Under the pieces are notes generated by a model. The model worked only from the letters and a program-made list of their open reading frames with translations, was not told the DNA's origin and made no database searches. The position numbers and the translations under genes are program-made. Shown one piece after another: positions 1-56,225 of a DNA stretch of 56,225 nucleotides (the stretch's first letter is position 1; each line of letters starts with the position of its first letter). Source of the DNA: a virus; IMG/VR virus record IMGVR_UViG_3300045976_000126, positions 1 through 56,225 of that record; one strand, written 5' to 3'.

Positions 1-127
1 GGTCCACACCGGCCTGAACGCCGAGCTGGCTCACGCCGAACAGGCTGGTGCCGCTGGCGAGCGCGGCGGCCCCGTTCTTGAGCACCGCATCGGCGAACTG
101 GTTCACGTCCGTCCCCTGCTGCATGAC
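1..127. repeat. 127-bp exact terminal repeat, left copy
   Basis: Identical to 56099-56225. Both copies are the same part of the tape-measure gene, so this marks assembly circularity rather than a biological genome end. It implies a circular or circularly permuted map of 56,098 bp. Confidence 0.95.
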
Positions 128-2965
128 GTTGGTCTGCTGCACAGTGTAGTTGACACCGGATTGAGCACTGGTGGTCAGCTGGCCGGCCGCGCCGCTGATA
201 CCGGTGGCGATGGCCGAGCTGTTCACCGTCGGGTTCAGGATCGGGTCGAGGCCGTCGAGGCCGGCCTGCGCGAGGTCGCCAGCGGCATCCGCCACCAGCT
301 GCCGGGAGTCGCGCAGCGCGTTGGCCAGACCAGCAGCGACGTCCTGGCCGATCGCGTAGGTCTCGCGCGAGGGGCTGTGGCTGTCGAACCCGCTGGTGAA
401 GCCGTGCAGGATGTCGCCGACCAGCCCGGACACCCAGTGCAGGATGTTCGAGGCAATCGACTTGAGTCCGTTCAACAGGCCGTTGAGGGCATCGACGCCG
501 ACCTGATAGAGCCGTGAGCCGAGGTTGCCAATGGCGTTGACGACCTGGCCCGGCAGGCCGGTCACGAAGTCGACCACGTTGTTCACGCCGTTGACGAAAG
601 AAGCCTTGGCGTTCTGCCAAGTCGTGTCTGCCCAGACGCGAATGAAATTGTACAGATTGACTACTGCGCCGATCACCTGGTTAGGCAGACCTGACACGAA
701 AGATACGACCGCATTCACGCCGTTCGTGAAGAACTCCAGTGCGCCGTTCCATACGCCGACCGCCCAGTCTGCGATCATTTGTGCGAGAGAGACGACCGCG
801 TTTAGCGCGAGCCCCGGAAACGTGGTTAGGAACGTGATAACCGCGTTCACGCCAGCAGTGAACCCGTTGATCAGGGCGTTTCCCGCCTCGACCGTGAATG
901 CGGTGAAGTCGTCCACCAAAGTGACGACCGCGCTCACGATGTTGGCCGGAAGGTCGATGAAGAACCGCAGGATCTCGCCGACCACGAAGCCGAAGCCGAA
1001 GGCCAGCTGCTCGATGAAAGCCTGCACCTGGCCGGGGATGCTCGCGATGAATGTGACGATCTGGCCCGGCAGCGCGGCAAAGAAGTTGACCACCGACGAA
1101 ATGAAGCCGGAGATAAATCCGACGATCGCGTTAAAGCCATCCGAGAAGAACTGCCCGATGGCCGAAATCACGTTGGAAATGACCGAGCCAATGGCCGTTC
1201 CGATTCCGACAAAGAATGAGACAACGCCGTTCCAAATTCCCTCGACAAACGCAACGGCCGAGCCGAAAGCGTCGGCGATCGTCGACCCGAGGAACGAGAA
1301 GAAAGAGCCGATAGCGTCGAGGGCAGCGCCGATTGCTGCCTTGATCTTGTCGAAATTGAGGATGATCAACACGACGGCGGCCACCACGGCGGCCACGATG
1401 GCGGCGACCAGCCCGACCGTGCCGGCCGCGATCAGGGCGGCCACCGCCGTAGCGATCGGCACGATGATCTGGAGCGCGCCAGCGAGCGCCACCGCGCCGA
1501 CCGCGATGTTGGCGAACAGGTCGGGGTGCGCGCCGATGGCGTCGAGCAGGCCGGACAGGATGGGGGTCAACGTCTGAATGGCCGAGACCAGGTCGTCCCC
1601 CAGGGCCTTGGCGAACGCGGCGATGTCGGGCGCGTGGTCGGCCAGCAGCTTGCCGATGGCCTGCAAGAGGGCCAGGAACACCTGCCCGGCCGAGGTGGCG
1701 ATCTGCTGCATGGCCGCGCCCAAGGCCTGCAAGGCGGCCGTGCCCTCGGCGCTGTTCAGGAAGTTCCGCAGCGTCGTGGTCAGCGTCAGCAGCAGCGGCA
1801 GGACGCCGCCGCCGCCCAGCGTCCCCACCAGCGTGGATACGATCGAGATCACGTTGCCGATGACCTGGAAGAGCTCGCGGAACGCGTTGATCCCGTCCTG
1901 AATGAAGTTGGCGAGCGCGCCCGACTCGCGGGCTCGGGCCACGAAGTCGGCCACCCGCTGAGCTGCCGCGCCAGCACCAGAGGTGAGGCCGGCGAATGCC
2001 TGCGACCCCACGACGGTGACGTCCCGCAGGATGCTCAGCACCGCCGGCAGCACCGCGCCGAGGTTGGACACCGAGATCTGCGCGCTGTTGAACGTCTCCG
2101 CCAGGTCGGCCTTGACCGAGGCGGCCGAGAAGAACGCCACCACCTGCTGCGCGGTCGCGTTCAGCGCGGTGGCCATGCCGGACAGGCCGGTGTTGAAGAT
2201 CGGGATCAGCTGGCCCGACAGCGTGCGGATCGAGTTGCCGAACCCCTCGAACAGCTGCTGCTGCACGTCAAGCCGAAGCTGCGTGAGCTGCGGCTTGATC
2301 TCGGATATCGCCACGGCCGTATCGCGCGCCGAGGGGGCCAGCTTGGCCAGGTCGGCGGCGAACTTGTCGGTGCCGATGTCCTTGACGGCCTGCCCGAACC
2401 CCTGCGTGCCGATCTTCAGCGCCGCGATGGCCCCAACGGCAGCGAAGATCGCGCCCGGCAGCACGCCGGCAGCACCAGACAGCTGGACCAGCGACACGGC
2501 CAGCTGCGAAACACCGACGGCAGCGGTGCTGAGAAGGGCGACGCGGCTGACAACGGTGAAGATGCTCGATGCCACCGTGCTCGCGACGCCCTGCACGTCC
2601 GAGAGGTTGCTGCTCAGCTCCTTGGTGAACTTGGCGAACTCGGCACGCGCGTTCTTCGGGTTCACCTTCGGCTCGATGGGCGAGGTCTCGCCGATCTCGT
2701 CCACGAGCCGCTTGACGTTGGCCTTGAGCAGGGCGGCCGACGTCTTGTCGAGCTCCACCCCGACCTTGAGGTTGCCGACGGTGGCCTGCGCGGCGGCGAT
2801 GCCCTCGCGAATCTCGCGCGCCAGCTGCTCGCTGTTGATCGACAGGGCGATCTGCTTGGTCGAAGCCTCGGCAACGGCCTTCTCGACCTCGGCGCGAATC
2901 TGCGCGGCCAGGCCGGTGGCGTCGGCAGTGATCTCGACGCCGAGCTCACCGACGATCCTGGCCAC
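1..2965 (-). CDS. Tail tape measure protein (main part; C-terminus is at 56070-56225)
   Basis: Longest tail gene; the protein sets tail length and fills the tail tube. It starts at GTG 2965 with a purine-rich GAGGGG box just upstream, 10 nt after the previous gene. The frame is open to base 1 and continues across the circular junction to a TGA at 56070-56072, about 997 residues in all. The N-terminus is helical; the middle is rich in Ala, Val, Ile and Phe with long hydrophobic stretches. A 44-residue repeat with a Leu-Pro-Gly-Gln-like start recurs four times around bases 530-960. Size, position after two chaperone-like genes and composition all fit a siphovirus tape measure. No peptidase or lysozyme domain was recognised. 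Confidence 0.93.
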   Translation of the reverse strand, partial: MARIVGELGVEITADATGLAAQIRAEVEKAVAEASTKQIALSINSEQLAREIREGIAAAQATVGNLKVGVELDKTSAALLKANVKRLVDEIGETSPIEPKVNPKNARAEFAKFTKELSSNLSDVQGVASTVASSIFTVVSRVALLSTAAVGVSQLAVSLVQLSGAAGVLPGAIFAAVGAIAALKIGTQGFGQAVKDIGTDKFAADLAKLAPSARDTAVAISEIKPQLTQLRLDVQQQLFEGFGNSIRTLSGQLIPIFNTGLSGMATALNATAQQVVAFFSAASVKADLAETFNSAQISVSNLGAVLPAVLSILRDVTVVGSQAFAGLTSGAGAAAQRVADFVARARESGALANFIQDGINAFRELFQVIGNVISIVSTLVGTLGGGGVLPLLLTLTTTLRNFLNSAEGTAALQALGAAMQQIATSAGQVFLALLQAIGKLLADHAPDIAAFAKALGDDLVSAIQTLTPILSGLLDAIGAHPDLFANIAVGAVALAGALQIIVPIATAVAALIAAGTVGLVAAIVAAVVAAVVLIILNFDKIKAAIGAALDAIGSFFSFLGSTIADAFGSAVAFVEGIWNGVVSFFVGIGTAIGSVISNVISAIGQFFSDGFNAIVGFISGFISSVVNFFAALPGQIVTFIASIPGQVQAFIEQLAFGFGFVVGEILRFFIDLPANIVSAVVTLVDDFTAFTVEAGNALINGFTAGVNAVITFLTTFPGLALNAVVSLAQMIADWAVGVWNGALEFFTNGVNAVVSFVSGLPNQVIGAVVNLYNFIRVWADTTWQNAKASFVNGVNNVVDFVTGLPGQVVNAIGNLGSRLYQVGVDALNGLLNGLKSIASNILHWVSGLVGDILHGFTSGFDSHSPSRETYAIGQDVAAGLANALRDSRQLVADAAGDLAQAGLDGLDPILNPTVNSSAIATGISGAAGQLTTSAQSGVNYTVQQTNVMQQGTDVNQFADAVLKNGAAALASGTSLFGVSQLGVQAGVD

Positions 2966-2975
2966 CGGCCGCCCC

Positions 2976-3248
2976 TCACTCCTCGACTACGCCGAACCCG
3001 CCCATCTGCGCGACGTGCTCAGGAAGCAGGCCCCACGTGTCCCGGTCGGGCGCGATCCGAACCGAGTGCCGGTCCAAGACCTTGCGGGCCTCTTTCAGGA
3101 CTTCGTGCGGCGCTGACGTCCACAGCGCGTATAGGGCATCAAGCCACTCTCGAAGGGGTAGCTGCAAGTCGATACGATTGAGATGCATCTGGCCGCGCAG
3201 ATACGGCCCCACGGTGGGATCCGAGGTGAGCCCGGCGAGCAGGATCAC
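2976..3248 (-). CDS. Tail assembly chaperone, downstream partner (G-T like)
   Basis: A 90-residue protein between the first chaperone and the tape measure, the usual place for the second tail assembly chaperone. As an independent gene it would start at GTG 3248, overlapping the upstream TGA in a GTGA. The same frame stays open upstream of that GTG and reads Pro-Tyr-Gly-Glu-Val before Ile-Leu-Leu, so a -1 ribosomal frameshift from the upstream gene is the alternative way of making it. No canonical slippery heptamer was found. The role is inferred from order, size and overlap. Confidence 0.7.
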   Translation of the reverse strand: MILLAGLTSDPTVGPYLRGQMHLNRIDLQLPLREWLDALYALWTSAPHEVLKEARKVLDRHSVRIAPDRDTWGLLPEHVAQMGGFGVVEE

Positions 3249-3826
3249 CTCACCGTAGGGCGTTCGGCTACCTCGCTGATCAGCCAGCGCCAGATCTTCA
3301 TGACGGTTGTGGCCTTCAATGTCAGGTTGTTGTCGCCGTCGACCAGTTCCACCCAGCGGCGGCGCGAGCTGCCAGCGGAGAACTCCTCGAACTTGAACGC
3401 CTCGGCCAGCGGGTGCACGGTGCCGTCCGGCGCGAGGAACTGCGGCACCGACTCGGACTCGTCGCTGTGCAGCTCACCGGACACGGCCTCGGCGATCTCG
3501 TCGGCCACCTCTTCGCCGGGCCAGCCGGCCAGCTCGTTGGTGGGCACCCGCACGTCGTCCGGCAGCACGCTCGGCTGCCAGTCCAGCGGCGTGCCGTCGT
3601 TGTCGTCGAGCATCTTGCGGATGGCGTCCTTGACCTTGAGCACGGCCTTCACGTTGCCCGCGTTGTTGCTGGCGGCCAGCCGATTGATCTCGGCGAGCGC
3701 GAGCGCGTCGATGGCAGGGAAGGCGGCGAACTGGTGGGTCTCCGTCCGCCCCTGGTCGATGAAGTCAACCGAGAATTCGACTCGCTTCGCGTTCTCGGGT
3801 GCATCCGAGAAGTGCTTGATGGCCAT
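3245..3826 (-). CDS. Tail assembly chaperone (G-like)
   Basis: A 193-residue acidic protein starting at ATG 3826 after an AAGGGG ribosome site. It lies directly before the small overlapping gene and the tape measure, the standard chaperone slot in siphoviruses. Such proteins coat the tape measure during tail assembly. The C-terminal part is basic and tryptophan-containing and runs into the overlapping frame. No enzymatic motif is visible. The family call is positional. Confidence 0.7.
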   Translation of the reverse strand: MAIKHFSDAPENAKRVEFSVDFIDQGRTETHQFAAFPAIDALALAEINRLAASNNAGNVKAVLKVKDAIRKMLDDNDGTPLDWQPSVLPDDVRVPTNELAGWPGEEVADEIAEAVSGELHSDESESVPQFLAPDGTVHPLAEAFKFEEFSAGSSRRRWVELVDGDNNLTLKATTVMKIWRWLISEVAERPTVR

Positions 3827-3849
3827 GTCGTCGTCCCCTTTTCTTGCGC

Positions 3850-4248
3850 CTAGCCGGCAGCGTATATCATCGAGCGGTCAATGAAGAACGACCCGGTGGT
3901 TCCCGGGTGCCGCACCTTTTTGGTGAACACGACCCGTCCGTCCCTTGCCACAAACCGTAGGTACTGCCGGTTCTTCGGCGTGATGATGTGCGGTCGCGTC
4001 CCGTAGTTCTCGTATGCCGCGTAGTCGACCTCGCGGTTGCCGACCAGGATCGTCACCGAGCCGCGCGCGTACGACCGCTTCTTGCGGATGGTCGACAGCA
4101 GCAGGCCGGTTCGCACGCGGACGTAGGCGCGCATCACGGTCTGCACGCGCGTCGCGCGGCGGTCGATGTCCTTCATGATGGGGCCGTTGCGTTCGCGCAC
4201 GAACTTCAGCACCTCGGCCTCATCGATCTTGAGGTGGGTAATCCTCAT
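3850..4248 (-). CDS. HK97 gp10-like head-tail connector / tail completion protein
   Basis: A 132-residue basic protein starting at ATG 4248. It has the usual ingredients of the gp10-like connector family: an N-terminal helix with many Arg, a Thr-Gly-Leu-Leu segment, a beta-rich centre with a Tyr-x-x-Tyr-Glu-x-Gly-Thr element (residues about 76-84), and an aromatic C-terminal end with Gly-Ser-Phe-Phe. It lies 3 nt after the preceding connector-type gene and before the chaperones. The function in joining head to tail is inferred from family resemblance and order. Confidence 0.6.
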   Translation of the reverse strand: MRITHLKIDEAEVLKFVRERNGPIMKDIDRRATRVQTVMRAYVRVRTGLLLSTIRKKRSYARGSVTILVGNREVDYAAYENYGTRPHIITPKNRQYLRFVARDGRVVFTKKVRHPGTTGSFFIDRSMIYAAG

Positions 4249-4250
4249 GA

Positions 4251-4793
4251 TCAGTCGACCAGGTGCGCCGAGACGACGACTTGGCCTTCCATGGCCGCAT
4301 ACGCGCCCTGCGGGCCGACCGGGGCGACCGAGCCCACCGCCGCCGCCAGAATGCCGCCCGGCCCGTCGACGGACACGGCCCGCGTCGCCCACTCGAAGAT
4401 GGCCTGCGACAGCTGGCCGGCGTCCCGGAACGCCACCATGCCGGCGGCGGTGATCTGCTCCATGGTCGGCAACCGCACCGTCCCGTTCGGGCCGTTCGTC
4501 GGCGTCGCGGTGCAGCGCACCACCTGCACGGTGAAGGCGACGTGGCGGATGCCGACCTTGAGCCGGAGCGGCGTTGCCGGCGACTGCTCGGGCGAGTCGA
4601 TTTCGATGCCGGCCAGCGACACCACCAGCTGCTCGCAGTCCCAGGCCACCTGCCGCATGTCGCCGGCCGCGATCACCTGGCGTGTCGGCAGCGCGTCGGC
4701 CGTCGTCGACGTGCTGTAGGACTGCACCACGTAGTCGAGTAGGGACTGCGCCAGCTCGGCGGCGTTCAGACGCTGGCCGGTCGGGGCGGTCAC
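4251..4793 (-). CDS. Probable head-tail connector or tail terminator protein
   Basis: A 180-residue protein starting at GTG 4793, which overlaps the stop of the previous gene as GTGA, so translation is probably coupled. It has a mixed alpha/beta composition with several valine-rich strands and a hydrophobic, Gly/Ala-rich C-terminal half. Its place between an adaptor-like gene and the gp10-like gene suggests a stopper, tail terminator or completion protein. I do not recognise a specific signature, so the family is not certain. Confidence 0.5.
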   Translation of the reverse strand: MTAPTGQRLNAAELAQSLLDYVVQSYSTSTTADALPTRQVIAAGDMRQVAWDCEQLVVSLAGIEIDSPEQSPATPLRLKVGIRHVAFTVQVVRCTATPTNGPNGTVRLPTMEQITAAGMVAFRDAGQLSQAIFEWATRAVSVDGPGGILAAAVGSVAPVGPQGAYAAMEGQVVVSAHLVD

Positions 4794-5014
4794 TGCTCGC
4801 CCAGCTTGGCCAGGGCCGTCGCCAGGTCCGGCTTCGCCCGGTGGGTGACCTTCTTGCCGGCCGGCTTCTTGGGCGGGGCCTTCTTGGCCGGCGGCGTGGC
4901 CGGCGCGGCGGGCGGCTCGGCAACGGTGTACACGCTGGGCGCGAGGAACTGCGGCTGCCGCCAGTTGCGCGGATGCTGCGGACTGCTCGCGGGTGCCTTC
5001 GGGTCAATGTGCAT
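4790..5014 (-). CDS. Small Lys/Ala/Pro-rich protein in the connector cluster
   Basis: A 74-residue protein. ATG 5014 is chosen because a GAGGTAGGGG ribosome site precedes it; longer versions would run into the previous gene. The middle is a run of Ala, Pro and Lys resembling a flexible basic tail, with a short helix at the C-terminus. Its stop overlaps the next start. Small proteins of this type sit beside connector genes in many actinophages, but no function is known to me. Confidence 0.6.
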   Translation of the reverse strand: MHIDPKAPASSPQHPRNWRQPQFLAPSVYTVAEPPAAPATPPAKKAPPKKPAGKKVTHRAKPDLATALAKLGEQ

Positions 5015-5024
5015 CGGTCGTCCC

Positions 5025-5816
5025 CTACCTCTGCGCCACCGGGAGATCCGGTGACCACACTTGCGCACGCTGAGAGCGCGACTTCGGATTGACCGACACC
5101 AGCCACATGTCGACGGCGACCAGGCCGGTCCGGCCCTGATTGAGGAACTCCTGCGGGTCGAGCACGGTCATGGTCACGCCCTCGCGGGTGATCGAGGTGA
5201 CCCGGCTCGGCAACTCGCACCCCGGCAGGCCGTACAGGTCACGGGCGAACTCCGTGGCCAGCTTGACGACCGCCTGCACGCCGCCCTGCGGCGGCGGTGT
5301 GCCGTACTGGTAGGTGATCACGGTCTGATCACCGCACACCGGCCAGCCGTGACCGTCGGTGCGCCGCAGCCACTTGTCGGGCGTCAGCTCGAAGTCGGTG
5401 AACGGCTCGCCGCCGATCGTCACGGAACTGACCGAGGTGACCTCGGTGCGCGGCAGCTTCACGGCCAACGGCCGGCCAATGTGGATGCTGTCGGCCCAGC
5501 CGAGCGGCGGCGTGAGCCAGCCGCCCGACCAGGTGCCGAACGCCCAGCAGCCGCAGCTGCCCCACGTGGTCGAATACGGCCACGTGCCGCGCCCCTCGGT
5601 CGAGCTGATCGACCGCAGGGTCACCGTCTCCTCGCAGCCGACGCCGAGCCACCGCCGGCCGGACAGCATCCACAGGATTTCCGAGGCGAGCTGCAACGGC
5701 AGAAGCCACTGCGCGTCGTCGCTAATCCCCGTGTCCGTCTTGATCTTGTCCGGAACGTCACCAGGGGTAGCCCACGGCCCGCACAGAACCGCGCTCGACG
5801 GTGCCGGCGAGCTCAT
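5025..5816 (-). CDS. Head-to-tail adaptor-like protein
   Basis: A 263-residue protein starting at ATG 5816 behind a strong AGGAGG. The N-terminal third is helical (Asp-Ala-Gln-Trp-Leu-Leu followed by a Leu/Ala helix), which fits the helical core of phage adaptor proteins. The middle is rich in Trp, Gly and Cys, and the end is beta-rich. Order between the tail-tube candidate and the smaller connectors supports a portal-ring adaptor. The Cys-Gly-Cys-Trp region is unusual for the family. Confidence 0.55.
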   Translation of the reverse strand: MSSPAPSSAVLCGPWATPGDVPDKIKTDTGISDDAQWLLPLQLASEILWMLSGRRWLGVGCEETVTLRSISSTEGRGTWPYSTTWGSCGCWAFGTWSGGWLTPPLGWADSIHIGRPLAVKLPRTEVTSVSSVTIGGEPFTDFELTPDKWLRRTDGHGWPVCGDQTVITYQYGTPPPQGGVQAVVKLATEFARDLYGLPGCELPSRVTSITREGVTMTVLDPQEFLNQGRTGLVAVDMWLVSVNPKSRSQRAQVWSPDLPVAQR

Positions 5817-5875
5817 GAGCTACCTCCTGGTTCGGTCCCGGCCGAGGGGACGGTTTCGGCCAGTCTAGGGCGACG

Positions 5876-6532
5876 TCAGGCGACCGTCACGAACCCCGGC
5901 GTCAGGTCCGGCAGCGTGGCCTCGCGCTTGAACTGCCACACCTTCGAGCTGTCGCCGGTCCACGCCGAGTTGGGGCCGGTGCCCCACAGCGTGTTCTCCG
6001 CGCACGACCCGTCGAACACCGGCATGAGCGGGTTCGTCTCCTCGGCGGTGAACTCCGAGGACAGCACGGGCTGAACGCGGGGAAGCACCCAGTGGAAGTA
6101 CGGCAGGCTCGGGGCCGGTGCGCCGTTGAGAATGGCCCGCGTCCAGAACTCGATGGACACGCCGTTCGGGTTCGGGGCGACACCGACCGAGGGGGCCTGA
6201 TAGCCGATGTCCGGCCCGGGCGAGCCAGCGCCGACGATCACCGTGCCGCCGAGCATGAACTGAAGAATGTTCGGGTCCGGCTCGCAGATCGTCAGGTTCT
6301 TCAGCGTGCCTGACTGCACCGTCGAAGGCGGCTGGTAGTAGAGGCAGATGTCGCCGGCACCGTTGTTCTGGCTGACCGCGTTCGGCGTGTTCATGGAAAG
6401 GCCAATGTCCATCTTCACCAGGACGTTGGTCTTGTAGCACACGTTCGCGCCGGTCGGCACCGAACCGTCGGCCGCCAGCTTGCAGATTCGCATTCCCAGA
6501 GCGAACAGGGAACCTGCACCGTCGTAAGTCAT
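5876..6532 (-). CDS. Probable major tail (tube) protein
   Basis: A 218-residue protein starting at ATG 6532 after GAGTAGGTG. Its composition is mostly beta: many Gly, Asn, Pro, Val and Thr, few helices, and a regular alternation of hydrophobic and polar residues, as in tail-tube proteins of actinophage siphoviruses. It lies downstream of the capsid genes and upstream of connectors and chaperones. A head-decoration role is the main alternative because it precedes the connectors rather than following them. Confidence 0.6.
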   Translation of the reverse strand: MTYDGAGSLFALGMRICKLAADGSVPTGANVCYKTNVLVKMDIGLSMNTPNAVSQNNGAGDICLYYQPPSTVQSGTLKNLTICEPDPNILQFMLGGTVIVGAGSPGPDIGYQAPSVGVAPNPNGVSIEFWTRAILNGAPAPSLPYFHWVLPRVQPVLSSEFTAEETNPLMPVFDGSCAENTLWGTGPNSAWTGDSSKVWQFKREATLPDLTPGFVTVA

Positions 6533-6559
6533 TTCACCTACTCTTTTCGCCGGCGGACA

Positions 6560-7411
6560 TCACGTGATGCTGCCCGGAAGTGTCACTGAAATTGCGAAAT
6601 GCACACACGGGTCGAATGCGGCCGCCGCCGGCCGCTCAGCCACCACCAACATGGTGTTGTCCGCGACCCTCGGCACGCCGAGCGTCTCGATGTCGCCCAG
6701 CCGCACCTGAACCGGCGCGGTCGCGTACATCCACACCGCCGTTGGCGACTCCGCCTGCCCGGCCGGCCCGCTGCCGGTGTAGCCGGGATCGCTGATCACC
6801 AGTGCGCCGGTCTGCGTGCGCAGCTTCGGCCCCTGCTGCACCAAGATCTGCCCGAACTGCGGCATGAGCACCCGGGGCACGTGCAGGTGCACGTCCTGCC
6901 CGAGTGCGGCCCGGGACGCGGTCTCTTCGAGCAGCCCCAGTGCCTCGATCGGGTCCGGGGTTCCGGCGATCACGTTCGCGCTCGACGACGCCAGGTACGG
7001 GTTGGTGATGTTGACGTCGCCTGTCGGCGTGTCGTAGGGGTCGGCCTGCGTCGCCGTGCCGAGCCACAGCTCGCGCGCCAGCAAGTAAGACGTGCTCGCC
7101 GTCAGCTGCCGCCGAACGCGTGCCTGCATGGCGTCCACACCGGACGTGAACCGCGTGCGGCACACCTCGTCGACGTGCAGGCCAACCGGCCGGTAGTAGA
7201 CGATCCCGCCGCCCGCGTTGCCCTGCTGCGCCTGCGCCTCAGCGCCACACACCGACATGGTGTGCGCCTCGAAGCACGTCTCAGGTGCCCACGAAAAACC
7301 GTTCACCCACCGCTGGTCGCCACCGTTCGTGACGCCGAGCGACGCCACAAGCCCCGTGAACGGTGCCTGCGCCGGGGGTGCCTCGACCGGCTCGAACAGC
7401 CCTGTCGCCAC
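6560..7411 (-). CDS. Virion structural protein next to the major capsid gene
   Basis: A 283-residue protein starting at GTG 7411 after AAGGGAGG. It follows the major capsid gene and a strong hairpin. The sequence has an N-terminal Pro/Ala arm, a helical region with many Arg near residues 80-110, and a C-terminal half with beta strands and a Cys-Val-His motif near the end. It could be a second capsid component (vertex or pentamer protein) or a decoration protein. I cannot decide between these from sequence alone. Confidence 0.5.
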   Translation of the reverse strand: MATGLFEPVEAPPAQAPFTGLVASLGVTNGGDQRWVNGFSWAPETCFEAHTMSVCGAEAQAQQGNAGGGIVYYRPVGLHVDEVCRTRFTSGVDAMQARVRRQLTASTSYLLARELWLGTATQADPYDTPTGDVNITNPYLASSSANVIAGTPDPIEALGLLEETASRAALGQDVHLHVPRVLMPQFGQILVQQGPKLRTQTGALVISDPGYTGSGPAGQAESPTAVWMYATAPVQVRLGDIETLGVPRVADNTMLVVAERPAAAAFDPCVHFAISVTLPGSIT

Positions 7412-7448
7412 GTTGTCCGCCCTCCCTTCGGGGTGTTGGGCCGATCAG

Positions 7449-7485
7449 CGCCGGCCGGCCCGCTGGTCACGCGGGCCGGCCGGCG
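7449..7485 (-). terminator. Perfect 15-bp GC hairpin after the major capsid gene
   Basis: Arms at 7449-7463 and 7471-7485 are exact reverse complements with a 7-nt loop, starting 5 nt past the capsid stop codon. There is no T tract. It may be an attenuator or an mRNA-stabilising 3' end that keeps capsid transcripts in excess over downstream tail genes. Confidence 0.7.
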
Positions 7486-7490
7486 GCCGA

Positions 7491-9245
7491 TCAGTCGTTG
7501 GCGGACCCGGCGGCCGCGACCGTGGCCGCGATCGTCTCGGTAGCGACGGTGGCCGCGCTCGCGCCGGTCGGCTGAAGCACCATGGCCACGTGCAGAGACT
7601 CGATGCCCCGGAACGCGGTGTGCTCGAAGCCCTCGGCGAACGTCTGGTACTTGTTCTCGCCGACCAGCGTGCTGTCGCGGATGACGCCGATGTCCAGCGT
7701 GCCACCGTCCATCAGCAGCCAGTCGCCTTCGGCGAACAGCAGCACCGAGGTCACGTCCGGGTAGCCGGGCACGAAGCCGCCAGCGGTCACGGGCGAGTAG
7801 AACTGATTCGGGATGGTGAGCGGGTTGCCGCCGCCGATGTTGGCCGGCTTGATGCCGTCCATGTGCCAGGCCACGGCGACGTTGCGGGCCGCGAACCAGT
7901 CGGCGATCTGCGCGTCGGTGATCGCGAACACGCCGAGGCCGTCGCCGACCATCTGGCGGGCCAGGTCGGTCCGGATCATGTCCTTGAGCCACGCCGGGGC
8001 GATCATCCGCAGGTTCCGGTTCTGCGACAGCCGGTGCACGTTGCGGTAGTAGGCCACGATGTGGTCCAGGGTGGCCAGCGCGTCGCGGACAGCGCCGAGC
8101 AGCTGCTTGGACTGAATGGTGGTCGAACCGACCGTCAGCTGCCGAAGCAGCTCGTTCTCGGCCGCCTGCGCGTACGCGATGTCCTGTGCCTTGACGATCG
8201 AGTCCGCCCACTCGGGGTCGAAGCGGGCCGACATGTTCGAGATCGTCAGGCACTTGTAGATGGCCTGAACCTCGGCGGTCACCACGCCGGGGCAGTCGAT
8301 CTCAACGCAGGCCTTCGGCACGATCGGGTCGGCCGTGTCGTCCGCGTTCGTCCAGAAGCCGATGCCGCCCGTCTGGGCGACGCCGGACACGGCGGGCCGG
8401 TAGGTGAGGCCGCCCCGGTCGGCGGTCACCCGGTTGAGCGCGTCGCGGACCGGGCGGTCCGTGTCGCCGATCACCGGGATGTCGTACAGCACCTGTAGCG
8501 GGGCGCAGAACCCGCCGGCCGCGACCAGGCTGTCGGCCGTGGCCGCCTTGTCGACCAGCGCTTCCAGCTTGAGCTTGTTCTCGAAGGCGTCACCGGCACC
8601 GAACGTGCGGGACTCCGGGAACTCGGTGCGGATGCGCAGCACGTCGGTACGGCCGTTCAGGCCGGCGCTCAGCGCGCCGACGCGCCGGATCGCCTCGGCC
8701 ATCGCGTTCGCCATGCCCCGACGGTCGAGGTACTCGCCGGTCTCGCTGCCCGGGCCGGACAGGGCCATCGCGCGGACCGTCGCTGTGTCGGCCGTGCCCG
8801 GGCGCAGGCCGTTGCGACGACCGCCCAGCCGGCGGCCGGCTGCCTGCACGCCCGGCTCGGGCTGCTCGGTGCCGTTCTCGGGCTGCTCCGGGTCGTCCCC
8901 GGCCGGGTCGTCCTCGACCTTGTCGGGGCTGCCCTCATCGCCCGGCTCGGGGGCGGTGGTCAGCTCGGACAGCTGCGCCAGGGACGCCTTGCTCTCGGCC
9001 GCCCGCTGCGCGAACGCGGCCTCGGTGGTCTTGATCGCGGAGAACAGCGCCACCAGGCCCTGAACGTCGCTGAGCTCTTCCGCGCTCAGCTCGCCGGCCT
9101 TGTCGCTGTACTTCGCCGATCGCGCGAGCCCCTCCGCCTTGATGGCGGCGAGCTCGGCCGGAGTCTTGCCCGCGAGGGCTGCCTGCGCTTCGGCCAGCTG
9201 GTCACCGCCGGCCGCGAAGGCGGCAAGAATCTGCGTGATGTCCAC
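7491..9245 (-). CDS. Major capsid protein with N-terminal scaffold-like domain
   Basis: A 584-residue protein. GTG 9245 is chosen over an upstream in-frame codon because a GGAAGGGAAAG box precedes it. Residues about 1-150 are helical, then acidic and Pro-rich, resembling a fused scaffolding or delta domain that is normally cut off by the maturation protease. Residues about 175-570 show the pattern of an HK97-fold shell protein: a beta-rich start, a long central helix and an E-loop-like segment. Position and size support the major head protein. The cleavage site cannot be placed by reading alone. Confidence 0.85.
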   Translation of the reverse strand: MDITQILAAFAAGGDQLAEAQAALAGKTPAELAAIKAEGLARSAKYSDKAGELSAEELSDVQGLVALFSAIKTTEAAFAQRAAESKASLAQLSELTTAPEPGDEGSPDKVEDDPAGDDPEQPENGTEQPEPGVQAAGRRLGGRRNGLRPGTADTATVRAMALSGPGSETGEYLDRRGMANAMAEAIRRVGALSAGLNGRTDVLRIRTEFPESRTFGAGDAFENKLKLEALVDKAATADSLVAAGGFCAPLQVLYDIPVIGDTDRPVRDALNRVTADRGGLTYRPAVSGVAQTGGIGFWTNADDTADPIVPKACVEIDCPGVVTAEVQAIYKCLTISNMSARFDPEWADSIVKAQDIAYAQAAENELLRQLTVGSTTIQSKQLLGAVRDALATLDHIVAYYRNVHRLSQNRNLRMIAPAWLKDMIRTDLARQMVGDGLGVFAITDAQIADWFAARNVAVAWHMDGIKPANIGGGNPLTIPNQFYSPVTAGGFVPGYPDVTSVLLFAEGDWLLMDGGTLDIGVIRDSTLVGENKYQTFAEGFEHTAFRGIESLHVAMVLQPTGASAATVATETIAATVAAAGSAND

Positions 9246-9387
9246 GCTACTTTCCCTTCCGCTCAAACGTCCGATACGCGGGGCAGCTGGCTATGCCTGC
9301 GTCCGGCTGTTTCGGCTAGGCCGACCGGATCGATACCCGTTGTTCAGCGGAAGGGTAACGGCGTGTGTCGTCAATCGCGGGCGTGAA
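9246..9387 (-). other. 142-bp leader before the major capsid gene
   Basis: No reading frame of note. A TTGACG at the upstream end has no convincing -10 at 17 bp. The region may hold a late promoter of a different class or only a leader; I cannot support either. Confidence 0.4.
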
Positions 9388-9810
9388 TCAATTCGTGGGG
9401 GTTGACTCCGGCGTCGACGGCGATCCCGGGTAGCCAGGGGGCATCTCCGGAGTGACCACGGGGGGCGTGTAGGTCGTGGTGGGAATCGGGACGTCGGGGG
9501 TGGGCATGACGAGCGGGTGTCCTTCGGCGGCCGATGGCCCGGTGATCACGGTGACGGGGTGCTTCGGGTCGTCCGTGATGATCGTGACGTTGCCGTTGGT
9601 GGTGCTGGGCACGGTGTCCTCCGTGGTGGCTGGCGCGGCGCTGGTGGTGCCGGTCGGCATGCTGGTGGGGTCGAGCTGCTGCACAACGGCCGCCGGGGAC
9701 TGGCGCGGCGTGGCGGCGGGGCCGTGCGCGAGCTGAACGCCGGCCACGATGCCGCCGAGCGCGGACATGACGACGACGGCGGCCACGATGCCCGCGTGCG
9801 TCCTGGTCAT
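9388..9810 (-). CDS. Membrane-anchored Thr/Pro-rich protein
   Basis: A 140-residue protein starting at ATG 9810 with AAGGGA upstream. Residues about 8-28 form a hydrophobic signal or anchor segment after a basic start. The rest is a low-complexity Thr, Pro, Ser and Val stalk typical of an extracytoplasmic tail. It lies between a lipoprotein cluster and the capsid gene. It may be expressed on the host surface, for example for exclusion of other phages, but no functional motif is visible. Confidence 0.7.
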   Translation of the reverse strand: MTRTHAGIVAAVVVMSALGGIVAGVQLAHGPAATPRQSPAAVVQQLDPTSMPTGTTSAAPATTEDTVPSTTNGNVTIITDDPKHPVTVITGPSAAEGHPLVMPTPDVPIPTTTYTPPVVTPEMPPGYPGSPSTPESTPTN

Positions 9811-9820
9811 GATGTTCCCT

Positions 9821-10114
9821 TCATGATCGTTTGTGTGATCCGCCGCGCTTGGCGCAGACGTCGGCGTGCACCGTATAGAGCTTGACGCCAGCGGCCAGCA
9901 TCGCGTTCCGCTTGGCCCGCTCGGTCACGATGTTGCCCTGGTACTTGCCGTCCCGGTAGCTGACCGCGACGGTGCCGGCGGCATCGGGCATCGGGTCGAC
10001 GTGTTCGATCTTCGGCGCACCCCTGCTGACGCGGGTGGTTTCGACGTCGGCCAGCTCGGCGAAGCACGCCGAGCACTTGCTGCTCGGCGACGTGATCAGC
10101 GTTCCGGATTCCAT
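9821..10114 (-). CDS. Small protein with N-terminal Cys pair
   Basis: A 97-residue protein starting at ATG 10114 behind GAAAGGCG. It has a Cys-x-x-Cys near residue 14 and another Cys near the C-terminus, with a basic tail. The pattern suggests a small metal-binding fold, but there are too few ligands to name a family. It follows the lipoprotein gene by 2 nt and is probably co-transcribed with it. Confidence 0.6.
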   Translation of the reverse strand: MESGTLITSPSSKCSACFAELADVETTRVSRGAPKIEHVDPMPDAAGTVAVSYRDGKYQGNIVTERAKRNAMLAAGVKLYTVHADVCAKRGGSHKRS

Positions 10115-10116
10115 GG

Positions 10117-10407
10117 TCAACGCCTTTCGTCGAAGTACTGCCCGATCGAGAGCGAGCGCCAGTCCAGCGCGGTCACGCAATCGTCGCCCTTGTCGCCGTC
10201 GAGCTCGAACCACACGTGCCAGCACTCCGGGATCGGGTAATACTGGAGCGCGGTGACGCACGACGTCGACGTCCCGCTGCCGGAGCAGATGGTTTGCGGC
10301 ATCCAGAAGGACGCGTCCGGCTCGTACGTCAGGTCGGTGATCGTGCCGTGATCCGGCCCGCATGCGGCGAGCGCCAGGAGCAGCAGCACGGCGAGGGTTC
10401 GGCGCAT
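10117..10407 (-). CDS. Small phage lipoprotein
   Basis: A 96-residue protein starting at ATG 10407, overlapping the upstream stop as ATGA. It has a textbook lipoprotein signal: a basic start, a run of leucines, and a lipobox Leu-Ala-Ala-Cys with Cys at about residue 16. The mature part contains four more Cys, probably disulphide-paired outside the membrane. Prophage and phage lipoproteins often act in superinfection exclusion; that role is an inference here. Confidence 0.8.
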   Translation of the reverse strand: MRRTLAVLLLLALAACGPDHGTITDLTYEPDASFWMPQTICSGSGTSTSCVTALQYYPIPECWHVWFELDGDKGDDCVTALDWRSLSIGQYFDERR

Positions 10408-10703
10408 CAATTCCCCCTCGGCTCGATCTCGATGCGGCCGATCTCGGGCACGAGCGTCACGCGGCAGGACCAGGGCAGCGCGTCGTGCAGCTTGTCGAAC
10501 CACCGGCTGCCTTCGGCGAACTCGCCGCGCGGGAGCAGCACGACGACGCGGTCCAGTCGGCGGCCGGTCGCCGCGTGGGTGATGTTGAACCGGAAGCCGT
10601 CCGGGCGCACGTGGGCGTCCATCAGCGCGTGGCGGGTGCCGAGCACGGCGGCCGACGGCGTCTTCGGCATCTGGCGGCGGCCGGTAATGGTGTAGGTCTG
10701 CAT
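10407..10703 (-). CDS. Small unknown protein, first gene of the lipoprotein cassette
   Basis: A 98-residue basic protein. ATG 10703 is chosen because the promoter -10 hexamer ends only 7 nt upstream, which would make the transcript begin at or next to the start codon. A longer frame would translate the promoter itself. The protein is mixed alpha/beta with no recognised motif. It heads the cassette of lipoprotein, Cys-pair protein and Thr/Pro-rich membrane protein. Confidence 0.6.
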   Translation of the reverse strand: MQTYTITGRRQMPKTPSAAVLGTRHALMDAHVRPDGFRFNITHAATGRRLDRVVVLLPRGEFAEGSRWFDKLHDALPWSCRVTLVPEIGRIEIEPRGN

Positions 10704-10710
10704 GGCAGGT

Positions 10711-10739
10711 ACGGTACGCCCGGCAGAGTTGGGTGTCAA
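10711..10739 (-). promoter_or_regulatory. Core-type promoter P1, TTGACA-17-TACCGT
   Basis: The -35 is at 10734-10739 followed by CCC, and the -10 at 10711-10716. The -10 is 7 nt from ATG 10703, so the mRNA is probably leaderless. AGTTG and CAACT arms flank the -35. Confidence 0.7.
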
Positions 10740-10793
10740 CACAACTGGTACACTTGCCCTGGTTCGGTCGCGTGGGGAAGCCGACTACCAGCA

Positions 10794-10834
10794 CGAAGGC
10801 CCGACGCGGGTCGGGGATACGCGTCGGGCCTTCG
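10794..10834. terminator. Strong bidirectional terminator hairpin
   Basis: 15-bp perfect arms at 10794-10808 and 10820-10834 with an 11-nt loop. It lies 18 nt beyond the stop of the 67-residue membrane protein gene and before promoter P1, so it separates the head-gene operon from the lipoprotein cassette. Confidence 0.8.
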
Positions 10835-10852
10835 TCGCGCCACGGTAACAGA

Positions 10853-11056
10853 TCAGTCGCCGCTCGACGCCGCCCGCTCGGCGCGTACCGCCTGCCACGC
10901 GCCGATGTGCAGCCACGCATTCGCGTACAGCGAACACATGGCCACCCACAGCACCGAGTCTTTCAGCCACAGCGCCGTTGGCACGGCCAGCACGGTCCAC
11001 ACGCCAGCCAGGGACAGGTGCATCGCCCCGAGCCGGCGCGCGGCCCGCTTCGACAC
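10853..11056 (-). CDS. Small membrane protein, two helices
   Basis: A 67-residue protein starting at GTG 11056, right after the previous stop. After a basic N-terminus it has two hydrophobic segments (about residues 17-33 and 37-53) rich in Trp, Leu and Ala. It closes the operon in front of the strong terminator. An internal ATG 30 nt later is an alternative start. Function unknown; holin-like size, but it is far from the lysin. Confidence 0.55.
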   Translation of the reverse strand: MSKRAARRLGAMHLSLAGVWTVLAVPTALWLKDSVLWVAMCSLYANAWLHIGAWQAVRAERAASSGD

Positions 11057-11057
11057 G

Positions 11058-11279
11058 TCAGGCCTGCGCCTTCCGGAACAGCAGGTCATAAGACTCGCCT
11101 TGCTGGAAGTGCTCGCCCACGTCGCCCTTGACGGTCATGCTGAGGGACAGGTGCGGCGTCGCCTCGGCCCACGCCGCGTTGGCCGGGTTCTGGTAGTCGG
11201 GCTGGAAAAGCAGCGACACCTGCCCGTCGCTGTTCCACACCTTGCGGTCCAGCCTCACCTTGGCCGTGACGTCCGCCAT
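11058..11279 (-). CDS. Small unknown protein downstream of the protease
   Basis: A 73-residue protein. ATG 11279 is chosen because AGGAGG sits 6 nt upstream; another ATG two codons earlier touches that box. Mixed composition with a beta-rich middle. It lies between the protease and the small membrane protein. No motif recognised. Confidence 0.6.
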   Translation of the reverse strand: MADVTAKVRLDRKVWNSDGQVSLLFQPDYQNPANAAWAEATPHLSLSMTVKGDVGEHFQQGESYDLLFRKAQA

Positions 11280-11289
11280 GGTCATCCTC

Positions 11290-14028
11290 CTAGTCCGTGT
11301 GGCTCTTGGCCTTCTTGGCCTCCCAGTCGGCCACTGCGGCGCAGGCCTCGGCCTTCGAGCCGGGGTTGACCTGCTGGGAGCCCGGGAAGTTCAGGTCGCC
11401 GGTCGCGCACATCTTCTTGGCCGCGTTCACCGCCGTGGCGATCGCCCGCGACTGATCCATGCCCTTTTCCGTCAGATGCTTCGCGATGCGCTTGATGTAC
11501 GACGGCAGGCCGCCGGCCTTCTGCACCCAGTTGGCCAGCTGCTCGGCCTCGATCAGCAGGGTCAGCTCGACCATGAGGTCCATCGTGGGCGACGCCAGGT
11601 CGTCGACCTCGCCGGCCGTGAGCTGGCCGAGCTGGGCCAGGGCCTTCGCGCTGGCCAGCTGGTGAGCCTCGCGGGCGGCCATGTGGCGCAGCATGACGTC
11701 GGCGAACTCGTCCATGTCGAAGTTCGGGACGCCGGGCCGCGTGACCGGCAGCTGTTCGAGTCGGCCGGCGGCGACCAGCGCCAGGGGCTCGCCCGAGGCG
11801 ACGCGGGCGCGCGGCACCGGGAAGCCGGGGGTGTTCACGCCGAGCACGGCCACCAGCTCAAGGCGGCCGCCGATGTTGCGCCAGTCGCCGGATGGCGGCG
11901 CGGCCCGGAACGCGTGCAGCTCGCTCGACGTGAGCGTGTCCCGCACCGTGCCGGACACCCAGATGCCGTGAGCGTCCTCCCCGCACACCACGTCAGCGCC
12001 GACGGTGCCGGTGTCGTCGTAGTGCCGGACCGTGCTCGCCGCCGACAGCCGGCCGGCCGCGTGGCCGGTGCCGAAGGTGAGGTGGCCGACGGCGACCGGG
12101 CCGGCGTCGGTCTGCACCTCGCCCGTGTGGAAGTAGGCGTACTGGCTGGCCGAGCGCGGCGCGGTGACGCACTGGCCGCTGAACCCGATGTGGCAGGTGC
12201 CCCACGTCGCGATGTGGCCGAAGACACGCCCGTCCTCGGTGAACGTGAGCGGCGTCGGCTTGGTGAGCTTCGGGTCGGCGAAGTGCTCGGCGGGCAGCAC
12301 GCGCACGGCAGCGGCCACCATGGACGGCTTGCCGCCGTTCAGCGGGTAGTCGACCGTGTGCTGCGGCGTCGCCACGCGGACCTTGCTGAACTTCACCGGT
12401 CCCGGATGGTTCAGCTTGGACAGGGCCTTGGCCGCGTCCGGCGACTGCTTGGCGGTGACGTGCGGCATGAACGGCTTGTGCTGCTCGGGCAGCTGCCGCC
12501 CGCTGCCGATGTTGGCGGCGACGTGCTGCCGCACCCGGTCGGCGAAGTCGCCGACGTCCTGGGAGTCGCCGAGCAGGTGGACAGCGGCCGGCGTCTGCTT
12601 GCCCGTCTTGCCGCCGTTGGGGTTGAACAGCGACGGGCCGAGGACGTGCGCCTTGATCGCGCCGCCCGGCTTCGGGCGCGGCTGAGGAATCGTCGGCTTG
12701 GTGGGCGGATTCCCTTGTGCCGCAGGTCCGGATGCGTCGGCGAACGGGCTGCCCTCGGCGATGTCCTCGGCGTCGGGCTGGCCGTCCTCGGGCGGCTCGG
12801 CGGCGTCCTCGGGGTCGCCGTCGTCGTCCGGGTCGGCGTTGTGGGCCGCGATCGCGTCGTTCACGCCCGCGTGCACGTCGGCGATCTCCTGCGGCGTCCA
12901 CTGGTCCAGGTCGTCGCCGAGGTACAGCAGTGTGCAGTGCATCTCGTCGGCGGGGTCGCCGCCGGGAATGGTGAACGCCTCGGGGTTGTCCGGGATCAGG
13001 GCCACCATGCCAGAGGTCGGGTACTGGTCGCCGGCCGCTCGGAGGTCGCGCTCCCACGGGGCGGTCTCGCCCACCTTCCGGTACAGACCGGCCAGCACGG
13101 CCTTGGCCTTGTCCTTGTCGGCGGCCGGCATGTTCGAGCTGTCCAGGCGGCCGGCGGCGGCGGGCAGGCTCGACGGCACCAGCTTCAGCTGCCCGTCGAT
13201 CACGTCGGCCACGGGGAAGCTGTACGCGCCGATCGTCTTCGGGTCGGCCGAGTCGTCCCGGTACAGGAAGGCCCGGGCCAGCTTGTCGGGGTCACCGTCG
13301 GCCCAGTCGCCGATGCGCTTCTGCGCCTCGCCGGCATCCCAGGCCATGCTGCCAGTGGCGGTGGGCAGGCTGTCGTAGCCGCTGCCGATGGTGGCGACCA
13401 GCTGGCCGGCCAGGCAGGGCGAGCAGACGTCGCCGAGCTCCGCCGAGCGCCACATCGGCGACGCGGACGCCGCCAGGGCCTCGGCGTTGGGCTGCACGGT
13501 CTCGCCGTCGAGCACCACATACGCGTCCGGAAACGCCGGCAGGCCTACGAGCGTGGTCGCGCCGATCACCCCCGACGTCATGGTGAGCTGCTCGCTCCCG
13601 TCATCGGCGAGCTGCACCTCGGCGTCGACGGCCGACAGGTCGACCGAGTTGCCGGACAGCGCGCCGTCCTTGACCATGCGGAACGCCGGCACGTCGGTGT
13701 ACATCCACCCGCTGCCGGACCACACGAACGTGCCTTCGGGGAACGGCTGGCCGGTGGACTTGCTGACCACCTCAGGGCCGGGCCGGCGCACCAGGTTGGT
13801 GAGCGCGCCCACCACGTCGGCGTTGTCGTGCCCCTGGCCGCCGTCCGGGGTGCGGGTCTGCGCGTACAGGGTGAGCGGCACGGCGCGGTGGGTGAGCGCG
13901 TTGGGCTCGATGTACCGGCCGTCCGCTGTGGGCATGCCCTCGACGGCGAGCACCGGAAAGCTGATCGGCGCAGCGTTCTCAGGGATGGCCGGCGCGCTGT
14001 CCGCCGACTCGATCACGGGGGCAGTCAT
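11290..14028 (-). CDS. Multidomain capsid maturation protease with 2H-phosphoesterase-like domain
   Basis: A 912-residue protein starting at ATG 14028, overlapping the portal stop as ATGA. Residues 1-190 resemble the N-terminal domain of actinophage head maturation proteases (Gly-Arg-x-Ile-Glu-Pro, then Gly-His-Asp). Residues 200-330 carry the Pro-Val-Ala-Asp-Val-Ile-Asp-Gly region often attached to them. His-Cys-Thr at 364-366 and His-Val-Thr at 523-525 form the paired H-x-T signature of 2H phosphoesterases, separated by an acidic, Pro-rich insert (about 395-455). Residues 600-745 hold a second protease-like block with Ser-Gly-Asp-Trp-Arg at 713-717. The C-terminus has a Lys/Cys domain common in actinophages. 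Domain calls are from memory of families. Confidence 0.75.
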   Translation of the reverse strand: MTAPVIESADSAPAIPENAAPISFPVLAVEGMPTADGRYIEPNALTHRAVPLTLYAQTRTPDGGQGHDNADVVGALTNLVRRPGPEVVSKSTGQPFPEGTFVWSGSGWMYTDVPAFRMVKDGALSGNSVDLSAVDAEVQLADDGSEQLTMTSGVIGATTLVGLPAFPDAYVVLDGETVQPNAEALAASASPMWRSAELGDVCSPCLAGQLVATIGSGYDSLPTATGSMAWDAGEAQKRIGDWADGDPDKLARAFLYRDDSADPKTIGAYSFPVADVIDGQLKLVPSSLPAAAGRLDSSNMPAADKDKAKAVLAGLYRKVGETAPWERDLRAAGDQYPTSGMVALIPDNPEAFTIPGGDPADEMHCTLLYLGDDLDQWTPQEIADVHAGVNDAIAAHNADPDDDGDPEDAAEPPEDGQPDAEDIAEGSPFADASGPAAQGNPPTKPTIPQPRPKPGGAIKAHVLGPSLFNPNGGKTGKQTPAAVHLLGDSQDVGDFADRVRQHVAANIGSGRQLPEQHKPFMPHVTAKQSPDAAKALSKLNHPGPVKFSKVRVATPQHTVDYPLNGGKPSMVAAAVRVLPAEHFADPKLTKPTPLTFTEDGRVFGHIATWGTCHIGFSGQCVTAPRSASQYAYFHTGEVQTDAGPVAVGHLTFGTGHAAGRLSAASTVRHYDDTGTVGADVVCGEDAHGIWVSGTVRDTLTSSELHAFRAAPPSGDWRNIGGRLELVAVLGVNTPGFPVPRARVASGEPLALVAAGRLEQLPVTRPGVPNFDMDEFADVMLRHMAAREAHQLASAKALAQLGQLTAGEVDDLASPTMDLMVELTLLIEAEQLANWVQKAGGLPSYIKRIAKHLTEKGMDQSRAIATAVNAAKKMCATGDLNFPGSQQVNPGSKAEACAAVADWEAKKAKSHTD

Positions 14029-16763
14029 GACGTGGCCTTTCCGCCGTTGATGAACCGGGCCTGCAAACGCTGAATGCGTGCATGCTGGTCGCGCAGCTGC
14101 TGCGCGTTGGTGTTCTTGCGGCCGGCCTGGTCGTCCATCTGCGCGAGCGCGATGATGTTGGCCATGTCGGTCGTTGGCTTGGTGAGCCGGTCGGCGACCT
14201 GCTTGCCGTACTTCGGGACGGCGTAGGCCGGCACGTAGTCGCACATGCAGCCGGCATGGTCGCCGGGGTGCATGTGGTCGCCCAGCCACTGATAGCCGGG
14301 CGGCGGGTCGAGCTGCGGATCCGACCAGTCGGCGAAGCGGATGCCCTCGATGGCCAGGTGCGGCACGAAGTTGTGCGGCGCGAGCGTGACGCCGTACACC
14401 CACAGGTAGCCGAGCTCGATCGCGCCGTGCTCGGCCAACACGTGCTGAACGGTGCTACCGGTCGCGATGCCGGCGGCCGGCGCGGTGCTGCGCCCCCTGC
14501 TGTCGACGTGCGCCGCGCCTTCCCCCGTGCCGCCGATGTCGGCGAGCACGGCCCGCACCATGCCAGGGGCGACCCGCGAATCGGCGATCTCGCTGTCGGT
14601 GGGCGGCTCGTACTCGCCGTGCAGCACCTTGTCGGCGAGGCCTTCGAGGTCGCTGTTGAGGCGATGCCAGCCGTCCTGCACGCGCCCGGCCAGCTCGGCG
14701 TGAACGCGGTCGTGCAGCCGGTGCGCGGCGTCGCTGCCGGCGGGAACGCCGAGCATGCGGACGAGCTTGGCGGCGATCTTGCCGACGGCGGCCAGCGTCC
14801 AGCTGACGAACTTGGTTTCGAGCGCGGCAAACGCGCCGGCCACCAGAAAATCGGTGGTCGCCCCAGCCGTGATGGCCCGCTGCCGGCCGATGAACTGGCC
14901 CCACTCCTCGGGCGGCAGGGACCGCAGCCGCTGGGAGATCACGGGGTCGCCGCTGAACTTCGAGCGCAGCTTGCTCGCGCCGCGCCGCACCACCTCGGAC
15001 AGCATGGTGTCGGCGGCGATGATGATGCGCTCGCGCAGTGCCTGCTCGATGCGCACGATGTCGTGCATCTGGTCGTGCACAAGCTCGTAGTCGGGGTCGG
15101 CCTCGACGGCAGCCGCGACCATCGACAGCTTGGCGCTGAGCCGTTCGAGGATGGTCGCCCCGTCGGACGTGAGGCCCGGCGGGGTGGCCGGCGGCTGGCC
15201 CGTCCCGGCCGGCAGCGCGGCGGGCTCGCCGACTTCCTTCGTGCTGCCGTCGGCCGGGGTGCCGCCCTTGTCTCCGATGGCCACGGTCTCGCGCGTGGGC
15301 AGCACGACTTCCTTGCCGGGGCTCAGCGTGCGCTGAATCAGCTGGGATGCGGTCAGCGGGTCGAAGGCCGTGCGGAGCAGCAGCATGCGCAGCAGTTCGT
15401 CATCGCTCGGCTTGTCGCTGTCGTTGAAGCCCAGCTCGCGCAGCAGGGCGTCGAAGCCGATGCCGCCCATGTTGAAGGCGTCGATGGCGTCCTGTCGGCG
15501 GTTCGTGTTCTCCACCAACATGCCGGCGTCGTACCAGACGCGGATCCGCTTGACGTCCTTCGGATCCCAGCCGTCTTGGATCAGGTTGTACCGCAGGTAG
15601 GCGACCGTCAGCGAGTCGCCCATGCGGCGGGTGCCGGGTTCGAGGTGGTAGCGGAAGGTGCTGGCGTCGATCTGCCACGCGGACCAGTGGTTCGAGTCAC
15701 CCAGGCCGGCGATCACCTCGGGCGGCAGGTCGAGGCCTCGGCCCATGCGGCGCAGGAAGCCTTCGAGCTTCTCGGCCAGCTCGGGCGACGTCTCACGGGC
15801 GAGCTGTAGGTGCGTGACCGCCTTGATGTCCTCGGCCTCGCCGGTGAGCACGACCGGCACGACGCCACCCGGGTCGCCTTCGTTGGTGATGGGCGCGAGC
15901 ATGGCGGCGGTGAACTCGCCCATGAACTTGTCGTCCGACACCGAGACGTCGCCGTCTTCGGTGGTGGCCCGGGACAGCATCATCGAGTTCGGGAACATGA
16001 GCAGGCCGTTGGCGGCGATGCGCGAGCGTGCGGCCGCCCGGATCTCCCGGCCGGTCAGCACGATGTCCTCGAAGGTGTCGAGCGCAGCCTGACAGGGGCT
16101 GTCGGCGAGGATGCCGCGTCGCGGGTGTGGCACCCACAGCCGGTACAGCTCTTCGGTGTCCCAGTCGACGTACCGGCGCTGGCCCGGGTTGTCGTCGTCC
16201 TCGATCTGGCAGCTGCGTCCGTCCTGGCCGGGGAACACTTCATCGATTGAGCGGATGCGCCAGCGCTCTTCGCCGGACTCGGCGTCGATCATGCCGTGCA
16301 GCCAGCACTCGCCAGCGATGTCGTTGTTCTCGGACCACGCGCCGAGGAACCCGAAGCCGTCGTCGAGCGGCAGCCGGTTCAGCAGGGCCTCGGCGGCGTC
16401 GGCGAGGCCCTCGGGCAGGTCGATCTGCGCCGCCTTCTTGGGGTCCTTGTCGTTGCGCAGGGACAGCGGGATCGGCTCGTCGTCGTCGTCGATGATCAGC
16501 GCGGCGTAGAAGCGGACGCGGCTGATCGCGTTCGAGCGGAAGCCGGTGGCGAACCGCAGCTCGGGGATCGAGTCGCGGTACCGCCACGCCAGTGACTGCC
16601 ACTGCTGGCGGGCCTGCGCGACGGCGCGCAGCTGGTTCGTGCCGCCGGCCTCGGTGGGCACGATGCGCATGCCGGCGGCGCGCAGGGTGCGCACGTGCTT
16701 GGACTCGCCGGGCTCGGTGACTTCGTGCGAGCGGAAGCCGAACCGCTGGAGCAGGGTCGTCAC
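14025..16763 (-). CDS. Portal protein fused to a MuF-like C-terminal domain
   Basis: A 912-residue protein starting at GTG 16763 after GGGGAG. The first about 500 residues follow the pattern of siphovirus portals: an N-terminal arm, wing with Asp-rich strands, a stem region with Leu-Pro-Pro-Glu-Val-Ile-Ala-Gly, and a clip. A Gly/Pro linker follows near residues 500-540. The C-terminal part is helical and ends in a minor-head-protein block with His-Pro-Gly-Asp-His-Ala-Gly-Cys-Met-Cys near residue 850, the MuF-type motif. Usual portals are 450-550 residues, so this is a natural portal and minor capsid fusion. Confidence 0.85.
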   Translation of the reverse strand: MTTLLQRFGFRSHEVTEPGESKHVRTLRAAGMRIVPTEAGGTNQLRAVAQARQQWQSLAWRYRDSIPELRFATGFRSNAISRVRFYAALIIDDDDEPIPLSLRNDKDPKKAAQIDLPEGLADAAEALLNRLPLDDGFGFLGAWSENNDIAGECWLHGMIDAESGEERWRIRSIDEVFPGQDGRSCQIEDDDNPGQRRYVDWDTEELYRLWVPHPRRGILADSPCQAALDTFEDIVLTGREIRAAARSRIAANGLLMFPNSMMLSRATTEDGDVSVSDDKFMGEFTAAMLAPITNEGDPGGVVPVVLTGEAEDIKAVTHLQLARETSPELAEKLEGFLRRMGRGLDLPPEVIAGLGDSNHWSAWQIDASTFRYHLEPGTRRMGDSLTVAYLRYNLIQDGWDPKDVKRIRVWYDAGMLVENTNRRQDAIDAFNMGGIGFDALLRELGFNDSDKPSDDELLRMLLLRTAFDPLTASQLIQRTLSPGKEVVLPTRETVAIGDKGGTPADGSTKEVGEPAALPAGTGQPPATPPGLTSDGATILERLSAKLSMVAAAVEADPDYELVHDQMHDIVRIEQALRERIIIAADTMLSEVVRRGASKLRSKFSGDPVISQRLRSLPPEEWGQFIGRQRAITAGATTDFLVAGAFAALETKFVSWTLAAVGKIAAKLVRMLGVPAGSDAAHRLHDRVHAELAGRVQDGWHRLNSDLEGLADKVLHGEYEPPTDSEIADSRVAPGMVRAVLADIGGTGEGAAHVDSRGRSTAPAAGIATGSTVQHVLAEHGAIELGYLWVYGVTLAPHNFVPHLAIEGIRFADWSDPQLDPPPGYQWLGDHMHPGDHAGCMCDYVPAYAVPKYGKQVADRLTKPTTDMANIIALAQMDDQAGRKNTNAQQLRDQHARIQRLQARFINGGKATS

Positions 16764-16764
16764 G

Positions 16765-17067
16765 TCACTCCCCCATCGGCAGCAGGGCGGTGACCGAGGA
16801 CGCGGCCAGGGCGACGGCGATCGGCTGCCACACGGGGCGCGGCAGCACGCAGGCGGCCAGCACGACGCCGGCCGATACCCACCAGCCGAGGCACCACGGG
16901 CAGGTGAGCAGCTCGGCGACTCGGCCGGTCGGATTCCGGTTGATCAACTTGTCGCGCAGCGCACCGAACGGCATCGTGTCGAGCAGGCCCATGCGGGTGA
17001 GCCTGTGCACGGCCAGCACGAGAATGGCGACCGCCAGGGGATCACGGGTCCAGGTCGGTTCACGCAC
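16765..17067 (-). CDS. Membrane protein with Cys-Pro-Trp-Cys motif (DUF1360-like)
   Basis: A 100-residue protein starting at GTG 17067; an in-frame GTG three codons earlier is possible. It has a first hydrophobic helix (about residues 11-25), then a Cys-Pro-Trp-Cys-Leu-Gly-Trp-Trp motif at the start of a second helix, and a third at the C-terminus. The Cys-x-x-Cys-x-Gly-x-Trp pattern is that of DUF1360 membrane proteins, which occur next to portals in actinophages. Function unknown. Confidence 0.65.
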   Translation of the reverse strand: MREPTWTRDPLAVAILVLAVHRLTRMGLLDTMPFGALRDKLINRNPTGRVAELLTCPWCLGWWVSAGVVLAACVLPRPVWQPIAVALAASSVTALLPMGE

Positions 17068-17464
17068 TGGCCTCACCCCACGGCAGGGTTCGCGACGTCC
17101 AGGACGGCACCCAGCTCTTGAGGTCGCGCAGGTGGCAGCCGCAGCCGACCATCTGGCCGACGGCCACGGTGCCGGCGTCGGTGACGATCTGGAAGCCCAG
17201 ACGCGGGGTCGGCAGGGCTGGCGTCAGTTCGAGGGTGGCCGGCCAGTCGATCGGTGACCAGAACAGCGCGCCGGACAGGTCGTCATCGGCCGGCGGCCGG
17301 GTGGCGAACACGTAGAGGCCGGTGTCGGTGGCGTGCACGCGCACGCTGTGCCGCGCCTGGCCGTTCGGCAGCGTGACGTGCGCCGGAAACCACCGCGCGT
17401 ACTGGGCGGTGGGTGTGGGTGTGCTCGGCTGTGCCGAGACGACGTCATCGAGCTGGGCCGTCAC
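17060..17464 (-). CDS. Unknown protein heading the head-gene operon
   Basis: A 134-residue protein starting at 17464 after AAAGGGGG. Probably beta-rich, with a Gly-Cys-Gly-Cys-His motif near residue 110 and a Trp-rich C-terminus. It overlaps the membrane protein gene by a few bases. It is the first gene after a terminator hairpin, so a late promoter should lie just upstream; only a lone TATCCT (about 17493) was seen there. Confidence 0.6.
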   Translation of the reverse strand: MTAQLDDVVSAQPSTPTPTAQYARWFPAHVTLPNGQARHSVRVHATDTGLYVFATRPPADDDLSGALFWSPIDWPATLELTPALPTPRLGFQIVTDAGTVAVGQMVGCGCHLRDLKSWVPSWTSRTLPWGEASA

Positions 17465-17498
17465 GACGTCCCCCTTTCGGTCGGACGCCAGGATAGCC

Positions 17499-17533
17499 AG
17501 CAGCCCCGGCGCGCAGGGCGTACCGGGGCTGCT
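17499..17533. terminator. Terminator hairpin before the structural operon
   Basis: 11-bp perfect arms AGCAGCCCCGG (17499-17509) and CCGGGGCTGCT (17523-17533), 13-nt loop. It lies directly downstream of the small genes ending at 17540 and separates accessory from structural genes. Confidence 0.75.
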
Positions 17534-17539
17534 AACGAT

Positions 17540-17638
17540 TCATCTGCGGCGCAGTATGACCGTCAGTAAGGTGGAAAGAATGGCCGTGGCCGTTCCGAGT
17601 GCAATGCTGCACCCCGCTTTCTGTCGCCGATGTCGCAT
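17540..17638 (-). CDS. 32-residue single-helix membrane peptide
   Basis: Starts at ATG 17638 (an in-frame GTG two codons earlier overlaps the upstream TAG). The peptide has a basic start, a hydrophobic span of about 18 residues and three terminal arginines. It ends just before a terminator hairpin, so it fits as the last gene of its operon. No strong ribosome site is visible, hence the low confidence. Confidence 0.4.
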   Translation of the reverse strand: MRHRRQKAGCSIALGTATAILSTLLTVILRRR

Positions 17639-17643
17639 GCTCA

Positions 17644-17994
17644 CTAGGACGTGCCGCCTCGGGCCGGGTTCCTCGCTCCCATGGCCGCGAGAACGTCCAG
17701 CGCCAGGCTGACGCGTTCGGTGTCGCCGTCGCGCCACGCCGTGTAGTACTCGTTCGTCCACCATTCGATGCTCTCGCCGCGCAACTTGGCGGCCTCGACC
17801 TTGGCCCGCTGCGCCTTGGCGAACTTCGCCGACCTGCGGGCACGGTGGCCGCGCGCGATCAGCCACGGCCAGCTGACCGGCATGAGGAATGCGGCCAGGA
17901 AGACGACCCAGAACTTCGTTTGCCAGCCGTCGGCGATGGGCCACGCGTACGTGATGACAGCGCCGATGGCGAGCAAGACCAGGAAGCCGCTCAC
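17644..17994 (-). CDS. Membrane protein with cytoplasmic helical tail
   Basis: A 116-residue protein starting at GTG 17994 in a GTGA overlap. Two hydrophobic segments (about residues 3-20 and 28-47) are followed by a strongly basic, then charged helical tail with Trp-Trp-Thr-Asn-Glu-Tyr-Tyr. It looks like a small two-span membrane protein with a soluble tail. No family recognised. Confidence 0.65.
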   Translation of the reverse strand: MSGFLVLLAIGAVITYAWPIADGWQTKFWVVFLAAFLMPVSWPWLIARGHRARRSAKFAKAQRAKVEAAKLRGESIEWWTNEYYTAWRDGDTERVSLALDVLAAMGARNPARGGTS

Positions 17995-18398
17995 GACGCC
18001 AGCCCCGTAGCGAAGGCGGCGGCCAGGTTCAGCACCCGGTGGTACGAGAGCAGCTCGTTGCGGCGGTGGCGCTCGCCATGCGCGTCGACGTAGGGCTGCA
18101 CGTCGCCGCGCCGCCGGGGCTGGTAGACAACGCCGCGCCGCCGGTCGTTGACGATCACCGTGCCGGCGCTGGGCACGCCCGGGCGGACTTCCGCGCCGAG
18201 CCCGGTGATCGGCAGCCAGATCAGGCGCGGCCGGCTGGCCTGGGTGCCGTCGGAGCGGCAGCGAGCGGCCCGCAAGGTCATGGTGCCGGTCTGCCGGCCG
18301 TCCACCACGATGTCGTGCACCTGCCACCAGCAGCCTTCGGATTTGACCTGCATGCCCTCGGCCAGCTCACTGTGGGCGATACGCCAGTTCTCGCTCAT
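17991..18398 (-). CDS. Small unknown protein
   Basis: A 135-residue protein starting at ATG 18398 after GAGGA. The first half has a Cys-Trp-Trp-Gln-Val segment and short beta strands, which suggest a small barrel; an Arg-Arg-Arg-Gly stretch lies near residue 100 and a helix at the end. It follows a hairpin that ends the 66-residue gene. No function can be assigned. Confidence 0.6.
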   Translation of the reverse strand: MSENWRIAHSELAEGMQVKSEGCWWQVHDIVVDGRQTGTMTLRAARCRSDGTQASRPRLIWLPITGLGAEVRPGVPSAGTVIVNDRRRGVVYQPRRRGDVQPYVDAHGERHRRNELLSYHRVLNLAAAFATGLAS

Positions 18399-18418
18399 GA
18401 TGTCCTCGCTTGGGGAAG

Positions 18419-18444
18419 GCCGGCCCGGGATTGTCCGGGCCGGC
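18419..18444 (-). terminator. Hairpin between the 66- and 135-residue protein genes
   Basis: 10-bp perfect arms (18419-18428, 18435-18444) with a 6-nt loop, 6 nt after the stop at 18451. A terminator or attenuator for the upstream cassette. Confidence 0.65.
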
Positions 18445-18450
18445 GGCTGG

Positions 18451-18651
18451 TCAGATGTCGTTGGCCTGCTCGTACGCGTCCAACCAGCCTTCACCGAAGG
18501 CCTGGGGGTGCTGCACCTGGTTCTTGGCGACGCCACGGATGTGACCACGACCGGCGTGCCAGCAGGCGCAGGGCCGGGGGTCCGGGTCGCCGGCTTCGAT
18601 CTGCTCGGCGAAGCTGCGGTGCTCGGCGTAGATGCCCGTCGCGTGAGCCAT
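18451..18651 (-). CDS. Small Cys/His protein, single-gene cassette
   Basis: A 66-residue protein starting at ATG 18651 after AAGGAGA. A central Cys-x-Cys-x-His cluster lies near residues 28-32 with a further His at 36. It has its own core-type promoter (P2) and is followed by a hairpin, so it forms a monocistronic unit. Function unknown. Confidence 0.65.
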   Translation of the reverse strand: MAHATGIYAEHRSFAEQIEAGDPDPRPCACWHAGRGHIRGVAKNQVQHPQAFGEGWLDAYEQANDI

Positions 18652-18691
18652 TTCGATTCTCCTTGGGTTTGTTCCGTTGCCGACAAGAAGA

Positions 18692-18721
18692 ACGTTAGCC
18701 TACGTACTAGGTGGGTGTCAA
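18692..18721 (-). promoter_or_regulatory. Core-type promoter P2, TTGACA-18-TAACGT
   Basis: -35 at 18716-18721 within TGGGTGTTGACACCCA, whose arms are self-complementary around TTGA; -10 at 18692-18697. The leader begins TTCTTCTTGTC, shared with P8 and P11. Confidence 0.75.
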
Positions 18722-18728
18722 CACCCAA

Positions 18729-18884
18729 TCAGGCGAGCCGTTTGGCGATCTGCCGAGCAGCGGCATGCGCACGCGCCGAGCGCATCGAACGCGCCGCCGC
18801 CTCAGCATCGCCTCGGGCTCGATCATTCCGGGCCACCACGAGATGCAACTCCCACAACGTGCGGCCGTCGATCGGATTCGTCAT
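18729..18884 (-). CDS. 51-residue Arg/Ala-rich helical protein
   Basis: Starts at ATG 18884, overlapping the upstream stop as ATGA, and stops just before promoter P2. Almost entirely helical by composition, with many Arg and Ala in the second half, which would suit nucleic-acid binding. It is the last gene of the P3 cassette. Confidence 0.6.
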   Translation of the reverse strand: MTNPIDGRTLWELHLVVARNDRARGDAEAAARSMRSARAHAAARQIAKRLA

Positions 18885-19114
18885 GGCCGACCAGCCCTCA
18901 CGTGCTGGCGGATGAACAGGTCTCCGATCGCTGCGAAGTCCTCGCGCGGCACGTACAGGGCGTCGCCCGAGTCGTTCGTGACGACGCCGCCGGCCACCGG
19001 GCGGCCGGACTCAGCGGCCACGTCGCCCATCTCGTCGAGCAGCTCGATGCCGTAGCCGCGCTCTTCGGCCGGGACGCGGAACATCGAGTGGCCGCCGACC
19101 AGCTCGACGGCCAT
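18881..19114 (-). CDS. Small unknown protein (77 residues)
   Basis: Starts at ATG 19114, touching the previous stop; a GTG one codon earlier is possible. Acidic, with Gly-Gly-His near the start and a Val-Val-Thr-Asn-Asp-Ser segment in the middle. Middle gene of the P3 cassette. No motif. Confidence 0.6.
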   Translation of the reverse strand: MAVELVGGHSMFRVPAEERGYGIELLDEMGDVAAESGRPVAGGVVTNDSGDALYVPREDFAAIGDLFIRQHVRAGRP

Positions 19115-19278
19115 CACGCGCCGTCCGGGTGCGGCCGGTCGTCGTCCGGGCCGGCCATGCGGTCGTCCGGGAAGACGTCGTCGTCGCCGGCCAGCAGGTA
19201 AGCCGTCAGCTCGGTCTCGGTCATGTCCTCGATGTGGGCCGGGAGGATGCCCTCGGTGGTGTACTCGATCTCGTCCAT
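19114..19278 (-). CDS. 54-residue very acidic protein
   Basis: ATG 19278 is chosen because the P3 -10 element ends 6 nt upstream. The product is dominated by Asp and Glu with few basic residues, a composition seen in DNA-mimic or inhibitor peptides, though no such function can be shown. First gene of a three-gene cassette. Confidence 0.6.
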   Translation of the reverse strand: MDEIEYTTEGILPAHIEDMTETELTAYLLAGDDDVFPDDRMAGPDDDRPHPDGA

Positions 19279-19284
19279 GCCCCC

Positions 19285-19313
19285 ATTAAACCCCTCACGC
19301 CAGTGGGTGTCAA
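19285..19313 (-). promoter_or_regulatory. Core-type promoter P3, TTGACA-17-TTTAAT
   Basis: -35 at 19308-19313 followed by CCCACT; -10 at 19285-19290. Only 6 nt separate the -10 from ATG 19278, so the transcript is probably leaderless. Confidence 0.7.
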
Positions 19314-19330
19314 CACATGCGGACAAGCGA

Positions 19331-19397
19331 AAGGCCCGGGGTCGGTTGGATGATGATTTGCACGTCGCCATCCGCCCGCAGCTGGACCCCGGGCCTT
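19331..19397. terminator. Long-loop inverted repeat
   Basis: AAGGCCCGGGGTC (19331-19343) and GACCCCGGGCCTT (19385-19397) are exact 13-bp arms separated by 41 nt. It separates the non-coding RNA region from the P3 cassette and would terminate in either direction. Confidence 0.65.
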
Positions 19398-19711
19398 CGC
19401 TGCTGGTCCCTCACGCGTAGCGGGATACCAGCGGACTTACTGCCGCCCTACGCACATGCCGTGAGCCTGGTGCACCAGGTGATCACGACCCGCCGTGGAG
19501 AGGCGGCGTGGCAGAGCCCGGCAGCGCGTGCGCCCTGCGCCTCGGCCGGCGGTGAAACCGACCGAGGCCTTGCCCGCTGCGTCACCCGGGCGTTTGGTGA
19601 GCGGCCCCACCTCACGCAGAAATCGGTCCGCCAGGCGACCGATCGCCGCCGAGGCCCGCCCGCCTTCCGGCAGGCTGCCCCGACCACTTGCAGCCGCTAC
19701 TGCGGCAACCG

Positions 19712-19791
19712 TGAGGCGGAAGGACTCGAACCTTCGCCTTCCCGCTCGGCGATTGACCGAACAGGCTGCTCTTCCCTTGAGCTACACCCCG
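19712..19791 (-). tRNA. tRNA-like gene with extended anticodon stem (atypical)
   Basis: An 80-nt segment with a good T arm (GAAGG, TTCGAGT, CCTTC), a D arm (GCTC, AAGGGAA, GAGC) and an acceptor stem pairing at six positions with two wobbles and a mismatch at 1-72. Between them lies a 9-bp stem (two or three G-T wobbles) with a 7-nt loop TCAATCG in place of a normal 5-bp anticodon stem. The loop lacks U33. It could be a degenerate tRNA, an unusual tRNA or a tRNA mimic; no amino acid is assigned. Confidence 0.45.
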
Positions 19792-19927
19792 TGCGGCCGG
19801 CGGCCGGCCCACCTACTAGCGCCCGGTTCCCGGGTGCGACTCCGGTACTGGGGGCGGTGTTCGGGGGCCAGTCGCGCCGGCCCGGCAACCGTCTGCTAGG
19901 CCCGCCGGCCTAGCTCTTGCTGCCTAG

Positions 19928-19998
19928 TGCGCTGGTGGGAGTCGAACCCACAACACGGGGCTTTGGGCCCTTCGCTCTGCCAGTTGGCGTACAGCGCT
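19928..19998 (-). tRNA. tRNA-like gene, anticodon uncertain
   Basis: A 71-nt segment with a perfect T arm (GTGGG, TTCGACT, CCCAC), six paired acceptor positions (GCGCTG with CAGCGC) and a mismatch at 1-72. The D arm is short (3 bp) with the conserved GG. The anticodon arm is GGG-CCCAAAG-CCC with C instead of U at position 33, giving CAA if read in the standard register. No CCA is encoded. The T arm and acceptor are convincing, the anticodon arm is not. Confidence 0.5.
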
Positions 19999-20103
19999 CC
20001 ACCTTCGCCGCGATCGTCTGGGCCCAGTCGTTCGCGGGTCAAGCTGTTCCGGCCCGCTGCGCGAGCTACGGCGTTGTGCCGGCGGGCCGGTGGTCTGTGT
20101 CCA

Positions 20104-20135
20104 CCTCACCGGCCAAGCTCGGTCGGCCGGTGAGG
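20104..20135. terminator. 11-bp hairpin at the start of the non-coding region
   Basis: CCTCACCGGCC (20104-20114) and GGCCGGTGAGG (20125-20135) with a 10-nt loop, about 15-45 nt downstream of the -10 of P4. It could cap the RNA transcript or end the transcript of the preceding 143-residue gene. Confidence 0.6.
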
Positions 20136-20148
20136 CGACCCGACGGCG

Positions 20149-20177
20149 ACGCTACACCCCGTCGACTTGCGCGTCAA
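20149..20177 (-). promoter_or_regulatory. Promoter-like element P4, TTGACG-17-TAGCGT
   Basis: -35 at 20172-20177, -10 at 20149-20154, just after the stop of the 143-residue gene. It lacks the CCCACC extension of the other sites but has the same spacing and the same TAGCGT. It would start an RNA running through the tRNA-like region. Confidence 0.5.
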
Positions 20178-20179
20178 CG

Positions 20180-20611
20180 TCACACGAGCTCGCCAGCCCC
20201 GGGGCGGCACGCCTCGATCATCTGCTCGACGTACGGGAAGTCGACGGCCCTCACCTTGCGGTAGTCGACGTCTTTGGCCAACCATCGGTTGGTCCACTCG
20301 TGGGGCAGATCATCGAACTCGACCAGCAGGTCAGAGCGGTTCGAGGTGCTGCCCGACTTGAGCCGCCGCCACGCGTGCAGCTCGACGTTCGTCAGCCGCC
20401 ATTCGGTGCGATCAACGATGCGGCCGTTTCGGTAGGTGGTCGACCGCTTGAACTTGATCATCAGGTCGTGTGGTGCCCACGTGCTGTCATCCCCGCCGAA
20501 CGGGTGCGCGAAGTCGGGGCGGCCAACCAGGCTGTACCGCACGACGCGCTCGACGTTGTCCTCGGCGCTCGGCCCTTCGGTGTCAGCCGGCACGATCTCG
20601 ATGTCGCTCAC
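20180..20611 (-). CDS. Unknown protein (143 residues)
   Basis: Starts at GTG 20611 in a GTGA overlap with the upstream gene. Mixed alpha/beta, acidic start, with Trp-containing strands in the middle and a helical C-terminus. Last gene of the P5 cassette. I do not recognise the family. Confidence 0.6.
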   Translation of the reverse strand: MSDIEIVPADTEGPSAEDNVERVVRYSLVGRPDFAHPFGGDDSTWAPHDLMIKFKRSTTYRNGRIVDRTEWRLTNVELHAWRRLKSGSTSNRSDLLVEFDDLPHEWTNRWLAKDVDYRKVRAVDFPYVEQMIEACRPGAGELV

Positions 20612-20943
20612 AGCTCCACCTCGGCCAGCTCGTCGATCCACACGGGTCCCGGGTAGCCGCCGAGCTTGGCGGCGGCGTAGGCCCGCACCTCGGGCCGGTA
20701 GCTGCGCAGCATGCCGCGCAGGCCGGTCGGCCACAGGCCGGCGAGCGGGTGGCCGGGCATGGCCTTCGTGTCGCGGCTGCGGGTCGTTCCCCGGTAGGTC
20801 AACCGTTGGTTGTGCCCGTTGGTGAACAGGGCGCGGTTGCCGTGGATGTTGCGCTTGGACTGGCCGGTGCGGCGGCGGGGCAGCGTTGGAATCGGCTGGC
20901 CGGTCACGTCGGCGTGGCTGGCCTTCTGGGCTTGCATGGTCAT
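20608..20943 (-). CDS. Basic unknown protein (111 residues)
   Basis: Starts at ATG 20943, overlapping the 37-residue gene as ATGA. The first half is strongly basic and polar with many Arg, Thr and Asn, the second half is helical. Possibly nucleic-acid binding. No motif recognised. Confidence 0.55.
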   Translation of the reverse strand: MTMQAQKASHADVTGQPIPTLPRRRTGQSKRNIHGNRALFTNGHNQRLTYRGTTRSRDTKAMPGHPLAGLWPTGLRGMLRSYRPEVRAYAAAKLGGYPGPVWIDELAEVEL

Positions 20944-21053
20944 GCGCGTCCCCTTGCGTTGATCATCTTGCGGAGGTAGGCGACGCCGAGGCCGGCGGAT
21001 CCGAGCAGCACGGCGGCCCCGAACTCTTGGATGCTCTCGACCAGCGTGATCAT
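20940..21053 (-). CDS. 37-residue single-helix membrane peptide
   Basis: Starts at ATG 21053 with GAAAGGAAG upstream, and is the first gene after promoter P5. One hydrophobic Ala/Leu/Gly span (about residues 9-27) is followed by a basic tail. The ribosome site, promoter and overlapping downstream start together make it a likely real gene despite its size. Confidence 0.65.
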   Translation of the reverse strand: MITLVESIQEFGAAVLLGSAGLGVAYLRKMINARGRA

Positions 21054-21089
21054 GGGATCTTCCTTTCTCGGCGTCGGCCAGTCACTTAA

Positions 21090-21118
21090 ACCTAACACCC
21101 CTCGCGTGGGGGTGTCAA
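21090..21118 (-). promoter_or_regulatory. Core-type promoter P5, TTGACA-17-TTAGGT
   Basis: -35 at 21113-21118 followed by CCCCCA; -10 at 21090-21095 (TAGGTT with an 18-bp spacer is the alternative). ACACCCC and GGGGTGT arms form a hairpin within the spacer. Confidence 0.7.
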
Positions 21119-21119
21119 C

Positions 21120-21272
21120 TCACTTGAGCCCGCAGCAGCAGCGCGTCCGGCCCACGCAGCGACAGTTGCAATTCCGGCAGCAATTCGCCGCCGCTCCGAA
21201 CCGGTGATCACACCGGCACGTGCAGGTCCATGTCCTCGCGCCGTTCGAGATGCGCTCCCCCTTGACGTTCAC
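21120..21272 (-). CDS. 50-residue protein with 11 cysteines
   Basis: Starts at GTG 21272 in a GTGA overlap and stops next to the P5 -35. Eleven Cys lie between residues 17 and 47 as C-x-C-x-C, CC-x-x-C-x-C-x-C and CCC, with Asp-His after the first group and five Arg in between. The density resembles metallothioneins or a compact multi-zinc cluster more than a simple zinc ribbon. Context is a cassette of small genes under P6. Whether it binds metal is an inference from composition. Confidence 0.65.
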   Translation of the reverse strand: MNVKGERISNGARTWTCTCRCDHRFGAAANCCRNCNCRCVGRTRCCCGLK

Positions 21273-21526
21273 GGCCAGTACACCGTCAACACGCCGCCGC
21301 TCCCGACGTTGATCAGGCCCGGGTGGCTGCCGGACGGCTCGGCGATCACGTGCCAGATGTCCGAGCAGGTGAAGCCACGCGCCGGCTTCACCGTGGTCAC
21401 GGCCCGGTACGTGGCCGCCTTCACGCCTTTGGTCTTCCTGGTCGTCACGCTGCGGGCCACCGCCTTGTTGGCGGCCAGCCAGCGCCAGACGACACGGTCG
21501 CAGGCCTTGAGATCGATCTCGCTCAT
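21269..21526 (-). CDS. Small basic protein (85 residues)
   Basis: ATG 21526 overlaps the upstream stop as ATGA. A helical, basic first half (Ala, Lys, Arg) is followed by a short strand region with one Cys and aromatic residues. Middle gene of the P6 cassette. Function unknown. Confidence 0.6.
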   Translation of the reverse strand: MSEIDLKACDRVVWRWLAANKAVARSVTTRKTKGVKAATYRAVTTVKPARGFTCSDIWHVIAEPSGSHPGLINVGSGGVLTVYWP

Positions 21527-21795
21527 CGCCGCCACCACATCAGCGTGTAGCGGTCACGCACCTCGATCTTGGCGTCATCCGCGTGGATGCGGTCCGAGGC
21601 CTTGAGCGCGCCGCCGACCTTGCCCTGATCCGCCTTGTGCACGGCCCGCACTGTGGTGCAGGCGTAGAAGCTCTGGTCCCGCTTGGTGGGCCTGGTGGAT
21701 GCCACAGCGGCCAGCGAGGCGTCCCGGCAGGCCGCGACGGCCAGCCGGGAGCACTGGGCGGGCTGCATGTGCTTACTCGGGTCGGACAAGATCAT
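21523..21795 (-). CDS. Small unknown protein (90 residues)
   Basis: ATG 21795 follows GGAGAG directly; a TTG two codons later has better spacing to that box. Mostly helical with three Cys and an Arg/Trp-rich end. Its 5' leader contains one copy of the 28-bp inverted repeat. No motif. Confidence 0.55.
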   Translation of the reverse strand: MILSDPSKHMQPAQCSRLAVAACRDASLAAVASTRPTKRDQSFYACTTVRAVHKADQGKVGGALKASDRIHADDAKIEVRDRYTLMWWRR

Positions 21796-21801
21796 CTCTC
21801 C

Positions 21802-21829
21802 AGTCGAATCGTTAGTTGCGGTAAGGAAC
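21802..21829 (+). repeat. 28-bp inverted repeat, left copy
   Basis: Matches 23899-23926 in inverted orientation at 27 of 28 positions (one C/G difference). It lies between two genes. The pair bounds a 2.1-kb block of five complete genes. Confidence 0.8.
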
Positions 21830-22110
21830 TACTTCTTGACCCAGTCGCGCCGGCCGCCGGGCCGCAGCCACGTCAGCACGACGGCCCCGGAGCGAACGCG
21901 GTAGTCGCCCATGTCCAGGTAGTCGCCTCGCGCCTCCCGAAGCGCGCTCTGGACGTCGGCCAGCGTGTGTGGCGTCGCTGGCCTCACCGTGCTGGTGGCG
22001 GCGTGGCCAGCCTCGCGCTTGCCGGCCAGCTTGGTGGTGCACTCGGCGTTCACGCCGGCCATGCGCAGGATGCTCTGCACGCGACGGGTGTACGCGTCGG
22101 CGGTCAGCAT
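21829..22110 (-). CDS. Small helical protein (93 residues)
   Basis: Starts at ATG 22110 with GAGGAGA. The N-terminal half is a helical Ala/Arg/Val segment with one Cys, the C-terminal half has alternating strands and a basic end. First gene after promoter P6. Function unknown. Confidence 0.65.
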   Translation of the reverse strand: MLTADAYTRRVQSILRMAGVNAECTTKLAGKREAGHAATSTVRPATPHTLADVQSALREARGDYLDMGDYRVRSGAVVLTWLRPGGRRDWVKK

Positions 22111-22158
22111 GCGGGTCTCCTCGGGATCGGATGGCGGGAGCCTTCCCCACCATGGCTA

Positions 22159-22187
22159 AACCTACCCCACACGTCATCGGGTGTCAA
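22159..22187 (-). promoter_or_regulatory. Core-type promoter P6, TTGACA-17-TAGGTT
   Basis: -35 at 22182-22187, -10 at 22159-22164. The -35 lies in CATCGGGTTGACACCCGATG (22175-22194), 8-bp perfect arms around TGAC, a typical operator shape. Confidence 0.75.
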
Positions 22188-22231
22188 CCCGATGAGCTGG
22201 GCGGTCCCCCCTGCCGCCCGGCCCGAGGGCC

Positions 22232-22651
22232 TCAGCGCTTCCGAGCCGCGCGCCGGGCCTCGGCCTTGCCGGCCTTGGTGAAGCCGTACAGACGCTGCGC
22301 GGCGGCGTGCATCTGGTCCATCGCGGTGCCGCCGTCGAACTTGGCCATCGCCTCGGCCCACTCGATCATCGAGGCGCGAGAGGCTTCCAGCCGGGCCTGC
22401 ACGTCCGTGGCAGTCGGGGCCGGCTTGACCGGCTTCGCGACCTTGCGGGCCGGGCGGCTGGCCGGGGCCTCGATGCCCAGCTTGCGGCAGCAGTTCTTGC
22501 AGGTGACCGGGGCGTCGGTGTAGGCGAACTTGGCCTCGATGGTCTCGTAACCCGAGGCGCGGCGCATGTTCGAGCAGAGGACCGGGTTGCGGTCGGTGGT
22601 GCTGGGCGCGTGGACGACGGTCCCATTCTTGGCCACCAGGTTCATCTGCAT
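22232..22651 (-). CDS. Zinc-ribbon-like protein (139 residues)
   Basis: Starts at ATG 22651 after GAGGAGA. The N-terminal 60 residues carry a Cys, then Cys-x-x-Cys-Cys, with surrounding strands, as in small Cys/His treble clefts. A Lys/Pro/Ala linker leads to a helical, basic C-terminus. Single-gene cassette under P7. Possibly DNA- or protein-binding. Confidence 0.65.
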   Translation of the reverse strand: MQMNLVAKNGTVVHAPSTTDRNPVLCSNMRRASGYETIEAKFAYTDAPVTCKNCCRKLGIEAPASRPARKVAKPVKPAPTATDVQARLEASRASMIEWAEAMAKFDGGTAMDQMHAAAQRLYGFTKAGKAEARRAARKR

Positions 22652-22689
22652 TTCGATCTCCTCGGGTTGTTCTCTCTGTTGTAAGGAGA

Positions 22690-22718
22690 ACTCTACGCCC
22701 CAACTCGGTGGGTGTCAA
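22690..22718 (-). promoter_or_regulatory. Core-type promoter P7, TTGACA-17-TAGAGT
   Basis: -35 at 22713-22718 in GGTGTTGACACCCACC; -10 at 22690-22695. The -35 is in the loop of the hairpin at 22698-22731. Confidence 0.8.
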
Positions 22719-22731
22719 CACCGAGTTGGGG
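22698..22731. terminator. Hairpin with the P7 -35 in its loop
   Basis: 13-bp perfect arms CCCCAACTCGGTG and CACCGAGTTGGGG with an 8-nt loop that is the promoter core. It lies 12 nt after the stop of the 70-residue gene and so can terminate that transcript. Confidence 0.75.
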
Positions 22732-22742
22732 CGGTCACCCGA

Positions 22743-22955
22743 TCAGTGGAACAGATAGCCAAACTGCTCGGTCGAGGACGCCGCGAACGCCACGTTCCGG
22801 CGGTGCTGCTCGGCCAGGTCCGGCCCCGAGCCCCAGAAGCCGCGCCCCACCATTGCGTCCTCGACGCGGACGCTCCGCTCCCACGCATCGCTGTCGACAG
22901 CGGCCTGCGCGATGCACTCGCTAGTGGTCAGCTGGCCGATCTCGGTCTCGCGCAT
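22743..22955 (-). CDS. Small acidic protein (70 residues)
   Basis: ATG 22955 is chosen because GGGAGA precedes it and longer frames would translate promoter P8. Helical first half, then Trp/Gly, then a helical end with aromatic residues. Single-gene cassette. Function unknown. Confidence 0.65.
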   Translation of the reverse strand: MRETEIGQLTTSECIAQAAVDSDAWERSVRVEDAMVGRGFWGSGPDLAEQHRRNVAFAASSTEQFGYLFH

Positions 22956-22995
22956 TTCGTCTCCCTGATGGCGTGTTATCTGTCTGACAAGAAGA

Positions 22996-23024
22996 ACTCT
23001 ACCTGGCCTTGCAGTGGGTGTCAA
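22996..23024 (-). promoter_or_regulatory. Core-type promoter P8, TTGACA-17-TAGAGT
   Basis: -35 at 23019-23024, -10 at 22996-23001. A second core in the opposite orientation lies at 23037-23046, giving GGGTGTCAAC and GTTGACACCC arms 11 nt apart. The leader starts TTCTTCTTGTCAG. Confidence 0.8.
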
Positions 23025-23046
23025 CACCATTCCCGCGTTGACACCC
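23016..23046. repeat. Inverted pair of promoter-core sequences
   Basis: 10-bp perfect arms at 23016-23025 and 23037-23046. The opposing copy has no -10 at 17 bp, so it may act as an extra operator or as a terminator stem for the gene ending at 23054. Confidence 0.7.
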
Positions 23047-23053
23047 AGCTGGC

Positions 23054-23443
23054 CTAGTTGGCCCGCGTGTGCTTGCGCAGGTTGCCCGAGCTGCGGACCA
23101 TGCTGACCTCGGTCGCGCCGCAATCGGCGCACGTTACGGTCACGTAGACGCGGCTCATGTTGTACGAGCCCGGCACGGGGAACTTGTTGGTGCACTTGCC
23201 GTCGTCCGCCACCATCGCGGCGGGGGCCGGCTTGGCGGCGTGGGCGGCAACCTCGGCGTCGGGGCAGCAGTACGTGCACGGCTCGTAGGCCTCGACGTCG
23301 GCGGCCGGGACCTCGCTGACCTCGCCGACGAACAGGGAGCGCTTGTGGACGAAGGCGCAGCTGCGGCGGGCGTGGCGGTGGCTGCCCGCACCGGTCCGGT
23401 AGTAGGTGGTGGTGGTGGTGGTGGTGGTGGTGGTGGTGTCCAT
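23054..23443 (-). CDS. Cys/His protein with an 11-Thr run
   Basis: ATG 23443 is chosen by GGGAGCC upstream. Residues 3-13 are eleven threonines encoded by eleven ACC codons. The rest has two Cys pairs (Cys-Thr-Tyr-Cys-Cys near 50, Cys-Ala-Asp-Cys near 110), several His and a basic end, which fits a zinc-binding fold. Single-gene cassette under P9. Confidence 0.65.
   Translation of the reverse strand: MDTTTTTTTTTTTYYRTGAGSHRHARRSCAFVHKRSLFVGEVSEVPAADVEAYEPCTYCCPDAEVAAHAAKPAPAAMVADDGKCTNKFPVPGSYNMSRVYVTVTCADCGATEVSMVRSSGNLRKHTRAN
23405..23437 (-). repeat. (ACC)11 trinucleotide repeat in coding sequence
   Basis: 33 nt of perfect ACC repeats on the coding strand (GGT on the plus strand), right after the second codon. 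Slippage here would change the Thr count without breaking the frame. Confidence 0.9.
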
Positions 23444-23484
23444 CTCGGCTCCCTCGGGTTTGTGCTCTCTCTCTGATGGATAGA

Positions 23485-23513
23485 ACACTAGACCCTCACT
23501 CGGTGGGTGTCAA
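23485..23513 (-). promoter_or_regulatory. Core-type promoter P9, TTGACA-17-TAGTGT
   Basis: -35 at 23508-23513, -10 at 23485-23490. The -35 is in the loop of the hairpin at 23491-23531. The leader carries GAGAGAGAG. Confidence 0.8.
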
Positions 23514-23531
23514 CACCACCGAGTGAGGGTC
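23491..23531. terminator. Hairpin with the P9 -35 in its loop
   Basis: 15-bp perfect arms (23491-23505, 23517-23531), 11-nt loop containing the promoter core. It follows the stop of the 75-residue gene by 7 nt. Confidence 0.75.
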
Positions 23532-23537
23532 ACCCGA

Positions 23538-23765
23538 TCAGTCGCAGATCGCGCAGTGGTCGTCGCAGTGCACGTCGTGCTCGCAGAAGTCGGCGTCGTC
23601 CTTGCCGACGAACGTCCACTCGTACTCGAACACCGCCAGGGGCATGACGTCCTCGGTGCCGTCGAGGAAGCGCACCCGCACCGAACCGTCCGGCTCGTCG
23701 GCCAAGCGCTCAACCGTTTCGCCGTTCTCGTGCTGGTAGTCGGGGCGGATGTACTTCGTGTCCAT
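23538..23765 (-). CDS. Small acidic Cys/His protein (75 residues)
   Basis: ATG 23765 with AAGGAG upstream. A strand-rich first part is followed by a C-terminal cluster Cys-Glu-His-Asp-x-His-Cys-Asp-Asp-His-Cys-x-x-Cys that could bind one or two metal ions. Single-gene cassette under P10. Confidence 0.65.
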   Translation of the reverse strand: MDTKYIRPDYQHENGETVERLADEPDGSVRVRFLDGTEDVMPLAVFEYEWTFVGKDDADFCEHDVHCDDHCAICD

Positions 23766-23805
23766 CTTCGGCTCCTTGGGGGTTGTTCTCTCTCTGACAT
23801 GAACA

Positions 23806-23834
23806 ACCTTACGCCGCCTTGCGGTGGGTGTCAA
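23806..23834 (-). promoter_or_regulatory. Core-type promoter P10, TTGACA-17-TAAGGT
   Basis: -35 at 23829-23834 in GGGTGTTGACACCCACC; -10 at 23806-23811. The leader TTGTTCATGTCAG is nearly the same as that of P12. Confidence 0.8.
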
Positions 23835-23870
23835 CACCCTATGCGGCACGTCACTCGAATGGACGCAGAT

Positions 23871-23926
23871 GGTTATCCCAACTAACGACTTGCCATCGGT
23901 TCCTTACCCCAACTAACGATTCGACT
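23871..23926 (-). repeat. 28-bp inverted repeat, right copy, with adjacent partial copy
   Basis: 23899-23926 is the inverted match of 21802-21829. A partial copy sharing CCCAACTAACGA lies next to it at 23871-23891. The repeat includes the last codons and TAG stop of the 59-residue gene. Confidence 0.75.
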
Positions 23927-24092
23927 TCTGCAGGTCAGCCCCCATGTACAGGCCCGGCATGCCGTCGGCCCAGTCCACCCAGTAGCGCCAGCCGCGCCCC
24001 ACCCGCTCGGCCAGGCGCACCCGCCCGAAACGCCGGCCATGCTGCCGGCGGTCCATGACGGGTGCGCCCGGTTGGTGCGTTGGCTCCCTCAC
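23913..24092 (-). CDS. Small protein with Trp/Tyr-rich end (59 residues)
   Basis: Starts at GTG 24092 in a GTGA overlap; ATG 24056 is an alternative. The C-terminal half has Trp-Arg-Tyr-Trp-Val-Asp-Trp and a Gly-Leu-Tyr-Met-Gly segment, a pattern that suggests a small beta domain. Last gene of the P11 operon; its stop lies in the inverted repeat. Confidence 0.55.
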   Translation of the reverse strand: MREPTHQPGAPVMDRRQHGRRFGRVRLAERVGRGWRYWVDWADGMPGLYMGADLQKSNR

Positions 24093-24286
24093 CGGTGCTT
24101 GCAGGCCGTCAGCCGGCCGCAGCGGGCACAGGGGCGCAGGGCCGGCCGGACAGCCCGGATCGGGCCGTACGTGGCGTCAGCGCGCCGTAGAGCCTCGCGC
24201 TCGACGGACTCGCGCCGGGTGACCGGGCCGCGCGCCGCCATGGCGCAGGCGGCCATGAGGGCGCGCTGCCGGCGGGTGAGCTTCAC
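24089..24286 (-). CDS. Small Arg-rich protein with C-terminal Cys cluster (65 residues)
   Basis: Starts at GTG 24286 in a GTGA overlap. A helical, Arg/Ala-rich body is followed by Cys-Ala-Arg-Cys-Gly and a final Cys-Lys-His, a likely zinc knuckle. P11 operon. Confidence 0.6.
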   Translation of the reverse strand: MKLTRRQRALMAACAMAARGPVTRRESVEREALRRADATYGPIRAVRPALRPCARCGRLTACKHR

Positions 24287-24456
24287 TTCGAGGCGTCCCT
24301 GTTCGCCTTGGCGGCATAGAACTCGTCCTTGCCGATGCTGTCGTGGATGTGCTCGCCGTGCTTGCTGCACTTGCCCTTCTTGAGCTTGCGCCCGCAGGTC
24401 TGGCCGCGCCAGCGTGCGCAGCAGACGCCCAGTTCCTTGGCCTGCTTGGCCGTCAT
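24283..24456 (-). CDS. Small Cys/His protein (57 residues)
   Basis: ATG 24456 after GGGACTGAAG. Contains Cys-Cys, a Cys-Gly, and Cys-Ser-Lys-His-Gly-Glu-His, with many Lys. Probably a compact zinc fold. P11 operon. Confidence 0.6.
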   Translation of the reverse strand: MTAKQAKELGVCCARWRGQTCGRKLKKGKCSKHGEHIHDSIGKDEFYAAKANRDASK

Positions 24457-24461
24457 GATCT

Positions 24462-24647
24462 TCAGTCCCTTCCCAGAAACTTGATGTTCGTAGCGCCAGG
24501 GCTGTGCCTGATCGCAGCCCGACGGATCCACTCCATGCGCCGGCTACCGAGCTGGTCAAAGTCGGCCGGCGCAGTCTCCCAGTAGCTCGTCACCTTGCCG
24601 TTCTTCTTGGTGAACTCGATGTGCAGCCGGACGCCGCGCTTGCCCAT
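24462..24647 (-). CDS. Small unknown protein (61 residues)
   Basis: ATG 24647 overlaps the previous stop by one base. Two N-terminal strands, an aromatic Tyr-Trp-Glu-Thr segment, then a basic helix. No Cys. Function unknown. P11 operon. Confidence 0.6.
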   Translation of the reverse strand: MGKRGVRLHIEFTKKNGKVTSYWETAPADFDQLGSRRMEWIRRAAIRHSPGATNIKFLGRD

Positions 24648-24862
24648 CACTTCCGTCCCCTCTTGACGCGCCCGATCGCGCCGTTCTCTGCCGGGCTGGT
24701 CTTCAAACTGCCGACGAGCCGCCACCCGTCCTTGGCGATGGCCTTGGCGACGCCGCGCCGGGTCACGCCCGACCAGGTGCCGCCGTGCCGGCCGTCGTCC
24801 GTGGTGATCGTGGCCGACCCGTTGCCGAGGTCGACCACGATCCCGCCGCGCTCCCTGCTCAC
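24647..24862 (-). CDS. Small Gly/Thr-rich protein (71 residues)
   Basis: Starts at GTG 24862 in a GTGA overlap. Beta-rich first half with Gly, Thr and Asp, then Lys/Arg-rich. Possibly a small barrel that binds nucleic acid. P11 operon. Confidence 0.6.
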   Translation of the reverse strand: MSRERGGIVVDLGNGSATITTDDGRHGGTWSGVTRRGVAKAIAKDGWRLVGSLKTSPAENGAIGRVKRGRK

Positions 24863-25065
24863 AGGCTGTAGGCCATGTGGCCGAGGATGACGGTCGGCTG
24901 ATGGACGTCGTGCACCGGGACGTTGAGCGTCTGGCGACCAGTCTCACCGGTGATTTCGCGGATGCGGTCCGCTCGGGCGACCAGGCCGGCGCGCTGCTCG
25001 GCGGTCAGCTGCACGCTCTGCGCCACCAGCATGCTCGGCGCGTAGATCTTCAGTCGCTCGCTCAT
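24859..25065 (-). CDS. Small helical protein (68 residues)
   Basis: ATG 25065 is chosen by GAGGACA upstream; longer frames would translate promoter P11. A central Arg/Ala/Glu helix and a hydrophobic end with His. First gene of a six-gene operon that runs to 23913. Confidence 0.65.
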   Translation of the reverse strand: MSERLKIYAPSMLVAQSVQLTAEQRAGLVARADRIREITGETGRQTLNVPVHDVHQPTVILGHMAYSL

Positions 25066-25105
25066 TGTGTCCTCGATTCGGGCTGTTCCTGGCCTGACAA
25101 GAAGA

Positions 25106-25134
25106 ACGCTACACCCTACGACGGTGGGTGTCAA
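25106..25134 (-). promoter_or_regulatory. Core-type promoter P11, TTGACA-17-TAGCGT
   Basis: -35 at 25129-25134 in GGTGTTGACACCCACC, -10 at 25106-25111. The previous gene's TAG stop (25138-25140) lies 4 nt upstream of the -35. Leader TTCTTCTTGTCAG. Confidence 0.8.
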
Positions 25135-25137
25135 CAC

Positions 25138-25665
25138 CTATCGCCCAAGGGCCTTCTTGTTCGCCTTGGCAACGATGTCCTTGACCGCGCGCCACTGCTC
25201 CGGCGTCGGCTGCTCGATACCGCTCACCTCACCCATCAGGCACACGATCGTCGTGCGGAACAGGTCGTAGGCCTCACGGTCGCGGTCGAGCAACTGCAAG
25301 GTGCGGGCCGCGTACTCGGCCTGCTCGCGCATCCGCTGGTCGACCTCGGGGTGATCGATGCCGAGGTGCTTCACCACCAGGTCACGCGCCGCCGCTACCT
25401 GCTCGGCCGCCCTGCTGGCCGTGCGGTCCCGGTCGACCATGAGCGAGCCGTTCGCCGACTCCAGAGTGCCGATGCGCCGCTGCTGCCTGTCGGCCTCGGC
25501 GTCGGCGGTCTCGAACGCGCGCTCGGCGCGGTGCAGCAGGTCGCGCAGCCGGCGCACCTTCTGCTTGTCCATGGTCACCTGCGGGAAGGTGTCCGCGTCG
25601 ACGATCTCGCGCAGCTCGCGGGCCGCCTGCACCAGGTCGGCACGCACGCTGTGGAAGTGGGTCAC
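25138..25665 (-). CDS. Long coiled-coil protein (175 residues)
   Basis: Starts at GTG 25665 after GGAGAG. Nearly all helix, with many Arg, Glu, Ala and Leu in heptad-like spacing over residues 10-110, then a shorter helical domain. A structural or adaptor role is likely, but no family is recognised. It follows a hairpin at 25685-25712. Confidence 0.7.
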   Translation of the reverse strand: MTHFHSVRADLVQAARELREIVDADTFPQVTMDKQKVRRLRDLLHRAERAFETADAEADRQQRRIGTLESANGSLMVDRDRTASRAAEQVAAARDLVVKHLGIDHPEVDQRMREQAEYAARTLQLLDRDREAYDLFRTTIVCLMGEVSGIEQPTPEQWRAVKDIVAKANKKALGR

Positions 25666-25684
25666 GTTCTCTCCGTTCGTCGAG

Positions 25685-25712
25685 CCGGGGGGCCGATCTG
25701 GCCGGCCCCCGG
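25685..25712. terminator. GC-rich hairpin between the 98- and 175-residue genes
   Basis: CCGGGGG and CCCCCGG arms, extended with a one-base bulge, around GATCTGGCC. No T tract. Confidence 0.6.
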
Positions 25713-25720
25713 GTGCTCGG

Positions 25721-26017
25721 TCAGTTGGCCACGTACGTCACGGCGTCGCTGATCGCTGCCGTGAGCTCGTGACAGTCGGCGACCACCTGCGAGTTGGCAT
25801 CGGCGTCGAACTCGACGACCTGCCAGGCACGGCCGAACTCGCCGGGGGCCGGCCGCCACACCACGACGCCCTTGACGCACTCGCCGAGGGCGACCGAGCG
25901 GCCGGTGATGATCCAGCGGTCCGCGTCGATGCGCTTGGCCTGAACGGGCCGGCCGTCCGTGATGAACTCGAACGAGCTGCGGATTTCCATCTCGGCGATC
26001 GCGGCGGGCTGGAACAT
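25721..26017 (-). CDS. Small beta-rich protein (98 residues)
   Basis: ATG 26017 after AGGAGG; a longer frame would translate promoter P12. Alternating strands with Trp and a helical C-terminus. Under promoter P12. Function unknown. Confidence 0.65.
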   Translation of the reverse strand: MFQPAAIAEMEIRSSFEFITDGRPVQAKRIDADRWIITGRSVALGECVKGVVVWRPAPGEFGRAWQVVEFDADANSQVVADCHELTAAISDAVTYVAN

Positions 26018-26059
26018 CGGAGCCTCCTGTGGTGGTTGTTGGGTTGGCCTGACATGAAC

Positions 26060-26110
26060 AAAGTTACCGGACCCGACGGTGGGTGTCAACACCATGGGTC
26101 CGGTAACTTT
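26060..26110. terminator. Hairpin enclosing promoter P12
   Basis: 15-bp perfect arms at 26060-26074 and 26096-26110 with a 21-nt loop. The -35 is in the loop and the -10 is inside one arm. It starts 6 nt after the stop of the 61-residue gene. Confidence 0.75.
26061..26089 (-). promoter_or_regulatory. Core-type promoter P12, TTGACA-17-TAACTT
   Basis: -35 at 26084-26089 in GGTGTTGACACCCACC, -10 at 26061-26066 within a hairpin arm, so RNA or DNA folding could compete with promoter use. Confidence 0.8.
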
Positions 26111-26116
26111 GCGTGA

Positions 26117-26302
26117 TCAGTACTCGCTAGCCTTCAGTGCCCTCACATGGGGATTCCCCACCCTCTTGAAAGCCGATGTGCACACAGCGCACATCTTCTG
26201 CGGCTTCTGGCCCAGAAGCGTCACCATCCACGACGCACCCGACTGGCCGCAGTTCTGACAGTCCGGGCGCGGCTTCAGTCCCTTGTCGTCGAGCCGAGCC
26301 AT
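26117..26302 (-). CDS. Zinc-ribbon microprotein (61 residues)
   Basis: ATG 26302 overlaps the upstream stop by one base. Cys-Gln-Asn-Cys-Gly near residue 15 and Cys-Ala-Val-Cys near 39 form a four-Cys ribbon; Ala-Ser-Trp-Met-Val lies between. Closely similar in plan to its upstream neighbour, so the two probably arose by duplication. Confidence 0.7.
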   Translation of the reverse strand: MARLDDKGLKPRPDCQNCGQSGASWMVTLLGQKPQKMCAVCTSAFKRVGNPHVRALKASEY

Positions 26303-26481
26303 CAGTACTCCCGTCTGCGCAGCGTGCGCCGCGTGCTCGTCGCCGGCTGCTTCTCGGCGCACGGCGTGCACATCTTCCGCCGCTTCACACCGAGCCCCGG
26401 AACCCGGCCGGCAACCACCATCCACGCGGCATCGTTCTGGCCGCACTCCTGACACCTCGGCAACGGCTTGTTGTCCGCCAT
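26302..26481 (-). CDS. Zinc-ribbon microprotein (59 residues)
   Basis: ATG 26481, third of three consecutive ATG codons, is chosen by spacing to GAGGGG. Cys-Gln-Glu-Cys-Gly, Ala-Ala-Trp-Met-Val and Cys-Thr-Pro-Cys match the arrangement in the next gene. Arg-rich C-terminus. Confidence 0.7.
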   Translation of the reverse strand: MADNKPLPRCQECGQNDAAWMVVAGRVPGLGVKRRKMCTPCAEKQPATSTRRTLRRREY

Positions 26482-26483
26482 CA

Positions 26484-26738
26484 TCATCCCCTCAGCTTGG
26501 CTATCGCCTTCTCGTTGGCCGTCAGAGCCCACGTGGGCCACGCCGTGATGCTCAAGGCCTTCCCGGACCGGGAGCACACCGCCGAGCGATTGCTCGACCA
26601 CTCGGCGTCCCGGACGGCGTCGTGGCGCTCATACCAGAACGCGCCCGGCTTCTGACGGGTCGGCACCTCGAACACGGCAGTCGTGCCCGCCCCGCAGAAC
26701 GGGCACGACTGGCCAGTCTTCTTGATTCGCTTGGCCAT
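26484..26738 (-). CDS. Small Cys-pair protein (84 residues)
   Basis: ATG 26738. Cys-Pro-Phe-Cys-Gly near residue 12 and a lone Cys near 55, with aromatic residues between. Resembles a partial zinc ribbon. P13 operon. Confidence 0.65.
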   Translation of the reverse strand: MAKRIKKTGQSCPFCGAGTTAVFEVPTRQKPGAFWYERHDAVRDAEWSSNRSAVCSRSGKALSITAWPTWALTANEKAIAKLRG

Positions 26739-26741
26739 CGG

Positions 26742-26966
26742 TCATTCGCCGAGCGGCAAATCTGCAAGGAGACGGTACGCCCACTGAGGGAAGTACTTGT
26801 CGCCGTACCGAACGGTAGTGTTCGGGCACTTGACCTTCTTGCCATCGATCTTGTTCGTGTGCCCCTTGTAGAATACCGAGCTCAACAGCCGCGTGCCGTT
26901 CATGTTCAGTGTGGCTCTTACGCCGATTCCGCAATGGATACAGTTCATACGACCGGACTTGGCCAC
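26742..26966 (-). CDS. Small Cys-pair protein (74 residues)
   Basis: GTG 26966 is 6 nt from GAGGGG; GTG 26972 overlaps the previous stop and is an alternative. Cys-Ile-His-Cys-Gly at the start, Lys/Tyr-rich middle with one more Cys. P13 operon. Confidence 0.6.
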   Translation of the reverse strand: MAKSGRMNCIHCGIGVRATLNMNGTRLLSSVFYKGHTNKIDGKKVKCPNTTVRYGDKYFPQWAYRLLADLPLGE

Positions 26967-26968
26967 GG

Positions 26969-27229
26969 TCACCCCTCTACGTCGTGAATGTGCTTCCAGC
27001 CGCTCGCCATCTGGCCGGCGCACTTCTTGTGCACGTTGCCACCCTTCGGGCACGGCTTGTCGCACACGGGGCAAATGTTCTTACCCTTGGCCTCGGCGCG
27101 GTTGTTGCGCACCTTCCTGCCCTGCTTGACCGGGTTGACCGCGTCGACAGCGTCGGACACCTTGTTCTTGGCAGCGTTCTTGGCCTTGTCGCGCAGCGTC
27201 TCGCCCCGACCGGTCGTGAGCCAGCCCAT
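26969..27229 (-). CDS. Small zinc-ribbon protein (86 residues)
   Basis: ATG 27229 after GAGGGG. A Lys/Ala-rich helical first half, then Cys-Pro-Val-Cys-Asp-Lys-Pro-Cys and His-Lys-Lys-Cys. P13 operon. Confidence 0.65.
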   Translation of the reverse strand: MGWLTTGRGETLRDKAKNAAKNKVSDAVDAVNPVKQGRKVRNNRAEAKGKNICPVCDKPCPKGGNVHKKCAGQMASGWKHIHDVEG

Positions 27230-27239
27230 GTCTATCCCC

Positions 27240-27407
27240 TCAGTCCTTGTGCTTGATCCGGGTGAAGTCGCTCGGTTCGTCGCCGAACACGGCCTTGCAG
27301 GCCACCATGCAGGTGGCACAGACGCGGTCCGGCTTGCCCGTCTGCCTGTCGGTGCGGATGTAGATGGCGTTACGGCGCTTGCAGACGTCGCATTTCTTGG
27401 CAGCCAT
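27240..27407 (-). CDS. Zinc-ribbon microprotein (55 residues)
   Basis: ATG 27407 with GGGAAAG upstream. Cys-Asp-Val-Cys near residue 6, then Cys-Ala-Thr-Cys and another Cys near 31-39, with basic residues throughout. P13 operon. Confidence 0.65.
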   Translation of the reverse strand: MAAKKCDVCKRRNAIYIRTDRQTGKPDRVCATCMVACKAVFGDEPSDFTRIKHKD

Positions 27408-27490
27408 CGGATGTCTTTCCCGCCGGGTGTCGGCGATCCCCGGGGCGAGACCACGCCGCAGCGTAGCCTGCCCCGGATTGGTCGGATGTC

Positions 27491-27661
27491 TCAGCGGTTG
27501 CCGAGCTCGCGCACGATCTTGTTGCGGATCGACCGCAGCTCGGCCAGCTGGGCCTTGCGCTTCTTGGCGTCGGTGATCTTCACGGCCGCCTGCGTGTCGG
27601 CGGCGTTGACGGTGAGCAGCTGCCGCAGCTCTTCGGTGGTCGCCTTGGCGTAGTCGCTCAT
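27491..27661 (-). CDS. 56-residue basic helical-hairpin protein
   Basis: ATG 27661 after AGGGGAAC. Two helices by composition: Glu-Glu-Leu-Arg-Gln-Leu-Leu near the start and a Lys/Arg-rich second helix. The plan recalls ribosomal protein uL29, but the match is loose and could be chance. First gene after promoter P13. Confidence 0.6.
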   Translation of the reverse strand: MSDYAKATTEELRQLLTVNAADTQAAVKITDAKKRKAQLAELRSIRNKIVRELGNR

Positions 27662-27694
27662 TTCGTTCCCCTGTCCGTTTGGCTTGTATCTACT

Positions 27695-27723
27695 ACCTTA
27701 CCGGTCGGACATGGGGGTGTCAA
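27695..27723 (-). promoter_or_regulatory. Core-type promoter P13, TTGACA-17-TAAGGT
   Basis: -35 at 27718-27723, -10 at 27695-27700. The upstream gene reads through the promoter and its TAA stop (27698-27700) is the first half of the -10. Confidence 0.8.
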
Positions 27724-28066
27724 CACCTTTCTTGGCGCTGGCCAGATGCCAATGCTCCTGACGAATGAACCACGGCCCCGGCGCGTCCCTACACAGGTAC
27801 ACACGCTGCGGCACCGAATCGTCCAGCGCCGCCAACAGGCCGGCCGCCCGCTCCGCAGCCGCACGCGAGGCATAGCCCGGCTTGTGCCGGCCGCTCAGCT
27901 GCGTACACAGCGCCACCACGCGACCCCACCGACGGCTATGCCGGTGGATCGCGAACCGGGCCACCAAGTCGCGCCTGGCGGCGTGAGGCGACGACGCCTC
28001 TTGCTCGTGGCGTCGTCGCTCCCGCTCTGTCCCAAGCCGGCCGGTGTGCCGCCGGCCGCCGCTCAC
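27698..28066 (-). CDS. Unknown basic protein ending inside promoter P13
   Basis: Starts at GTG 28066 in a GTGA overlap; a TTG/GTG near 27970 is an alternative, because the first 30 residues are low-complexity Arg and contain a 10-bp hairpin (27989-28018). The core resembles small phage proteins of the Tyr-x-Ser-x-x-Ala-Ala-x-x-Ala ... Tyr-x-Cys ... Trp-His type. The last nine codons, Val-Asp-Thr-Pro onwards, are the promoter. Confidence 0.55.
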   Translation of the reverse strand: MSGGRRHTGRLGTERERRRHEQEASSPHAARRDLVARFAIHRHSRRWGRVVALCTQLSGRHKPGYASRAAAERAAGLLAALDDSVPQRVYLCRDAPGPWFIRQEHWHLASAKKGVDTPMSDR

Positions 28067-28284
28067 CCCAGGACCAGCCAGTACGCCAGGGCCAGCACCG
28101 AGTCGCCGACGGCGACGCCGAGCAGGCCGATGGTGATCTTGTACTGGCTGAGGTCCCAGCCACGCCCCTTGACCGTGAGCTGTAGAACCTTCCACATGCT
28201 GCACGCCTCTTGCGTGGTGTGCAGCAGCGCCACCACGCTGGCCGCAACCAGCACGACCAGCGCGGCGATCTGGCCGGCGGTCAC
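28063..28284 (-). CDS. Two-helix membrane protein (73 residues)
   Basis: Starts at GTG 28284 in a GTGA overlap. Hydrophobic spans at about residues 5-22 and 50-70 with a polar loop. Sits in the P14 operon. Holin-like topology, but far from the lysin. Confidence 0.65.
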   Translation of the reverse strand: MTAGQIAALVVLVAASVVALLHTTQEACSMWKVLQLTVKGRGWDLSQYKITIGLLGVAVGDSVLALAYWLVLG

Positions 28285-28751
28285 GACTCGTCCGCCGGCT
28301 TGGCCGGCTGAAAGTTCGAGTTGTCGATCGTGGCCTGCGCGACCTTGGCCAGCATGACCTTCTCGTTCATGTGCTGGGCCAGCGCGCGGGCCGCGTCCTC
28401 GGCGTCATAGCCGCCCTGGTCGATCAGGGTCGCCACGTAGGGCACAACGAACGGCGGCGGCGCGTACTCGCGGTCGAACACGTGCCAGCTGCCGGCGTCG
28501 TCGCCGCGTCCGGCGTAGTAGCGATCGCAGCGCAGCCAGTCCCACACCTCGCGCTGGTGGGTGAAGGTCTCGTGCAGGGCGCGCTGAAGCGCCTCGGGCT
28601 CGGTCCGGGTGGCGGCGGCGATGGCGACGCCGAGCGGGCCGAAGGTCTCGCCGAGCTTGTCGAGCGCTTCGATCAGGTTGGGGTCGATGTCGCGCTGCTG
28701 GTAGTCGCAGCCGACGCCGAACAGGTCGGCGAGCGTCTTGCGCTGGTCCAT
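28281..28751 (-). CDS. Unknown protein (156 residues)
   Basis: ATG 28751 with AAAGG upstream; a TTG eight codons earlier is less likely. Helical, acidic, with two Cys and a Tyr-Tyr-Ala-Gly-Arg segment. First gene after promoter P14. Function unknown. Confidence 0.65.
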   Translation of the reverse strand: MDQRKTLADLFGVGCDYQQRDIDPNLIEALDKLGETFGPLGVAIAAATRTEPEALQRALHETFTHQREVWDWLRCDRYYAGRGDDAGSWHVFDREYAPPPFVVPYVATLIDQGGYDAEDAARALAQHMNEKVMLAKVAQATIDNSNFQPAKPADES

Positions 28752-28789
28752 GGGGAGCCTTTCGTTGTGGGGCAACGGGTTCTGCGTTT

Positions 28790-28818
28790 ACGCTACAGGT
28801 CAAGCTTGGGGGTGTCAA
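28790..28818 (-). promoter_or_regulatory. Core-type promoter P14, TTGACA-17-TAGCGT
   Basis: -35 at 28813-28818, -10 at 28790-28795. The previous gene is translated through the promoter; its TAG stop (28793-28795) is part of the -10. Confidence 0.8.
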
Positions 28819-29155
28819 CAGGCTTCCACTGGCGATCCTCATACCGGAACCGCTGCCCCTGCACATCGATCTCGGGCGGCGGCACCACCCCGGCGAACGC
28901 CTGCATGAGCACCTCGGCCCGCCGGCCCGTCGCCGACAGCACCCGCTCGAACAACGGCCGCAGCACGCCGCGCCGGGCAGCCGGCGACAGCAGCAGGGCG
29001 CGCAGCTCGGCGTCCACCGTCGTGGCCAGATCGGTCACCGCGTAGACGATCGCGTGCACGTACGGGTCGCTGCGGTACTGGTCGGCGCGGTCGTCGTCTT
29101 CGTCCAGCAGCTCGTTTAGCACACGCAACACGAACTGGAAGTCTGCCGAGCTCAT
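28793..29155 (-). CDS. Helical protein ending inside promoter P14 (120 residues)
   Basis: ATG 29155 overlaps the upstream stop as ATGA. Helical and acidic, with a Leu-rich centre. The last codons, Pro-Val-Asp-Thr-Pro-Lys-Leu-Asp-Leu-stop, are the sequence of promoter P14. Last gene of the long P15 operon. Confidence 0.65.
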   Translation of the reverse strand: MSSADFQFVLRVLNELLDEDDDRADQYRSDPYVHAIVYAVTDLATTVDAELRALLLSPAARRGVLRPLFERVLSATGRRAEVLMQAFAGVVPPPEIDVQGQRFRYEDRQWKPVDTPKLDL

Positions 29156-29310
29156 AGCCCCTGGTCCTTGTGTCGTTTGGCCCTGGCGGCCCGCCGGCCG
29201 CAGATCGTGTGCGCCAACTTCGAGCGGTCGTCCGGGTTGGCCCGCACGTCCTGGCCCTTCACGTACGGCCGGCCGCACACCGCACAGACGCCGTCCTCGG
29301 GTGCCTTCAC
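29152..29310 (-). CDS. Zinc-ribbon microprotein (52 residues)
   Basis: Starts at GTG 29310 in a GTGA overlap. Cys-Ala-Val-Cys-Gly near residue 9 and His-Thr-Ile-Cys near 34, then a Lys/Arg tail. Typical small treble-clef arrangement. Confidence 0.65.
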   Translation of the reverse strand: MKAPEDGVCAVCGRPYVKGQDVRANPDDRSKLAHTICGRRAARAKRHKDQGL

Positions 29311-29783
29311 CGGAAGACACCTCGGTACTGGGCCAGCAGGTCGAGCACCCGGCCACGGGCGGCGTGCGCCTTGGCGGTCAGCGCGCCCGGGTCGGCAACG
29401 GCCGCTTCGATGGCGTAGGTCAGCGTGCCGGACACGTCGGCGTCGACCGCACGCCACAGGCTTTCGAGCACGGCGGCGAGCCGGTCGAAGTCGGTCAGCA
29501 CGGGCATGCCGTCGGTGATGGTCTGCACGTCGCGTTGCCGCTCGGCTTCCTGTTCGGCGGCGACCACGCGGCCGACGATTTGGGAGAGGCAGAGCACGCC
29601 GGCAGCGTGACGCAGCTCGTCGGCACCCGGCCCATCCCAACTGCCGCCGTGGAAGGCGCACTCCCCGGAGTACGGCGCGATCTCACACGGCCGGTCGGGG
29701 TCGGCATCCAGCTCGGCGGCCACCAGCAGTCGCCATGCGGCCGGCAGGGCGCGGTCGGGCAGATCGGGGTTGGCCACGGTCAC
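29307..29783 (-). CDS. Helical protein (158 residues)
   Basis: GTG 29783 overlaps the upstream stop; GTG two codons later is an alternative. Mostly Ala/Leu/Asp helices after a region with two Cys and one His. No motif recognised. Confidence 0.6.
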   Translation of the reverse strand: MTVANPDLPDRALPAAWRLLVAAELDADPDRPCEIAPYSGECAFHGGSWDGPGADELRHAAGVLCLSQIVGRVVAAEQEAERQRDVQTITDGMPVLTDFDRLAAVLESLWRAVDADVSGTLTYAIEAAVADPGALTAKAHAARGRVLDLLAQYRGVFR

Positions 29784-30076
29784 CACCCGCCGATGTTCTG
29801 CCAGGTGTGGCCGAGCCACAGCTTGACGGGGCGCAGGTCGTCGCGCATCTGGCGGATCAGGGCTCGGCCGATGGGGAACTCCTGGCGCTGGCTATCGGTG
29901 CCGAACTTGTGGACGCCGGTCCAGACCAGCACGACCAGGGCGACATAGGCAAGCGCGGTCCAGCTGAGGACAGTGTCGGCAGGGGTGCTGCCGCCGAGGA
30001 TGAGATGGAGGGTGGCAATGAGGATCAGCACGACTCCGGCGAGTCGGCTGATGGTGCGCATGGGAACGGGTTTCAC
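29780..30076 (-). CDS. Two-helix membrane protein (98 residues)
   Basis: Starts at GTG 30076 after GAAAGG; ATG five codons later is possible. Hydrophobic spans at about residues 10-27 and 36-53, then a charged, Trp-ending tail. Confidence 0.65.
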   Translation of the reverse strand: MKPVPMRTISRLAGVVLILIATLHLILGGSTPADTVLSWTALAYVALVVLVWTGVHKFGTDSQRQEFPIGRALIRQMRDDLRPVKLWLGHTWQNIGGW

Positions 30077-30117
30077 GGTCGTATGCCTTTCGGGGAATAC
30101 TCGCTGTGCGGGTTGTT

Positions 30118-30138
30118 GGGGTGGATGCTGACCACCCC
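30118..30138. terminator. Short hairpin between membrane-protein genes
   Basis: GGGGTGG and CCACCCC arms (30118-30124, 30132-30138), 7-nt loop. Possible attenuator inside the P15 operon. Confidence 0.5.
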
Positions 30139-30148
30139 GGGTCGAAGA

Positions 30149-30298
30149 TCATTTGCGTCGGCGCTGGCACCAGCAGTCGTCCATGATGTGGGCCGACGGC
30201 GAGTGGATGCGCAGCAGCCAGCCGAGCGCGGTCGCGCGCCACGGCCGGCGCGGCCAGCCCGGGCGGCGCTGCCACCACCAGACCTCGTGGCGCTTCAT
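30149..30298 (-). CDS. 49-residue Trp/Arg-rich peptide
   Basis: ATG 30298 overlaps the upstream stop as ATGA. Eight Trp and about a dozen Arg in 49 residues, with a Cys-Trp-Cys near the end. Such a cationic, Trp-rich peptide would associate with membranes or nucleic acid. No family known. Confidence 0.6.
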   Translation of the reverse strand: MKRHEVWWWQRRPGWPRRPWRATALGWLLRIHSPSAHIMDDCWCQRRRK

Positions 30299-30435
30299 CG
30301 GGTCAGCGCCACGATCGAGCACACCAGGGCGGCGATTGACAGCAGGGTCGATCCGATTAGGTGCACGCGCGCGTCGGACAGCACGTAGACCAGGGCGTAC
30401 CAGGCGTCGACCAGGCCATCCCACAGGTCACCCAT
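30295..30435 (-). CDS. 46-residue membrane peptide
   Basis: ATG 30435, inside the end of the upstream gene. A polar/aromatic first half (Trp-Tyr-Ala-Leu-Val-Tyr) is followed by a hydrophobic span. Flanked by overlapping tiny genes of the same kind. Confidence 0.6.
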   Translation of the reverse strand: MGDLWDGLVDAWYALVYVLSDARVHLIGSTLLSIAALVCSIVALTR

Positions 30436-30517
30436 GGTGGACCACCACCGACGCGACGGCGGAGGCGAGCAGCACGACGATCGCCACCACGGCCCACACG
30501 GTCTCGGCCCGGCTCAT
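30428..30517 (-). CDS. 29-residue single-helix membrane peptide
   Basis: ATG 30517 overlaps the upstream stop as ATGA, and the downstream ATG lies 8 nt inside this gene. Almost the whole peptide is one Val/Ala/Leu helix after five polar residues. Confidence 0.55.
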   Translation of the reverse strand: MSRAETVWAVVAIVVLLASAVASVVVHHG

Positions 30518-30984
30518 GGCCGCACCTCGATCGGGGCCATGGCCACCGGGTAGCTGGTGTTCCAGTCGACCATGCTGCCGCTGCACCCCGGCAGGTCGCA
30601 GCGGCTGCCCGGCATGCGGTTCGGACTCCACGCCGGCACCCAGCAAGCGCCGCAGGTCACCCTCGGCTGCTCCGCTGCGTGGCATTCGTAGCAGCGAGCG
30701 AGGTTGCGGCCATGCTCGCAGGCGGGGCCGCCGGACGGCAGCCACACGCGCGGTTCGGCCGGCGGCGTCTTCCAGCGCTCGAACTGGGCTTGCGGCACAG
30801 TGGCGAGGGTGGCATGCACCTGCGCCACGGCCACCAGCTCGGCGCGTGCCTTCCACAGGGTCTCGGCGGACACGTCGGAAGACACGTTGACGCCCTTGAT
30901 CAGGTCGTCGAGGCCGTCAGTGATCAGGTGCGTGGCCGCCTGGTAGTGCTGGCGCGGCGACATCATCTTGATCGGCTCGCTCAC
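30514..30984 (-). CDS. Cys-rich protein (156 residues)
   Basis: Starts at GTG 30984 in a GTGA overlap. A helical first half is followed by Cys-Glu-His, Cys-Tyr-Glu-Cys-His, Cys-Gly-Ala-Cys and two further Cys, enough for two zinc sites. Function unknown. Confidence 0.65.
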   Translation of the reverse strand: MSEPIKMMSPRQHYQAATHLITDGLDDLIKGVNVSSDVSAETLWKARAELVAVAQVHATLATVPQAQFERWKTPPAEPRVWLPSGGPACEHGRNLARCYECHAAEQPRVTCGACWVPAWSPNRMPGSRCDLPGCSGSMVDWNTSYPVAMAPIEVRP

Positions 30985-31385
30985 GGCTTGGTCACCTCTT
31001 CCAGCCGGCGCGCGGCCTCCCCAGCCCACGAGCGCTCGGCGCGTTGGCTGATCTCGGCGATGTGCGCCCAGTCGGGCTGCTCGAACTGGATGCCGGCATC
31101 GGTGAGCACGCGCTCGTACATGCCGTTGAGCAAGGTCGGGATCTGCACCTCGCGCCACGGCGTCGGGCCGACCAGGCGGGCCAGCCGCACGATCCGCGCG
31201 GCCAGACCGATACACGCGATAGACCAGACGCCGCCGATGGTGCGCTGCTGCGCTTCGGCAAGGTCGGTCCACAACGAAACCTGCTCTTCGCGCATGACGT
31301 CATGCCAGGTGCGGCCGACTGGTTCGTTACCGGGATCGAGCTCAGCGCCGAACACGTCGATGTCGGCCGTGCGAAAGTCGATCAT
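30981..31385 (-). CDS. Unknown protein (134 residues)
   Basis: ATG 31385 overlaps the upstream stop as ATGA. A compact alpha/beta composition with a hydrophobic centre (Ile-Ala-Cys-Ile-Gly-Leu-Ala) and a helical, charged end. Resembles other actinophage proteins of unknown role. Confidence 0.6.
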   Translation of the reverse strand: MIDFRTADIDVFGAELDPGNEPVGRTWHDVMREEQVSLWTDLAEAQQRTIGGVWSIACIGLAARIVRLARLVGPTPWREVQIPTLLNGMYERVLTDAGIQFEQPDWAHIAEISQRAERSWAGEAARRLEEVTKP

Positions 31386-31678
31386 GACTTGGCCACCTTC
31401 CGCAGCTCGGCGGCAATCGCGTTCAGGCTCTGCATGGCCGGCAGGAACGCGGCAGTCAGGGCGTCGCTCAACGCCTTGAACCGCTCGGCGAGCCGTGCGA
31501 CGTCCTCGGCGGTGAGGCCCGGAAGCGTAGGCTCGGGCGGCGGCGGGTTCAGGTTCACCGACACCTCGAAGTCGCCGGGGATGAACTCCTGCCGGCCGGT
31601 CGGCTCGCCATCGGCGTCGAGGTGCGTGACCCGGATGCCCTCGGCGTGCATGTGTGGCTGGCCCTGATTGCTGATCAC
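31382..31678 (-). CDS. Unknown protein (98 residues)
   Basis: Starts at GTG 31678 in a GTGA overlap. A beta-rich, acidic first half, a Pro run (about residues 45-50), then an amphipathic helix. Function unknown. Confidence 0.6.
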   Translation of the reverse strand: MISNQGQPHMHAEGIRVTHLDADGEPTGRQEFIPGDFEVSVNLNPPPPEPTLPGLTAEDVARLAERFKALSDALTAAFLPAMQSLNAIAAELRKVAKS

Positions 31679-32850
31679 TGTGCGTCCTCCCTGCTCAGGT
31701 AGTGGCGCACGGCCTCTTGGATGCGGCCGGCAGCGTCGGACATGATCTTGCCGATCTCGGCGGCGAGCTCGCCCCACGGTGTGGGGCCGCCGTCGAGCAC
31801 CAGTTCGAGCGACACCGGCGGGTCCATGCGCACCAGCACGCGCAGCCGACGCCGGTCGATCATCATGCTGTCGCCGGTGTCGCACTCGAACAGGAAATCG
31901 CGGCCGTCGCCCTTCGCGCCCAAGCGCAGCAGCGACTGCTGATCGGCCTTGGCACGCTCGACCATCTGCCCGGCAATCCAGCTGTCAATCAGGCGCTCGG
32001 TCTCCTCGCGGATCGCCGACGCGTCCACCTTGACCGGCGGCCACGTCCCGTCGACCCGCAGCGAATCCAAGGCGTCGCGCGCCTGCTGACTGTGGCGGAT
32101 GCGGATCTCGCCCGGCCCCGGGTACTGCGGCTGCCCGGTGACGCGCTGCATAGTCTCGTGCGCCTCGGCCGCCTGCTCGCGGTCGCAGGCCGAGCAGTTG
32201 CGGCACGCCGTCGAACTCGGGCGCGGCTTCGGGGTGCCGCGATGCTGGTTCAGGTCGTGACCGCAGGCCTTGCACTCCAACCCAGACGGCACCCGGTGAT
32301 AGGCGCACTTCTCGGTCGGCGTGCAGTGGGCGCACCTCGGCGCACCGTGCGCCCGGCACTTGCTGACGTTCGTGCATCCGCACGGCGCGATCGGGGCCGG
32401 CGTCGCCGGGTCGCGGACGTACCAGTACCGGCAGGTCCATTCGTGCACGTTCTCGGCAGCGCGCGGGCAGCCGCACAGGGAAATCTGTCCAGCGTCGGCC
32501 GGCCCGTCGAGCTCCTGCACGCACTGGCCGAGGCACGAGCAGCAGCCGCCGCACGGCCCCTGGTCGTCGCTCATGCCCCGGCAGGACTCGGCGGTGCAGT
32601 CGTGCGAGCGTCGGCGCAGCTCGTAGTGCACCCCATCGTGGTTCATCGACTTGAACGGGGAGACGTAGCCGATCGCCTTGGCGTGGCGAGCAGTCTCGGC
32701 CGCATGGATGAACTGCGGCCACTGGTCACCGGGGAAGGTGCCTGACAGCGGTCCGGCGTTCAGCACGCGCCAGCAGGCGTTCGCGCAGTCGTGGGTGCAT
32801 TGCCCGTCGTCCGGGCAGCCGTTGAACGGGCGCGCGGTCTCGTCGCTCAC
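31675..32850 (-). CDS. 391-residue protein with 25 Cys in its N-terminal part
   Basis: Starts at GTG 32850 in a GTGA overlap. Residues 1-240 hold 25 Cys in several clusters (Cys-x5-Cys-x3-Cys, Cys-Gly-Gly-Cys-Cys-Ser-Cys, Cys-x-Cys, Cys-Ala-His-Cys, Cys-Lys-Ala-Cys, Cys-Arg-Asn-Cys) plus many His, as if several zinc-ribbon modules were strung together. Residues 250-391 are helical and acidic without Cys. It is by far the longest accessory protein. No family recognised; modular fusion of small zinc proteins is my inference. Confidence 0.7.
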   Translation of the reverse strand: MSDETARPFNGCPDDGQCTHDCANACWRVLNAGPLSGTFPGDQWPQFIHAAETARHAKAIGYVSPFKSMNHDGVHYELRRRSHDCTAESCRGMSDDQGPCGGCCSCLGQCVQELDGPADAGQISLCGCPRAAENVHEWTCRYWYVRDPATPAPIAPCGCTNVSKCRAHGAPRCAHCTPTEKCAYHRVPSGLECKACGHDLNQHRGTPKPRPSSTACRNCSACDREQAAEAHETMQRVTGQPQYPGPGEIRIRHSQQARDALDSLRVDGTWPPVKVDASAIREETERLIDSWIAGQMVERAKADQQSLLRLGAKGDGRDFLFECDTGDSMMIDRRRLRVLVRMDPPVSLELVLDGGPTPWGELAAEIGKIMSDAAGRIQEAVRHYLSREDAQ

Positions 32851-33422
32851 TTGCTGAACACCCTCTGGAGAACGGTGAGGTCGCCCTCGGCCTTGAGTGC
32901 GCGGCGCTTCCAGTCGTCGCGCTCGGCGGTCAGCTTCTCGATCTTGCGCTCGGCGGCGTCGGCGCGGTGCACGATGTCGAGCACGCCGGTCACGAAGTCG
33001 CCTTCGATCTTCGGTGCCCGCTGCTTGTGCCGGTTCAGGTGCGGCCGGATCGAGGCCGGCGACTTGTCGACGTAGTTGCACTCGGCACAGCCGTAGACGA
33101 TGACGTCGCCTTCGAGCAGCAGCGTCCGGATGCGCTGCCAGTAGACGGCCTGGCCGTCCTTGGTGGTGATGGGCGATTCGGTCGGCGTGTCGCTGATGAT
33201 CTTGAACTTGCCGATCTCGTGCCCATCGTTCAGGTGCACCTCGACGAAGTCGAGACGCTCGCCGCTCTCGGCGAGCCCCCGTGACATGCCGGTGTTCTTG
33301 CGCGGCGTCGCCTTGTAGGCCATGCTCACGTCCCCTTCGCTGGTGACCGGCACCCCGGCCACGCTGATCGTCTTGCCTGCGATGTCTATGCCGAGCCGCT
33401 CGAACAGCCCACGGAGCGTCAT
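32847..33422 (-). CDS. C2H2-type zinc finger and coiled-coil protein (191 residues)
   Basis: ATG 33422 overlaps the HNH gene stop as ATGA. A short N-terminal domain is followed by a strand-rich region and a finger Cys-x2-Cys-x12-His-x3-His near residue 120. The last 45 residues form a charged coiled coil. A DNA-binding role is likely from the finger, but no target is known. Confidence 0.65.
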   Translation of the reverse strand: MTLRGLFERLGIDIAGKTISVAGVPVTSEGDVSMAYKATPRKNTGMSRGLAESGERLDFVEVHLNDGHEIGKFKIISDTPTESPITTKDGQAVYWQRIRTLLLEGDVIVYGCAECNYVDKSPASIRPHLNRHKQRAPKIEGDFVTGVLDIVHRADAAERKIEKLTAERDDWKRRALKAEGDLTVLQRVFSK

Positions 33423-34012
33423 CGGCGTGCGTGGCCCAGCTGCGCGCCGTGCTTCGAGTTGCACGAGCCGCAGGCGGGTTGGATGTTGGTACGGCGGTAG
33501 GTCCCGCCCTGGCAGCCGGGCAGGATCCTGTCGACCGAGATCGTGTCGATGGTGACCACCTCGGCGCAGCCGGCCAGCTTCAGCGAGCACGGCGCGGTGG
33601 TGCCGTCGCCGAACTGGTCGAGCAGCCACTGCTTGCGCCGCCGCCGTGCCGCGCTGCCGCCCCTGCTGTTGCCGTTGGTGGTGCCACGGTGCGTCTTCGG
33701 CACCACGCCGGCCACCCAGCGCCGCCCGGCCGCCGTGGTCAGCATGGTCCGGACATGCAGCCGTCCGTGCGGCCAGCCGGCGCGTGAGGTGCGAATCTGG
33801 CCGGCCTTCCACAGCTCCCGCACCGCGCGGCCCGTGGCCGGCGGCAGCGGATCGAGGTGCTCGGGCCGGCCGTCTTCGTAGCGGAGCCGTCGGAAGTCCG
33901 TACCGCCGGCAGCGCGGTCTCGCCCATGCGTTCGCTGGACAGCCACCACGTCGCCGAGCTCGACCAGCCACATGGTCTCGGCGCGGTGGCGCGTCAGGGC
34001 GAGGTCGCTCAT
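33419..34012 (-). CDS. HNH endonuclease-like protein (accessory region)
   Basis: 197 residues from ATG 34012, overlapping the upstream stop as ATGA. The N-terminal 120 residues are basic and helix/strand mixed. The C-terminal 60 residues carry the HNH zinc frame: Cys-x-Leu-x-x-x-Gly-Cys, Thr-Ile-Asp-x-Ile-Ser-Val-Asp-Arg-Ile-Leu, Gly-Gly-Thr-Tyr, Asn-Ile-Gln-Pro-Ala-Cys-x-x-Cys-Asn. The usual His before the Asp is replaced (Asp-Arg instead of Asp-His), as in some variants. Could be a homing-type or packaging-related nuclease. Confidence 0.75.
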   Translation of the reverse strand: MSDLALTRHRAETMWLVELGDVVAVQRTHGRDRAAGGTDFRRLRYEDGRPEHLDPLPPATGRAVRELWKAGQIRTSRAGWPHGRLHVRTMLTTAAGRRWVAGVVPKTHRGTTNGNSRGGSAARRRRKQWLLDQFGDGTTAPCSLKLAGCAEVVTIDTISVDRILPGCQGGTYRRTNIQPACGSCNSKHGAQLGHARR

Positions 34013-34197
34013 CGGTTGCCGCACAGGGCTCGGACGCCGAGAGTGACGCCACCGATGACCAGCAGCGCGCCCCCCATGCTGACGACGTGGGGCATGGACG
34101 GCAGGCTGTGGGCCGCGTCGACAAGGGCCGAGACGCCGTCGAGGAATCGGTTGGGCAGCTGCGCCAGCGCGTTCACGATGTCGTTCAGGACCTGCAT
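34009..34197 (-). CDS. Small membrane protein (62 residues)
   Basis: ATG 34197 after GGGAGA. An amphipathic N-terminal helix is followed by one hydrophobic Gly/Leu/Val span (about residues 40-57). First gene of the long P15 operon. Confidence 0.65.
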   Translation of the reverse strand: MQVLNDIVNALAQLPNRFLDGVSALVDAAHSLPSMPHVVSMGGALLVIGGVTLGVRALCGNR

Positions 34198-34230
34198 GGC
34201 GTCTCCCTGTGGTTGCTGTTCAGTGCTGCC

Positions 34231-34259
34231 AAGCTACACCCAGCGCTAGGTGGTGTCAA
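34231..34259 (-). promoter_or_regulatory. Core-type promoter P15, TTGACA-17-TAGCTT
   Basis: -35 at 34254-34259, followed by CCACC (one C short of the usual core); -10 at 34231-34236. The TGA stop of the previous gene (34256-34258) is part of the -35. Drives the longest accessory operon, 34197 down to 28793. Confidence 0.75.
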
Positions 34260-34414
34260 CTCTTCCGCTGACAGTTCTTGCACTGCTTCATGGGAAAAGT
34301 GCTGCCGATCTTCCGGTACGGCCCCCAACACGGTGCGCCCGGGTCGGTCACCTTCCCGTCCTTGTTGCGCTTGACCTTGCAGTCGCCCTGCTTCGCGGGC
34401 TGCCTGTCCGCCAC
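34256..34414 (-). CDS. Small Cys-containing protein (52 residues)
   Basis: GTG 34414, one base after the previous stop. Two separate Cys and a final Cys-Lys-Asn-Cys, with many Lys. Zinc-binding is plausible. Its stop codon lies inside the P15 -35. Confidence 0.6.
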   Translation of the reverse strand: MADRQPAKQGDCKVKRNKDGKVTDPGAPCWGPYRKIGSTFPMKQCKNCQRKS

Positions 34415-34415
34415 G

Positions 34416-34727
34416 TCACGCCACCGGCACTATCTTGCCGTCGGGCATGATCGTGCCCTCGGCGACCGGGAAGCCAGCGCGCTCATGGAACCAGCGCGCC
34501 ACCTCTTGGCACTGCTCGCGATCCGACGGGTAGAACTGGCGTTCGAGCACCTCGCCGAGCGCGTAGAAGGCGACGCCCACCACGGCGTCGATCTCGTCGG
34601 AGGTCAGCCGGGTCAGTGGGCCATTCTCGCCAGTACGGCGCACGAACTCGCGCACGCCAGCGCTGATGATTCGACCGGTGGCCTCGGTGCTGGTGAACTC
34701 GGTGATCAAGCGCTTGGGCTCGGACAT
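34416..34727 (-). CDS. Unknown protein (103 residues)
   Basis: ATG 34727. Helical body, then Trp-Phe-His-Glu-Arg-Ala-Gly and a short strand end. Follows a GC-rich hairpin. Function unknown. Confidence 0.65.
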   Translation of the reverse strand: MSEPKRLITEFTSTEATGRIISAGVREFVRRTGENGPLTRLTSDEIDAVVGVAFYALGEVLERQFYPSDREQCQEVARWFHERAGFPVAEGTIMPDGKIVPVA

Positions 34728-34753
34728 GGGGAACCTCGCTTCGATGGTTGGTC

Positions 34754-34794
34754 GCGGCCGACGGCCCGGGGCTGGTCACCGGGTCGCCGGCCGC
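34754..34794. terminator. Imperfect GC-rich hairpin
   Basis: GCGGCCG and CGGCCGC outer arms plus CCCGG/CCGGG inner pairing, between the 39- and 103-residue genes. Possible attenuator within the P16 cassette. Confidence 0.5.
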
Positions 34795-34798
34795 ACGC

Positions 34799-34918
34799 TC
34801 ACTTCTTGGTGCTCGGCCGATTGGGGCATTCGAGCGCTTCGTGCAGGATGCGCTCGCGGCGGGTGGTGAACCGTGCCGGGCAGTGCACGCACTTGAACCG
34901 CGCAAGCTTCTTGAACAT
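34799..34918 (-). CDS. 39-residue single zinc finger
   Basis: ATG 34918, 5 nt after the upstream TAG. A complete finger Cys-Val-His-Cys-x12-His-x3-Cys with basic flanks takes up nearly the whole peptide. Likely binds nucleic acid or a protein partner. P16 cassette. Confidence 0.6.
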   Translation of the reverse strand: MFKKLARFKCVHCPARFTTRRERILHEALECPNRPSTKK

Positions 34919-34923
34919 CACGA

Positions 34924-35151
34924 CTATTCCGCCCCCATGCTGGTCAGCGCGTCGATGGCCTCCCAGCCCTCGATGGTCAGCTGGTGGGCGGTGAGCTCGG
35001 CCGCCGGGTGCAAGAGGCCGCGCCGGATCAGGGCCACGACCGAACCGATACGCGGTAGCTGGCCCACCGGGGTTCCGGGGCCGTTGAGGTTGCGGTAGGC
35101 GTAGTACTGCAACGCCTCGCGCTGCGGTTCGGTGAGGTTCGGGTTGGCCAT
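34924..35151 (-). CDS. Small winged-helix-like protein (75 residues)
   Basis: ATG 35151 after GAGGACA. A Gln-Arg-Glu-Ala-Leu-Gln-Tyr-Tyr helix, a Val-Ala-Leu-Ile-Arg-Arg-Gly-Leu-Leu recognition-like helix, and Leu-Thr-Ile-Glu-Gly-Trp resemble small winged-helix folds with the phrase 'T-x-E-G'. First gene after promoter P16. A regulator is possible but unproven. Confidence 0.6.
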   Translation of the reverse strand: MANPNLTEPQREALQYYAYRNLNGPGTPVGQLPRIGSVVALIRRGLLHPAAELTAHQLTIEGWEAIDALTSMGAE

Positions 35152-35192
35152 GTTGTCCTCGATTCACGCTGTGGGGTGTCCGTTCACGAATG

Positions 35193-35221
35193 ACGCTACA
35201 CCCCGTGCGTGTGGGTGTCAA
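35193..35221 (-). promoter_or_regulatory. Core-type promoter P16, TTGACA-17-TAGCGT
   Basis: -35 at 35216-35221 in TTGACACCCACA, -10 at 35193-35198. The TAG stop of the upstream gene (35222-35224) abuts the -35. Marks the border between terminase genes and the accessory region. Confidence 0.8.
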
Positions 35222-35662
35222 CTAGGTTGGCAGGCCGCGCTCCCGGCGCAGCGCCACCACGTTGCGCACCACCTGCGCGTCCGGACGAAACCGCCGGCCG
35301 CCCGGGGCCTGCCAACGGCCGTCCGGCAGCTTGACCCACGCCGCCGGGTCGTGCTGCGGCGGCCGGCCCGAGGCGCGCGGCGGCCGATGCGTCGGCGGGG
35401 TGCCGGCGGCAGCCGTCAACGCGGTGCGCGGATCGGCCGCGTCCTGCTCGGTCAGCTGCGACAGGTCGTACTTGGCGTTGCGCGACCGCGCGTAGCCGGC
35501 AATCGTCACCTCGACGAACGCGCACTCGATCGCTCGGGCCAGCTCGGCCTGCGTGCGCACCACCGAGGCCCAGCCGCGCGTCAGCGGCGTCTCGATGCGG
35601 AAGCGGCCGTCGGACAAGCGTTCGACGGTGAGCGGAATCATGGTGGGCCGATGGGGGGCCAT
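35222..35662 (-). CDS. Unknown protein next to terminase (146 residues)
   Basis: ATG 35662 with GGAAGGCGG upstream. The first 75 residues (Val-Glu-Arg-Leu-x-Asp-Gly-Arg-Phe-Arg-Ile, then Leu-Thr-Arg-Gly-Trp) resemble a protein often found beside actinophage terminases. The second half is Pro/Arg-rich with a final basic helix. Function unknown. Confidence 0.65.
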   Translation of the reverse strand: MAPHRPTMIPLTVERLSDGRFRIETPLTRGWASVVRTQAELARAIECAFVEVTIAGYARSRNAKYDLSQLTEQDAADPRTALTAAAGTPPTHRPPRASGRPPQHDPAAWVKLPDGRWQAPGGRRFRPDAQVVRNVVALRRERGLPT

Positions 35663-35664
35663 CG

Positions 35665-37224
35665 CTACCGCCTTCCGGGCATCGCGTGGCGCAGGCCACT
35701 GGTCATGATCTGGTGGCGCTGAATCGCCCCCTGCGCGCGGCGGGGCGGCTGCGGCACGCCGCCCTTGGCCAGCCGCAGAACGGCGTACACGAACGCGTCT
35801 AGGCGGTCGGGCGACTCGGTCTCGTCGGTGGTCCAGGTGACGAGCTGGTCTTCGAGGCCCTTGAACGTGCCGACGAACCGCACGCGGTGCTGCTCGCACA
35901 GCGCGCTGACCGGCTCGGCGCGGACCCGCTTGCCCTGCTTGGCCCGGATCTTGTGGATGACCAGCGGCAGATCACCGCCGTGCCACTTCTCGGTCTCGCG
36001 GATCAGGTCGACCAGGGCCTGCCCGCCGTTGTTGACCTCGATGACGGCTTCATTGCAGTTCCACAGCTCGTAGACCCGGATGATCTCCTGTGACCACTTC
36101 GCGGGGGTGTCCCGCATCGAGTAGTCGCCCAGAATGTAGATCTTCCCGTCGCTGCCGAGGCCGGCGACCACGATGCCCGTCTCGTCGGGGTCCTGCCGGC
36201 CACGACGCGGCTTGTGCTCGTCGTCCGTCTTCCGGCCCTCGACGGCCGGGTCAATCGCCAGAACGATCTTCACCAAGGCGAACTCGTGCACGGTGCCGGC
36301 GGAATCAACCCACGTGCGCGGCAGCTCGGGGCAGCGGTCGGCGTCGATCTGCGCCTGCTTCCACAGCGCGCCCTCGACCTCTTCGAGGATGTCGCCGTCC
36401 AGCTCTTGCCGGCCCTTGGCGGTGCCGTCGAACTTGGCGTGCAGGGCGCGCAGGGTGGACGCCGGCAGATTGGCCCGGTTCGAGTCGGTGGTGCCGCGCC
36501 GGGTCACGCAGTGCGGATCGGCCAACAGTTCCTTGATCACCGACAGGGGCAGCGGCGTGGTGGTGGTGATGATCTGCGGGTGCCGGCCGAGCCGCATGCC
36601 GAAGAGCAGCATTTCCCACGCGTCCACGGCCCGCTTGGCCACCTGCGCCAGCTCGTCCACCCAAGCTCGGTGGTGCTGCGGGCCGCGCAGCCGGGCCGGC
36701 TTCTCGGCGCTGAACAGCTTGTACCGGCTGCCGGTCATCGGGATGATCAGCTCGCCGATCGACCGGTTCCACTGGTACTCGACGCCCATGCGCAGCAGGA
36801 CGGATTCGAGGCCGGACTCACCCTCGACGCAGGTATCCCGGGCGTCGGCGAAGGTGGGCGCGAGGATGGCCATCCGCCAGTTGCTGTTGAGCACCCCGGC
36901 GGCGGCCATGTCCTCGGCGGCCGAGCGCGTCTTGCCGGCACCTCGGCCGGCCAGGTACTGCGTGACGTCCCAGTCGCCCAGCGGCGTGCGCTGCTCGGGT
37001 CGGCAGGTGGAGCAGCTGTGGCACATGCGGCAGCCGTACGGCACGTGCTCGGGATCAGTGCACAGGCGGTTGACGCGATCCCAGTTCACCGCCAGCTCGC
37101 GACTTGGCCAGTTCGCCGGGTCCGGGTCGGTGCACGAGCTGTCGCGCCAGTCCCGGATCTCCCGCAGCCAGGGCGCGTCCGCCTCGGCTTCGAGGAGATC
37201 GGCGGCGGCGGCGAGGAAGCTCAC
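35665..37224 (-). CDS. terL: Terminase large subunit
   Basis: 519 residues from GTG 37224 in a GTGA overlap with the small subunit. Walker A Gly-Arg-Gly-Ala-Gly-Lys-Thr at residues 93-99, a Walker B-like Ala-Trp-Val-Asp-Glu near 190, a Thr-Thr-Thr-Pro coupling motif near 220, and a nuclease half with Ile-Asp-Pro, an acidic centre and Asp-Arg-Leu-Asp-Ala-Phe near the C-terminus. It packages DNA into proheads and cuts it. Five Cys at residues about 55-74, just before the ATPase, form an unusual cluster. Confidence 0.93.
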   Translation of the reverse strand: MSFLAAAADLLEAEADAPWLREIRDWRDSSCTDPDPANWPSRELAVNWDRVNRLCTDPEHVPYGCRMCHSCSTCRPEQRTPLGDWDVTQYLAGRGAGKTRSAAEDMAAAGVLNSNWRMAILAPTFADARDTCVEGESGLESVLLRMGVEYQWNRSIGELIIPMTGSRYKLFSAEKPARLRGPQHHRAWVDELAQVAKRAVDAWEMLLFGMRLGRHPQIITTTTPLPLSVIKELLADPHCVTRRGTTDSNRANLPASTLRALHAKFDGTAKGRQELDGDILEEVEGALWKQAQIDADRCPELPRTWVDSAGTVHEFALVKIVLAIDPAVEGRKTDDEHKPRRGRQDPDETGIVVAGLGSDGKIYILGDYSMRDTPAKWSQEIIRVYELWNCNEAVIEVNNGGQALVDLIRETEKWHGGDLPLVIHKIRAKQGKRVRAEPVSALCEQHRVRFVGTFKGLEDQLVTWTTDETESPDRLDAFVYAVLRLAKGGVPQPPRRAQGAIQRHQIMTSGLRHAMPGRR

Positions 37225-37805
37225 GCGGCCTCGACGATCCGCAGGTGCTTGGCCACCACCCGGGCGGCGATGGCTCGCTGCTCGGGGCCGATGCCGATCT
37301 CTTCGAGGCCGGCGGCGAAGGCCTGCCGCACCATGGCCGCCTGCTGCTCTTCGATGCGGGCGAGCCGCTCATCGATGTTGAGCCGGGCGAGGCTGGCCAG
37401 AACGGTGATCGCGCGGTCGAGGGCGCGTTCCCACACGATGATCTCGGCCCGTACCTGCTCGCCGCTCTGCTCGCTGGCGTAGCCCACGCTGGTCAGCGCG
37501 GCCAGCTCTTCGCGGCACAAGTCCTTCCACTGGACCACTTCGCCCGCGAGCTTCTGGAGTGCGCGCAGCGGGTCGGCGATAGCGTCGGCGACGCCGAGCC
37601 GTTGGGCGGCCTTGCCGATCTTCTCTTCGATTCGGGCGCGCTCGGCGGCGACACGCGCATTCGGCAGGTTCCCGCCGTGCAGGGGGCATCGCTTCTGGTA
37701 TTCGCGGGGGAATCGCCGGCAGGTGCCCGAGGGGTTGTTCTTCGTGGGGCCACTCTTGAGCTTGACGCCGCATCGTGGCGCGTCGGATGTCTGATTGCTC
37801 GGCAT
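37221..37805 (-). CDS. Terminase small subunit
   Basis: 194 residues from ATG 37805, directly before the large subunit. The N-terminus carries a Cys-x-x-Phe ... Cys-Pro-Leu-His-Gly-Gly zinc-like motif often seen at the start of actinophage small terminases. The rest is helical with Arg/Glu/Ala heptads, suited to forming a ring that recognises packaging DNA. Confidence 0.8.
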   Translation of the reverse strand: MPSNQTSDAPRCGVKLKSGPTKNNPSGTCRRFPREYQKRCPLHGGNLPNARVAAERARIEEKIGKAAQRLGVADAIADPLRALQKLAGEVVQWKDLCREELAALTSVGYASEQSGEQVRAEIIVWERALDRAITVLASLARLNIDERLARIEEQQAAMVRQAFAAGLEEIGIGPEQRAIAARVVAKHLRIVEAA

Positions 37806-37863
37806 GGCGTCCCCTTCCGTCCCGGGCGTGTCAAGCCCATACGAAAGGGTAACTGACCGGCGA
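37806..37863 (-). promoter_or_regulatory. Intergenic region with TTGACA and flanking GGGC arms
   Basis: TTGACA lies in GGGC-TTGACAC-GCCC, but no -10 occurs at 16-18 bp. It may be an operator-like site or chance; not counted as a promoter. Confidence 0.35.
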
Positions 37864-38289
37864 TCACTGGCCTAGCACCAGTGACTCGGCGTAGTGCGGC
37901 ATGTCGGCGTACGTGCAGGTGTTGACCACCAGGAACATGGCCGGCTCCCTGCGGTCGTACGGGTCAAGTGCGCGGGGAATCACACGCTGTGACGTGCGCA
38001 CGACGTAGGTCGGCCGGTCGTCCGGCATCACACCCAGCTCGACCAGCGCGTCAACGCAGTACTTCAGCGTCAGCGCGATGTTGTCCGAATCGGCCACCTT
38101 GTTGTTGCCCGGATACCACACCAGCTCGGCCGTGATCGGATGAACTTCACGGGGAATGCACCCCGCAGCAGCTTTCTTAGTTAGCAGTTTGATGCCGTTC
38201 CCGAGCCGCCACCGCTCAATTTTCGAGACGCGCGAATTGAGCGTCAGCGGCGGTCGCCGCCACGGTAGCGGGATGACGTACTCGGTCAC
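37864..38289 (-). CDS. RusA-like Holliday junction resolvase
   Basis: 141 residues from GTG 38289. The central part has the RusA-family order: Asp-x-Asp-Asn-Ile, a Lys followed by the helix Cys-Val-Asp-Ala-Leu, then Gly-Val-Met-Pro-Asp-Asp-Arg and a Val-rich strand. The Asp residues bind the catalytic metal. RusA-type nucleases resolve branched DNA before packaging, which fits its place next to the terminases. Confidence 0.8.
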   Translation of the reverse strand: MTEYVIPLPWRRPPLTLNSRVSKIERWRLGNGIKLLTKKAAAGCIPREVHPITAELVWYPGNNKVADSDNIALTLKYCVDALVELGVMPDDRPTYVVRTSQRVIPRALDPYDRREPAMFLVVNTCTYADMPHYAESLVLGQ

Positions 38290-38308
38290 CCCGCCATCGT
38301 AGCCGGTG

Positions 38309-39709
38309 TCAACTGCGCAGGAAGACCGACGGGATGAAACCGGTTCCGTCTGTCAGGTCGGCGGCGTAATCCAAGGTGAGCGGCCAGTTGGTGTAACCGC
38401 CGCCCTTGTACTTCGCGAACAGGGTGGCCAAGAGCTTTCCGTTGGTGCCGGCCATGTTCTGAAACAGGAACTCGGGCGCATCGGAGTAGTTCCGCACGCT
38501 GACTGCGACCGCGCGCAGGCCGTCGGCCGTGGGGGTGGGAACCCCGCTGATCGGCTTGTCGATCTTCGCGGCGTTCGGCACCCACATCGTGTCGTCCGAC
38601 ACGGAGCTGCCCAGCAGATTGCCGGCCCCGCCGCCGGCCGGGACGTCGTAGATGGCGAAGCCATTCAGACCCGAGGTGCCGTTCCACGCTGCCGTGCCGT
38701 CGGCGCGGAACGTGAACGCGCCGCCGATCGGCACGCCGGCCTTGACCGGCACCAGCGCCACCCAGACCTCGCCGTTGATCGTGGACAGGTCACGGCACAC
38801 GTACAGGGGGATATTGCAGCTGTGGCCGCCGAAGCGGGCCGCAGCCGGGTCGGGGGAGGCGGGCACGGACTGCACGGCGGTGTGCGCCAGCGCGAGATCG
38901 GCCTGCACGGCGGCCGACAGGTCCGCGCCGGGGATGCCGCCGCCCGGTTTGACATAGGCGGCGCTCGCCGTGCTCTGCGCGGCGTCGGCGGTGGCCTGCG
39001 CCTCGGTGGCGGCCGTGGCCGCGTTGCCGGCGGTTGTCTGCGCCGTGGCAGCCGCGCTGGCCGCCGAGTTGGCGGTGCCCACGGCGGAGCTGACGCCAGC
39101 GGTCAACGCGCCGAGGTCGGTCGTCAGGTTGGTGACGGCCGACTGCGGCACCGCGCCCACGCCGATCTTGGGGTTGGCCGGGTCGGTGTTGTCGACGTCG
39201 ATCGTGCCGTTGAGCGCGGCCACGGTCTCGACGGCCGCGCCGCCCCCGCCGGGCGGCAGGTATTCCGGGGGCACTTTGCCGCCCACCAGCGGGGCCACGG
39301 TGGCCCCAACGGCGGACAGCGGCAGGTAGCTGGCCGCCGGGGCCGGGGTGGGTGCCGCTGCGGCGAGCAGCTGTTCGAGGCTGGCATCGGCGTTGATCAC
39401 GGCGAAGAACTTGCGGTGCCACGTGGCCCCGCCGGGCAGCGTGGCGTCGATCGTGATCTCGTACGCCCAGCCCGACGGCGAGATGCCGGTGATGGTGCCG
39501 GCCGGCATGGGGTCGGCCGCCGTGGTCAGCGTGCCGTCCGAGGCGATCGGATACGTCCAGACGCCGGGCGTCATCACCACGTGGTCGACGCCGTTGGCCA
39601 GCGGGTAGGGCATGCGGAAACTGACGCTGCCGCCCGTCGCGGTGATCCCCTTGTTGGTGGTCACCTTGCCGGTGACCATGACCGGCGTGACGCCGGGCGG
39701 CAGCGTCAT
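38309..39709 (-). CDS. Tail fibre / receptor-binding-like minor tail protein
   Basis: 466 residues from ATG 39709. The N-terminal 115 residues are beta-rich (Gly, Thr, Val). A Pro/Gly linker leads to a long Ala/Thr-rich segment (about residues 215-270) typical of a trimeric helical stalk. The last 170 residues are a beta-rich head with Asn, Gly and Trp. The plan fits a fibre. It lies next to the lysin and away from the main tail genes. Confidence 0.7.
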   Translation of the reverse strand: MTLPPGVTPVMVTGKVTTNKGITATGGSVSFRMPYPLANGVDHVVMTPGVWTYPIASDGTLTTAADPMPAGTITGISPSGWAYEITIDATLPGGATWHRKFFAVINADASLEQLLAAAAPTPAPAASYLPLSAVGATVAPLVGGKVPPEYLPPGGGGAAVETVAALNGTIDVDNTDPANPKIGVGAVPQSAVTNLTTDLGALTAGVSSAVGTANSAASAAATAQTTAGNAATAATEAQATADAAQSTASAAYVKPGGGIPGADLSAAVQADLALAHTAVQSVPASPDPAAARFGGHSCNIPLYVCRDLSTINGEVWVALVPVKAGVPIGGAFTFRADGTAAWNGTSGLNGFAIYDVPAGGGAGNLLGSSVSDDTMWVPNAAKIDKPISGVPTPTADGLRAVAVSVRNYSDAPEFLFQNMAGTNGKLLATLFAKYKGGGYTNWPLTLDYAADLTDGTGFIPSVFLRS

Positions 39710-39712
39710 CGG

Positions 39713-40696
39713 TCAGCCCGCCGCCGGGGTCGACGCCGCCTTGTTCAGCACCGCGAGCAGGGCCTGCACCTGCGCCTGCGCGAGACCGGCGGACAGCAGG
39801 GCGTCGGCCACCTTGTTGGGGTCGATGGTGCCGAGCGTGACCGACTTGACGGCGGCCAGCAGCTCGGCATCGCGCTGCTGCTCGGCGGTGGCCTGCACGT
39901 CCAGCTTGGCCATGAGCGCGTCCAGCTTGGCCGCGTTGGCCACGGACTGCGCCTTCGCGTCCTGCGCTGCCTGGTCGGCGTAGCCGAGGAAGTTCATCGG
40001 CTTGTCGGTGATCTGCTTCCCGTCCTTGTCGACCAGCCCGTCCGGGCTGATCATCTCGGTCCAACTCAACTCGTCCACCATGCCCTTCTGCTGCTGCCCG
40101 AAGTCGTCCTGCTTGGACTCGTTCACGTCGCACTCGACCTTGTCCACCCAGACCGAGCCGATGCGCTGAATCAGGTGCGCACGCTTCTCGACGTTCGCGC
40201 CCGACCACGCCATGGTCTGCCACACGTACTTGACCAGGCCGGCGTCCAGCGCCCTGCTGACCGCCCAGTACCCGCCGTACACGCCCATGCGGGCCGGGCC
40301 GAGCACCGAGAGCGCGCCGGCCAGGTAGTCGCCGACCGGGCCGAGCTTGGCCCGGGGGTCGGGGTTGTTGGGCGCGTAGTCGGGGATGTCGAAGTCGACG
40401 GCCATGTACACGGGCCAGCCGGGCAGGCCGACGGCCGTGCACTGGACGTCGGCCGCCCTGGCGTCGACCTGGCCGGCGGCATAGCCGGCGGTGGCCCGGT
40501 CGGGCTGGCCGATGATCTTCTTTTCCCACACGACCGCGATGGCGACGCCGTTGGCCCGCAAGTCCTGAACCTCGGGTGCCGTGAGGTTGGCCCGGCCGCT
40601 CAGCCCGTTGTCGAGGTAGCGCACAACGAACCCGTAGTTCTGGGCTCGGATGGACCGGCCACTCGGCCGGCCCCCGCTGTAGTCCAACCCGAGCAT
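39713..40696 (-). CDS. Endolysin, DUF1906 glycoside-hydrolase-like
   Basis: 327 residues from ATG 40696. Residues 1-190 match the DUF1906 (Rv2525c-like) TIM-barrel pattern: Leu-Gly-Leu-Asp-Tyr at the start, Phe-Val-Val-Arg-Tyr-Leu, a Val-Trp-Glu-Lys strand, Tyr-Met-Ala-Val-Asp-Phe-Asp, and Val-Tyr-Gly-Gly-Tyr. These enzymes are thought to cut peptidoglycan sugars. The C-terminal part is helical (Gln/Ala/Leu) and may bind the wall. Lysis genes on the same operon as helicase are unusual. Confidence 0.8.
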   Translation of the reverse strand: MLGLDYSGGRPSGRSIRAQNYGFVVRYLDNGLSGRANLTAPEVQDLRANGVAIAVVWEKKIIGQPDRATAGYAAGQVDARAADVQCTAVGLPGWPVYMAVDFDIPDYAPNNPDPRAKLGPVGDYLAGALSVLGPARMGVYGGYWAVSRALDAGLVKYVWQTMAWSGANVEKRAHLIQRIGSVWVDKVECDVNESKQDDFGQQQKGMVDELSWTEMISPDGLVDKDGKQITDKPMNFLGYADQAAQDAKAQSVANAAKLDALMAKLDVQATAEQQRDAELLAAVKSVTLGTIDPNKVADALLSAGLAQAQVQALLAVLNKAASTPAAG

Positions 40697-40735
40697 GGCC
40701 GCCCCTTCCCGTCGTTGTTGACACGGTACCCGAGG

Positions 40736-42070
40736 TCAGCTGCGGTCGGTGATGTCGCCGTAATGCGCCCGCCACGCCAGCTCGACCACGCCGGTCGGGC
40801 CGTGCCGGTTCTTGGCCAGGTCGAACTTCACGATGCCCAGATCGGACGAGACCTCGGTGCCGTTCATCTCGACCGTCTCGGTCGGGCGACTGATCAGCAC
40901 CACACCGTCAGCGTCCTGTTCGAGGCTGCCGGTCTCGCGCAGGTGGTGCAGCATCGGCTCGCCGGTCCCCTGCCGGTTGAGCTGGGCCAGCGCGATCACC
41001 ACGATGTCGAGCTCTTTCGCCAGCCGCTTCAGCGCGCCGGACATGCCGGCCACCTGCTCTTGCCGGCTGTTGCCAGGGCCACCGTGCAGCAGCTGCACGT
41101 AATCGACGACGATCAGCCGCAGGTCGTGCTTGCGCTTCCACCGTCGGGACTGGGCGGTGATGAACGGGATGGACATGTTGGGGGCGTCGCTGATGGCCAG
41201 CGGCAAGTCCACCGACCGCATCCACTCGCCGTGCACCTTGGCGTCGAGCAGGGACCGCTCGGACGGGGCAAAGCTGGTGAAGTCGGACAGCTCGGCGCGC
41301 AGGGCACGCGCCATCCACCTGTCCATGATCTCGCGCCGGGCCATCTCGGCCGAGAACATGATCGTCGAGTAGCCGGATTCGGCCGCGTACTGGCCGAGCG
41401 CGCCGCCGGCCAGCGTCTTGCCGTCGCCGGGCCGCGCGCCGAACACGTACATGCCGCCGGGGCGCAGGCCGCCGCCGCTGAACAGCCGGTTGAGGTCGGA
41501 CCACGGCGTGGGGATCAGGTCGAGCATGGGGCCGCCGGCCAGTTCGCCGAGGTACTCATCCACGTAGTCGACGACGCGGATCACGCCGTCGTCAGCGGCT
41601 GCGGTGCCCTCGATCTCGCGCCAGGTCTCCGAGGCCTTGGCCAGGATGACGTCCAGCGAGCTGGCGTCGCCCATGTCGGCCAGCTGGGCGAGACGCTGGC
41701 CGAGCGCTCCGACCTTGCGAAGCCGGGAGGCGTCGTGCACGCGCTGCGCCGAGACGAGCGCCCACTCGGGCAGGGACGCGCCCGAGCACTCGCGGGTGAG
41801 CACCTCGCGGCAGTGGGCCAGCTGGCGGCCGGACAGTCTGCGGCCGAGCTCGTCGAGCATGCCGCCGATTTCCAGCACGTCGCCGCTCTCGCGGTAGGCG
41901 GCGGCGACGGACCAGATCACGGCCCGGGCCGAACTGGTGAAGTCGGCGGCCCGCACGAGCCGCAGCGCGTCGTCGAGCACGTCGGCCAGGTTCGGGTACA
42001 TCACCAGGCCCATGAGCGCGATCTCGTCGGCTTCGACTTGCTGCTGCCGGTCGGCAGCGGACAGGGTCAC
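40736..42070 (-). CDS. DnaB-type replicative helicase
   Basis: 444 residues from GTG 42070 in a GTGA overlap. N-terminal helical domain (about 1-150), then RecA-like ATPase with Walker A Gly-Ala-Arg-Pro-Gly-Asp-Gly-Lys-Thr at 211-219, Phe-Ser-Ala-Glu-Met near 240, and Walker B Leu-Ile-Val-Val-Asp-Tyr at 319-324, and an Ala-Gln-Leu-Asn-Arg-Gln motif near 362. Unwinds DNA at the phage fork. No phage polymerase was found, so the host polymerase is probably recruited. Confidence 0.9.
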   Translation of the reverse strand: MTLSAADRQQQVEADEIALMGLVMYPNLADVLDDALRLVRAADFTSSARAVIWSVAAAYRESGDVLEIGGMLDELGRRLSGRQLAHCREVLTRECSGASLPEWALVSAQRVHDASRLRKVGALGQRLAQLADMGDASSLDVILAKASETWREIEGTAAADDGVIRVVDYVDEYLGELAGGPMLDLIPTPWSDLNRLFSGGGLRPGGMYVFGARPGDGKTLAGGALGQYAAESGYSTIMFSAEMARREIMDRWMARALRAELSDFTSFAPSERSLLDAKVHGEWMRSVDLPLAISDAPNMSIPFITAQSRRWKRKHDLRLIVVDYVQLLHGGPGNSRQEQVAGMSGALKRLAKELDIVVIALAQLNRQGTGEPMLHHLRETGSLEQDADGVVLISRPTETVEMNGTEVSSDLGIVKFDLAKNRHGPTGVVELAWRAHYGDITDRS

Positions 42071-42534
42071 CGCTCGGACCGGAACGAGTCGGCGTTCTTC
42101 TCGGCCCAGCGCCGCCACTCGGCGTCCGGCAGGGCGGCCATGACGCGCTCGGCGATGCCGCCGCTCTTCACCCACTCCCACCGGTTGTCCTGCCAGTGGC
42201 GTTCCATCTCCACGGGGGTCGGGGTCTGCTCGAAGGCGTCGGCCACGAACTGCTTGGCCACGGGGTGTCGCCAGCAGAACATCTTGGCCAGCTTGAGCAG
42301 GTTGCGCTGGCGCAGCACCTGCTCGTGCACGTGGGCAATCCGGATGTAGCCGGTGCGGTTCAGGTTCAGCCAGCGCACGGCCGCCTCGACCTCATCGGGG
42401 GTCCACTCGCCGTCTTCGGCGGCCAGCATCCACCGCTGCACAACGATCTTGTCGAAGGCCTCGGACACGTCGAGCAGGTTCAGCAGCCGGCCCAGTTCCT
42501 CGGGCGTGATCCGTTGTGGCACAATGGCATTCAT
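42067..42534 (-). CDS. Helicase-adjacent protein, possible loader
   Basis: 155 residues from ATG 42534. Helical throughout, with Trp and Arg and a charged end. It is translationally coupled to the helicase gene and follows the winged-helix gene, the usual spot for a helicase loader or zinc-free primase partner. No loader motif is recognised, so the role is positional. Confidence 0.55.
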   Translation of the reverse strand: MNAIVPQRITPEELGRLLNLLDVSEAFDKIVVQRWMLAAEDGEWTPDEVEAAVRWLNLNRTGYIRIAHVHEQVLRQRNLLKLAKMFCWRHPVAKQFVADAFEQTPTPVEMERHWQDNRWEWVKSGGIAERVMAALPDAEWRRWAEKNADSFRSER

Positions 42535-42563
42535 CAGCCGTACTCGCCTTTCCGGTTGGTCTG

Positions 42564-42590
42564 CCCCGGGACGTTCCAGCGTCGCCGGGG
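42564..42590. terminator. Hairpin after the replication-protein gene
   Basis: CCCCGG and CCGGGG arms with GACG/CGTC pairs and one bulged base. Lies 34 nt past the stop at 42624. Confidence 0.55.
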
Positions 42591-42623
42591 TCTTTCCTGT
42601 CTAGCCGATCTTGCATCTCGGCG

Positions 42624-43763
42624 TCAAGCCGACTGCCGGCCGTACTCGGCGAACGCGACCTCGATGCTCAGCGCACGGCGCTGCGCGTTCGTCGTGCCCT
42701 CGGGCAGCGTCACCACGCCCTGCGACGTCACCAGCTGTTTGCCCGGCCGGGCCGTGGCCCAGTTTCGGGCCGGGTTCACGTGCTGCATGGACCAGGTGAT
42801 CGTGGCCTTGCCGGCGGCCCCGGCATGCTGGCAGGCCATGAACACGTGGTTGGGGTTGTTGCCGGCGGCGATCAGCGCGCGGATCTCGCGCCCCGCCTGG
42901 CCGAACATGCGCCCCGACGGGTTGCTGCCGTTCTGCTCGATCGAGGCCTGCGACCAGACGTCGACCAGCTTGCGGGTCCAGCCGGTGAGCGTGTCGGCCT
43001 CGCGCGGGTCGGGCCAGCGGGTCGAGTCGAACAGCTGGGCCTCGGCCGGCTTGCGCTTGCCCTTCGGCAGCTCTTCGGGGATCAGCCAGGACGCCGAGCG
43101 GTTCGGCAGCATGGCCGGTCGGGTGGCCAGCTCGGCGGTGGGGGCGTCCTCGACGATCTCGGCCTCGATCACCTCCGGGCCGGCCGGCGGCGCGTCAGCG
43201 GCGGCGGAAGAGAGGTGGGGTTCGTCTTTCTGGTGTTCCCCTATGGAAGGTCGGGTGACACACACTGCGTTGTCGGGCTCGCTCACAACGGGGTATGTGT
43301 CACCCCCCGAGGCCTCCACAACGGGGTGTGCGTCACCCCCCGCATGGTTCGCCTTGTACCTGGCCCACCGCTCGGCCGCCTTCTTGCGGCGGTGCTCGGC
43401 GGCGGCGTCGTAGGGCAGCCAGCCCTCGGCCATCGGCAAGTCCATGTTCAGCCGGACCCGGATCGTGCCCTTGGGGCCTCGGCCGTCACGGATGATCTGC
43501 TTGGCGTCCTCGGCCTCGCGGTACAGCCGGAACACGGTGCGGCGCGTCGTGTGCATGTGCTCGGCCACGCGGTCGACGGACGGGAAGATGTTGGTGCCGT
43601 CCGGATTGGCGAAGTCGGCCAGGTAGGTGACGAACCGGCGCAGCTTCTCGCGCGCCCGTCCCCGGCCGTCGAGCAGCAAGGGGACCTGTTCCTTCCACTG
43701 CTGCACACTCAGCGAACCGGTGTCAACTTGCTGGTCTGGGCCGTTGCCCTGAGGATTGGTCAC
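42624..43763 (-). CDS. Winged-helix replication initiation-like protein
   Basis: 379 residues from GTG 43763 with GGGAG upstream. Residues about 35-105 form a winged-helix DNA-binding domain: Arg-Arg-Phe-Val-Thr-Tyr-Leu, then Ile-Phe-Pro-Ser-Val-Asp-Arg-Val-Ala-Glu-His and Thr-Arg-Arg-Thr-Val-Phe-Arg. A long disordered acidic linker (about 140-230) joins a C-terminal helical domain. Phage replication proteins of this plan bind the origin and load DnaB, which lies two genes downstream. Confidence 0.7.
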   Translation of the reverse strand: MTNPQGNGPDQQVDTGSLSVQQWKEQVPLLLDGRGRAREKLRRFVTYLADFANPDGTNIFPSVDRVAEHMHTTRRTVFRLYREAEDAKQIIRDGRGPKGTIRVRLNMDLPMAEGWLPYDAAAEHRRKKAAERWARYKANHAGGDAHPVVEASGGDTYPVVSEPDNAVCVTRPSIGEHQKDEPHLSSAAADAPPAGPEVIEAEIVEDAPTAELATRPAMLPNRSASWLIPEELPKGKRKPAEAQLFDSTRWPDPREADTLTGWTRKLVDVWSQASIEQNGSNPSGRMFGQAGREIRALIAAGNNPNHVFMACQHAGAAGKATITWSMQHVNPARNWATARPGKQLVTSQGVVTLPEGTTNAQRRALSIEVAFAEYGRQSA

Positions 43764-43799
43764 CGATAGACTCCCGTCAAGTCAAGTGGTTGTGTTCCG

Positions 43800-43834
43800 C
43801 AGCCCCGCCAATGGGTCGCCACCCGGCGGGGCTG
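43800..43834. terminator. Perfect 10-bp terminator-like hairpin
   Basis: CAGCCCCGCC (43800-43809) and GGCGGGGCTG (43825-43834), 15-nt loop, with a short T run on the plus-strand side. Separates the HNH gene from the replication protein gene. Confidence 0.65.
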
Positions 43835-43884
43835 TTTCGCGTCTGAAGTCCGATCGTAGCCGTCGACGATCGACGACAACAGAG

Positions 43885-44493
43885 CTACTGGCCGTCCGGC
43901 CGCTCGGGTTCGGGTGTCCAGCTCTTGCCGGCCATCCGCCCGTACGGGACGAGCGTGGGCAGCGGCTTCGGCATGACGTACCGGCCGACGGCGGCGTACT
44001 CGGCGCGCAGCTGCTCGGGGTCGTGGACCACATTCTCTTCCTCGGGCGTCCAGTCCACCCGCACGACGCCGTCCAGACTGCGCCGCCAGGGGACGCCGCC
44101 AACGGCGATGGGCGGTCCGATCGGGACGCGGATCTCATCCACCAGCAGCACCCACTGGCGAATGAGGGGCGACCGGGCGATCAGCACCGGTGTCAGGTCC
44201 AGCGGCGTGGTGGACAGCTTCGACACGAGCCAGCCGCGCGGGCCTGACACGCTGTGGCGGTCCGCGTGCACGCTGCCCGGGCCGCCGTTGTGCACGACCG
44301 GATCGAGCGCGAGCAGGTTCGGCAGGGTGTCGGTGTCGGACCGGTACGTGCCGCCCATGCCCTTGTTGCGCCGGTGATGGGCGTCGAAGGTGTCCGGGTC
44401 GAGTGGTCGCCCGCTGACCTCGCACACGCCGCCGCACCGGAACCACAAGGCCTCGCGCAGGACTTTCCAGTTGGGTCGTGGCCGCTTGGGCAT
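43885..44493 (-). CDS. HNH endonuclease
   Basis: 202 residues from ATG 44493, first leftward gene after the divergent region. The HNH core is near residues 20-70: Cys-Gly-Gly-Val-Cys-Glu-Val, then Asp-Ala-His-His-Arg-Arg-Asn-Lys-Gly-Met-Gly-Gly, Asn-Leu-Leu-Ala-Leu and a His-Asn-Gly. The rest is strand-rich. Free-standing HNH enzymes act in packaging or as homing nucleases; which is unclear here. Confidence 0.85.
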   Translation of the reverse strand: MPKRPRPNWKVLREALWFRCGGVCEVSGRPLDPDTFDAHHRRNKGMGGTYRSDTDTLPNLLALDPVVHNGGPGSVHADRHSVSGPRGWLVSKLSTTPLDLTPVLIARSPLIRQWVLLVDEIRVPIGPPIAVGGVPWRRSLDGVVRVDWTPEEENVVHDPEQLRAEYAAVGRYVMPKPLPTLVPYGRMAGKSWTPEPERPDGQ

Positions 44494-44497
44494 TGTG

Positions 44498-44526
44498 TTG
44501 ACTCCCCTCGGTCGGGTGGGTATGAT
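44498..44526 (+). promoter_or_regulatory. Rightward promoter P17, TTGACT-17-TATGAT
   Basis: Near-consensus sigma-70-type promoter: -35 at 44498-44503, -10 at 44521-44526, 40 nt upstream of the GTG start of the rightward operon. Probably the strongest early promoter. Confidence 0.8.
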
Positions 44527-44530
44527 CCTC

Positions 44531-44559
44531 AGTATGCGAGCACGGCGGAGGGAGGTCAA
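44531..44559 (-). promoter_or_regulatory. Leftward promoter P19, TTGACC-17-CATACT
   Basis: -35 at 44554-44559, -10 at 44531-44536. Its -10 is 5 nt from that of P17, so polymerases would compete. Would feed the HNH gene and the long leftward operon. Confidence 0.55.
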
Positions 44560-44565
44560 CACCAG

Positions 44566-45168
44566 GTGAGCACGAAGCGACCGGCCGAGAGCATCAAGAG
44601 CCCCGACCAGCTGACCGAGCAGGACAAGCTGATCTTGCGGCTGAAGAACGAAGAGGGCCTCAGCTTCCGCGAGATCGGCGAGCGGATCGGCATGACCCGG
44701 GGCGGCGTGCAGATCGCCTATCGGCGGGCCGGCGGCGAGACGAACCGGCAGTGGCCGGTCGAGAAGCCGGACGACGCCGAGCACATGGCCGAAGTGCGGG
44801 TCGCGCAGAAGGTGCTCGACGCCGCCGCCGCCCGGCTCGACGTCGTGTGCGACGAGCTTCAGCTGATCGGATCTAGCCGGCCGACGCTGGCCGCCGTCTG
44901 CCGCGAGCTGATCCGGCAGCCGCTCGACGACGAGAGCTTCCCGCAGTTGGAACAGCCGTTCACCTCGAACCCGCCCGGCGCGCTCGGGGCACCCGCCCAG
45001 ATCTTGCGGTGGCGAGACGTGTGGGGGCCGTATCGGCGGGCGCAGGCGGCGATCCACGCCCGGGGCTACTCGGTCAGTCAGGTGATCGACAAGCGGCTGG
45101 AGCAGTTCGCCCGAATCGGCACGCTGCCCGGCGTGCTGCGCCACTACCAGACAGGGGACGACGAATGA
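44566..45168 (+). CDS. Helix-turn-helix DNA-binding protein, possible early regulator
   Basis: 200 residues. GTG 44566 is chosen by GGAGG 10 nt upstream and by promoter P17; longer frames would cross the promoter. Residues about 25-55 resemble a sigma-factor region-4 type helix-turn-helix (Ser-Phe-Arg-Glu-Ile-Gly-Glu-Arg-Ile-Gly-Met, then Val-Gln-Ile-Ala-Tyr). The rest is helical without a recognised domain. As the first gene beside the paired core sites, it is the best candidate in the genome to read the repeated promoter cores. Confidence 0.7.
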   Translation: MSTKRPAESIKSPDQLTEQDKLILRLKNEEGLSFREIGERIGMTRGGVQIAYRRAGGETNRQWPVEKPDDAEHMAEVRVAQKVLDAAAARLDVVCDELQLIGSSRPTLAAVCRELIRQPLDDESFPQLEQPFTSNPPGALGAPAQILRWRDVWGPYRRAQAAIHARGYSVSQVIDKRLEQFARIGTLPGVLRHYQTGDDE

Positions 45169-46679
45169 CGGACGAGACGGGCGAACCGAAGCCCAAGCGG
45201 GTGGCCATGCAGGTTGCCCTCGAAGCCGAGCGGCTGGCCAAGCAGGCACTCGGCGAGATCGAGAACATCGGCGCGCTGGCCGAGGCCGCCGCCGAATCGG
45301 GCGGCGGTGCGCCGGTCGGCGGTGTGCTGGCCGAGTTGCGCGACGCCACGCAGAAGATCATCGACCTGATCCCCGGCAACCTGTGGGCCGGCAAGGGCGG
45401 CGCGCTGGCCACGCAGGAACAGGTGGCCGAGGTGCGCGACCAGGTGGGTGATCTGATCGACTGGCGGGCCGGCTTCCTCGGCGCGGACGGCCCCAAGGGC
45501 GTGTGGGCCGTGGCCGAGACGGTCGACACGCTGCGGAAGCACCTCGACCTGCTTGACGGGCGCGTTGACATCCTGGACGAGTGGCGAGCCGCCGAGCTCG
45601 ACCCCGACAATCTCGGTGCGCCGTCGGAGCTGGCCGAGCAGTTGGCCGAGGTGCGCGAGGAGTTGGCCGCGCTGAAGTTCCACGCGACTTCGATCGGCGG
45701 CGGCCAGTCGATGCCGGCCGCGCCGCACGTGCTCGGGCTGATCTTGCAGCTTCAGCGCGGCGTCGCCGAGATCGGCAAGGGCCGCGAGTTCAAGGCCGAG
45801 AACAGCCGTGGCGTGGTCACCCAGCAGTACAGCTTCCGTGGTGTCGACGACGCGCAGAACGCGATCGGCTCGGTACAGCGCAACATCGGCTTGATCGGCC
45901 CCCGGGTGACGGTGCTGGAAAAGGCCGTCAGCACGGAGACTGTCCAGAAGTCGGGATACGCGCAGGTCATGACCACCGTCAGCGTGACGGTGCGCTACAC
46001 CTTCCAGTCCCCGGTGGACGGCTCCGAGTGGTCCACTGAGGGCTGCGGCATGGGCCGGGACGCAGGCGACAAGGCCGAGTCGAAGGCCCTGGCCGGCGCG
46101 TTCAAGTACGCCCTGTTCCACGGCCTGAACATTCCGGTCAAGGGCGTGTTCGTCGACGCCGAGACCGAAGATCCCCGGATCGAGCACGAGATCGGGCAGG
46201 GCACGGCCGACCGTCGCGAGCAGACCGGTTACGCGCAGGACCGGATCGATCGGGACGCCGGCAGGACGTACGGCCACGGGCACGCGCCGATCGGCGTCGG
46301 CGAGCAGCGGTCGGCCAGCAAGGCATGGGACGACCCGGCCGAGCAGTACGGGGAGGCCATGGCCGCGCAGGCGTTCGATCAGGCGATGCGCAACCCGTCG
46401 CCCGAGACGATCGCGCGATCCACCGAGCTGAACGCGCAGGCCCAGCAGCAGCGGGTGGACGAGCGGCCGCCGGCCGAGCAGGCGCAGGCGGCCCTGCATG
46501 CGGCCCGTCAGGCCGCTGGCGCTGGCCAGGTCGCGGCCATCTGGAACCGGGCGCACGAGCTGCGGATCTTGTCCATGCATGTCGACGGCTCGCAGCTCGG
46601 TCAGCACCTGATCGCGGTGCTGAACACGCTGCCCGGCGGCACCGCTGTGCAGCTGCCCGGGATGGAGCACTACCGGTGA
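45165..46679 (+). CDS. erf: ERF-family single-strand annealing protein
   Basis: 504 residues from ATG 45165 in an ATGA overlap. An N-terminal coiled and helical part (about 1-170) precedes the ERF-like core: Tyr-Ser-Phe-Arg-Gly-Val-Asp-Asp, strands with Val-Thr-Val-Arg-Tyr-Thr-Phe, then Gly-Cys-Gly-Met-Gly-Arg-Asp-Ala-Gly-Asp-Lys-Ala and Ala-Phe-Lys-Tyr-Ala-Leu. The C-terminus is Gln/Ala-rich and helical. ERF proteins anneal single strands in phage recombination; a core near 200 residues is usual, so this is a long version. Confidence 0.8.
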   Translation: MTDETGEPKPKRVAMQVALEAERLAKQALGEIENIGALAEAAAESGGGAPVGGVLAELRDATQKIIDLIPGNLWAGKGGALATQEQVAEVRDQVGDLIDWRAGFLGADGPKGVWAVAETVDTLRKHLDLLDGRVDILDEWRAAELDPDNLGAPSELAEQLAEVREELAALKFHATSIGGGQSMPAAPHVLGLILQLQRGVAEIGKGREFKAENSRGVVTQQYSFRGVDDAQNAIGSVQRNIGLIGPRVTVLEKAVSTETVQKSGYAQVMTTVSVTVRYTFQSPVDGSEWSTEGCGMGRDAGDKAESKALAGAFKYALFHGLNIPVKGVFVDAETEDPRIEHEIGQGTADRREQTGYAQDRIDRDAGRTYGHGHAPIGVGEQRSASKAWDDPAEQYGEAMAAQAFDQAMRNPSPETIARSTELNAQAQQQRVDERPPAEQAQAALHAARQAAGAGQVAAIWNRAHELRILSMHVDGSQLGQHLIAVLNTLPGGTAVQLPGMEHYR

Positions 46680-47311
46680 CGGCCGCCGGATATGCCGAGC
46701 TGGTCGAAAAGGCCATGGTGAACATCCTGCACGCCGCCGGCCACACGGACGTGATCCACTGCATCCCGTCCTTCGGGCCGGTCAGTATGCAGGTGGACAA
46801 CGACGGCAAGCAGTGGGCGGTGTGCAGCTGCGGCGAGATCGAGGAGATTCCCGACGGCATCGAATCGCAGCTCAAGAGCGCCGGAGCGCCGGTCGCGGCC
46901 GATCCGGTGCAGCCGGGCCTGCCGCTGATCGACCCGTCGCAGATCGCCACGCCCGAGATGCTCGAAGCGCACCTGCTCGACGTGATTCAGCGACTGGAGA
47001 CCGGGCAGCTGTTCGAGCGTGAATGCATCGAGGCCGAGTACGAAGCGCGGATGGCCTGGGAACGCGCCAAGGCCAAGGCCATCGTGAAGGGCGGCGGGGC
47101 GGCCGACGTGCGCGAGGCGCGGGCGATCGAGGAACATGGCGACCTGCTGGACGCCTGGCGGCGGGCCGAGATGATGCGGAAGGCCACGCAGGCGGCCATG
47201 CACAACCTGCGGTCGGCACTGTCCGGCTATCAGACGGTGGCCCGCTCGGTGCTGACCACCTATCAGGCCGGCGGATCGCCCGGCCCGAACCGACAGATGG
47301 GACGTAACTGA
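46676..47311 (+). CDS. Unknown recombination-operon protein (211 residues)
   Basis: Starts at GTG 46676 in a GTGA overlap. A small N-terminal domain with Cys-Ser-Cys-Gly and a His is followed by a long helical region (about residues 90-190). Lies between ERF and SSB, so a role in DNA recombination is likely; it could be a nuclease partner, but no catalytic motif is visible. Confidence 0.6.
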   Translation: MTAAGYAELVEKAMVNILHAAGHTDVIHCIPSFGPVSMQVDNDGKQWAVCSCGEIEEIPDGIESQLKSAGAPVAADPVQPGLPLIDPSQIATPEMLEAHLLDVIQRLETGQLFERECIEAEYEARMAWERAKAKAIVKGGGAADVREARAIEEHGDLLDAWRRAEMMRKATQAAMHNLRSALSGYQTVARSVLTTYQAGGSPGPNRQMGRN

Positions 47312-47313
47312 TC

Positions 47314-47877
47314 ATGGGTGCATTGCAGGTGAGCGGCGTGTGCCGCATCGGGGCGGATCCGGAGCTGCGGTTCACGCCGAGCGGTGCGGCCGTGTGCTCG
47401 ATCCGCGCCATCTTCCAGGACCGGTACCAGGACCGACAGACCGGCGAGTGGAAGGACGGCGACGCCGTGTGGGTGTCGCTGGTCGGCTGGCGGCAGCTGG
47501 GCGAGAACATGGCCGAATCGTTCAAGAAGGGCGACGACGCCATGGTGACCGGCACGCTGGTCACGCGCGAGTATGAGACGCGCGACGGCGGCAAGGGCTA
47601 CGCGGTCGAGGTCAAGGTGCGCGAGATCGGCCCGTCGATCCGGTTCAAGGCGGCCATGTCGCAGCGCGTCGACCGGCAGCAGTACGACGGTCCGGCGGCC
47701 GGCCCGGTGGTGGACCCGTGGACGGGTGAGCCCGCCCGCCAGCAGCCGCAGGGTGGCCGGCCGCAGCAGAGCAGCACGTGGCAGGTGTCCGGTCAGCCGG
47801 TTCAGGGCCAGGGCGATCCGTGGGGTCAGCCGCCGTCGCAGGGCGGCCCCGGCTACGCCGACCGTCCGCCGTTCTGA
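47314..47877 (+). CDS. ssb: Single-stranded DNA-binding protein
   Basis: 187 residues from ATG 47314. Residues 1-110 fit an OB fold of the SSB family: Val-x-Arg-Ile-Gly-Ala-Asp-Pro-Glu-Leu-Arg-Phe-Thr, Trp-Val-Ser-Leu-Val-Gly-Trp, and Lys-Gly-Asp-x-x-Met-Val-Thr-Gly-Thr-Leu. A Gly/Gln/Pro linker ends in Pro-Pro-Phe, the tip by which SSBs recruit partners. Works with the ERF protein next door. Confidence 0.92.
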   Translation: MGALQVSGVCRIGADPELRFTPSGAAVCSIRAIFQDRYQDRQTGEWKDGDAVWVSLVGWRQLGENMAESFKKGDDAMVTGTLVTREYETRDGGKGYAVEVKVREIGPSIRFKAAMSQRVDRQQYDGPAAGPVVDPWTGEPARQQPQGGRPQQSSTWQVSGQPVQGQGDPWGQPPSQGGPGYADRPPF

Positions 47878-48074
47878 TGGCCAGGCATCGCAGGGTCGAG
47901 CCGGGGGCGTCCAACGGGCGTCACCGGCCGGCCCGCAGCCGGGACCGGATCCCGGTTGAGCTGCGGCATAGCGGCGGCGGCCACCGGGCCTCACTGGGCT
48001 GTACGGGGTGGCTGATGGTGGCCGTGTCGGTGGCCGTCCTGCTGTTCGTTGACACCCACCGTCCGAAGGCGTAG
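47877..48074 (+). CDS. Small membrane protein ending inside promoter P18 (65 residues)
   Basis: ATG 47877 overlaps the SSB stop by one base. A basic, His/Arg-rich first 40 residues precede a hydrophobic span (about 43-57). The last codons, Val-Asp-Thr-His-Arg-Pro-Lys-Ala-stop, are the promoter, and the TAG stop is the start of its -10. Confidence 0.55.
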   Translation: MARHRRVEPGASNGRHRPARSRDRIPVELRHSGGGHRASLGCTGWLMVAVSVAVLLFVDTHRPKA

Positions 48075-48077
48075 CGT
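48049..48077 (+). promoter_or_regulatory. Core-type promoter P18, TTGACA-17-TAGCGT
   Basis: -35 at 48049-48054 in GTTGACACCCACC, -10 at 48072-48077. ATG 48085 follows after 7 nt, so the transcript is probably leaderless. Only full core site in rightward orientation. Confidence 0.8.
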
Positions 48078-48084
48078 CTCTCTC

Positions 48085-48417
48085 ATGACAGCGATGATGG
48101 AACGCCCCGACCACGCCGAACAGGTCAACTACTTCGTGCAGGTCGCCCGATTCCGGGCCGAGTGGCCGGTGATCACCAACCCGTTCGACATCGACGGCTA
48201 CGACGTCACCGCGTCCCTGGTCGACCACGTGGACAACCAGGGCGAGCCGTGCCCGCTGTGCGCCGAGATCGATGCACCCATCGAGGTCACCGTGACCGGC
48301 GTCAACCCGACCACGTACGACACCGGCTCGCAGGACTGCTGCGTGCGCTGCGCGCTGGTTGCCGTCGCCGAGACGCTGTGGAGCGAGCACACGACCGTTG
48401 AGGTCGCCCGTGTCTGA
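48085..48417 (+). CDS. Cys-containing protein (110 residues)
   Basis: ATG 48085 is chosen because promoter P18 ends 7 nt upstream. Cys-Pro-Leu-Cys near residue 52 and Cys-Cys-x-x-Cys near 88 suggest a zinc site. Helix at each end. First gene of the second half of the rightward operon. Confidence 0.65.
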   Translation: MTAMMERPDHAEQVNYFVQVARFRAEWPVITNPFDIDGYDVTASLVDHVDNQGEPCPLCAEIDAPIEVTVTGVNPTTYDTGSQDCCVRCALVAVAETLWSEHTTVEVARV

Positions 48418-48670
48418 CCTCGCCGAGGTGCCCGGCTACACGCAGGCCGAGGCCGCGCTGTGCCGCTACCTCGATCAGCAGAACTTCTGGTACGGCGAGA
48501 ACGACGCCGGCCAGATCGTCGCCCTGGTGATGGGCGTCTCTCGGCCGTACGTGCAGGCCGAGGTGCTCGCCGACGCCGCCGACTACCTCGACCAGCTCGG
48601 CCTGCACGAGCTGGCAACCATTCTCGACAACGTGAGCGCCGGAATCCGGAAGGCGGTAGGCAGTGTCTGA
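48410..48670 (+). CDS. Small helical protein (86 residues)
   Basis: Starts at GTG 48410, 8 nt inside the end of the previous gene. All-helix, acidic, with a Tyr-Val-Gln-Ala-Glu-Val-Leu segment. Function unknown. Confidence 0.6.
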   Translation: MSDLAEVPGYTQAEAALCRYLDQQNFWYGENDAGQIVALVMGVSRPYVQAEVLADAADYLDQLGLHELATILDNVSAGIRKAVGSV

Positions 48671-49619
48671 CCAGAATCACCGCGTTGAGCTGAAGCCCAC
48701 CCGCCGCTGGCCAACCGCCGTGCAGGCCGCGCAGTTCGAGCACGTGGCGCAGGGTCCCGCATTCGCTGACCTGGTGCGCGGCAGGTGGGTCCCGGACGCG
48801 GCCACGCCACATGTTGTGCTGCCGAAGCTGGGAACGTACGGCCCCTCGCCGCAGCATCTCATGGTGGGGGACTGGCTAGTACAGCGAAAGAACGGTATGT
48901 GGGAACGCATGTCGCCGGCCATGTACCAGGAGCGGTACGAGCCTCCCGGCAGCGAGCCGGTGCCCCTGGACCAGCTGGTGACCACGCTGCCGGATCCGGT
49001 GCAGTTCCGCCGCCGCCTGATGGCCGCAATGCGACAGAACTACGCCGTGAAGGCAGCCGACCAGGTGGTCAACACCGTCGAGGACACCTTCGAAGTGCAG
49101 CTGTTCCTCGCGCGAGGCATCGAGCTGTGCAAGCAGTACGCGAGCACGTTCAACGCCGCCGCAACCGAGCTGGCTAAGTACCAGCGGGAGCAGCTCGAAC
49201 TGCTGCCCGGCGGCCCCGGCTCGATCACCATCCCGGACGCCGAGGGCGACGTGCGGGTGCAGCTCGACACCTCGACCACCTACAGCTTCGACGAAGAGCA
49301 GCTCGAATCGGTTGTGGCAGCCGTGCTGCTGCACCCCGACTTCCTGCTGATGGTGACCTCGGCCGTCGAGGACGCGACCGGCGAGGACGAGCAAGAGGCC
49401 GCGCTGGCCGGGCTGCTGGCCAACCTGGTCTCGGGCGTGATCGTCATGCTGCGCAGTCTCGGCAAGGTCACCGTGCAGGTGAGCAAGGTCCGCGCGTTCG
49501 CCGACAAGCTGGACCGGGACGGTGAACGCGGGCTGGCCGGGGTAGTCCGTGACAGCATCATCAAGCAGCAGACCGTCAAGGACGGTGCGAAGTTCACACG
49601 AAAGGAGCCGGTCTCGTGA
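48663..49619 (+). CDS. Unknown helical protein (318 residues)
   Basis: Starts at GTG 48663, 8 nt inside the previous gene. The first 100 residues have a beta-rich part with Trp-Leu-Val-Gln; the remainder is long helices with Gln, Ala, Val and Asp. No enzymatic motif recognised. Its place with ERF and SSB suggests a DNA-metabolism role, which is inference only. Confidence 0.6.
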   Translation: MSDQNHRVELKPTRRWPTAVQAAQFEHVAQGPAFADLVRGRWVPDAATPHVVLPKLGTYGPSPQHLMVGDWLVQRKNGMWERMSPAMYQERYEPPGSEPVPLDQLVTTLPDPVQFRRRLMAAMRQNYAVKAADQVVNTVEDTFEVQLFLARGIELCKQYASTFNAAATELAKYQREQLELLPGGPGSITIPDAEGDVRVQLDTSTTYSFDEEQLESVVAAVLLHPDFLLMVTSAVEDATGEDEQEAALAGLLANLVSGVIVMLRSLGKVTVQVSKVRAFADKLDRDGERGLAGVVRDSIIKQQTVKDGAKFTRKEPVS

Positions 49620-49987
49620 CCGAGCCACAGGAGCGGGAGCCCGAGCCGCAGTCGCAGCCCTTGCAGTCCAACACGGACGTGCAGCCGACGCCGGACGACA
49701 CGCGCAAGGCGTGGGAGCGCGAGCACGACGAGCAGTTGGCGCGGCAGCAGCGCATGGACGACGAGATCGCGGCGGCCGGCGACCCGCAGAACGTCGGCAG
49801 CGACGGTGAGCCGCACTTCCTCAAGATGATCCCCAAGGAAGGCGTCGACGCGTCCGAGGGCGACCACGACCCGGATGATTTCGACTACGTGTGCGGCAGC
49901 GACGGCCAGCCGTGGCCGTGCCCCGAGGCGCAGGAGATCGAGCGCAAGCAGGCCGAGGCGCGCGGCGAGCAGCCGGCGGCGAGTTAG
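49616..49987 (+). CDS. Acidic disordered protein (123 residues)
   Basis: Starts at GTG 49616 in a GTGA overlap. Rich in Glu, Asp, Gln and Pro, mostly without predicted structure; one short Cys-Gly-x-Asp ... Cys-Pro segment near residue 92. Function unknown. Confidence 0.6.
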   Translation: MTEPQEREPEPQSQPLQSNTDVQPTPDDTRKAWEREHDEQLARQQRMDDEIAAAGDPQNVGSDGEPHFLKMIPKEGVDASEGDHDPDDFDYVCGSDGQPWPCPEAQEIERKQAEARGEQPAAS

Positions 49988-49989
49988 CA

Positions 49990-50235
49990 GTGAGCGGCGA
50001 GCAGCTGGACCGCGTCGGCCGCTCGATCCTGCGGGCGGCCATGCTGGTCCGGCTGCTCGACAGCGACCGCAGGCCGGCCACCGTGGAACAGGTGGTGGCC
50101 GGCCTGCAAATCGAGCTGTCCCTGCTGCGCGACACGGTGTGGATCATGCTTGCCGATGCGGGCCTGCCCGAACCGGCCGCCCCCGTGTTGACGCCACGCC
50201 ACCTTCCGCCGGCCGCGCCCGAGGCCCTGTTCTAG
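49990..50235 (+). CDS. Small helical protein ending the rightward operon (81 residues)
   Basis: Starts at GTG 49990, 2 nt after the previous stop. Helical with a Leu-rich centre resembling a small winged-helix or adaptor. Its TAG stop overlaps the TAG of the convergent leftward gene in TCTAGTCGA, so the two operons meet with no space for a terminator. Confidence 0.65.
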   Translation: MSGEQLDRVGRSILRAAMLVRLLDSDRRPATVEQVVAGLQIELSLLRDTVWIMLADAGLPEPAAPVLTPRHLPPAAPEALF

Positions 50236-50579
50236 TCGACCACCTGGCCGGGCGCGGCGGCCGGCGGCACAGGGGGGCTCGCCGGATCGACGTACACCAG
50301 CGGCGTCTTGTTCGAACCCAGGACGATCACGGTCAGCCACGCCGGCAGGCTCGGCTCGATCTTGCGCATCACGGCGTACCAGACGGACGCCACCACGGCG
50401 GCCACGGCCGGGCCGAGGTCGACCACCGAACTGGGGTCGATCAGGTGCGCGACGGCCGGCACCAGGCCAGCCAGGTAGGTGATCAGCGCGCCCCACAGCA
50501 CGGGCACGACGGTGCGGATCACGCTGGTAGCCCAGTCCGAGAAGGACTGACCAGGCCGGTAAGGCGGAATCGGTGTCAT
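50232..50579 (-). CDS. Holin-like membrane protein
   Basis: 115 residues from ATG 50579 in an ATGA overlap. Two hydrophobic spans (about residues 18-40 and 55-72) with a short polar loop and a Pro/Ala-rich tail. Size and topology fit a holin of actinophages, here at the end of the tail operon. The lysin is more than 9 kb away by coordinate, so the pairing is not direct. Confidence 0.55.
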   Translation of the reverse strand: MTPIPPYRPGQSFSDWATSVIRTVVPVLWGALITYLAGLVPAVAHLIDPSSVVDLGPAVAAVVASVWYAVMRKIEPSLPAWLTVIVLGSNKTPLVYVDPASPPVPPAAAPGQVVD

Positions 50580-51406
50580 CGGGTTGTCCCCTCTGCGTTG
50601 GGAATGCACGTCCAGATGGTGATGGACTTGTGCGAACCCGGCACCGGATTGGCCGGGTCGTCGATGCGGACGCCGTCGAGCTGCCGGAACGTCCCCTTGC
50701 CGGCGCACAGCAGGCTCGGGTTCGAGGTGGCGGCGTCGTTGAACGCGTCCATGATCTGCTGCGCGGTCGGCGGCGGCCCCGCGTCGCCCTTTGGACCTGC
50801 TGGGCCGGCGGGACCAGCCGCGCCGTCTACCCCCGGCGGCCCTTGAGCGCCGCTGGGCGGCGGATTGGCCGCCAAGTAGGCGGCGACCGCGTTGGCCACC
50901 TGCGTCGGCGTGACGCTGGGCGGCGGGTTGGCCGCGAAGTAGCCGGCGACCGCTGCGGCGATCGATGCGGCCGTTGGCGGCGTGCTCACGACCGGCGGCA
51001 AGCTGGCCAAGACGCGGGCGGTGGCCGCAGCGACGATCGTGTCCGAGGACTGCGTGTCGGTCGGCTTCGGCACGGTCACCGGCTGCTGGCCGCGCCGCTT
51101 CAGCTCGTCGTTGGCTGCCTGCGCCGCCGCGTACGCGTCGTCAGCGCGTTGGCGGATCGTCTGCGCCGTCCGGTCGCTGGCGACCTGCGCGGCACGCTGA
51201 TCGGCCAGCTGAGATAGCGCGATCGACGAGATGCCCACCGACGCGGCCACTGCGAAGCAGCTGACCACGAAGGCCACCTTCCACACGAAGGCGTTGCTCG
51301 CCTTCGTGCCGAGCGCATGGCCGAGGGTCTGCGCCGCCGCCGTCGCGGTGACGGCGTTGTCGTCGATCTGCTCCCGGATCGTGGGGTGTTCCTCGGGGGC
51401 GGTCAC
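50576..51406 (-). CDS. Membrane-anchored protein with collagen-like segment
   Basis: 276 residues from GTG 51406 in a GTGA overlap. One membrane helix at about residues 43-66, a charged helical stalk to about 110, an Ala/Pro-rich repeat (two copies of Ala-Ala-Asn-Pro-Pro-Pro), then a Gly-Pro-Pro collagen-like run near residues 185-210, and a small C-terminal domain with two Cys. Its place after tail genes suggests a lysis or virion-surface role. Confidence 0.65.
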   Translation of the reverse strand: MTAPEEHPTIREQIDDNAVTATAAAQTLGHALGTKASNAFVWKVAFVVSCFAVAASVGISSIALSQLADQRAAQVASDRTAQTIRQRADDAYAAAQAANDELKRRGQQPVTVPKPTDTQSSDTIVAAATARVLASLPPVVSTPPTAASIAAAVAGYFAANPPPSVTPTQVANAVAAYLAANPPPSGAQGPPGVDGAAGPAGPAGPKGDAGPPPTAQQIMDAFNDAATSNPSLLCAGKGTFRQLDGVRIDDPANPVPGSHKSITIWTCIPNAEGTTR

Positions 51407-51831
51407 GATGCGTCCTCAGCCAGCCGAGCCCGCAGGCGGGCCACCTCGGCGTCGCACCTACCCAGGTCGGCGATCGCGCGATCGCGTGCCCTGATGGCCT
51501 CGCTCCGCTCGTTCAACGCCGCCTCCAAACGTTGCCGCACTGCCCGCGTCTCCGCCCTTGCCTGCTCCGCCTCGGCATCCGCGCGCCGGCCGGCGTCGAC
51601 AATCGCCTGCACGGACACGGTCAGCACGTCGGCCTGCCCGTTCGGCAAAGACGGTACGCGGTTCGGGTGATCCACGGCGCGATCGTCTTCGTTGTTCGTT
51701 TCCCGACGGCGGCGTCGGCGCTTCTCGGTGCGTTGCAACACCGCCCCGCCGAGGGAACCGGCCACGGTGAGACCAACGACCAGCACGATGACCCAAGCGG
51801 GCTGTCCGCTCAGGTCTGGCAGGTTTTCCAC
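51403..51831 (-). CDS. Single-span membrane protein with coiled coil (spanin- or holin-like)
   Basis: 142 residues from GTG 51831 after GGGGGCA. An N-terminal membrane span (about 13-32), an Arg-rich turn, and a long coiled coil (about 75-140). The plan matches i-spanin-like or lysis-cassette membrane proteins, but actinobacteria lack an outer membrane like that of Gram-negatives, so the role is open. Confidence 0.6.
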   Translation of the reverse strand: MENLPDLSGQPAWVIVLVVGLTVAGSLGGAVLQRTEKRRRRRRETNNEDDRAVDHPNRVPSLPNGQADVLTVSVQAIVDAGRRADAEAEQARAETRAVRQRLEAALNERSEAIRARDRAIADLGRCDAEVARLRARLAEDAS

Positions 51832-51901
51832 ACTGCCCCCAAGGGTCTTCGGTCCATGCCCGCAGTGTCACACAGGTTGACGTCACGTTACACACGGCGC
51901 A
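51832..51901 (-). other. 70-bp gap with TGACGTCA palindrome
   Basis: Contains the 8-bp palindrome TGACGTCA between the minor tail gene and the membrane-protein genes. No clear promoter or hairpin. Confidence 0.35.
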
Positions 51902-52666
51902 TCAATCGGAGTAGACCGACATGGCGGCCGGCGTGCAGTACACAAAGCCTGATCCCGATAGCACCTGCGCCTCAACGAAGATGTTCGCGTCCAGGTGTCC
52001 ACGCAGCAGAGTAATGTCCATCGTGCTGTCGAAAATCACGTTTCCACTGGACGGCACCGCTCCCCACGGACTTACGACGGTTGTCGAACCGTCGGTCACG
52101 CGCACGCGCACTTGGCCAGTGACTCCGGAATCGGATGCCGCCCACAGCTTATAGTGCAAAGTATTGCCGGTGCCAGACAGCCGGCCCTCGCAGATGGCGA
52201 ACACCGAAGTCGTGTTTGTTTTCGGCCAATTTGCCGTAAATCCGTCTGTCTTGTTCATGGGAATCTGCTGACGCGGGAAGTTGACCCCGCCGGACGTGCG
52301 ACTTTCACGCAACAGCGGCTGCAAATCCCAGCTGGATAGGGTGAGCGTCTGTCGCAACGGCGTCGCCGGGTTACCGTCCAACATGGAGATTGCCGACGAG
52401 TGCGAGCCGTCGTCTCGAACCAGAGAAAACCCCTTCTGCGGCTTGTTCCCCATGTTCGGATCGCCGGGAAGGAACTCGCCGATCCACAGAAAGTTGACGG
52501 GACTCCCGTCGGGATTCTGGTAGTTCCCGTACCACTTCATGAGCCCTGACGGAATAACCGCGTTGATCAACGGATTGTTGCGCATGATCTGGTCGACCAG
52601 CTGCTGCGCGTACGCGATGTTGTCCACCATACTGGGCGGGTACGGCGTGAACTGCGGGAAGGTCAT
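51902..52666 (-). CDS. Minor tail protein (254 residues)
   Basis: ATG 52666. A helical start with Met-Val-Asp-Asn-Ile-Ala-Tyr-Ala is followed by a beta-rich body (Gly, Thr, Asn, Trp) that fits a carbohydrate-binding or structural tail domain. Follows two larger tail genes in the same operon. Confidence 0.65.
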   Translation of the reverse strand: MTFPQFTPYPPSMVDNIAYAQQLVDQIMRNNPLINAVIPSGLMKWYGNYQNPDGSPVNFLWIGEFLPGDPNMGNKPQKGFSLVRDDGSHSSAISMLDGNPATPLRQTLTLSSWDLQPLLRESRTSGGVNFPRQQIPMNKTDGFTANWPKTNTTSVFAICEGRLSGTGNTLHYKLWAASDSGVTGQVRVRVTDGSTTVVSPWGAVPSSGNVIFDSTMDITLLRGHLDANIFVEAQVLSGSGFVYCTPAAMSVYSD

Positions 52667-52675
52667 GTCGTCCCC

Positions 52676-53917
52676 TTACGAAGTGGCCAGCAGCAGATCG
52701 ACCGTTTCGGACGACTCGGCTTCCGGTGGCGTGATCGTCCAACCGTACACGCGCACCAGCAGCTCAAAGTAGCCCGATGCCGAGTAGTAATCGGGTGGCC
52801 ACGTCACGTCATTGGTGGACAGAATCATCTGGTCACCAACGACATACGACCCGAAGTAGGGGAACAGGTCGCCTCGGATCTTCAGATTGGCGATGAACGC
52901 CTGCCCGCTGAGGGCATCGAACATGGCCCGGAAGCACTGATCGTTCAGGGTGTTGACGTCCTTCACGTCAGGATTGGAGAAACGGGCCTCGGTCTGCATG
53001 AACCCAAGGTCCCATTCGTTCACACCCTGCGGCGTGTATTGAACCTGCGTCTTCACCTGCAAATCGGCATACCCGTTGCCGCGACCCCAGTAGATGTTGG
53101 CCACGGAAGAGGCGTCATTTTGCGGCTGGAAGGACAGCACATTTCCGTTCCCGTTGGTGTCGTACAGCAGCCGGGGAATGGGATACGGCTGGCCCAACTG
53201 ACGGCCCAGCTTCGGGTAGCCGAGGACGAACTGACAACGGAACGACTGCGCCGACTCGCCGTCGGTGCCCGACAGCACCCGTGTGGTGGTGACCCACTCG
53301 TACGAGTTGGTGGCCAGCTGCGACCGGTCCTGATGGGCGGCGAGCAGGTTCGTCTCCTGGCCGTCGTCGTAGCTGAACGTCCGGACGACGCCGGTCGGCA
53401 CGGAGGGCGGGTCGATGTTGATCCAACCGGTATTCGGGTTCGCGCCAAGCGGGATCTTGGAGAACAGGGCCGGATTCAGCAGGTCGGCGGCGATCTGCTG
53501 CTGGTCGACGCCAGTCCACGACATGGCCTTGGTGATCAGCCGCCGTGCCCACAAGCCGCCGATCGTCACGGCCGTGATCTTCATTCGGCCGGTGGCGGGC
53601 TCGGTCGGCGCGGCCAGCACCCAGTAGTGCTCAATCCATGACGTGCCCCAGGTGCCCGTCTGGGGGTCCTGTGCGCTCCGGACGGCCACGATGCCCGTCT
53701 TGCGCGGCACCACCTTGTCCCAGGGGTACAGCTTGCGCACGGACGGGTCGGCGAGCTGTAGGGAGCCCTTGAGCTGGCCGACGCCGCGCATGATGGTCGA
53801 GCACTGCACGCCGCCGAGCGGCAGCGGGGCGTTGCCGATGACGGTCGGGTCGCCGTTGACGTAGCTGACCGGCCAGTACGTCCACCGGACGTTGACCGGC
53901 TGCTGAGGGGTCGTCAC
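52676..53917 (-). CDS. Minor tail protein, tail-hub-like (413 residues)
   Basis: Starts at 53917, overlapping the upstream stop. Beta-rich with many Trp and Tyr; the segment Tyr-Trp-Val-Leu-Ala-Ala-Pro-Thr and a helical middle recall siphovirus tail-hub proteins that follow the Dit protein. Size and order support a baseplate role. Confidence 0.65.
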   Translation of the reverse strand: MTTPQQPVNVRWTYWPVSYVNGDPTVIGNAPLPLGGVQCSTIMRGVGQLKGSLQLADPSVRKLYPWDKVVPRKTGIVAVRSAQDPQTGTWGTSWIEHYWVLAAPTEPATGRMKITAVTIGGLWARRLITKAMSWTGVDQQQIAADLLNPALFSKIPLGANPNTGWINIDPPSVPTGVVRTFSYDDGQETNLLAAHQDRSQLATNSYEWVTTTRVLSGTDGESAQSFRCQFVLGYPKLGRQLGQPYPIPRLLYDTNGNGNVLSFQPQNDASSVANIYWGRGNGYADLQVKTQVQYTPQGVNEWDLGFMQTEARFSNPDVKDVNTLNDQCFRAMFDALSGQAFIANLKIRGDLFPYFGSYVVGDQMILSTNDVTWPPDYYSASGYFELLVRVYGWTITPPEAESSETVDLLLATS

Positions 53918-55131
53918 GACACGTCCGACCAGATGGACGTGTCAGCGGTGTATTCCTCGATGAACCACATGGTCTTCGAGTCGCCCTGCACGTCGAGCTG
54001 GCCACTTCCGAGCAGTCGGGTAACGGACACGAAAAAGCTCTTGTTCGTGCTGTCCGCGCCGCACTTCCAGTACTCCATCCACGTGCGCTGATCGTTGACG
54101 ATCGCGGCGGATCCGTCGATCCAACGCCAGTCGGCGATGGTGTTTCCAGACAGCGCCGTGTCTTCGCGAATACGAATCTGGTAGTCGTCCGCGTTGACGC
54201 TGGACTGGCCGTGAATGTGCGCGTAAATCACGTAGATTGTTCCGGCCTTGACCCGCTTGCCGGTCATGGCCATTTTCGGGATATTCACCTCAGTGTTTGT
54301 CGCACCCGAAGAGGTGATGATGCCGGACGCAATAACGCGGATCCCGCCAACCAGCCGTTCGTGGACCCACGCGCCACCGTCCCAACGACGGTAGTCACGC
54401 ATGTCACTTCGGTAGATCTTCTGTCCGATGTACGGAGTGGTGATCGCCGAAGTCGCGTCGGCGGCCGAACTGGTGATGCCGATGCCCTGCACCAGCCAGC
54501 CGCCCGAGGCGACCGAGTAGACCTCGATCCACTGGCGGTCGATACGCCAGATGGCCAGCCCGTCGTACACGGCCAACGTGGACCGGTCGGTCTGGTTGAT
54601 GACGGGCAGGATGATCCCGGACGGCCCGGACCGGCTGACGACTGACGTCAGGGTTGGGTTGGTCGAGTTGGCCGGCACCGAGGCCTGCACGAGCGGGATG
54701 AACGAGTTGGGCACGGCCGGCGGGCTGGCGGTGCCAGACACGGCGGTGCCCTGCACAACCACCACCGTGGCCGAGTTGAGTCCTGAGCTGTCAAGGAAGT
54801 TGTCCTTGACCTGCACGCCGATCAGGTCGATGCGGTTCAGCGTCGACGAACTGGCCGTCAGGGTGACGGTCGAGTTGCTCGGGTTCGCCCACGTGTAGTC
54901 GCCGACGCTGGCCGCACTGTCGTTGGTGATGTAGCCGGCGCAGGGGCCGATGACCACATTCCAGCTCGACGGGTTGCTGAACGCCGGCATGCGGGCCGGG
55001 AAGCAGCCCTCTCGCAGGGCGAAGCCGAGGGTGGCGTGGTTCATCGCGCCAGCGGTGAACTGGTGCAGCCGGTCGAGCGACGCCGAGTAGGTGCCGCCCT
55101 GCACGTAGGCGGGTGGGCTGGTCGCTACCAC
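53914..55131 (-). CDS. Minor tail protein (405 residues)
   Basis: Starts at GTG 55131. N-terminal domain with Tyr-Val-Gln-Gly-Gly-Thr-Tyr and a beta-rich centre, then a C-terminal beta domain of about 130 residues with repeated Trp and Ile. This plan is seen in many actinophage base-plate or fibre-support proteins. Coupled to the next gene by a short overlap. Confidence 0.65.
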   Translation of the reverse strand: MVATSPPAYVQGGTYSASLDRLHQFTAGAMNHATLGFALREGCFPARMPAFSNPSSWNVVIGPCAGYITNDSAASVGDYTWANPSNSTVTLTASSSTLNRIDLIGVQVKDNFLDSSGLNSATVVVVQGTAVSGTASPPAVPNSFIPLVQASVPANSTNPTLTSVVSRSGPSGIILPVINQTDRSTLAVYDGLAIWRIDRQWIEVYSVASGGWLVQGIGITSSAADATSAITTPYIGQKIYRSDMRDYRRWDGGAWVHERLVGGIRVIASGIITSSGATNTEVNIPKMAMTGKRVKAGTIYVIYAHIHGQSSVNADDYQIRIREDTALSGNTIADWRWIDGSAAIVNDQRTWMEYWKCGADSTNKSFFVSVTRLLGSGQLDVQGDSKTMWFIEEYTADTSIWSDVS

Positions 55132-55150
55132 GGACGACCCCTTTCTGTGA

Positions 55151-56068
55151 TCACTTGAACGTGCTGCGCCAGTCGAGGCGCAGATCGGCGGCCGGGTCGT
55201 AGGCGGCCAGCTGGTCGGTCCACCGGATCGTGTTCGGCCCGGGCGCGAGGGTGAACGGCCGGCCGATGAGTCGCAGGTTGCCGGGGTTGACCGCGCCGCT
55301 GGCGGCGTCGATCGTCACCGTGTTGCCGGCGGCGACCGTGGCGTTCAGCTGGAAACTCTGGCCGGTGGTCACGTTCGTGATGGTCGGCAGGTTGACTGGC
55401 CCGGTGATGGTGAACAGCGGGTAGGCGGCCGAGTCGCCGAGGTTCGTGACGATCATGCTGCCGCCGGGGCTGGTCGCCGACCCGTAGGTGTAGCTGTACG
55501 ACTTGTCGTAGGTGCGGCCGGTGACCAGGGCCGGGTTGATCAGGCCGACGTGGTTGTTCTCGCCCGAGCCCGACAAGTACTTCCACGGCGTGGCCGCAAT
55601 CAGGCTGTACGAGATCGTCGCGGCCAGGCCGCCGGCCTGGTGCGAGAACACGGGCGACGCCTTGAACGCACCCGTCGGCCGCGTCACCAGCGCCAGCGTG
55701 AGGGCCTGGCCGAAGTCGAACCACTCGAAGATGACCTGCTGCTTGGTGGCCAGGATCGCGCGCTGCGCCGCGATCTTCTGCCACAGCAGCTGAGGGGTCG
55801 GCGCGACGATCAGCGCCGACACGTCCACCGTGCGCGGCCCGACGGACTGCGGACCGATGAGTCCACCGTCCCGGCCGCCCGCCTGGTCGATAGGCGTGAC
55901 GAACGTCAGCCCGTGGATGCCTTCGGGGTCGGCGCAGATCGTGTACGTGCCGTCCGTGTGCCGCGTGTTGTAGACGAAGTCGGTCGGGTCCGGCGTGAAC
56001 AGTGGCCCAACCCGATATTGAGCGGTCGCCGCCGGCACGGGGAACGCCGCCCATGTGCTCGCTACCAC
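55151..56068 (-). CDS. Distal tail (Dit-like) protein
   Basis: 305 residues from GTG 56068, 1 nt after the tape-measure stop. Position right after the tape measure and a beta-rich composition fit the Dit family. Notable parts are a Leu-Trp-Gln-Lys-Ile-Ala-Ala-Gln-Arg helix near residue 95 and a C-terminal half with Thr/Gly/Val strands. Dit forms the ring joining tail tube and tip. Confidence 0.7.
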   Translation of the reverse strand: MVASTWAAFPVPAATAQYRVGPLFTPDPTDFVYNTRHTDGTYTICADPEGIHGLTFVTPIDQAGGRDGGLIGPQSVGPRTVDVSALIVAPTPQLLWQKIAAQRAILATKQQVIFEWFDFGQALTLALVTRPTGAFKASPVFSHQAGGLAATISYSLIAATPWKYLSGSGENNHVGLINPALVTGRTYDKSYSYTYGSATSPGGSMIVTNLGDSAAYPLFTITGPVNLPTITNVTTGQSFQLNATVAAGNTVTIDAASGAVNPGNLRLIGRPFTLAPGPNTIRWTDQLAAYDPAADLRLDWRSTFK

Positions 56069-56069
56069 G

Positions 56070-56225
56070 TCACACCCCCGTCACGGCAAGGAAGTTGGGG
56101 TCCACACCGGCCTGAACGCCGAGCTGGCTCACGCCGAACAGGCTGGTGCCGCTGGCGAGCGCGGCGGCCCCGTTCTTGAGCACCGCATCGGCGAACTGGT
56201 TCACGTCCGTCCCCTGCTGCATGAC
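56070..56225 (-). CDS. Tail tape measure protein, C-terminal end (continues at base 127 to 2965)
   Basis: Frame continuous with the gene at 1-2965 once the 127-bp terminal overlap is collapsed; the bases at 56099-56225 are the same as 1-127. The unique part is the last nine codons and the TGA at 56070-56072. Confidence 0.93.
   Translation of the reverse strand, partial: VMQQGTDVNQFADAVLKNGAAALASGTSLFGVSQLGVQAGVDPNFLAVTGV
56099..56225. repeat. 127-bp exact terminal repeat, right copy
   Basis: See the left copy at 1-127. The length of 127 is a common assembler k-mer size, which supports an overlap artefact of a closed molecule. Confidence 0.95.

Follow-up and report, generated by a model that had tools for sequence, protein, structure and literature searches.

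Why should a gene that lies among phage head genes carry the motif pair of a 2H phosphoesterase? The question is raised by a 912-residue polyprotein encoded in IMG/VR record IMGVR_UViG_3300045976_000126, of which positions 1-56,225, the whole stretch of 56,225 nucleotides analysed here, are called the window. The initial annotation had described a capsid protease polyprotein in which paired His-x-Thr motifs at residues 364 and 523 lie between protease-like blocks and are separated by an acidic insert of about 60 residues, and had proposed that a virion-linked 2H enzyme could enter the cell with the DNA and blunt a signalling defence such as CBASS or Thoeris. The ATG of the gene shares bases with the stop codon of the portal gene upstream, whose frame ends at 14025, and the open frame of the polyprotein gene itself extends to 14403, beyond the ATG at 14028. 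Given this overlap at its start and the major head gene downstream, the polyprotein occupies the usual place of a head maturation gene (Table 1). Two features expected of a virion-embedded polyvalent effector are present: the polyprotein is encoded among head genes, and the putative effector domain is in frame with a virion morphogenesis domain, the 2H domain lying between an N block and a C block. The C-terminal half of the portal protein resembles MuF, as judged by eye alone. Elsewhere in the window, at 19711-19791, ARAGORN gave a single odd tRNA-like match with an incomplete anticodon.

Table 1. Coordinates of the polyprotein gene, its parts and the neighbouring head genes in the window
Feature	Position	Strand	Residues	Remark
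Head maturation polyprotein with embedded 2H domain	11290..14028	-	912 aa	
N block	13495..13974	-	19-178	weakly S78 prohead-protease-like
Linker	13039..13449	-	194-330	fast-evolving
2H domain, first half	12841..13023	-	336-396	
First 2H motif	12916..12939	-		H364-C-T-L-L-Y-L-G
Insert	12664..12840	-	397-455	acidic, proline-rich, predicted disordered
2H domain, second half	12304..12663	-	456-575	
Second 2H motif	12445..12462	-		H523-V-T-A
C block	11743..12261	-	590-762	inside PHROG 'head maturation protease' match
Conserved C-terminal region	11293..11583	-	816-912	
Portal protein	14025..16763	-		PHROG match, residues 21-552
Major head protein	7491..9266	-		downstream of the polyprotein gene

Translation and a motif scan confirmed the two motifs, HCTL at H364 and HVTA at H523, and located two more Hx[TS] sites in the polyprotein at residues 649 and 851. 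Counting motifs was rejected as evidence for a 2H domain, because 1784 of 5000 shuffles of the protein (36%) also contain at least two Hx[TS]-hydrophobic sites, which makes the count worthless. The acidic insert was likewise confirmed: residues 397-458 include 15 Asp or Glu, 3 Lys or Arg and 14 Pro among 62 residues. In the predicted structure, ten-residue blocks of the insert (about residues 400-449) have mean pLDDT values of 47-60, as compared with 89-97 for the 2H core.

The designation of the flanking blocks as protease-like was borne out in part. The C block falls within residues 571-769, which are matched by phrog_18402 'head maturation protease' (E=1.6e-71 for the whole protein), but it found no match among PDB sequences, and the N block resembles S78 proteases weakly: PF04586 (S78) matched 3 of the 27 members of the N-block alignment at E<=0.1 (best 2.8e-4), the window protein itself being unmatched. 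Ser128 of the N block is invariant in all 27 rows, and His67 is absent in three (L018, L019 and L021). The possibility that the two blocks represent one duplicated protease fold was discarded, as profile comparison shows no similarity between them. A full-length model (mean pLDDT 56.6, pTM 0.31) was too poor in quality to be used for domain boundaries or for the folds of the blocks.

The 2H domain itself was probed by profile searches and by structure prediction. PF13563 (2_5_RNA_ligase2) matched the window protein at E=0.12 and 12.9 bits, below the curated cut-off of 27 (15.2 bits when the window record was searched alone), and Pfam alone is therefore too weak a proof; the same family passed its cut-off in 4 of 9 relatives (L022, L028, L035 and L054) and in 5 of 10 of another set. 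PF23474 (Acb1) gave no match to the window at E<=10 and matched two relatives, L035 and L040, both under the cut-off. PHROG 2659 matched residues 457-564 (E=1.2e-17 for the whole protein), and a 24-row 2H profile compared with PDB sequences found the LigT-like protein 1iuh at E=1.9e-9. An AlphaFold model of residues 330-575, in which 152 of 246 residues reach a pLDDT of at least 90 and the insert is disordered, gave Foldseek matches with a best probability of 1.00 and a best E-value of 1.6e-3, none reaching 0.001, probably because of the disordered insert. VIA-align placed 1iuh first (Z 14.1 over 158 residues, 3.2 Å), with E. coli LigT at Z 12.3, phage Acb1 at Z 10.4 and 9.4 and poxvirus cGAMP PDE at Z 9.3. 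At Z>=8 there were 68 chains; 44 entries span Z 9.3-14.1, all of which we take to be 2H proteins, followed by CNPase, itself a 2H protein, at 4.2-4.9 and unrelated rows at 3.2. The model shows the internally duplicated 2H fold with its paired-strand motifs: H364/T366 and H523/T525 begin the strands at model positions 36-42 and 194-199. The initial reading of a 2H signature was thus upheld: the predicted fold is not an unrelated one, and both histidines are conserved, each in 99 of the 101 distinct homologous rows. That residues 336-575 form a 2H domain is well supported by predicted fold, profile match and conservation of the histidines.

Because the nearest folds are LigT-like and RNA-CPDase-like (Z 12-14) rather than Acb1 (Z 9-10), the substrate is not readable from the fold. 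These nearest matches, in fold as in profile, together with the relatives that pass the Pfam 2_5_RNA_ligase2 cut-off, favour a role in RNA end-healing, in which a LigT/ThpR-like 2',3'-cyclic phosphodiesterase would tidy tRNA or rRNA ends cut by host ribonucleases and leave completion of the repair to a host ligase. We consider this explanation unlikely, though it keeps some weight. RtcB and RNA_ligase families are absent from the window and from all 38 carrier records of at least 40 kb that were tested, some of which may be incomplete, and this absence weakens an RNA-repair reading; repair with a phage-encoded ligase is unsupported for the same reason, and a host ligase could still serve. A location among head genes would also be odd for a repair enzyme, and 2H domains of polyvalent proteins were never observed with RNA ligases, according to the relevant passages of PMC5512222.

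A search with the whole protein identified 47 related loci, in 23 of which one frame encodes both a 2H domain and a protease block. In the other 24, five of them cut by contig ends, no 2H domain was found in the frame, so assembly in many relatives proceeds without it. Eight 2H domains, used together as queries, returned at least 540 relatives; the best 80, which were kept, comprise 20 with an in-frame protease block, 22 stand-alone frames (<=300 residues) and 38 other longer frames. It is a common domain, and sequenced phages of Gordonia, Streptomyces, Mycobacterium and Rhodococcus account for another 62 records with a match. When 84,980 bacterial and archaeal genomes were scanned for relatives of the whole protein, a scan sensitive to close relatives only, six short-peptide-pattern matches were obtained and none was confirmed; a set of four 2H domains found five loci, in genomes of Micromonospora (three), Streptomyces and Rhodococcoides.

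The position of the 2H domain shifts among these proteins. It lies between the blocks in the window and in L012-L016, L018, L019, L021 and L022, at the N-terminus in L023, L024 and L054-L056, and after a MuF domain in L028, L035 and L040. Among named phages, Belphegor and Lilbeanie (Gordonia) have the C block followed by the 2H domain; YDN12, Xkcd426 and TurkishDelight (Streptomyces) have it between MuF and the blocks; and Curtobacterium phage Kithara has it at the N-terminus. In Phrappuccino, E3 and ScoobyDoobyDoo it forms a short gene of its own that closely follows the portal gene, and in Gordonia phage RedWattleHog a stand-alone copy lies past the major capsid gene, in the company of HNH and ribonucleotide-reductase genes. 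On a C-block tree of 62 rows, the fewest changes were nine for presence of the 2H domain and five for its position among carriers; these figures leave out L017, L020 and L041, whose frames are cut by contig ends and with which they become 13 and 5, and many branches of the tree are weakly supported, the starred branches alone forcing fewer changes.

Several relatives show further peculiarities. A single frame at L113:1623-5165 encodes a portal, a 2H domain, MuF and an ADP-ribosyltransferase. The family phrog_6439 (82 residues, function unknown) matches 22 of the 38 longer 2H frames, for example L071, L088, L090 and L103, and comes after the 2H domain in the frames shown individually. In L050:4759-7395, a relative without the 2H domain, a Cys-rich stretch before the N block resembles Anti-TRAP/DnaJ weakly (E=3e-4, under the cut-off) and is possibly another insert in the same kind of polyprotein. 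In Gordonia phage Belphegor, an annotated histidine-triad nucleotide-binding gene (L002:2678-3040) stands three genes before the 2H polyprotein.

Gene context supports the proposed link of the 2H domain to the virion. Among the 103 viral-contig loci, 43 encode the domain and a protease block as one frame (23 from the whole-protein search and 20 from the domain scan), and in a further 45 a portal match shares the frame or lies no more than 4.2 kb away (25 longer frames and 20 stand-alone copies); since loci were ranked by their resemblance to head-linked copies, and the near-identical L065-L070 and two contigs present twice (L022/L098 and L023/L116) are among them, the counts are neither unbiased nor independent and give no frequencies for phage 2H domains in general. 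For the 38 longer frames, 28 records contain a match to the phrog_2662 portal, which shares the frame or lies no further than 4.2 kb away in 25, is distant in two and is weak in one; it was not found in the remaining 10. All 22 records with stand-alone copies hold the phrog_2833 portal, within 3.5 kb in 20 and at 7.0 kb in L064 and 8.9 kb in L073, as compared with none of 14 control genomes. Portal proteins account for 17 of the 35 neighbours listed for stand-alone copies (out of 41; six on the minus strand were omitted, which removes L084). Among the 47 of 62 neighbours listed for the longer class, the phrog_2662 portal accounts for 16, and other portal, terminase and head families for fewer. 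A virion link is likely on this genomic evidence. No virion proteome of a carrier phage was recognised among the publications reached by the literature search.

The same context could be explained without packaging, if the 2H domain acts late in the producing cell as part of the precursor and is lost with the protease at head maturation. Co-expression with head genes would suffice to account for the position of the gene, maturation proteases are commonly removed, and stand-alone copies near the portal need no packaging signal. Repeated fusion at several positions and the portal-2H-MuF-ADP-ribosyltransferase chain of L113 nevertheless fit delivery better, and an enzyme expressed late would come late against an early alarm; we give this explanation a low probability.

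Whether the domain is likely to be an active enzyme was evaluated from an alignment of 114 rows (the window, 10 named phage genes and 103 viral-contig loci), which reduce to 101 distinct rows. Of these, 94 have the full HxT/HxT tetrad. Four of the others have Ala, Cys or Ile in place of the second-motif Thr, L096 has Arg in place of the first His, and L123, counted among the seven incomplete rows, ends before the second motif. In L052:4216-7422 both catalytic histidines are replaced by Tyr, and this is likely to be a non-catalytic version. The window clade is itself without two consensus residues, having Q528 where a Tyr follows the second motif in 82 of 101 rows and S548 where 75 of 101 have Asp. 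In comparisons with the four nearest relatives (L012-L015), pN/pS is 0.19-0.37 for the 2H halves, close to the protease blocks (0.20-0.24) and mostly lower than the insert (0.38-0.90), with the linker at 0.46-1.21; within this set, constraint on the 2H core comes close to that on the protease blocks. When L016, a more distant relative, is compared, the values are 0.52 and 0.99 for the 2H halves and 0.36 and 0.48 for the protease blocks. The linker (residues 194-330) has 38-66% identity to five close relatives. Its identity to L013/L014 (window 13039-13449) is as low as 38%, against 85-89% on either flank, as if it had been exchanged. The best reading of the predicted fold, the intact tetrad and the purifying selection among close relatives is that the 2H domain is catalytically competent. 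A structural or nucleotide-sensing role, with the fold binding within the procapsid and catalysis incidental, would accommodate L052 and the presence among the VIA-align matches of AKAP18 and mitoribosomal 2H folds, which act by binding, but is very improbable given how widely all four catalytic residues are kept and how many relatives assemble without the domain.

The reading that we favour, with chances that we judge about evenly balanced, is that residues 336-575 are a competent 2H enzyme that is made within the polyprotein, retained in the head and injected, and that most likely cleaves a defence nucleotide. Gene fusion and neighbourhood are what suggest that the domain is packaged. During head assembly the polyprotein would be targeted into the procapsid, where the phage protease would cut the linkers on both flanks of the 2H domain. 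The freed 2H enzyme would remain in the head and enter the next cell alongside the DNA; that assembly proteases often leave or digest themselves speaks against packaging. Its two histidines would serve as general acid and base in metal-free catalysis, opening a cyclic phosphodiester, or one adjacent to a 2'-OH, in a small RNA-type molecule. The most likely substrate would be a signal nucleotide of an early-infection defence, of the CBASS or type III CRISPR type, and the attack would precede the phage's own protein synthesis. If pre-loaded in the virion, a 2H copy would act from time zero. A broader proposal, possible although on balance doubtful, is that in actinobacterial phages the head maturation polyprotein is a docking slot for a mobile 2H domain, which the phage protease would free inside the head; the enzyme, pre-loaded and not newly expressed, would silence a nucleotide alarm of the host ahead of all phage gene expression.

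Papers of 2017 and 2022 (PMC5512222, PMC9503650) already put forward the general idea, in which a 2H domain carried on MuF or portal proteins is injected to act on nucleotide signals. In their passages on these fusions, PMC5512222 reports fusions of 2H domains with MuF or portal proteins and proposes that they act as RNases or degrade nucleotides used in defence, and PMC9503650 takes such fusions to suggest packaging and injection against oligonucleotide signalling. The proposal in the initial annotation is, in the terms of these passages, an instance of the printed one. For a 2H domain in a capsid maturation protease, a search of open-licence literature found no printed description in the passages that it returned. 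The printed proposal now becomes directly testable in named, cultured phages.

Comparison with known systems sets the window protein apart from each of them. The closest solved folds and the best profile match are those of the LigT/ThpR RNA 2',3'-cyclic phosphodiesterases (PDB 5ldi-5ldq) and 1iuh; those proteins are cellular and stand-alone, whereas in the window the domain is part of a polyprotein that scores under the Pfam cut-off. Acb1 (PMC9117128; PDB 7t26, 9q2g), a nuclease that counters CBASS signals, is likewise a phage protein with the 2H fold and an HxT/HxT tetrad, H44/T46/H113/T115, and the passages of PMC9117128 on its activity report that it cuts cyclic nucleotides and that this was followed in lysates of infected cells. 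Acb1, however, is not fused to other proteins (its PDB chains have 144 and 165 residues), its fold match at Z 9.4-10.4 is weaker than that of LigT-like proteins, and the window protein is without a PF23474 match. Closer at hand are actinophage genes such as EMoore 13 and YDN12_12 (named 'RNA ligase', 'head maturation protease' or 'MuF-like fusion'), which encode polyproteins with a homologous 2H domain in different domain orders: MuF-2H-blocks in the Streptomyces phages, C block-2H in Belphegor and Lilbeanie, and 2H first in Kithara. Public records conflict in naming them: EMoore gene 13 is 'RNA ligase' in MN586047.1 and 'head maturation protease' in NC_053243.1, and across KP876465.1/NC_028974.1 and the EMoore records the same polyproteins appear as portal protein, RNA ligase, head maturation protease and MuF fusion. 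The evidence suggests that the product name 'RNA ligase' is misleading for these genes; the best reading, from sequence and modelled structure, is that head polyproteins of actinobacterial phages carry an active 2H enzyme. Like the polyvalent 2H-MuF and 2H-portal proteins of PMC5512222 and PMC9503650, the window protein places a 2H domain in a tailed-phage head protein, with packaging and injection against nucleotide signals as the proposed role. It differs from the proteins described in those passages in that the partner is a head maturation protease polyprotein, the position of the domain is variable and an acidic insert of about 60 residues interrupts it; what is added here is the fusion of the 2H domain to the maturation protease and its shifting position.

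Follow-up and report, generated by a model that had tools for sequence, protein, structure and literature searches.

Several genes in the phage genome studied here end inside promoter-like elements, which raises the question of how coding and regulatory sequence came to be merged at these sites. The genome is a metagenomic phage record from IMG/VR with a GC content of 69% and 127 identical bases at both ends, and we refer to the whole analysed stretch of 56,225 bases as the window.

The pattern TTGACA-N17-TANNNT, with at most one mismatch, matched 18 times in the window against 1.07 matches expected, and the core GTTGACACC-N15-TANNNT was also far more frequent than chance. By weight matrix, the window has 18 sites and a set of 13 related phage genomes has 212, and the reversed-sequence controls have none. 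Nearly every site had its -10 box at 17-18 nt. As in primary-sigma (sigma70/sigmaA-type) promoters, hexamers at a spacing of 16-18 nt occurred above chance and at a fixed distance ahead of a start codon. The distribution of these distances was bimodal: 154 of 193 sites had their start codon 26-60 nt downstream, and 17 had it at most 10 nt away; the latter 17 are predicted from their sequence to be leaderless. The consensus of the predicted primary-sigma-type promoter is GTTGACACCCAC-N11/12-GGGTANNNT, and TAA or TAG was present in 129 of the 212 -10 boxes. Judging from these features, we infer that the sites are active as promoters and make use of the host sigma factor.

The window has several further features. 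The leaders of the sites at 22718, 23834, 25134 and 18721 begin with GTTC and contain GAAC about 10-20 nt further on, which suggests a conserved leader hairpin. Two opposed copies of GTTGACACC are found 20 nt apart at 23017-23045. A gene at 44566..45168 (plus strand), whose product has a sigma-70 region 4-like helix-turn-helix and is a candidate regulator, adjoins a promoter-like site at 44498. The early region also contains a 28-bp inverted repeat (21802-21829 and 23899-23926, 96% complementary, 2.07 kb apart), a possible origin or recombination site.

At four junctions the upstream gene is fused with the promoter. On the minus strand, the promoter TTGACA-17-TAAGGT at 27695..27723 has its TAAGGT at 27700-27695, and the upstream gene (27698..28066, minus strand) stops on the TAA at 27700-27698 within this -10 box. 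This upstream gene encodes 122 aa ending in EHWHLASAKKGVDTPMSDR, has orthologues in the relatives G005, G023 and G025, and was assigned a GTG start by comparison with its orthologues; the downstream gene (27491..27661, minus strand) starts with an ATG 33 nt past the -10. Similarly, the promoter TTGACA-17-TAGCGT at 28790..28818 (minus strand) has its TAGCGT at 28795-28790, with the upstream stop TAG at 28795-28793. The upstream gene (28793..29155, minus strand), recognized by gene call and alignment, encodes 120 aa ending in RQWKPVDTPKLDL, and the ATG of the downstream gene (28281..28751, minus strand) follows 38 nt past the -10. On the plus strand, the promoter TTGACA-17-TAGCGT at 48049..48077 has its TAGCGT at 48072-48077 and the upstream stop TAG at 48072-48074, so that the coding sequence spans the entire promoter through the first bases of the -10. 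Here the upstream gene (47877..48074, plus strand; orthologues in G005, G023 and G025), the start of which overlaps the preceding stop (TGATG), encodes a small membrane-like protein of 65 aa ending in VLLFVDTHRPKA. The downstream gene (48085..48417, plus strand) has its ATG 7 nt past the -10, a spacing that is the same in three orthologues, and is predicted to be leaderless. The fourth junction places the stop in the -35: in the promoter TTGACA-17-TAGCTT at 34231..34259 (minus strand), the TGA at 34258-34256 lies within the TTGACA at 34259-34254 and closes a gene (34256..34414, minus strand) for a small CxxC protein of 52 aa ending in KNCQRKS. The downstream gene (34009..34197, minus strand) again has its ATG 33 nt past the -10.

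Orthologues in up to three relatives support the assignment of all four upstream ORFs as genes. The junctions were found exactly as the original prediction had described them, with stops in the -10 at 27698, 28793 and 48072 and a TGA stop within the -35 at 34256, and all four bear out its statement that coding and promoter sequence are merged. The three genes that stop in the -10 have the tails GVDTPMSDR, PVDTPKLDL and FVDTHRPKA. Val-Asp-Thr is GTTGACACC translated in one frame, and it is followed by Pro or His because promoter position 10 is C or A. The shared motif VDT(P/H) had been considered a by-product of the core in one frame, and this interpretation holds, as the sequences that follow VDT show no relationship among orthologues.

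We compared these gene ends with those of twelve relatives. Some relatives were reached via the promoter pattern and confirmed by their major head protein (about 75% or 50% identity), and others were reached independently via the terminase; of eight genomes examined from the terminase search, seven also carried the strict promoter. The matched frame of the major head protein contained one internal TGA in each of the four distant relatives (G003, G007, G010 and G012); this may be alignment past a stop or real readthrough. The host is presumably an actinobacterium, since the terminase has its best named relative, at 52%, in a locus of Actinocrispum wychmicini; the promoter is absent there.

Some of the fusions are conserved. 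In the family of the 28793 gene, all four phages (this phage, G005, G023 and G025) stop on the TAA or TAG of the -10; the relatives have the tails RVDTPVESV, EVDTHTAGE and EVDTPAYGA, and near the end only W and VDT are common to all four, the remainder of the tails being unrelated. The same four phages all use the TGA of the -35 in the 34256 family, and three of four stop in the -10 in the 48072 family, with the stop of G025 in the spacer.

At other loci the stop moves. In the 27698 family the protein body ends in HWHLA, and the stop lies 6 nt ahead of the -35 in G005, in the -10 in G000, and past the whole promoter in G023 and G025, where in G023 it shares the sequence ATGA with the next start. 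Among the orthologous loci, the gene after the terminase is the most informative; here a promoter at 35193..35221 (minus strand) abuts the TAG stop (35222-35224). The conserved tail of this gene, RxRGLPT or RKGLP, is kept in the relatives, the promoter abuts it, and only the stop changes position: just ahead of the -35 in five genomes (G000, G005, L049, L052 and L057), at the TGA of the -35 in L072, at the TAA of the -10 in L058, and at a TGA using the last T of the -10 in another five (G003, G007, G010, G012 and L056). A single-sequence query with this gene matched only its own source. Likewise, the TAG just ahead of the -35 at G003:50102 has been lost at G010:9632, which yields a tail ending in VDTH. 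Stop drift after the same body fits the loss or gain of stops beside a fixed promoter rather than a loss of C-terminal residues. The sequences themselves show the promoter family, its overlap with genes, its conservation and the drift of the stops. Promoter-like sites with the -35 spelled TTGTAA were also observed, at G003:35234, G010:53179 and G007:9600; in G003 and G010 the upstream gene stops on this TAA.

Are stops concentrated in the promoters? Among 128 distinct cores, 87 had a confidently coding upstream gene. Stops were no denser in the 30-nt core, where 23 of these 87 genes end, than in the 30 nt immediately before it, where another 23 end. The 23 core stops comprised nine at the TGA of the -35, eight at the TAA or TAG of the -10, two using the final T of the -10, and four elsewhere. 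Endings in the third frame numbered three of 23 vs 7.7 expected (p ~0.03, calculated by hand and uncorrected for orthologues), a deficit that is not strong evidence of selection. Since these endings are somewhat few, the stop-providing frames are perhaps mildly favoured. The fusion of stop and promoter is largely mechanical, because TTGACA and TAA/TAG close two of the three frames.

The explanation that we hold with considerable confidence is that genes are densely packed around stop-containing promoters, that the VDT tail is a by-product, and that stops drift while promoter and protein body remain fixed. Each of the approximately 18 promoter copies would serve the adjacent downstream gene, whose transcript would be leaderless or have a leader roughly 30-48 nt long, and tight packing would cause many upstream genes to end beside or inside the promoter. 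There, the TGA of TTGACA would close one frame and the TAA or TAG opening the -10 would close the GTT-GAC-ACC frame. Hence, most ORFs entering the promoter would end in it because the promoter itself supplies the stops, and the VDT tail would follow from the DNA-level constraint on the promoter. The stop position could then drift between relatives, with promoter and protein body unchanged. Most promoter-derived tails are probably without function. Some may be constrained, because in five relatives another gene has the conserved tail VDTP(V/I)RWG directly before its stop, with differences mostly at third codon positions; in this small sample a promoter-derived tail might have become part of the protein. 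In compact genomes, promoters can be embedded in the 3' end of the upstream gene, so that coding and promoter sequence overlap and a stop can lie inside a promoter hexamer. Unlike such embedded promoters in general, the overlap described here is repeated throughout one promoter family and is traceable from orthologue to orthologue. Our results confirm the stop-promoter overlap and explain it as an ordinary consequence of dense packing, unusually well documented here; a literature search found no paper describing this exact overlap.

A different type of junction occurs where the upstream gene stops about 20-50 nt ahead of the -35. There, the stop is often followed by the reverse complement of the promoter's own spacer, as in CGCCCCAACTCGGTG-TTGACACC-CACCGAGTTGGGGCG, so that the transcript can fold into a long hairpin whose loop contains the -35. 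Pairing of a site with its own spacer was detected in 19 of 128 sites vs 0.9 expected, with a maximum of five in 2000 permutations. A hairpin was present in 12 of 27 sites with a stop 16-60 nt upstream, vs one of 34 sites with a stop nearer or inside (p ~1e-4). Four such hairpins in the window, all on the minus strand, are long and perfect or near-perfect, with stems that vary from site to site. At 22697..22732 (region 22690-22740) the -35 lies in the loop, the spacer forms the 3' arm, and the upstream stop is 27 nt ahead of the -35; 23491..23531 (region 23485-23535) has the same design with its own stem, and so do 26065..26105 (region 26061-26105) and 22164..22205 (region 22159-22205). Complementarity within the spacer itself (CCCAC..GTGGG) was also considered and rejected, as it did not exceed that of permuted halves (z = 0.3 for 17-nt and z = 2.0 for 18-nt spacers).

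Stable G+C-rich hairpins after the stop, as in intrinsic terminators, thus occur above chance, but the 3' arm runs into TANNNT without a U-run. We infer that these hairpins are terminators of the upstream genes fused to the next promoter. The early region of phiC31 contains several early promoters as well as terminator hairpins between its genes, and its terminator-promoter intergenic units resemble the arrangement described here. The phiC31 early promoters are not known to be of the TTGACA-TANNNT type, and we know of no report of a -35 inside a terminator loop in that phage. It is possible, although we find it doubtful, that a single 30-bp punctuation module combines the promoter of the next gene with, in alternative versions, either the stop of the last gene or its terminator loop and 3' arm. 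If so, one element would decide where translation ends, where transcription ends and where transcription begins. Junctions of the hairpin type would insulate neighbouring transcription units in unusually little space.

The fusion could also be a selected device, in which ribosomes that reach the end of the upstream gene cover the promoter or terminator or make it accessible and thereby couple the two genes. The conserved stops at 28793, 34256 and, mostly, 48072 point in this direction, as does the largely mutual exclusion of -35 hairpins and stop fusion. However, stops drift freely at other loci and the core is not enriched in stops, while the exclusion also follows simply because coding sequence occupies the position of the 5' arm. 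We therefore regard such coupling as unlikely.

The original prediction favoured another history, in which the promoter core arrived by replacing gene ends, i.e., a mobile or copied cassette overwrote them. The occurrence of many almost identical cores at gene ends that are unrelated, with VDT common to the tails, would fit this scenario. Yet in the orthologues the C-terminal body is conserved right up to the promoter, only the stop moves, and the tails are extensions past a neighbour's stop rather than replacements. Moreover, no homologue was found that lacks the promoter and has a longer native C-terminus. Replacement of gene ends was not borne out, and we give a cassette little credence. 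A homologue with VDT but without the promoter was not found either, and the viral contigs and phage records searched yielded no promoter-less homologue of the 28793 gene.

Finally, the repeats resemble the stoperators of Cluster A mycobacteriophages, which are repressor-binding sites of the L5 type. The commonest form, read as its reverse complement GGTGGGTGTCAAC, differs at two positions from the L5 consensus GGTGGMTGTCAAG (PMC3029335), and is in this sense a 13-bp site with no more than two departures from consensus. Like these repeats, stoperators occur in many asymmetric copies in one orientation with transcription, with TTGACA on the other strand, and are placed between genes or across gene ends (PMC3029335, PMC5712189). 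The majority of stoperators are not promoter-associated (PMC6550527), whereas here a -10 and a fixed-distance start codon follow nearly every copy, a placement that fits promoters and not elongation-blocking stoperators; on these grounds we rejected membership of the stoperators, which is the least probable reading. Among the proteins scanned, which covered most non-structural genes, PHROGs and Pfam gave no match to a repressor family, an L5-type repressor was not detected, and no integrase family was matched. The SAS/ESAS elements of Cluster K are likewise repeated ahead of a subset of genes, about half of them with an inverted repeat (PMC3203893). In contrast to our sites, the 13-bp SAS lies at the translation start and its sequence, GGGATAGGAGCCC, differs from the -35/-10 core, while the ESAS arms share a common consensus and the hairpin stems here are site-specific.

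Dense packing around stop-containing promoters offers a natural series in these phages, in which one gene end, followed through up to twelve relatives, shows the stop wandering through a fixed promoter, and in which promoter DNA is seen adding short peptide tails to proteins. It also carries a warning that a shared C-terminal motif such as VDT should not be taken as a protein signal.
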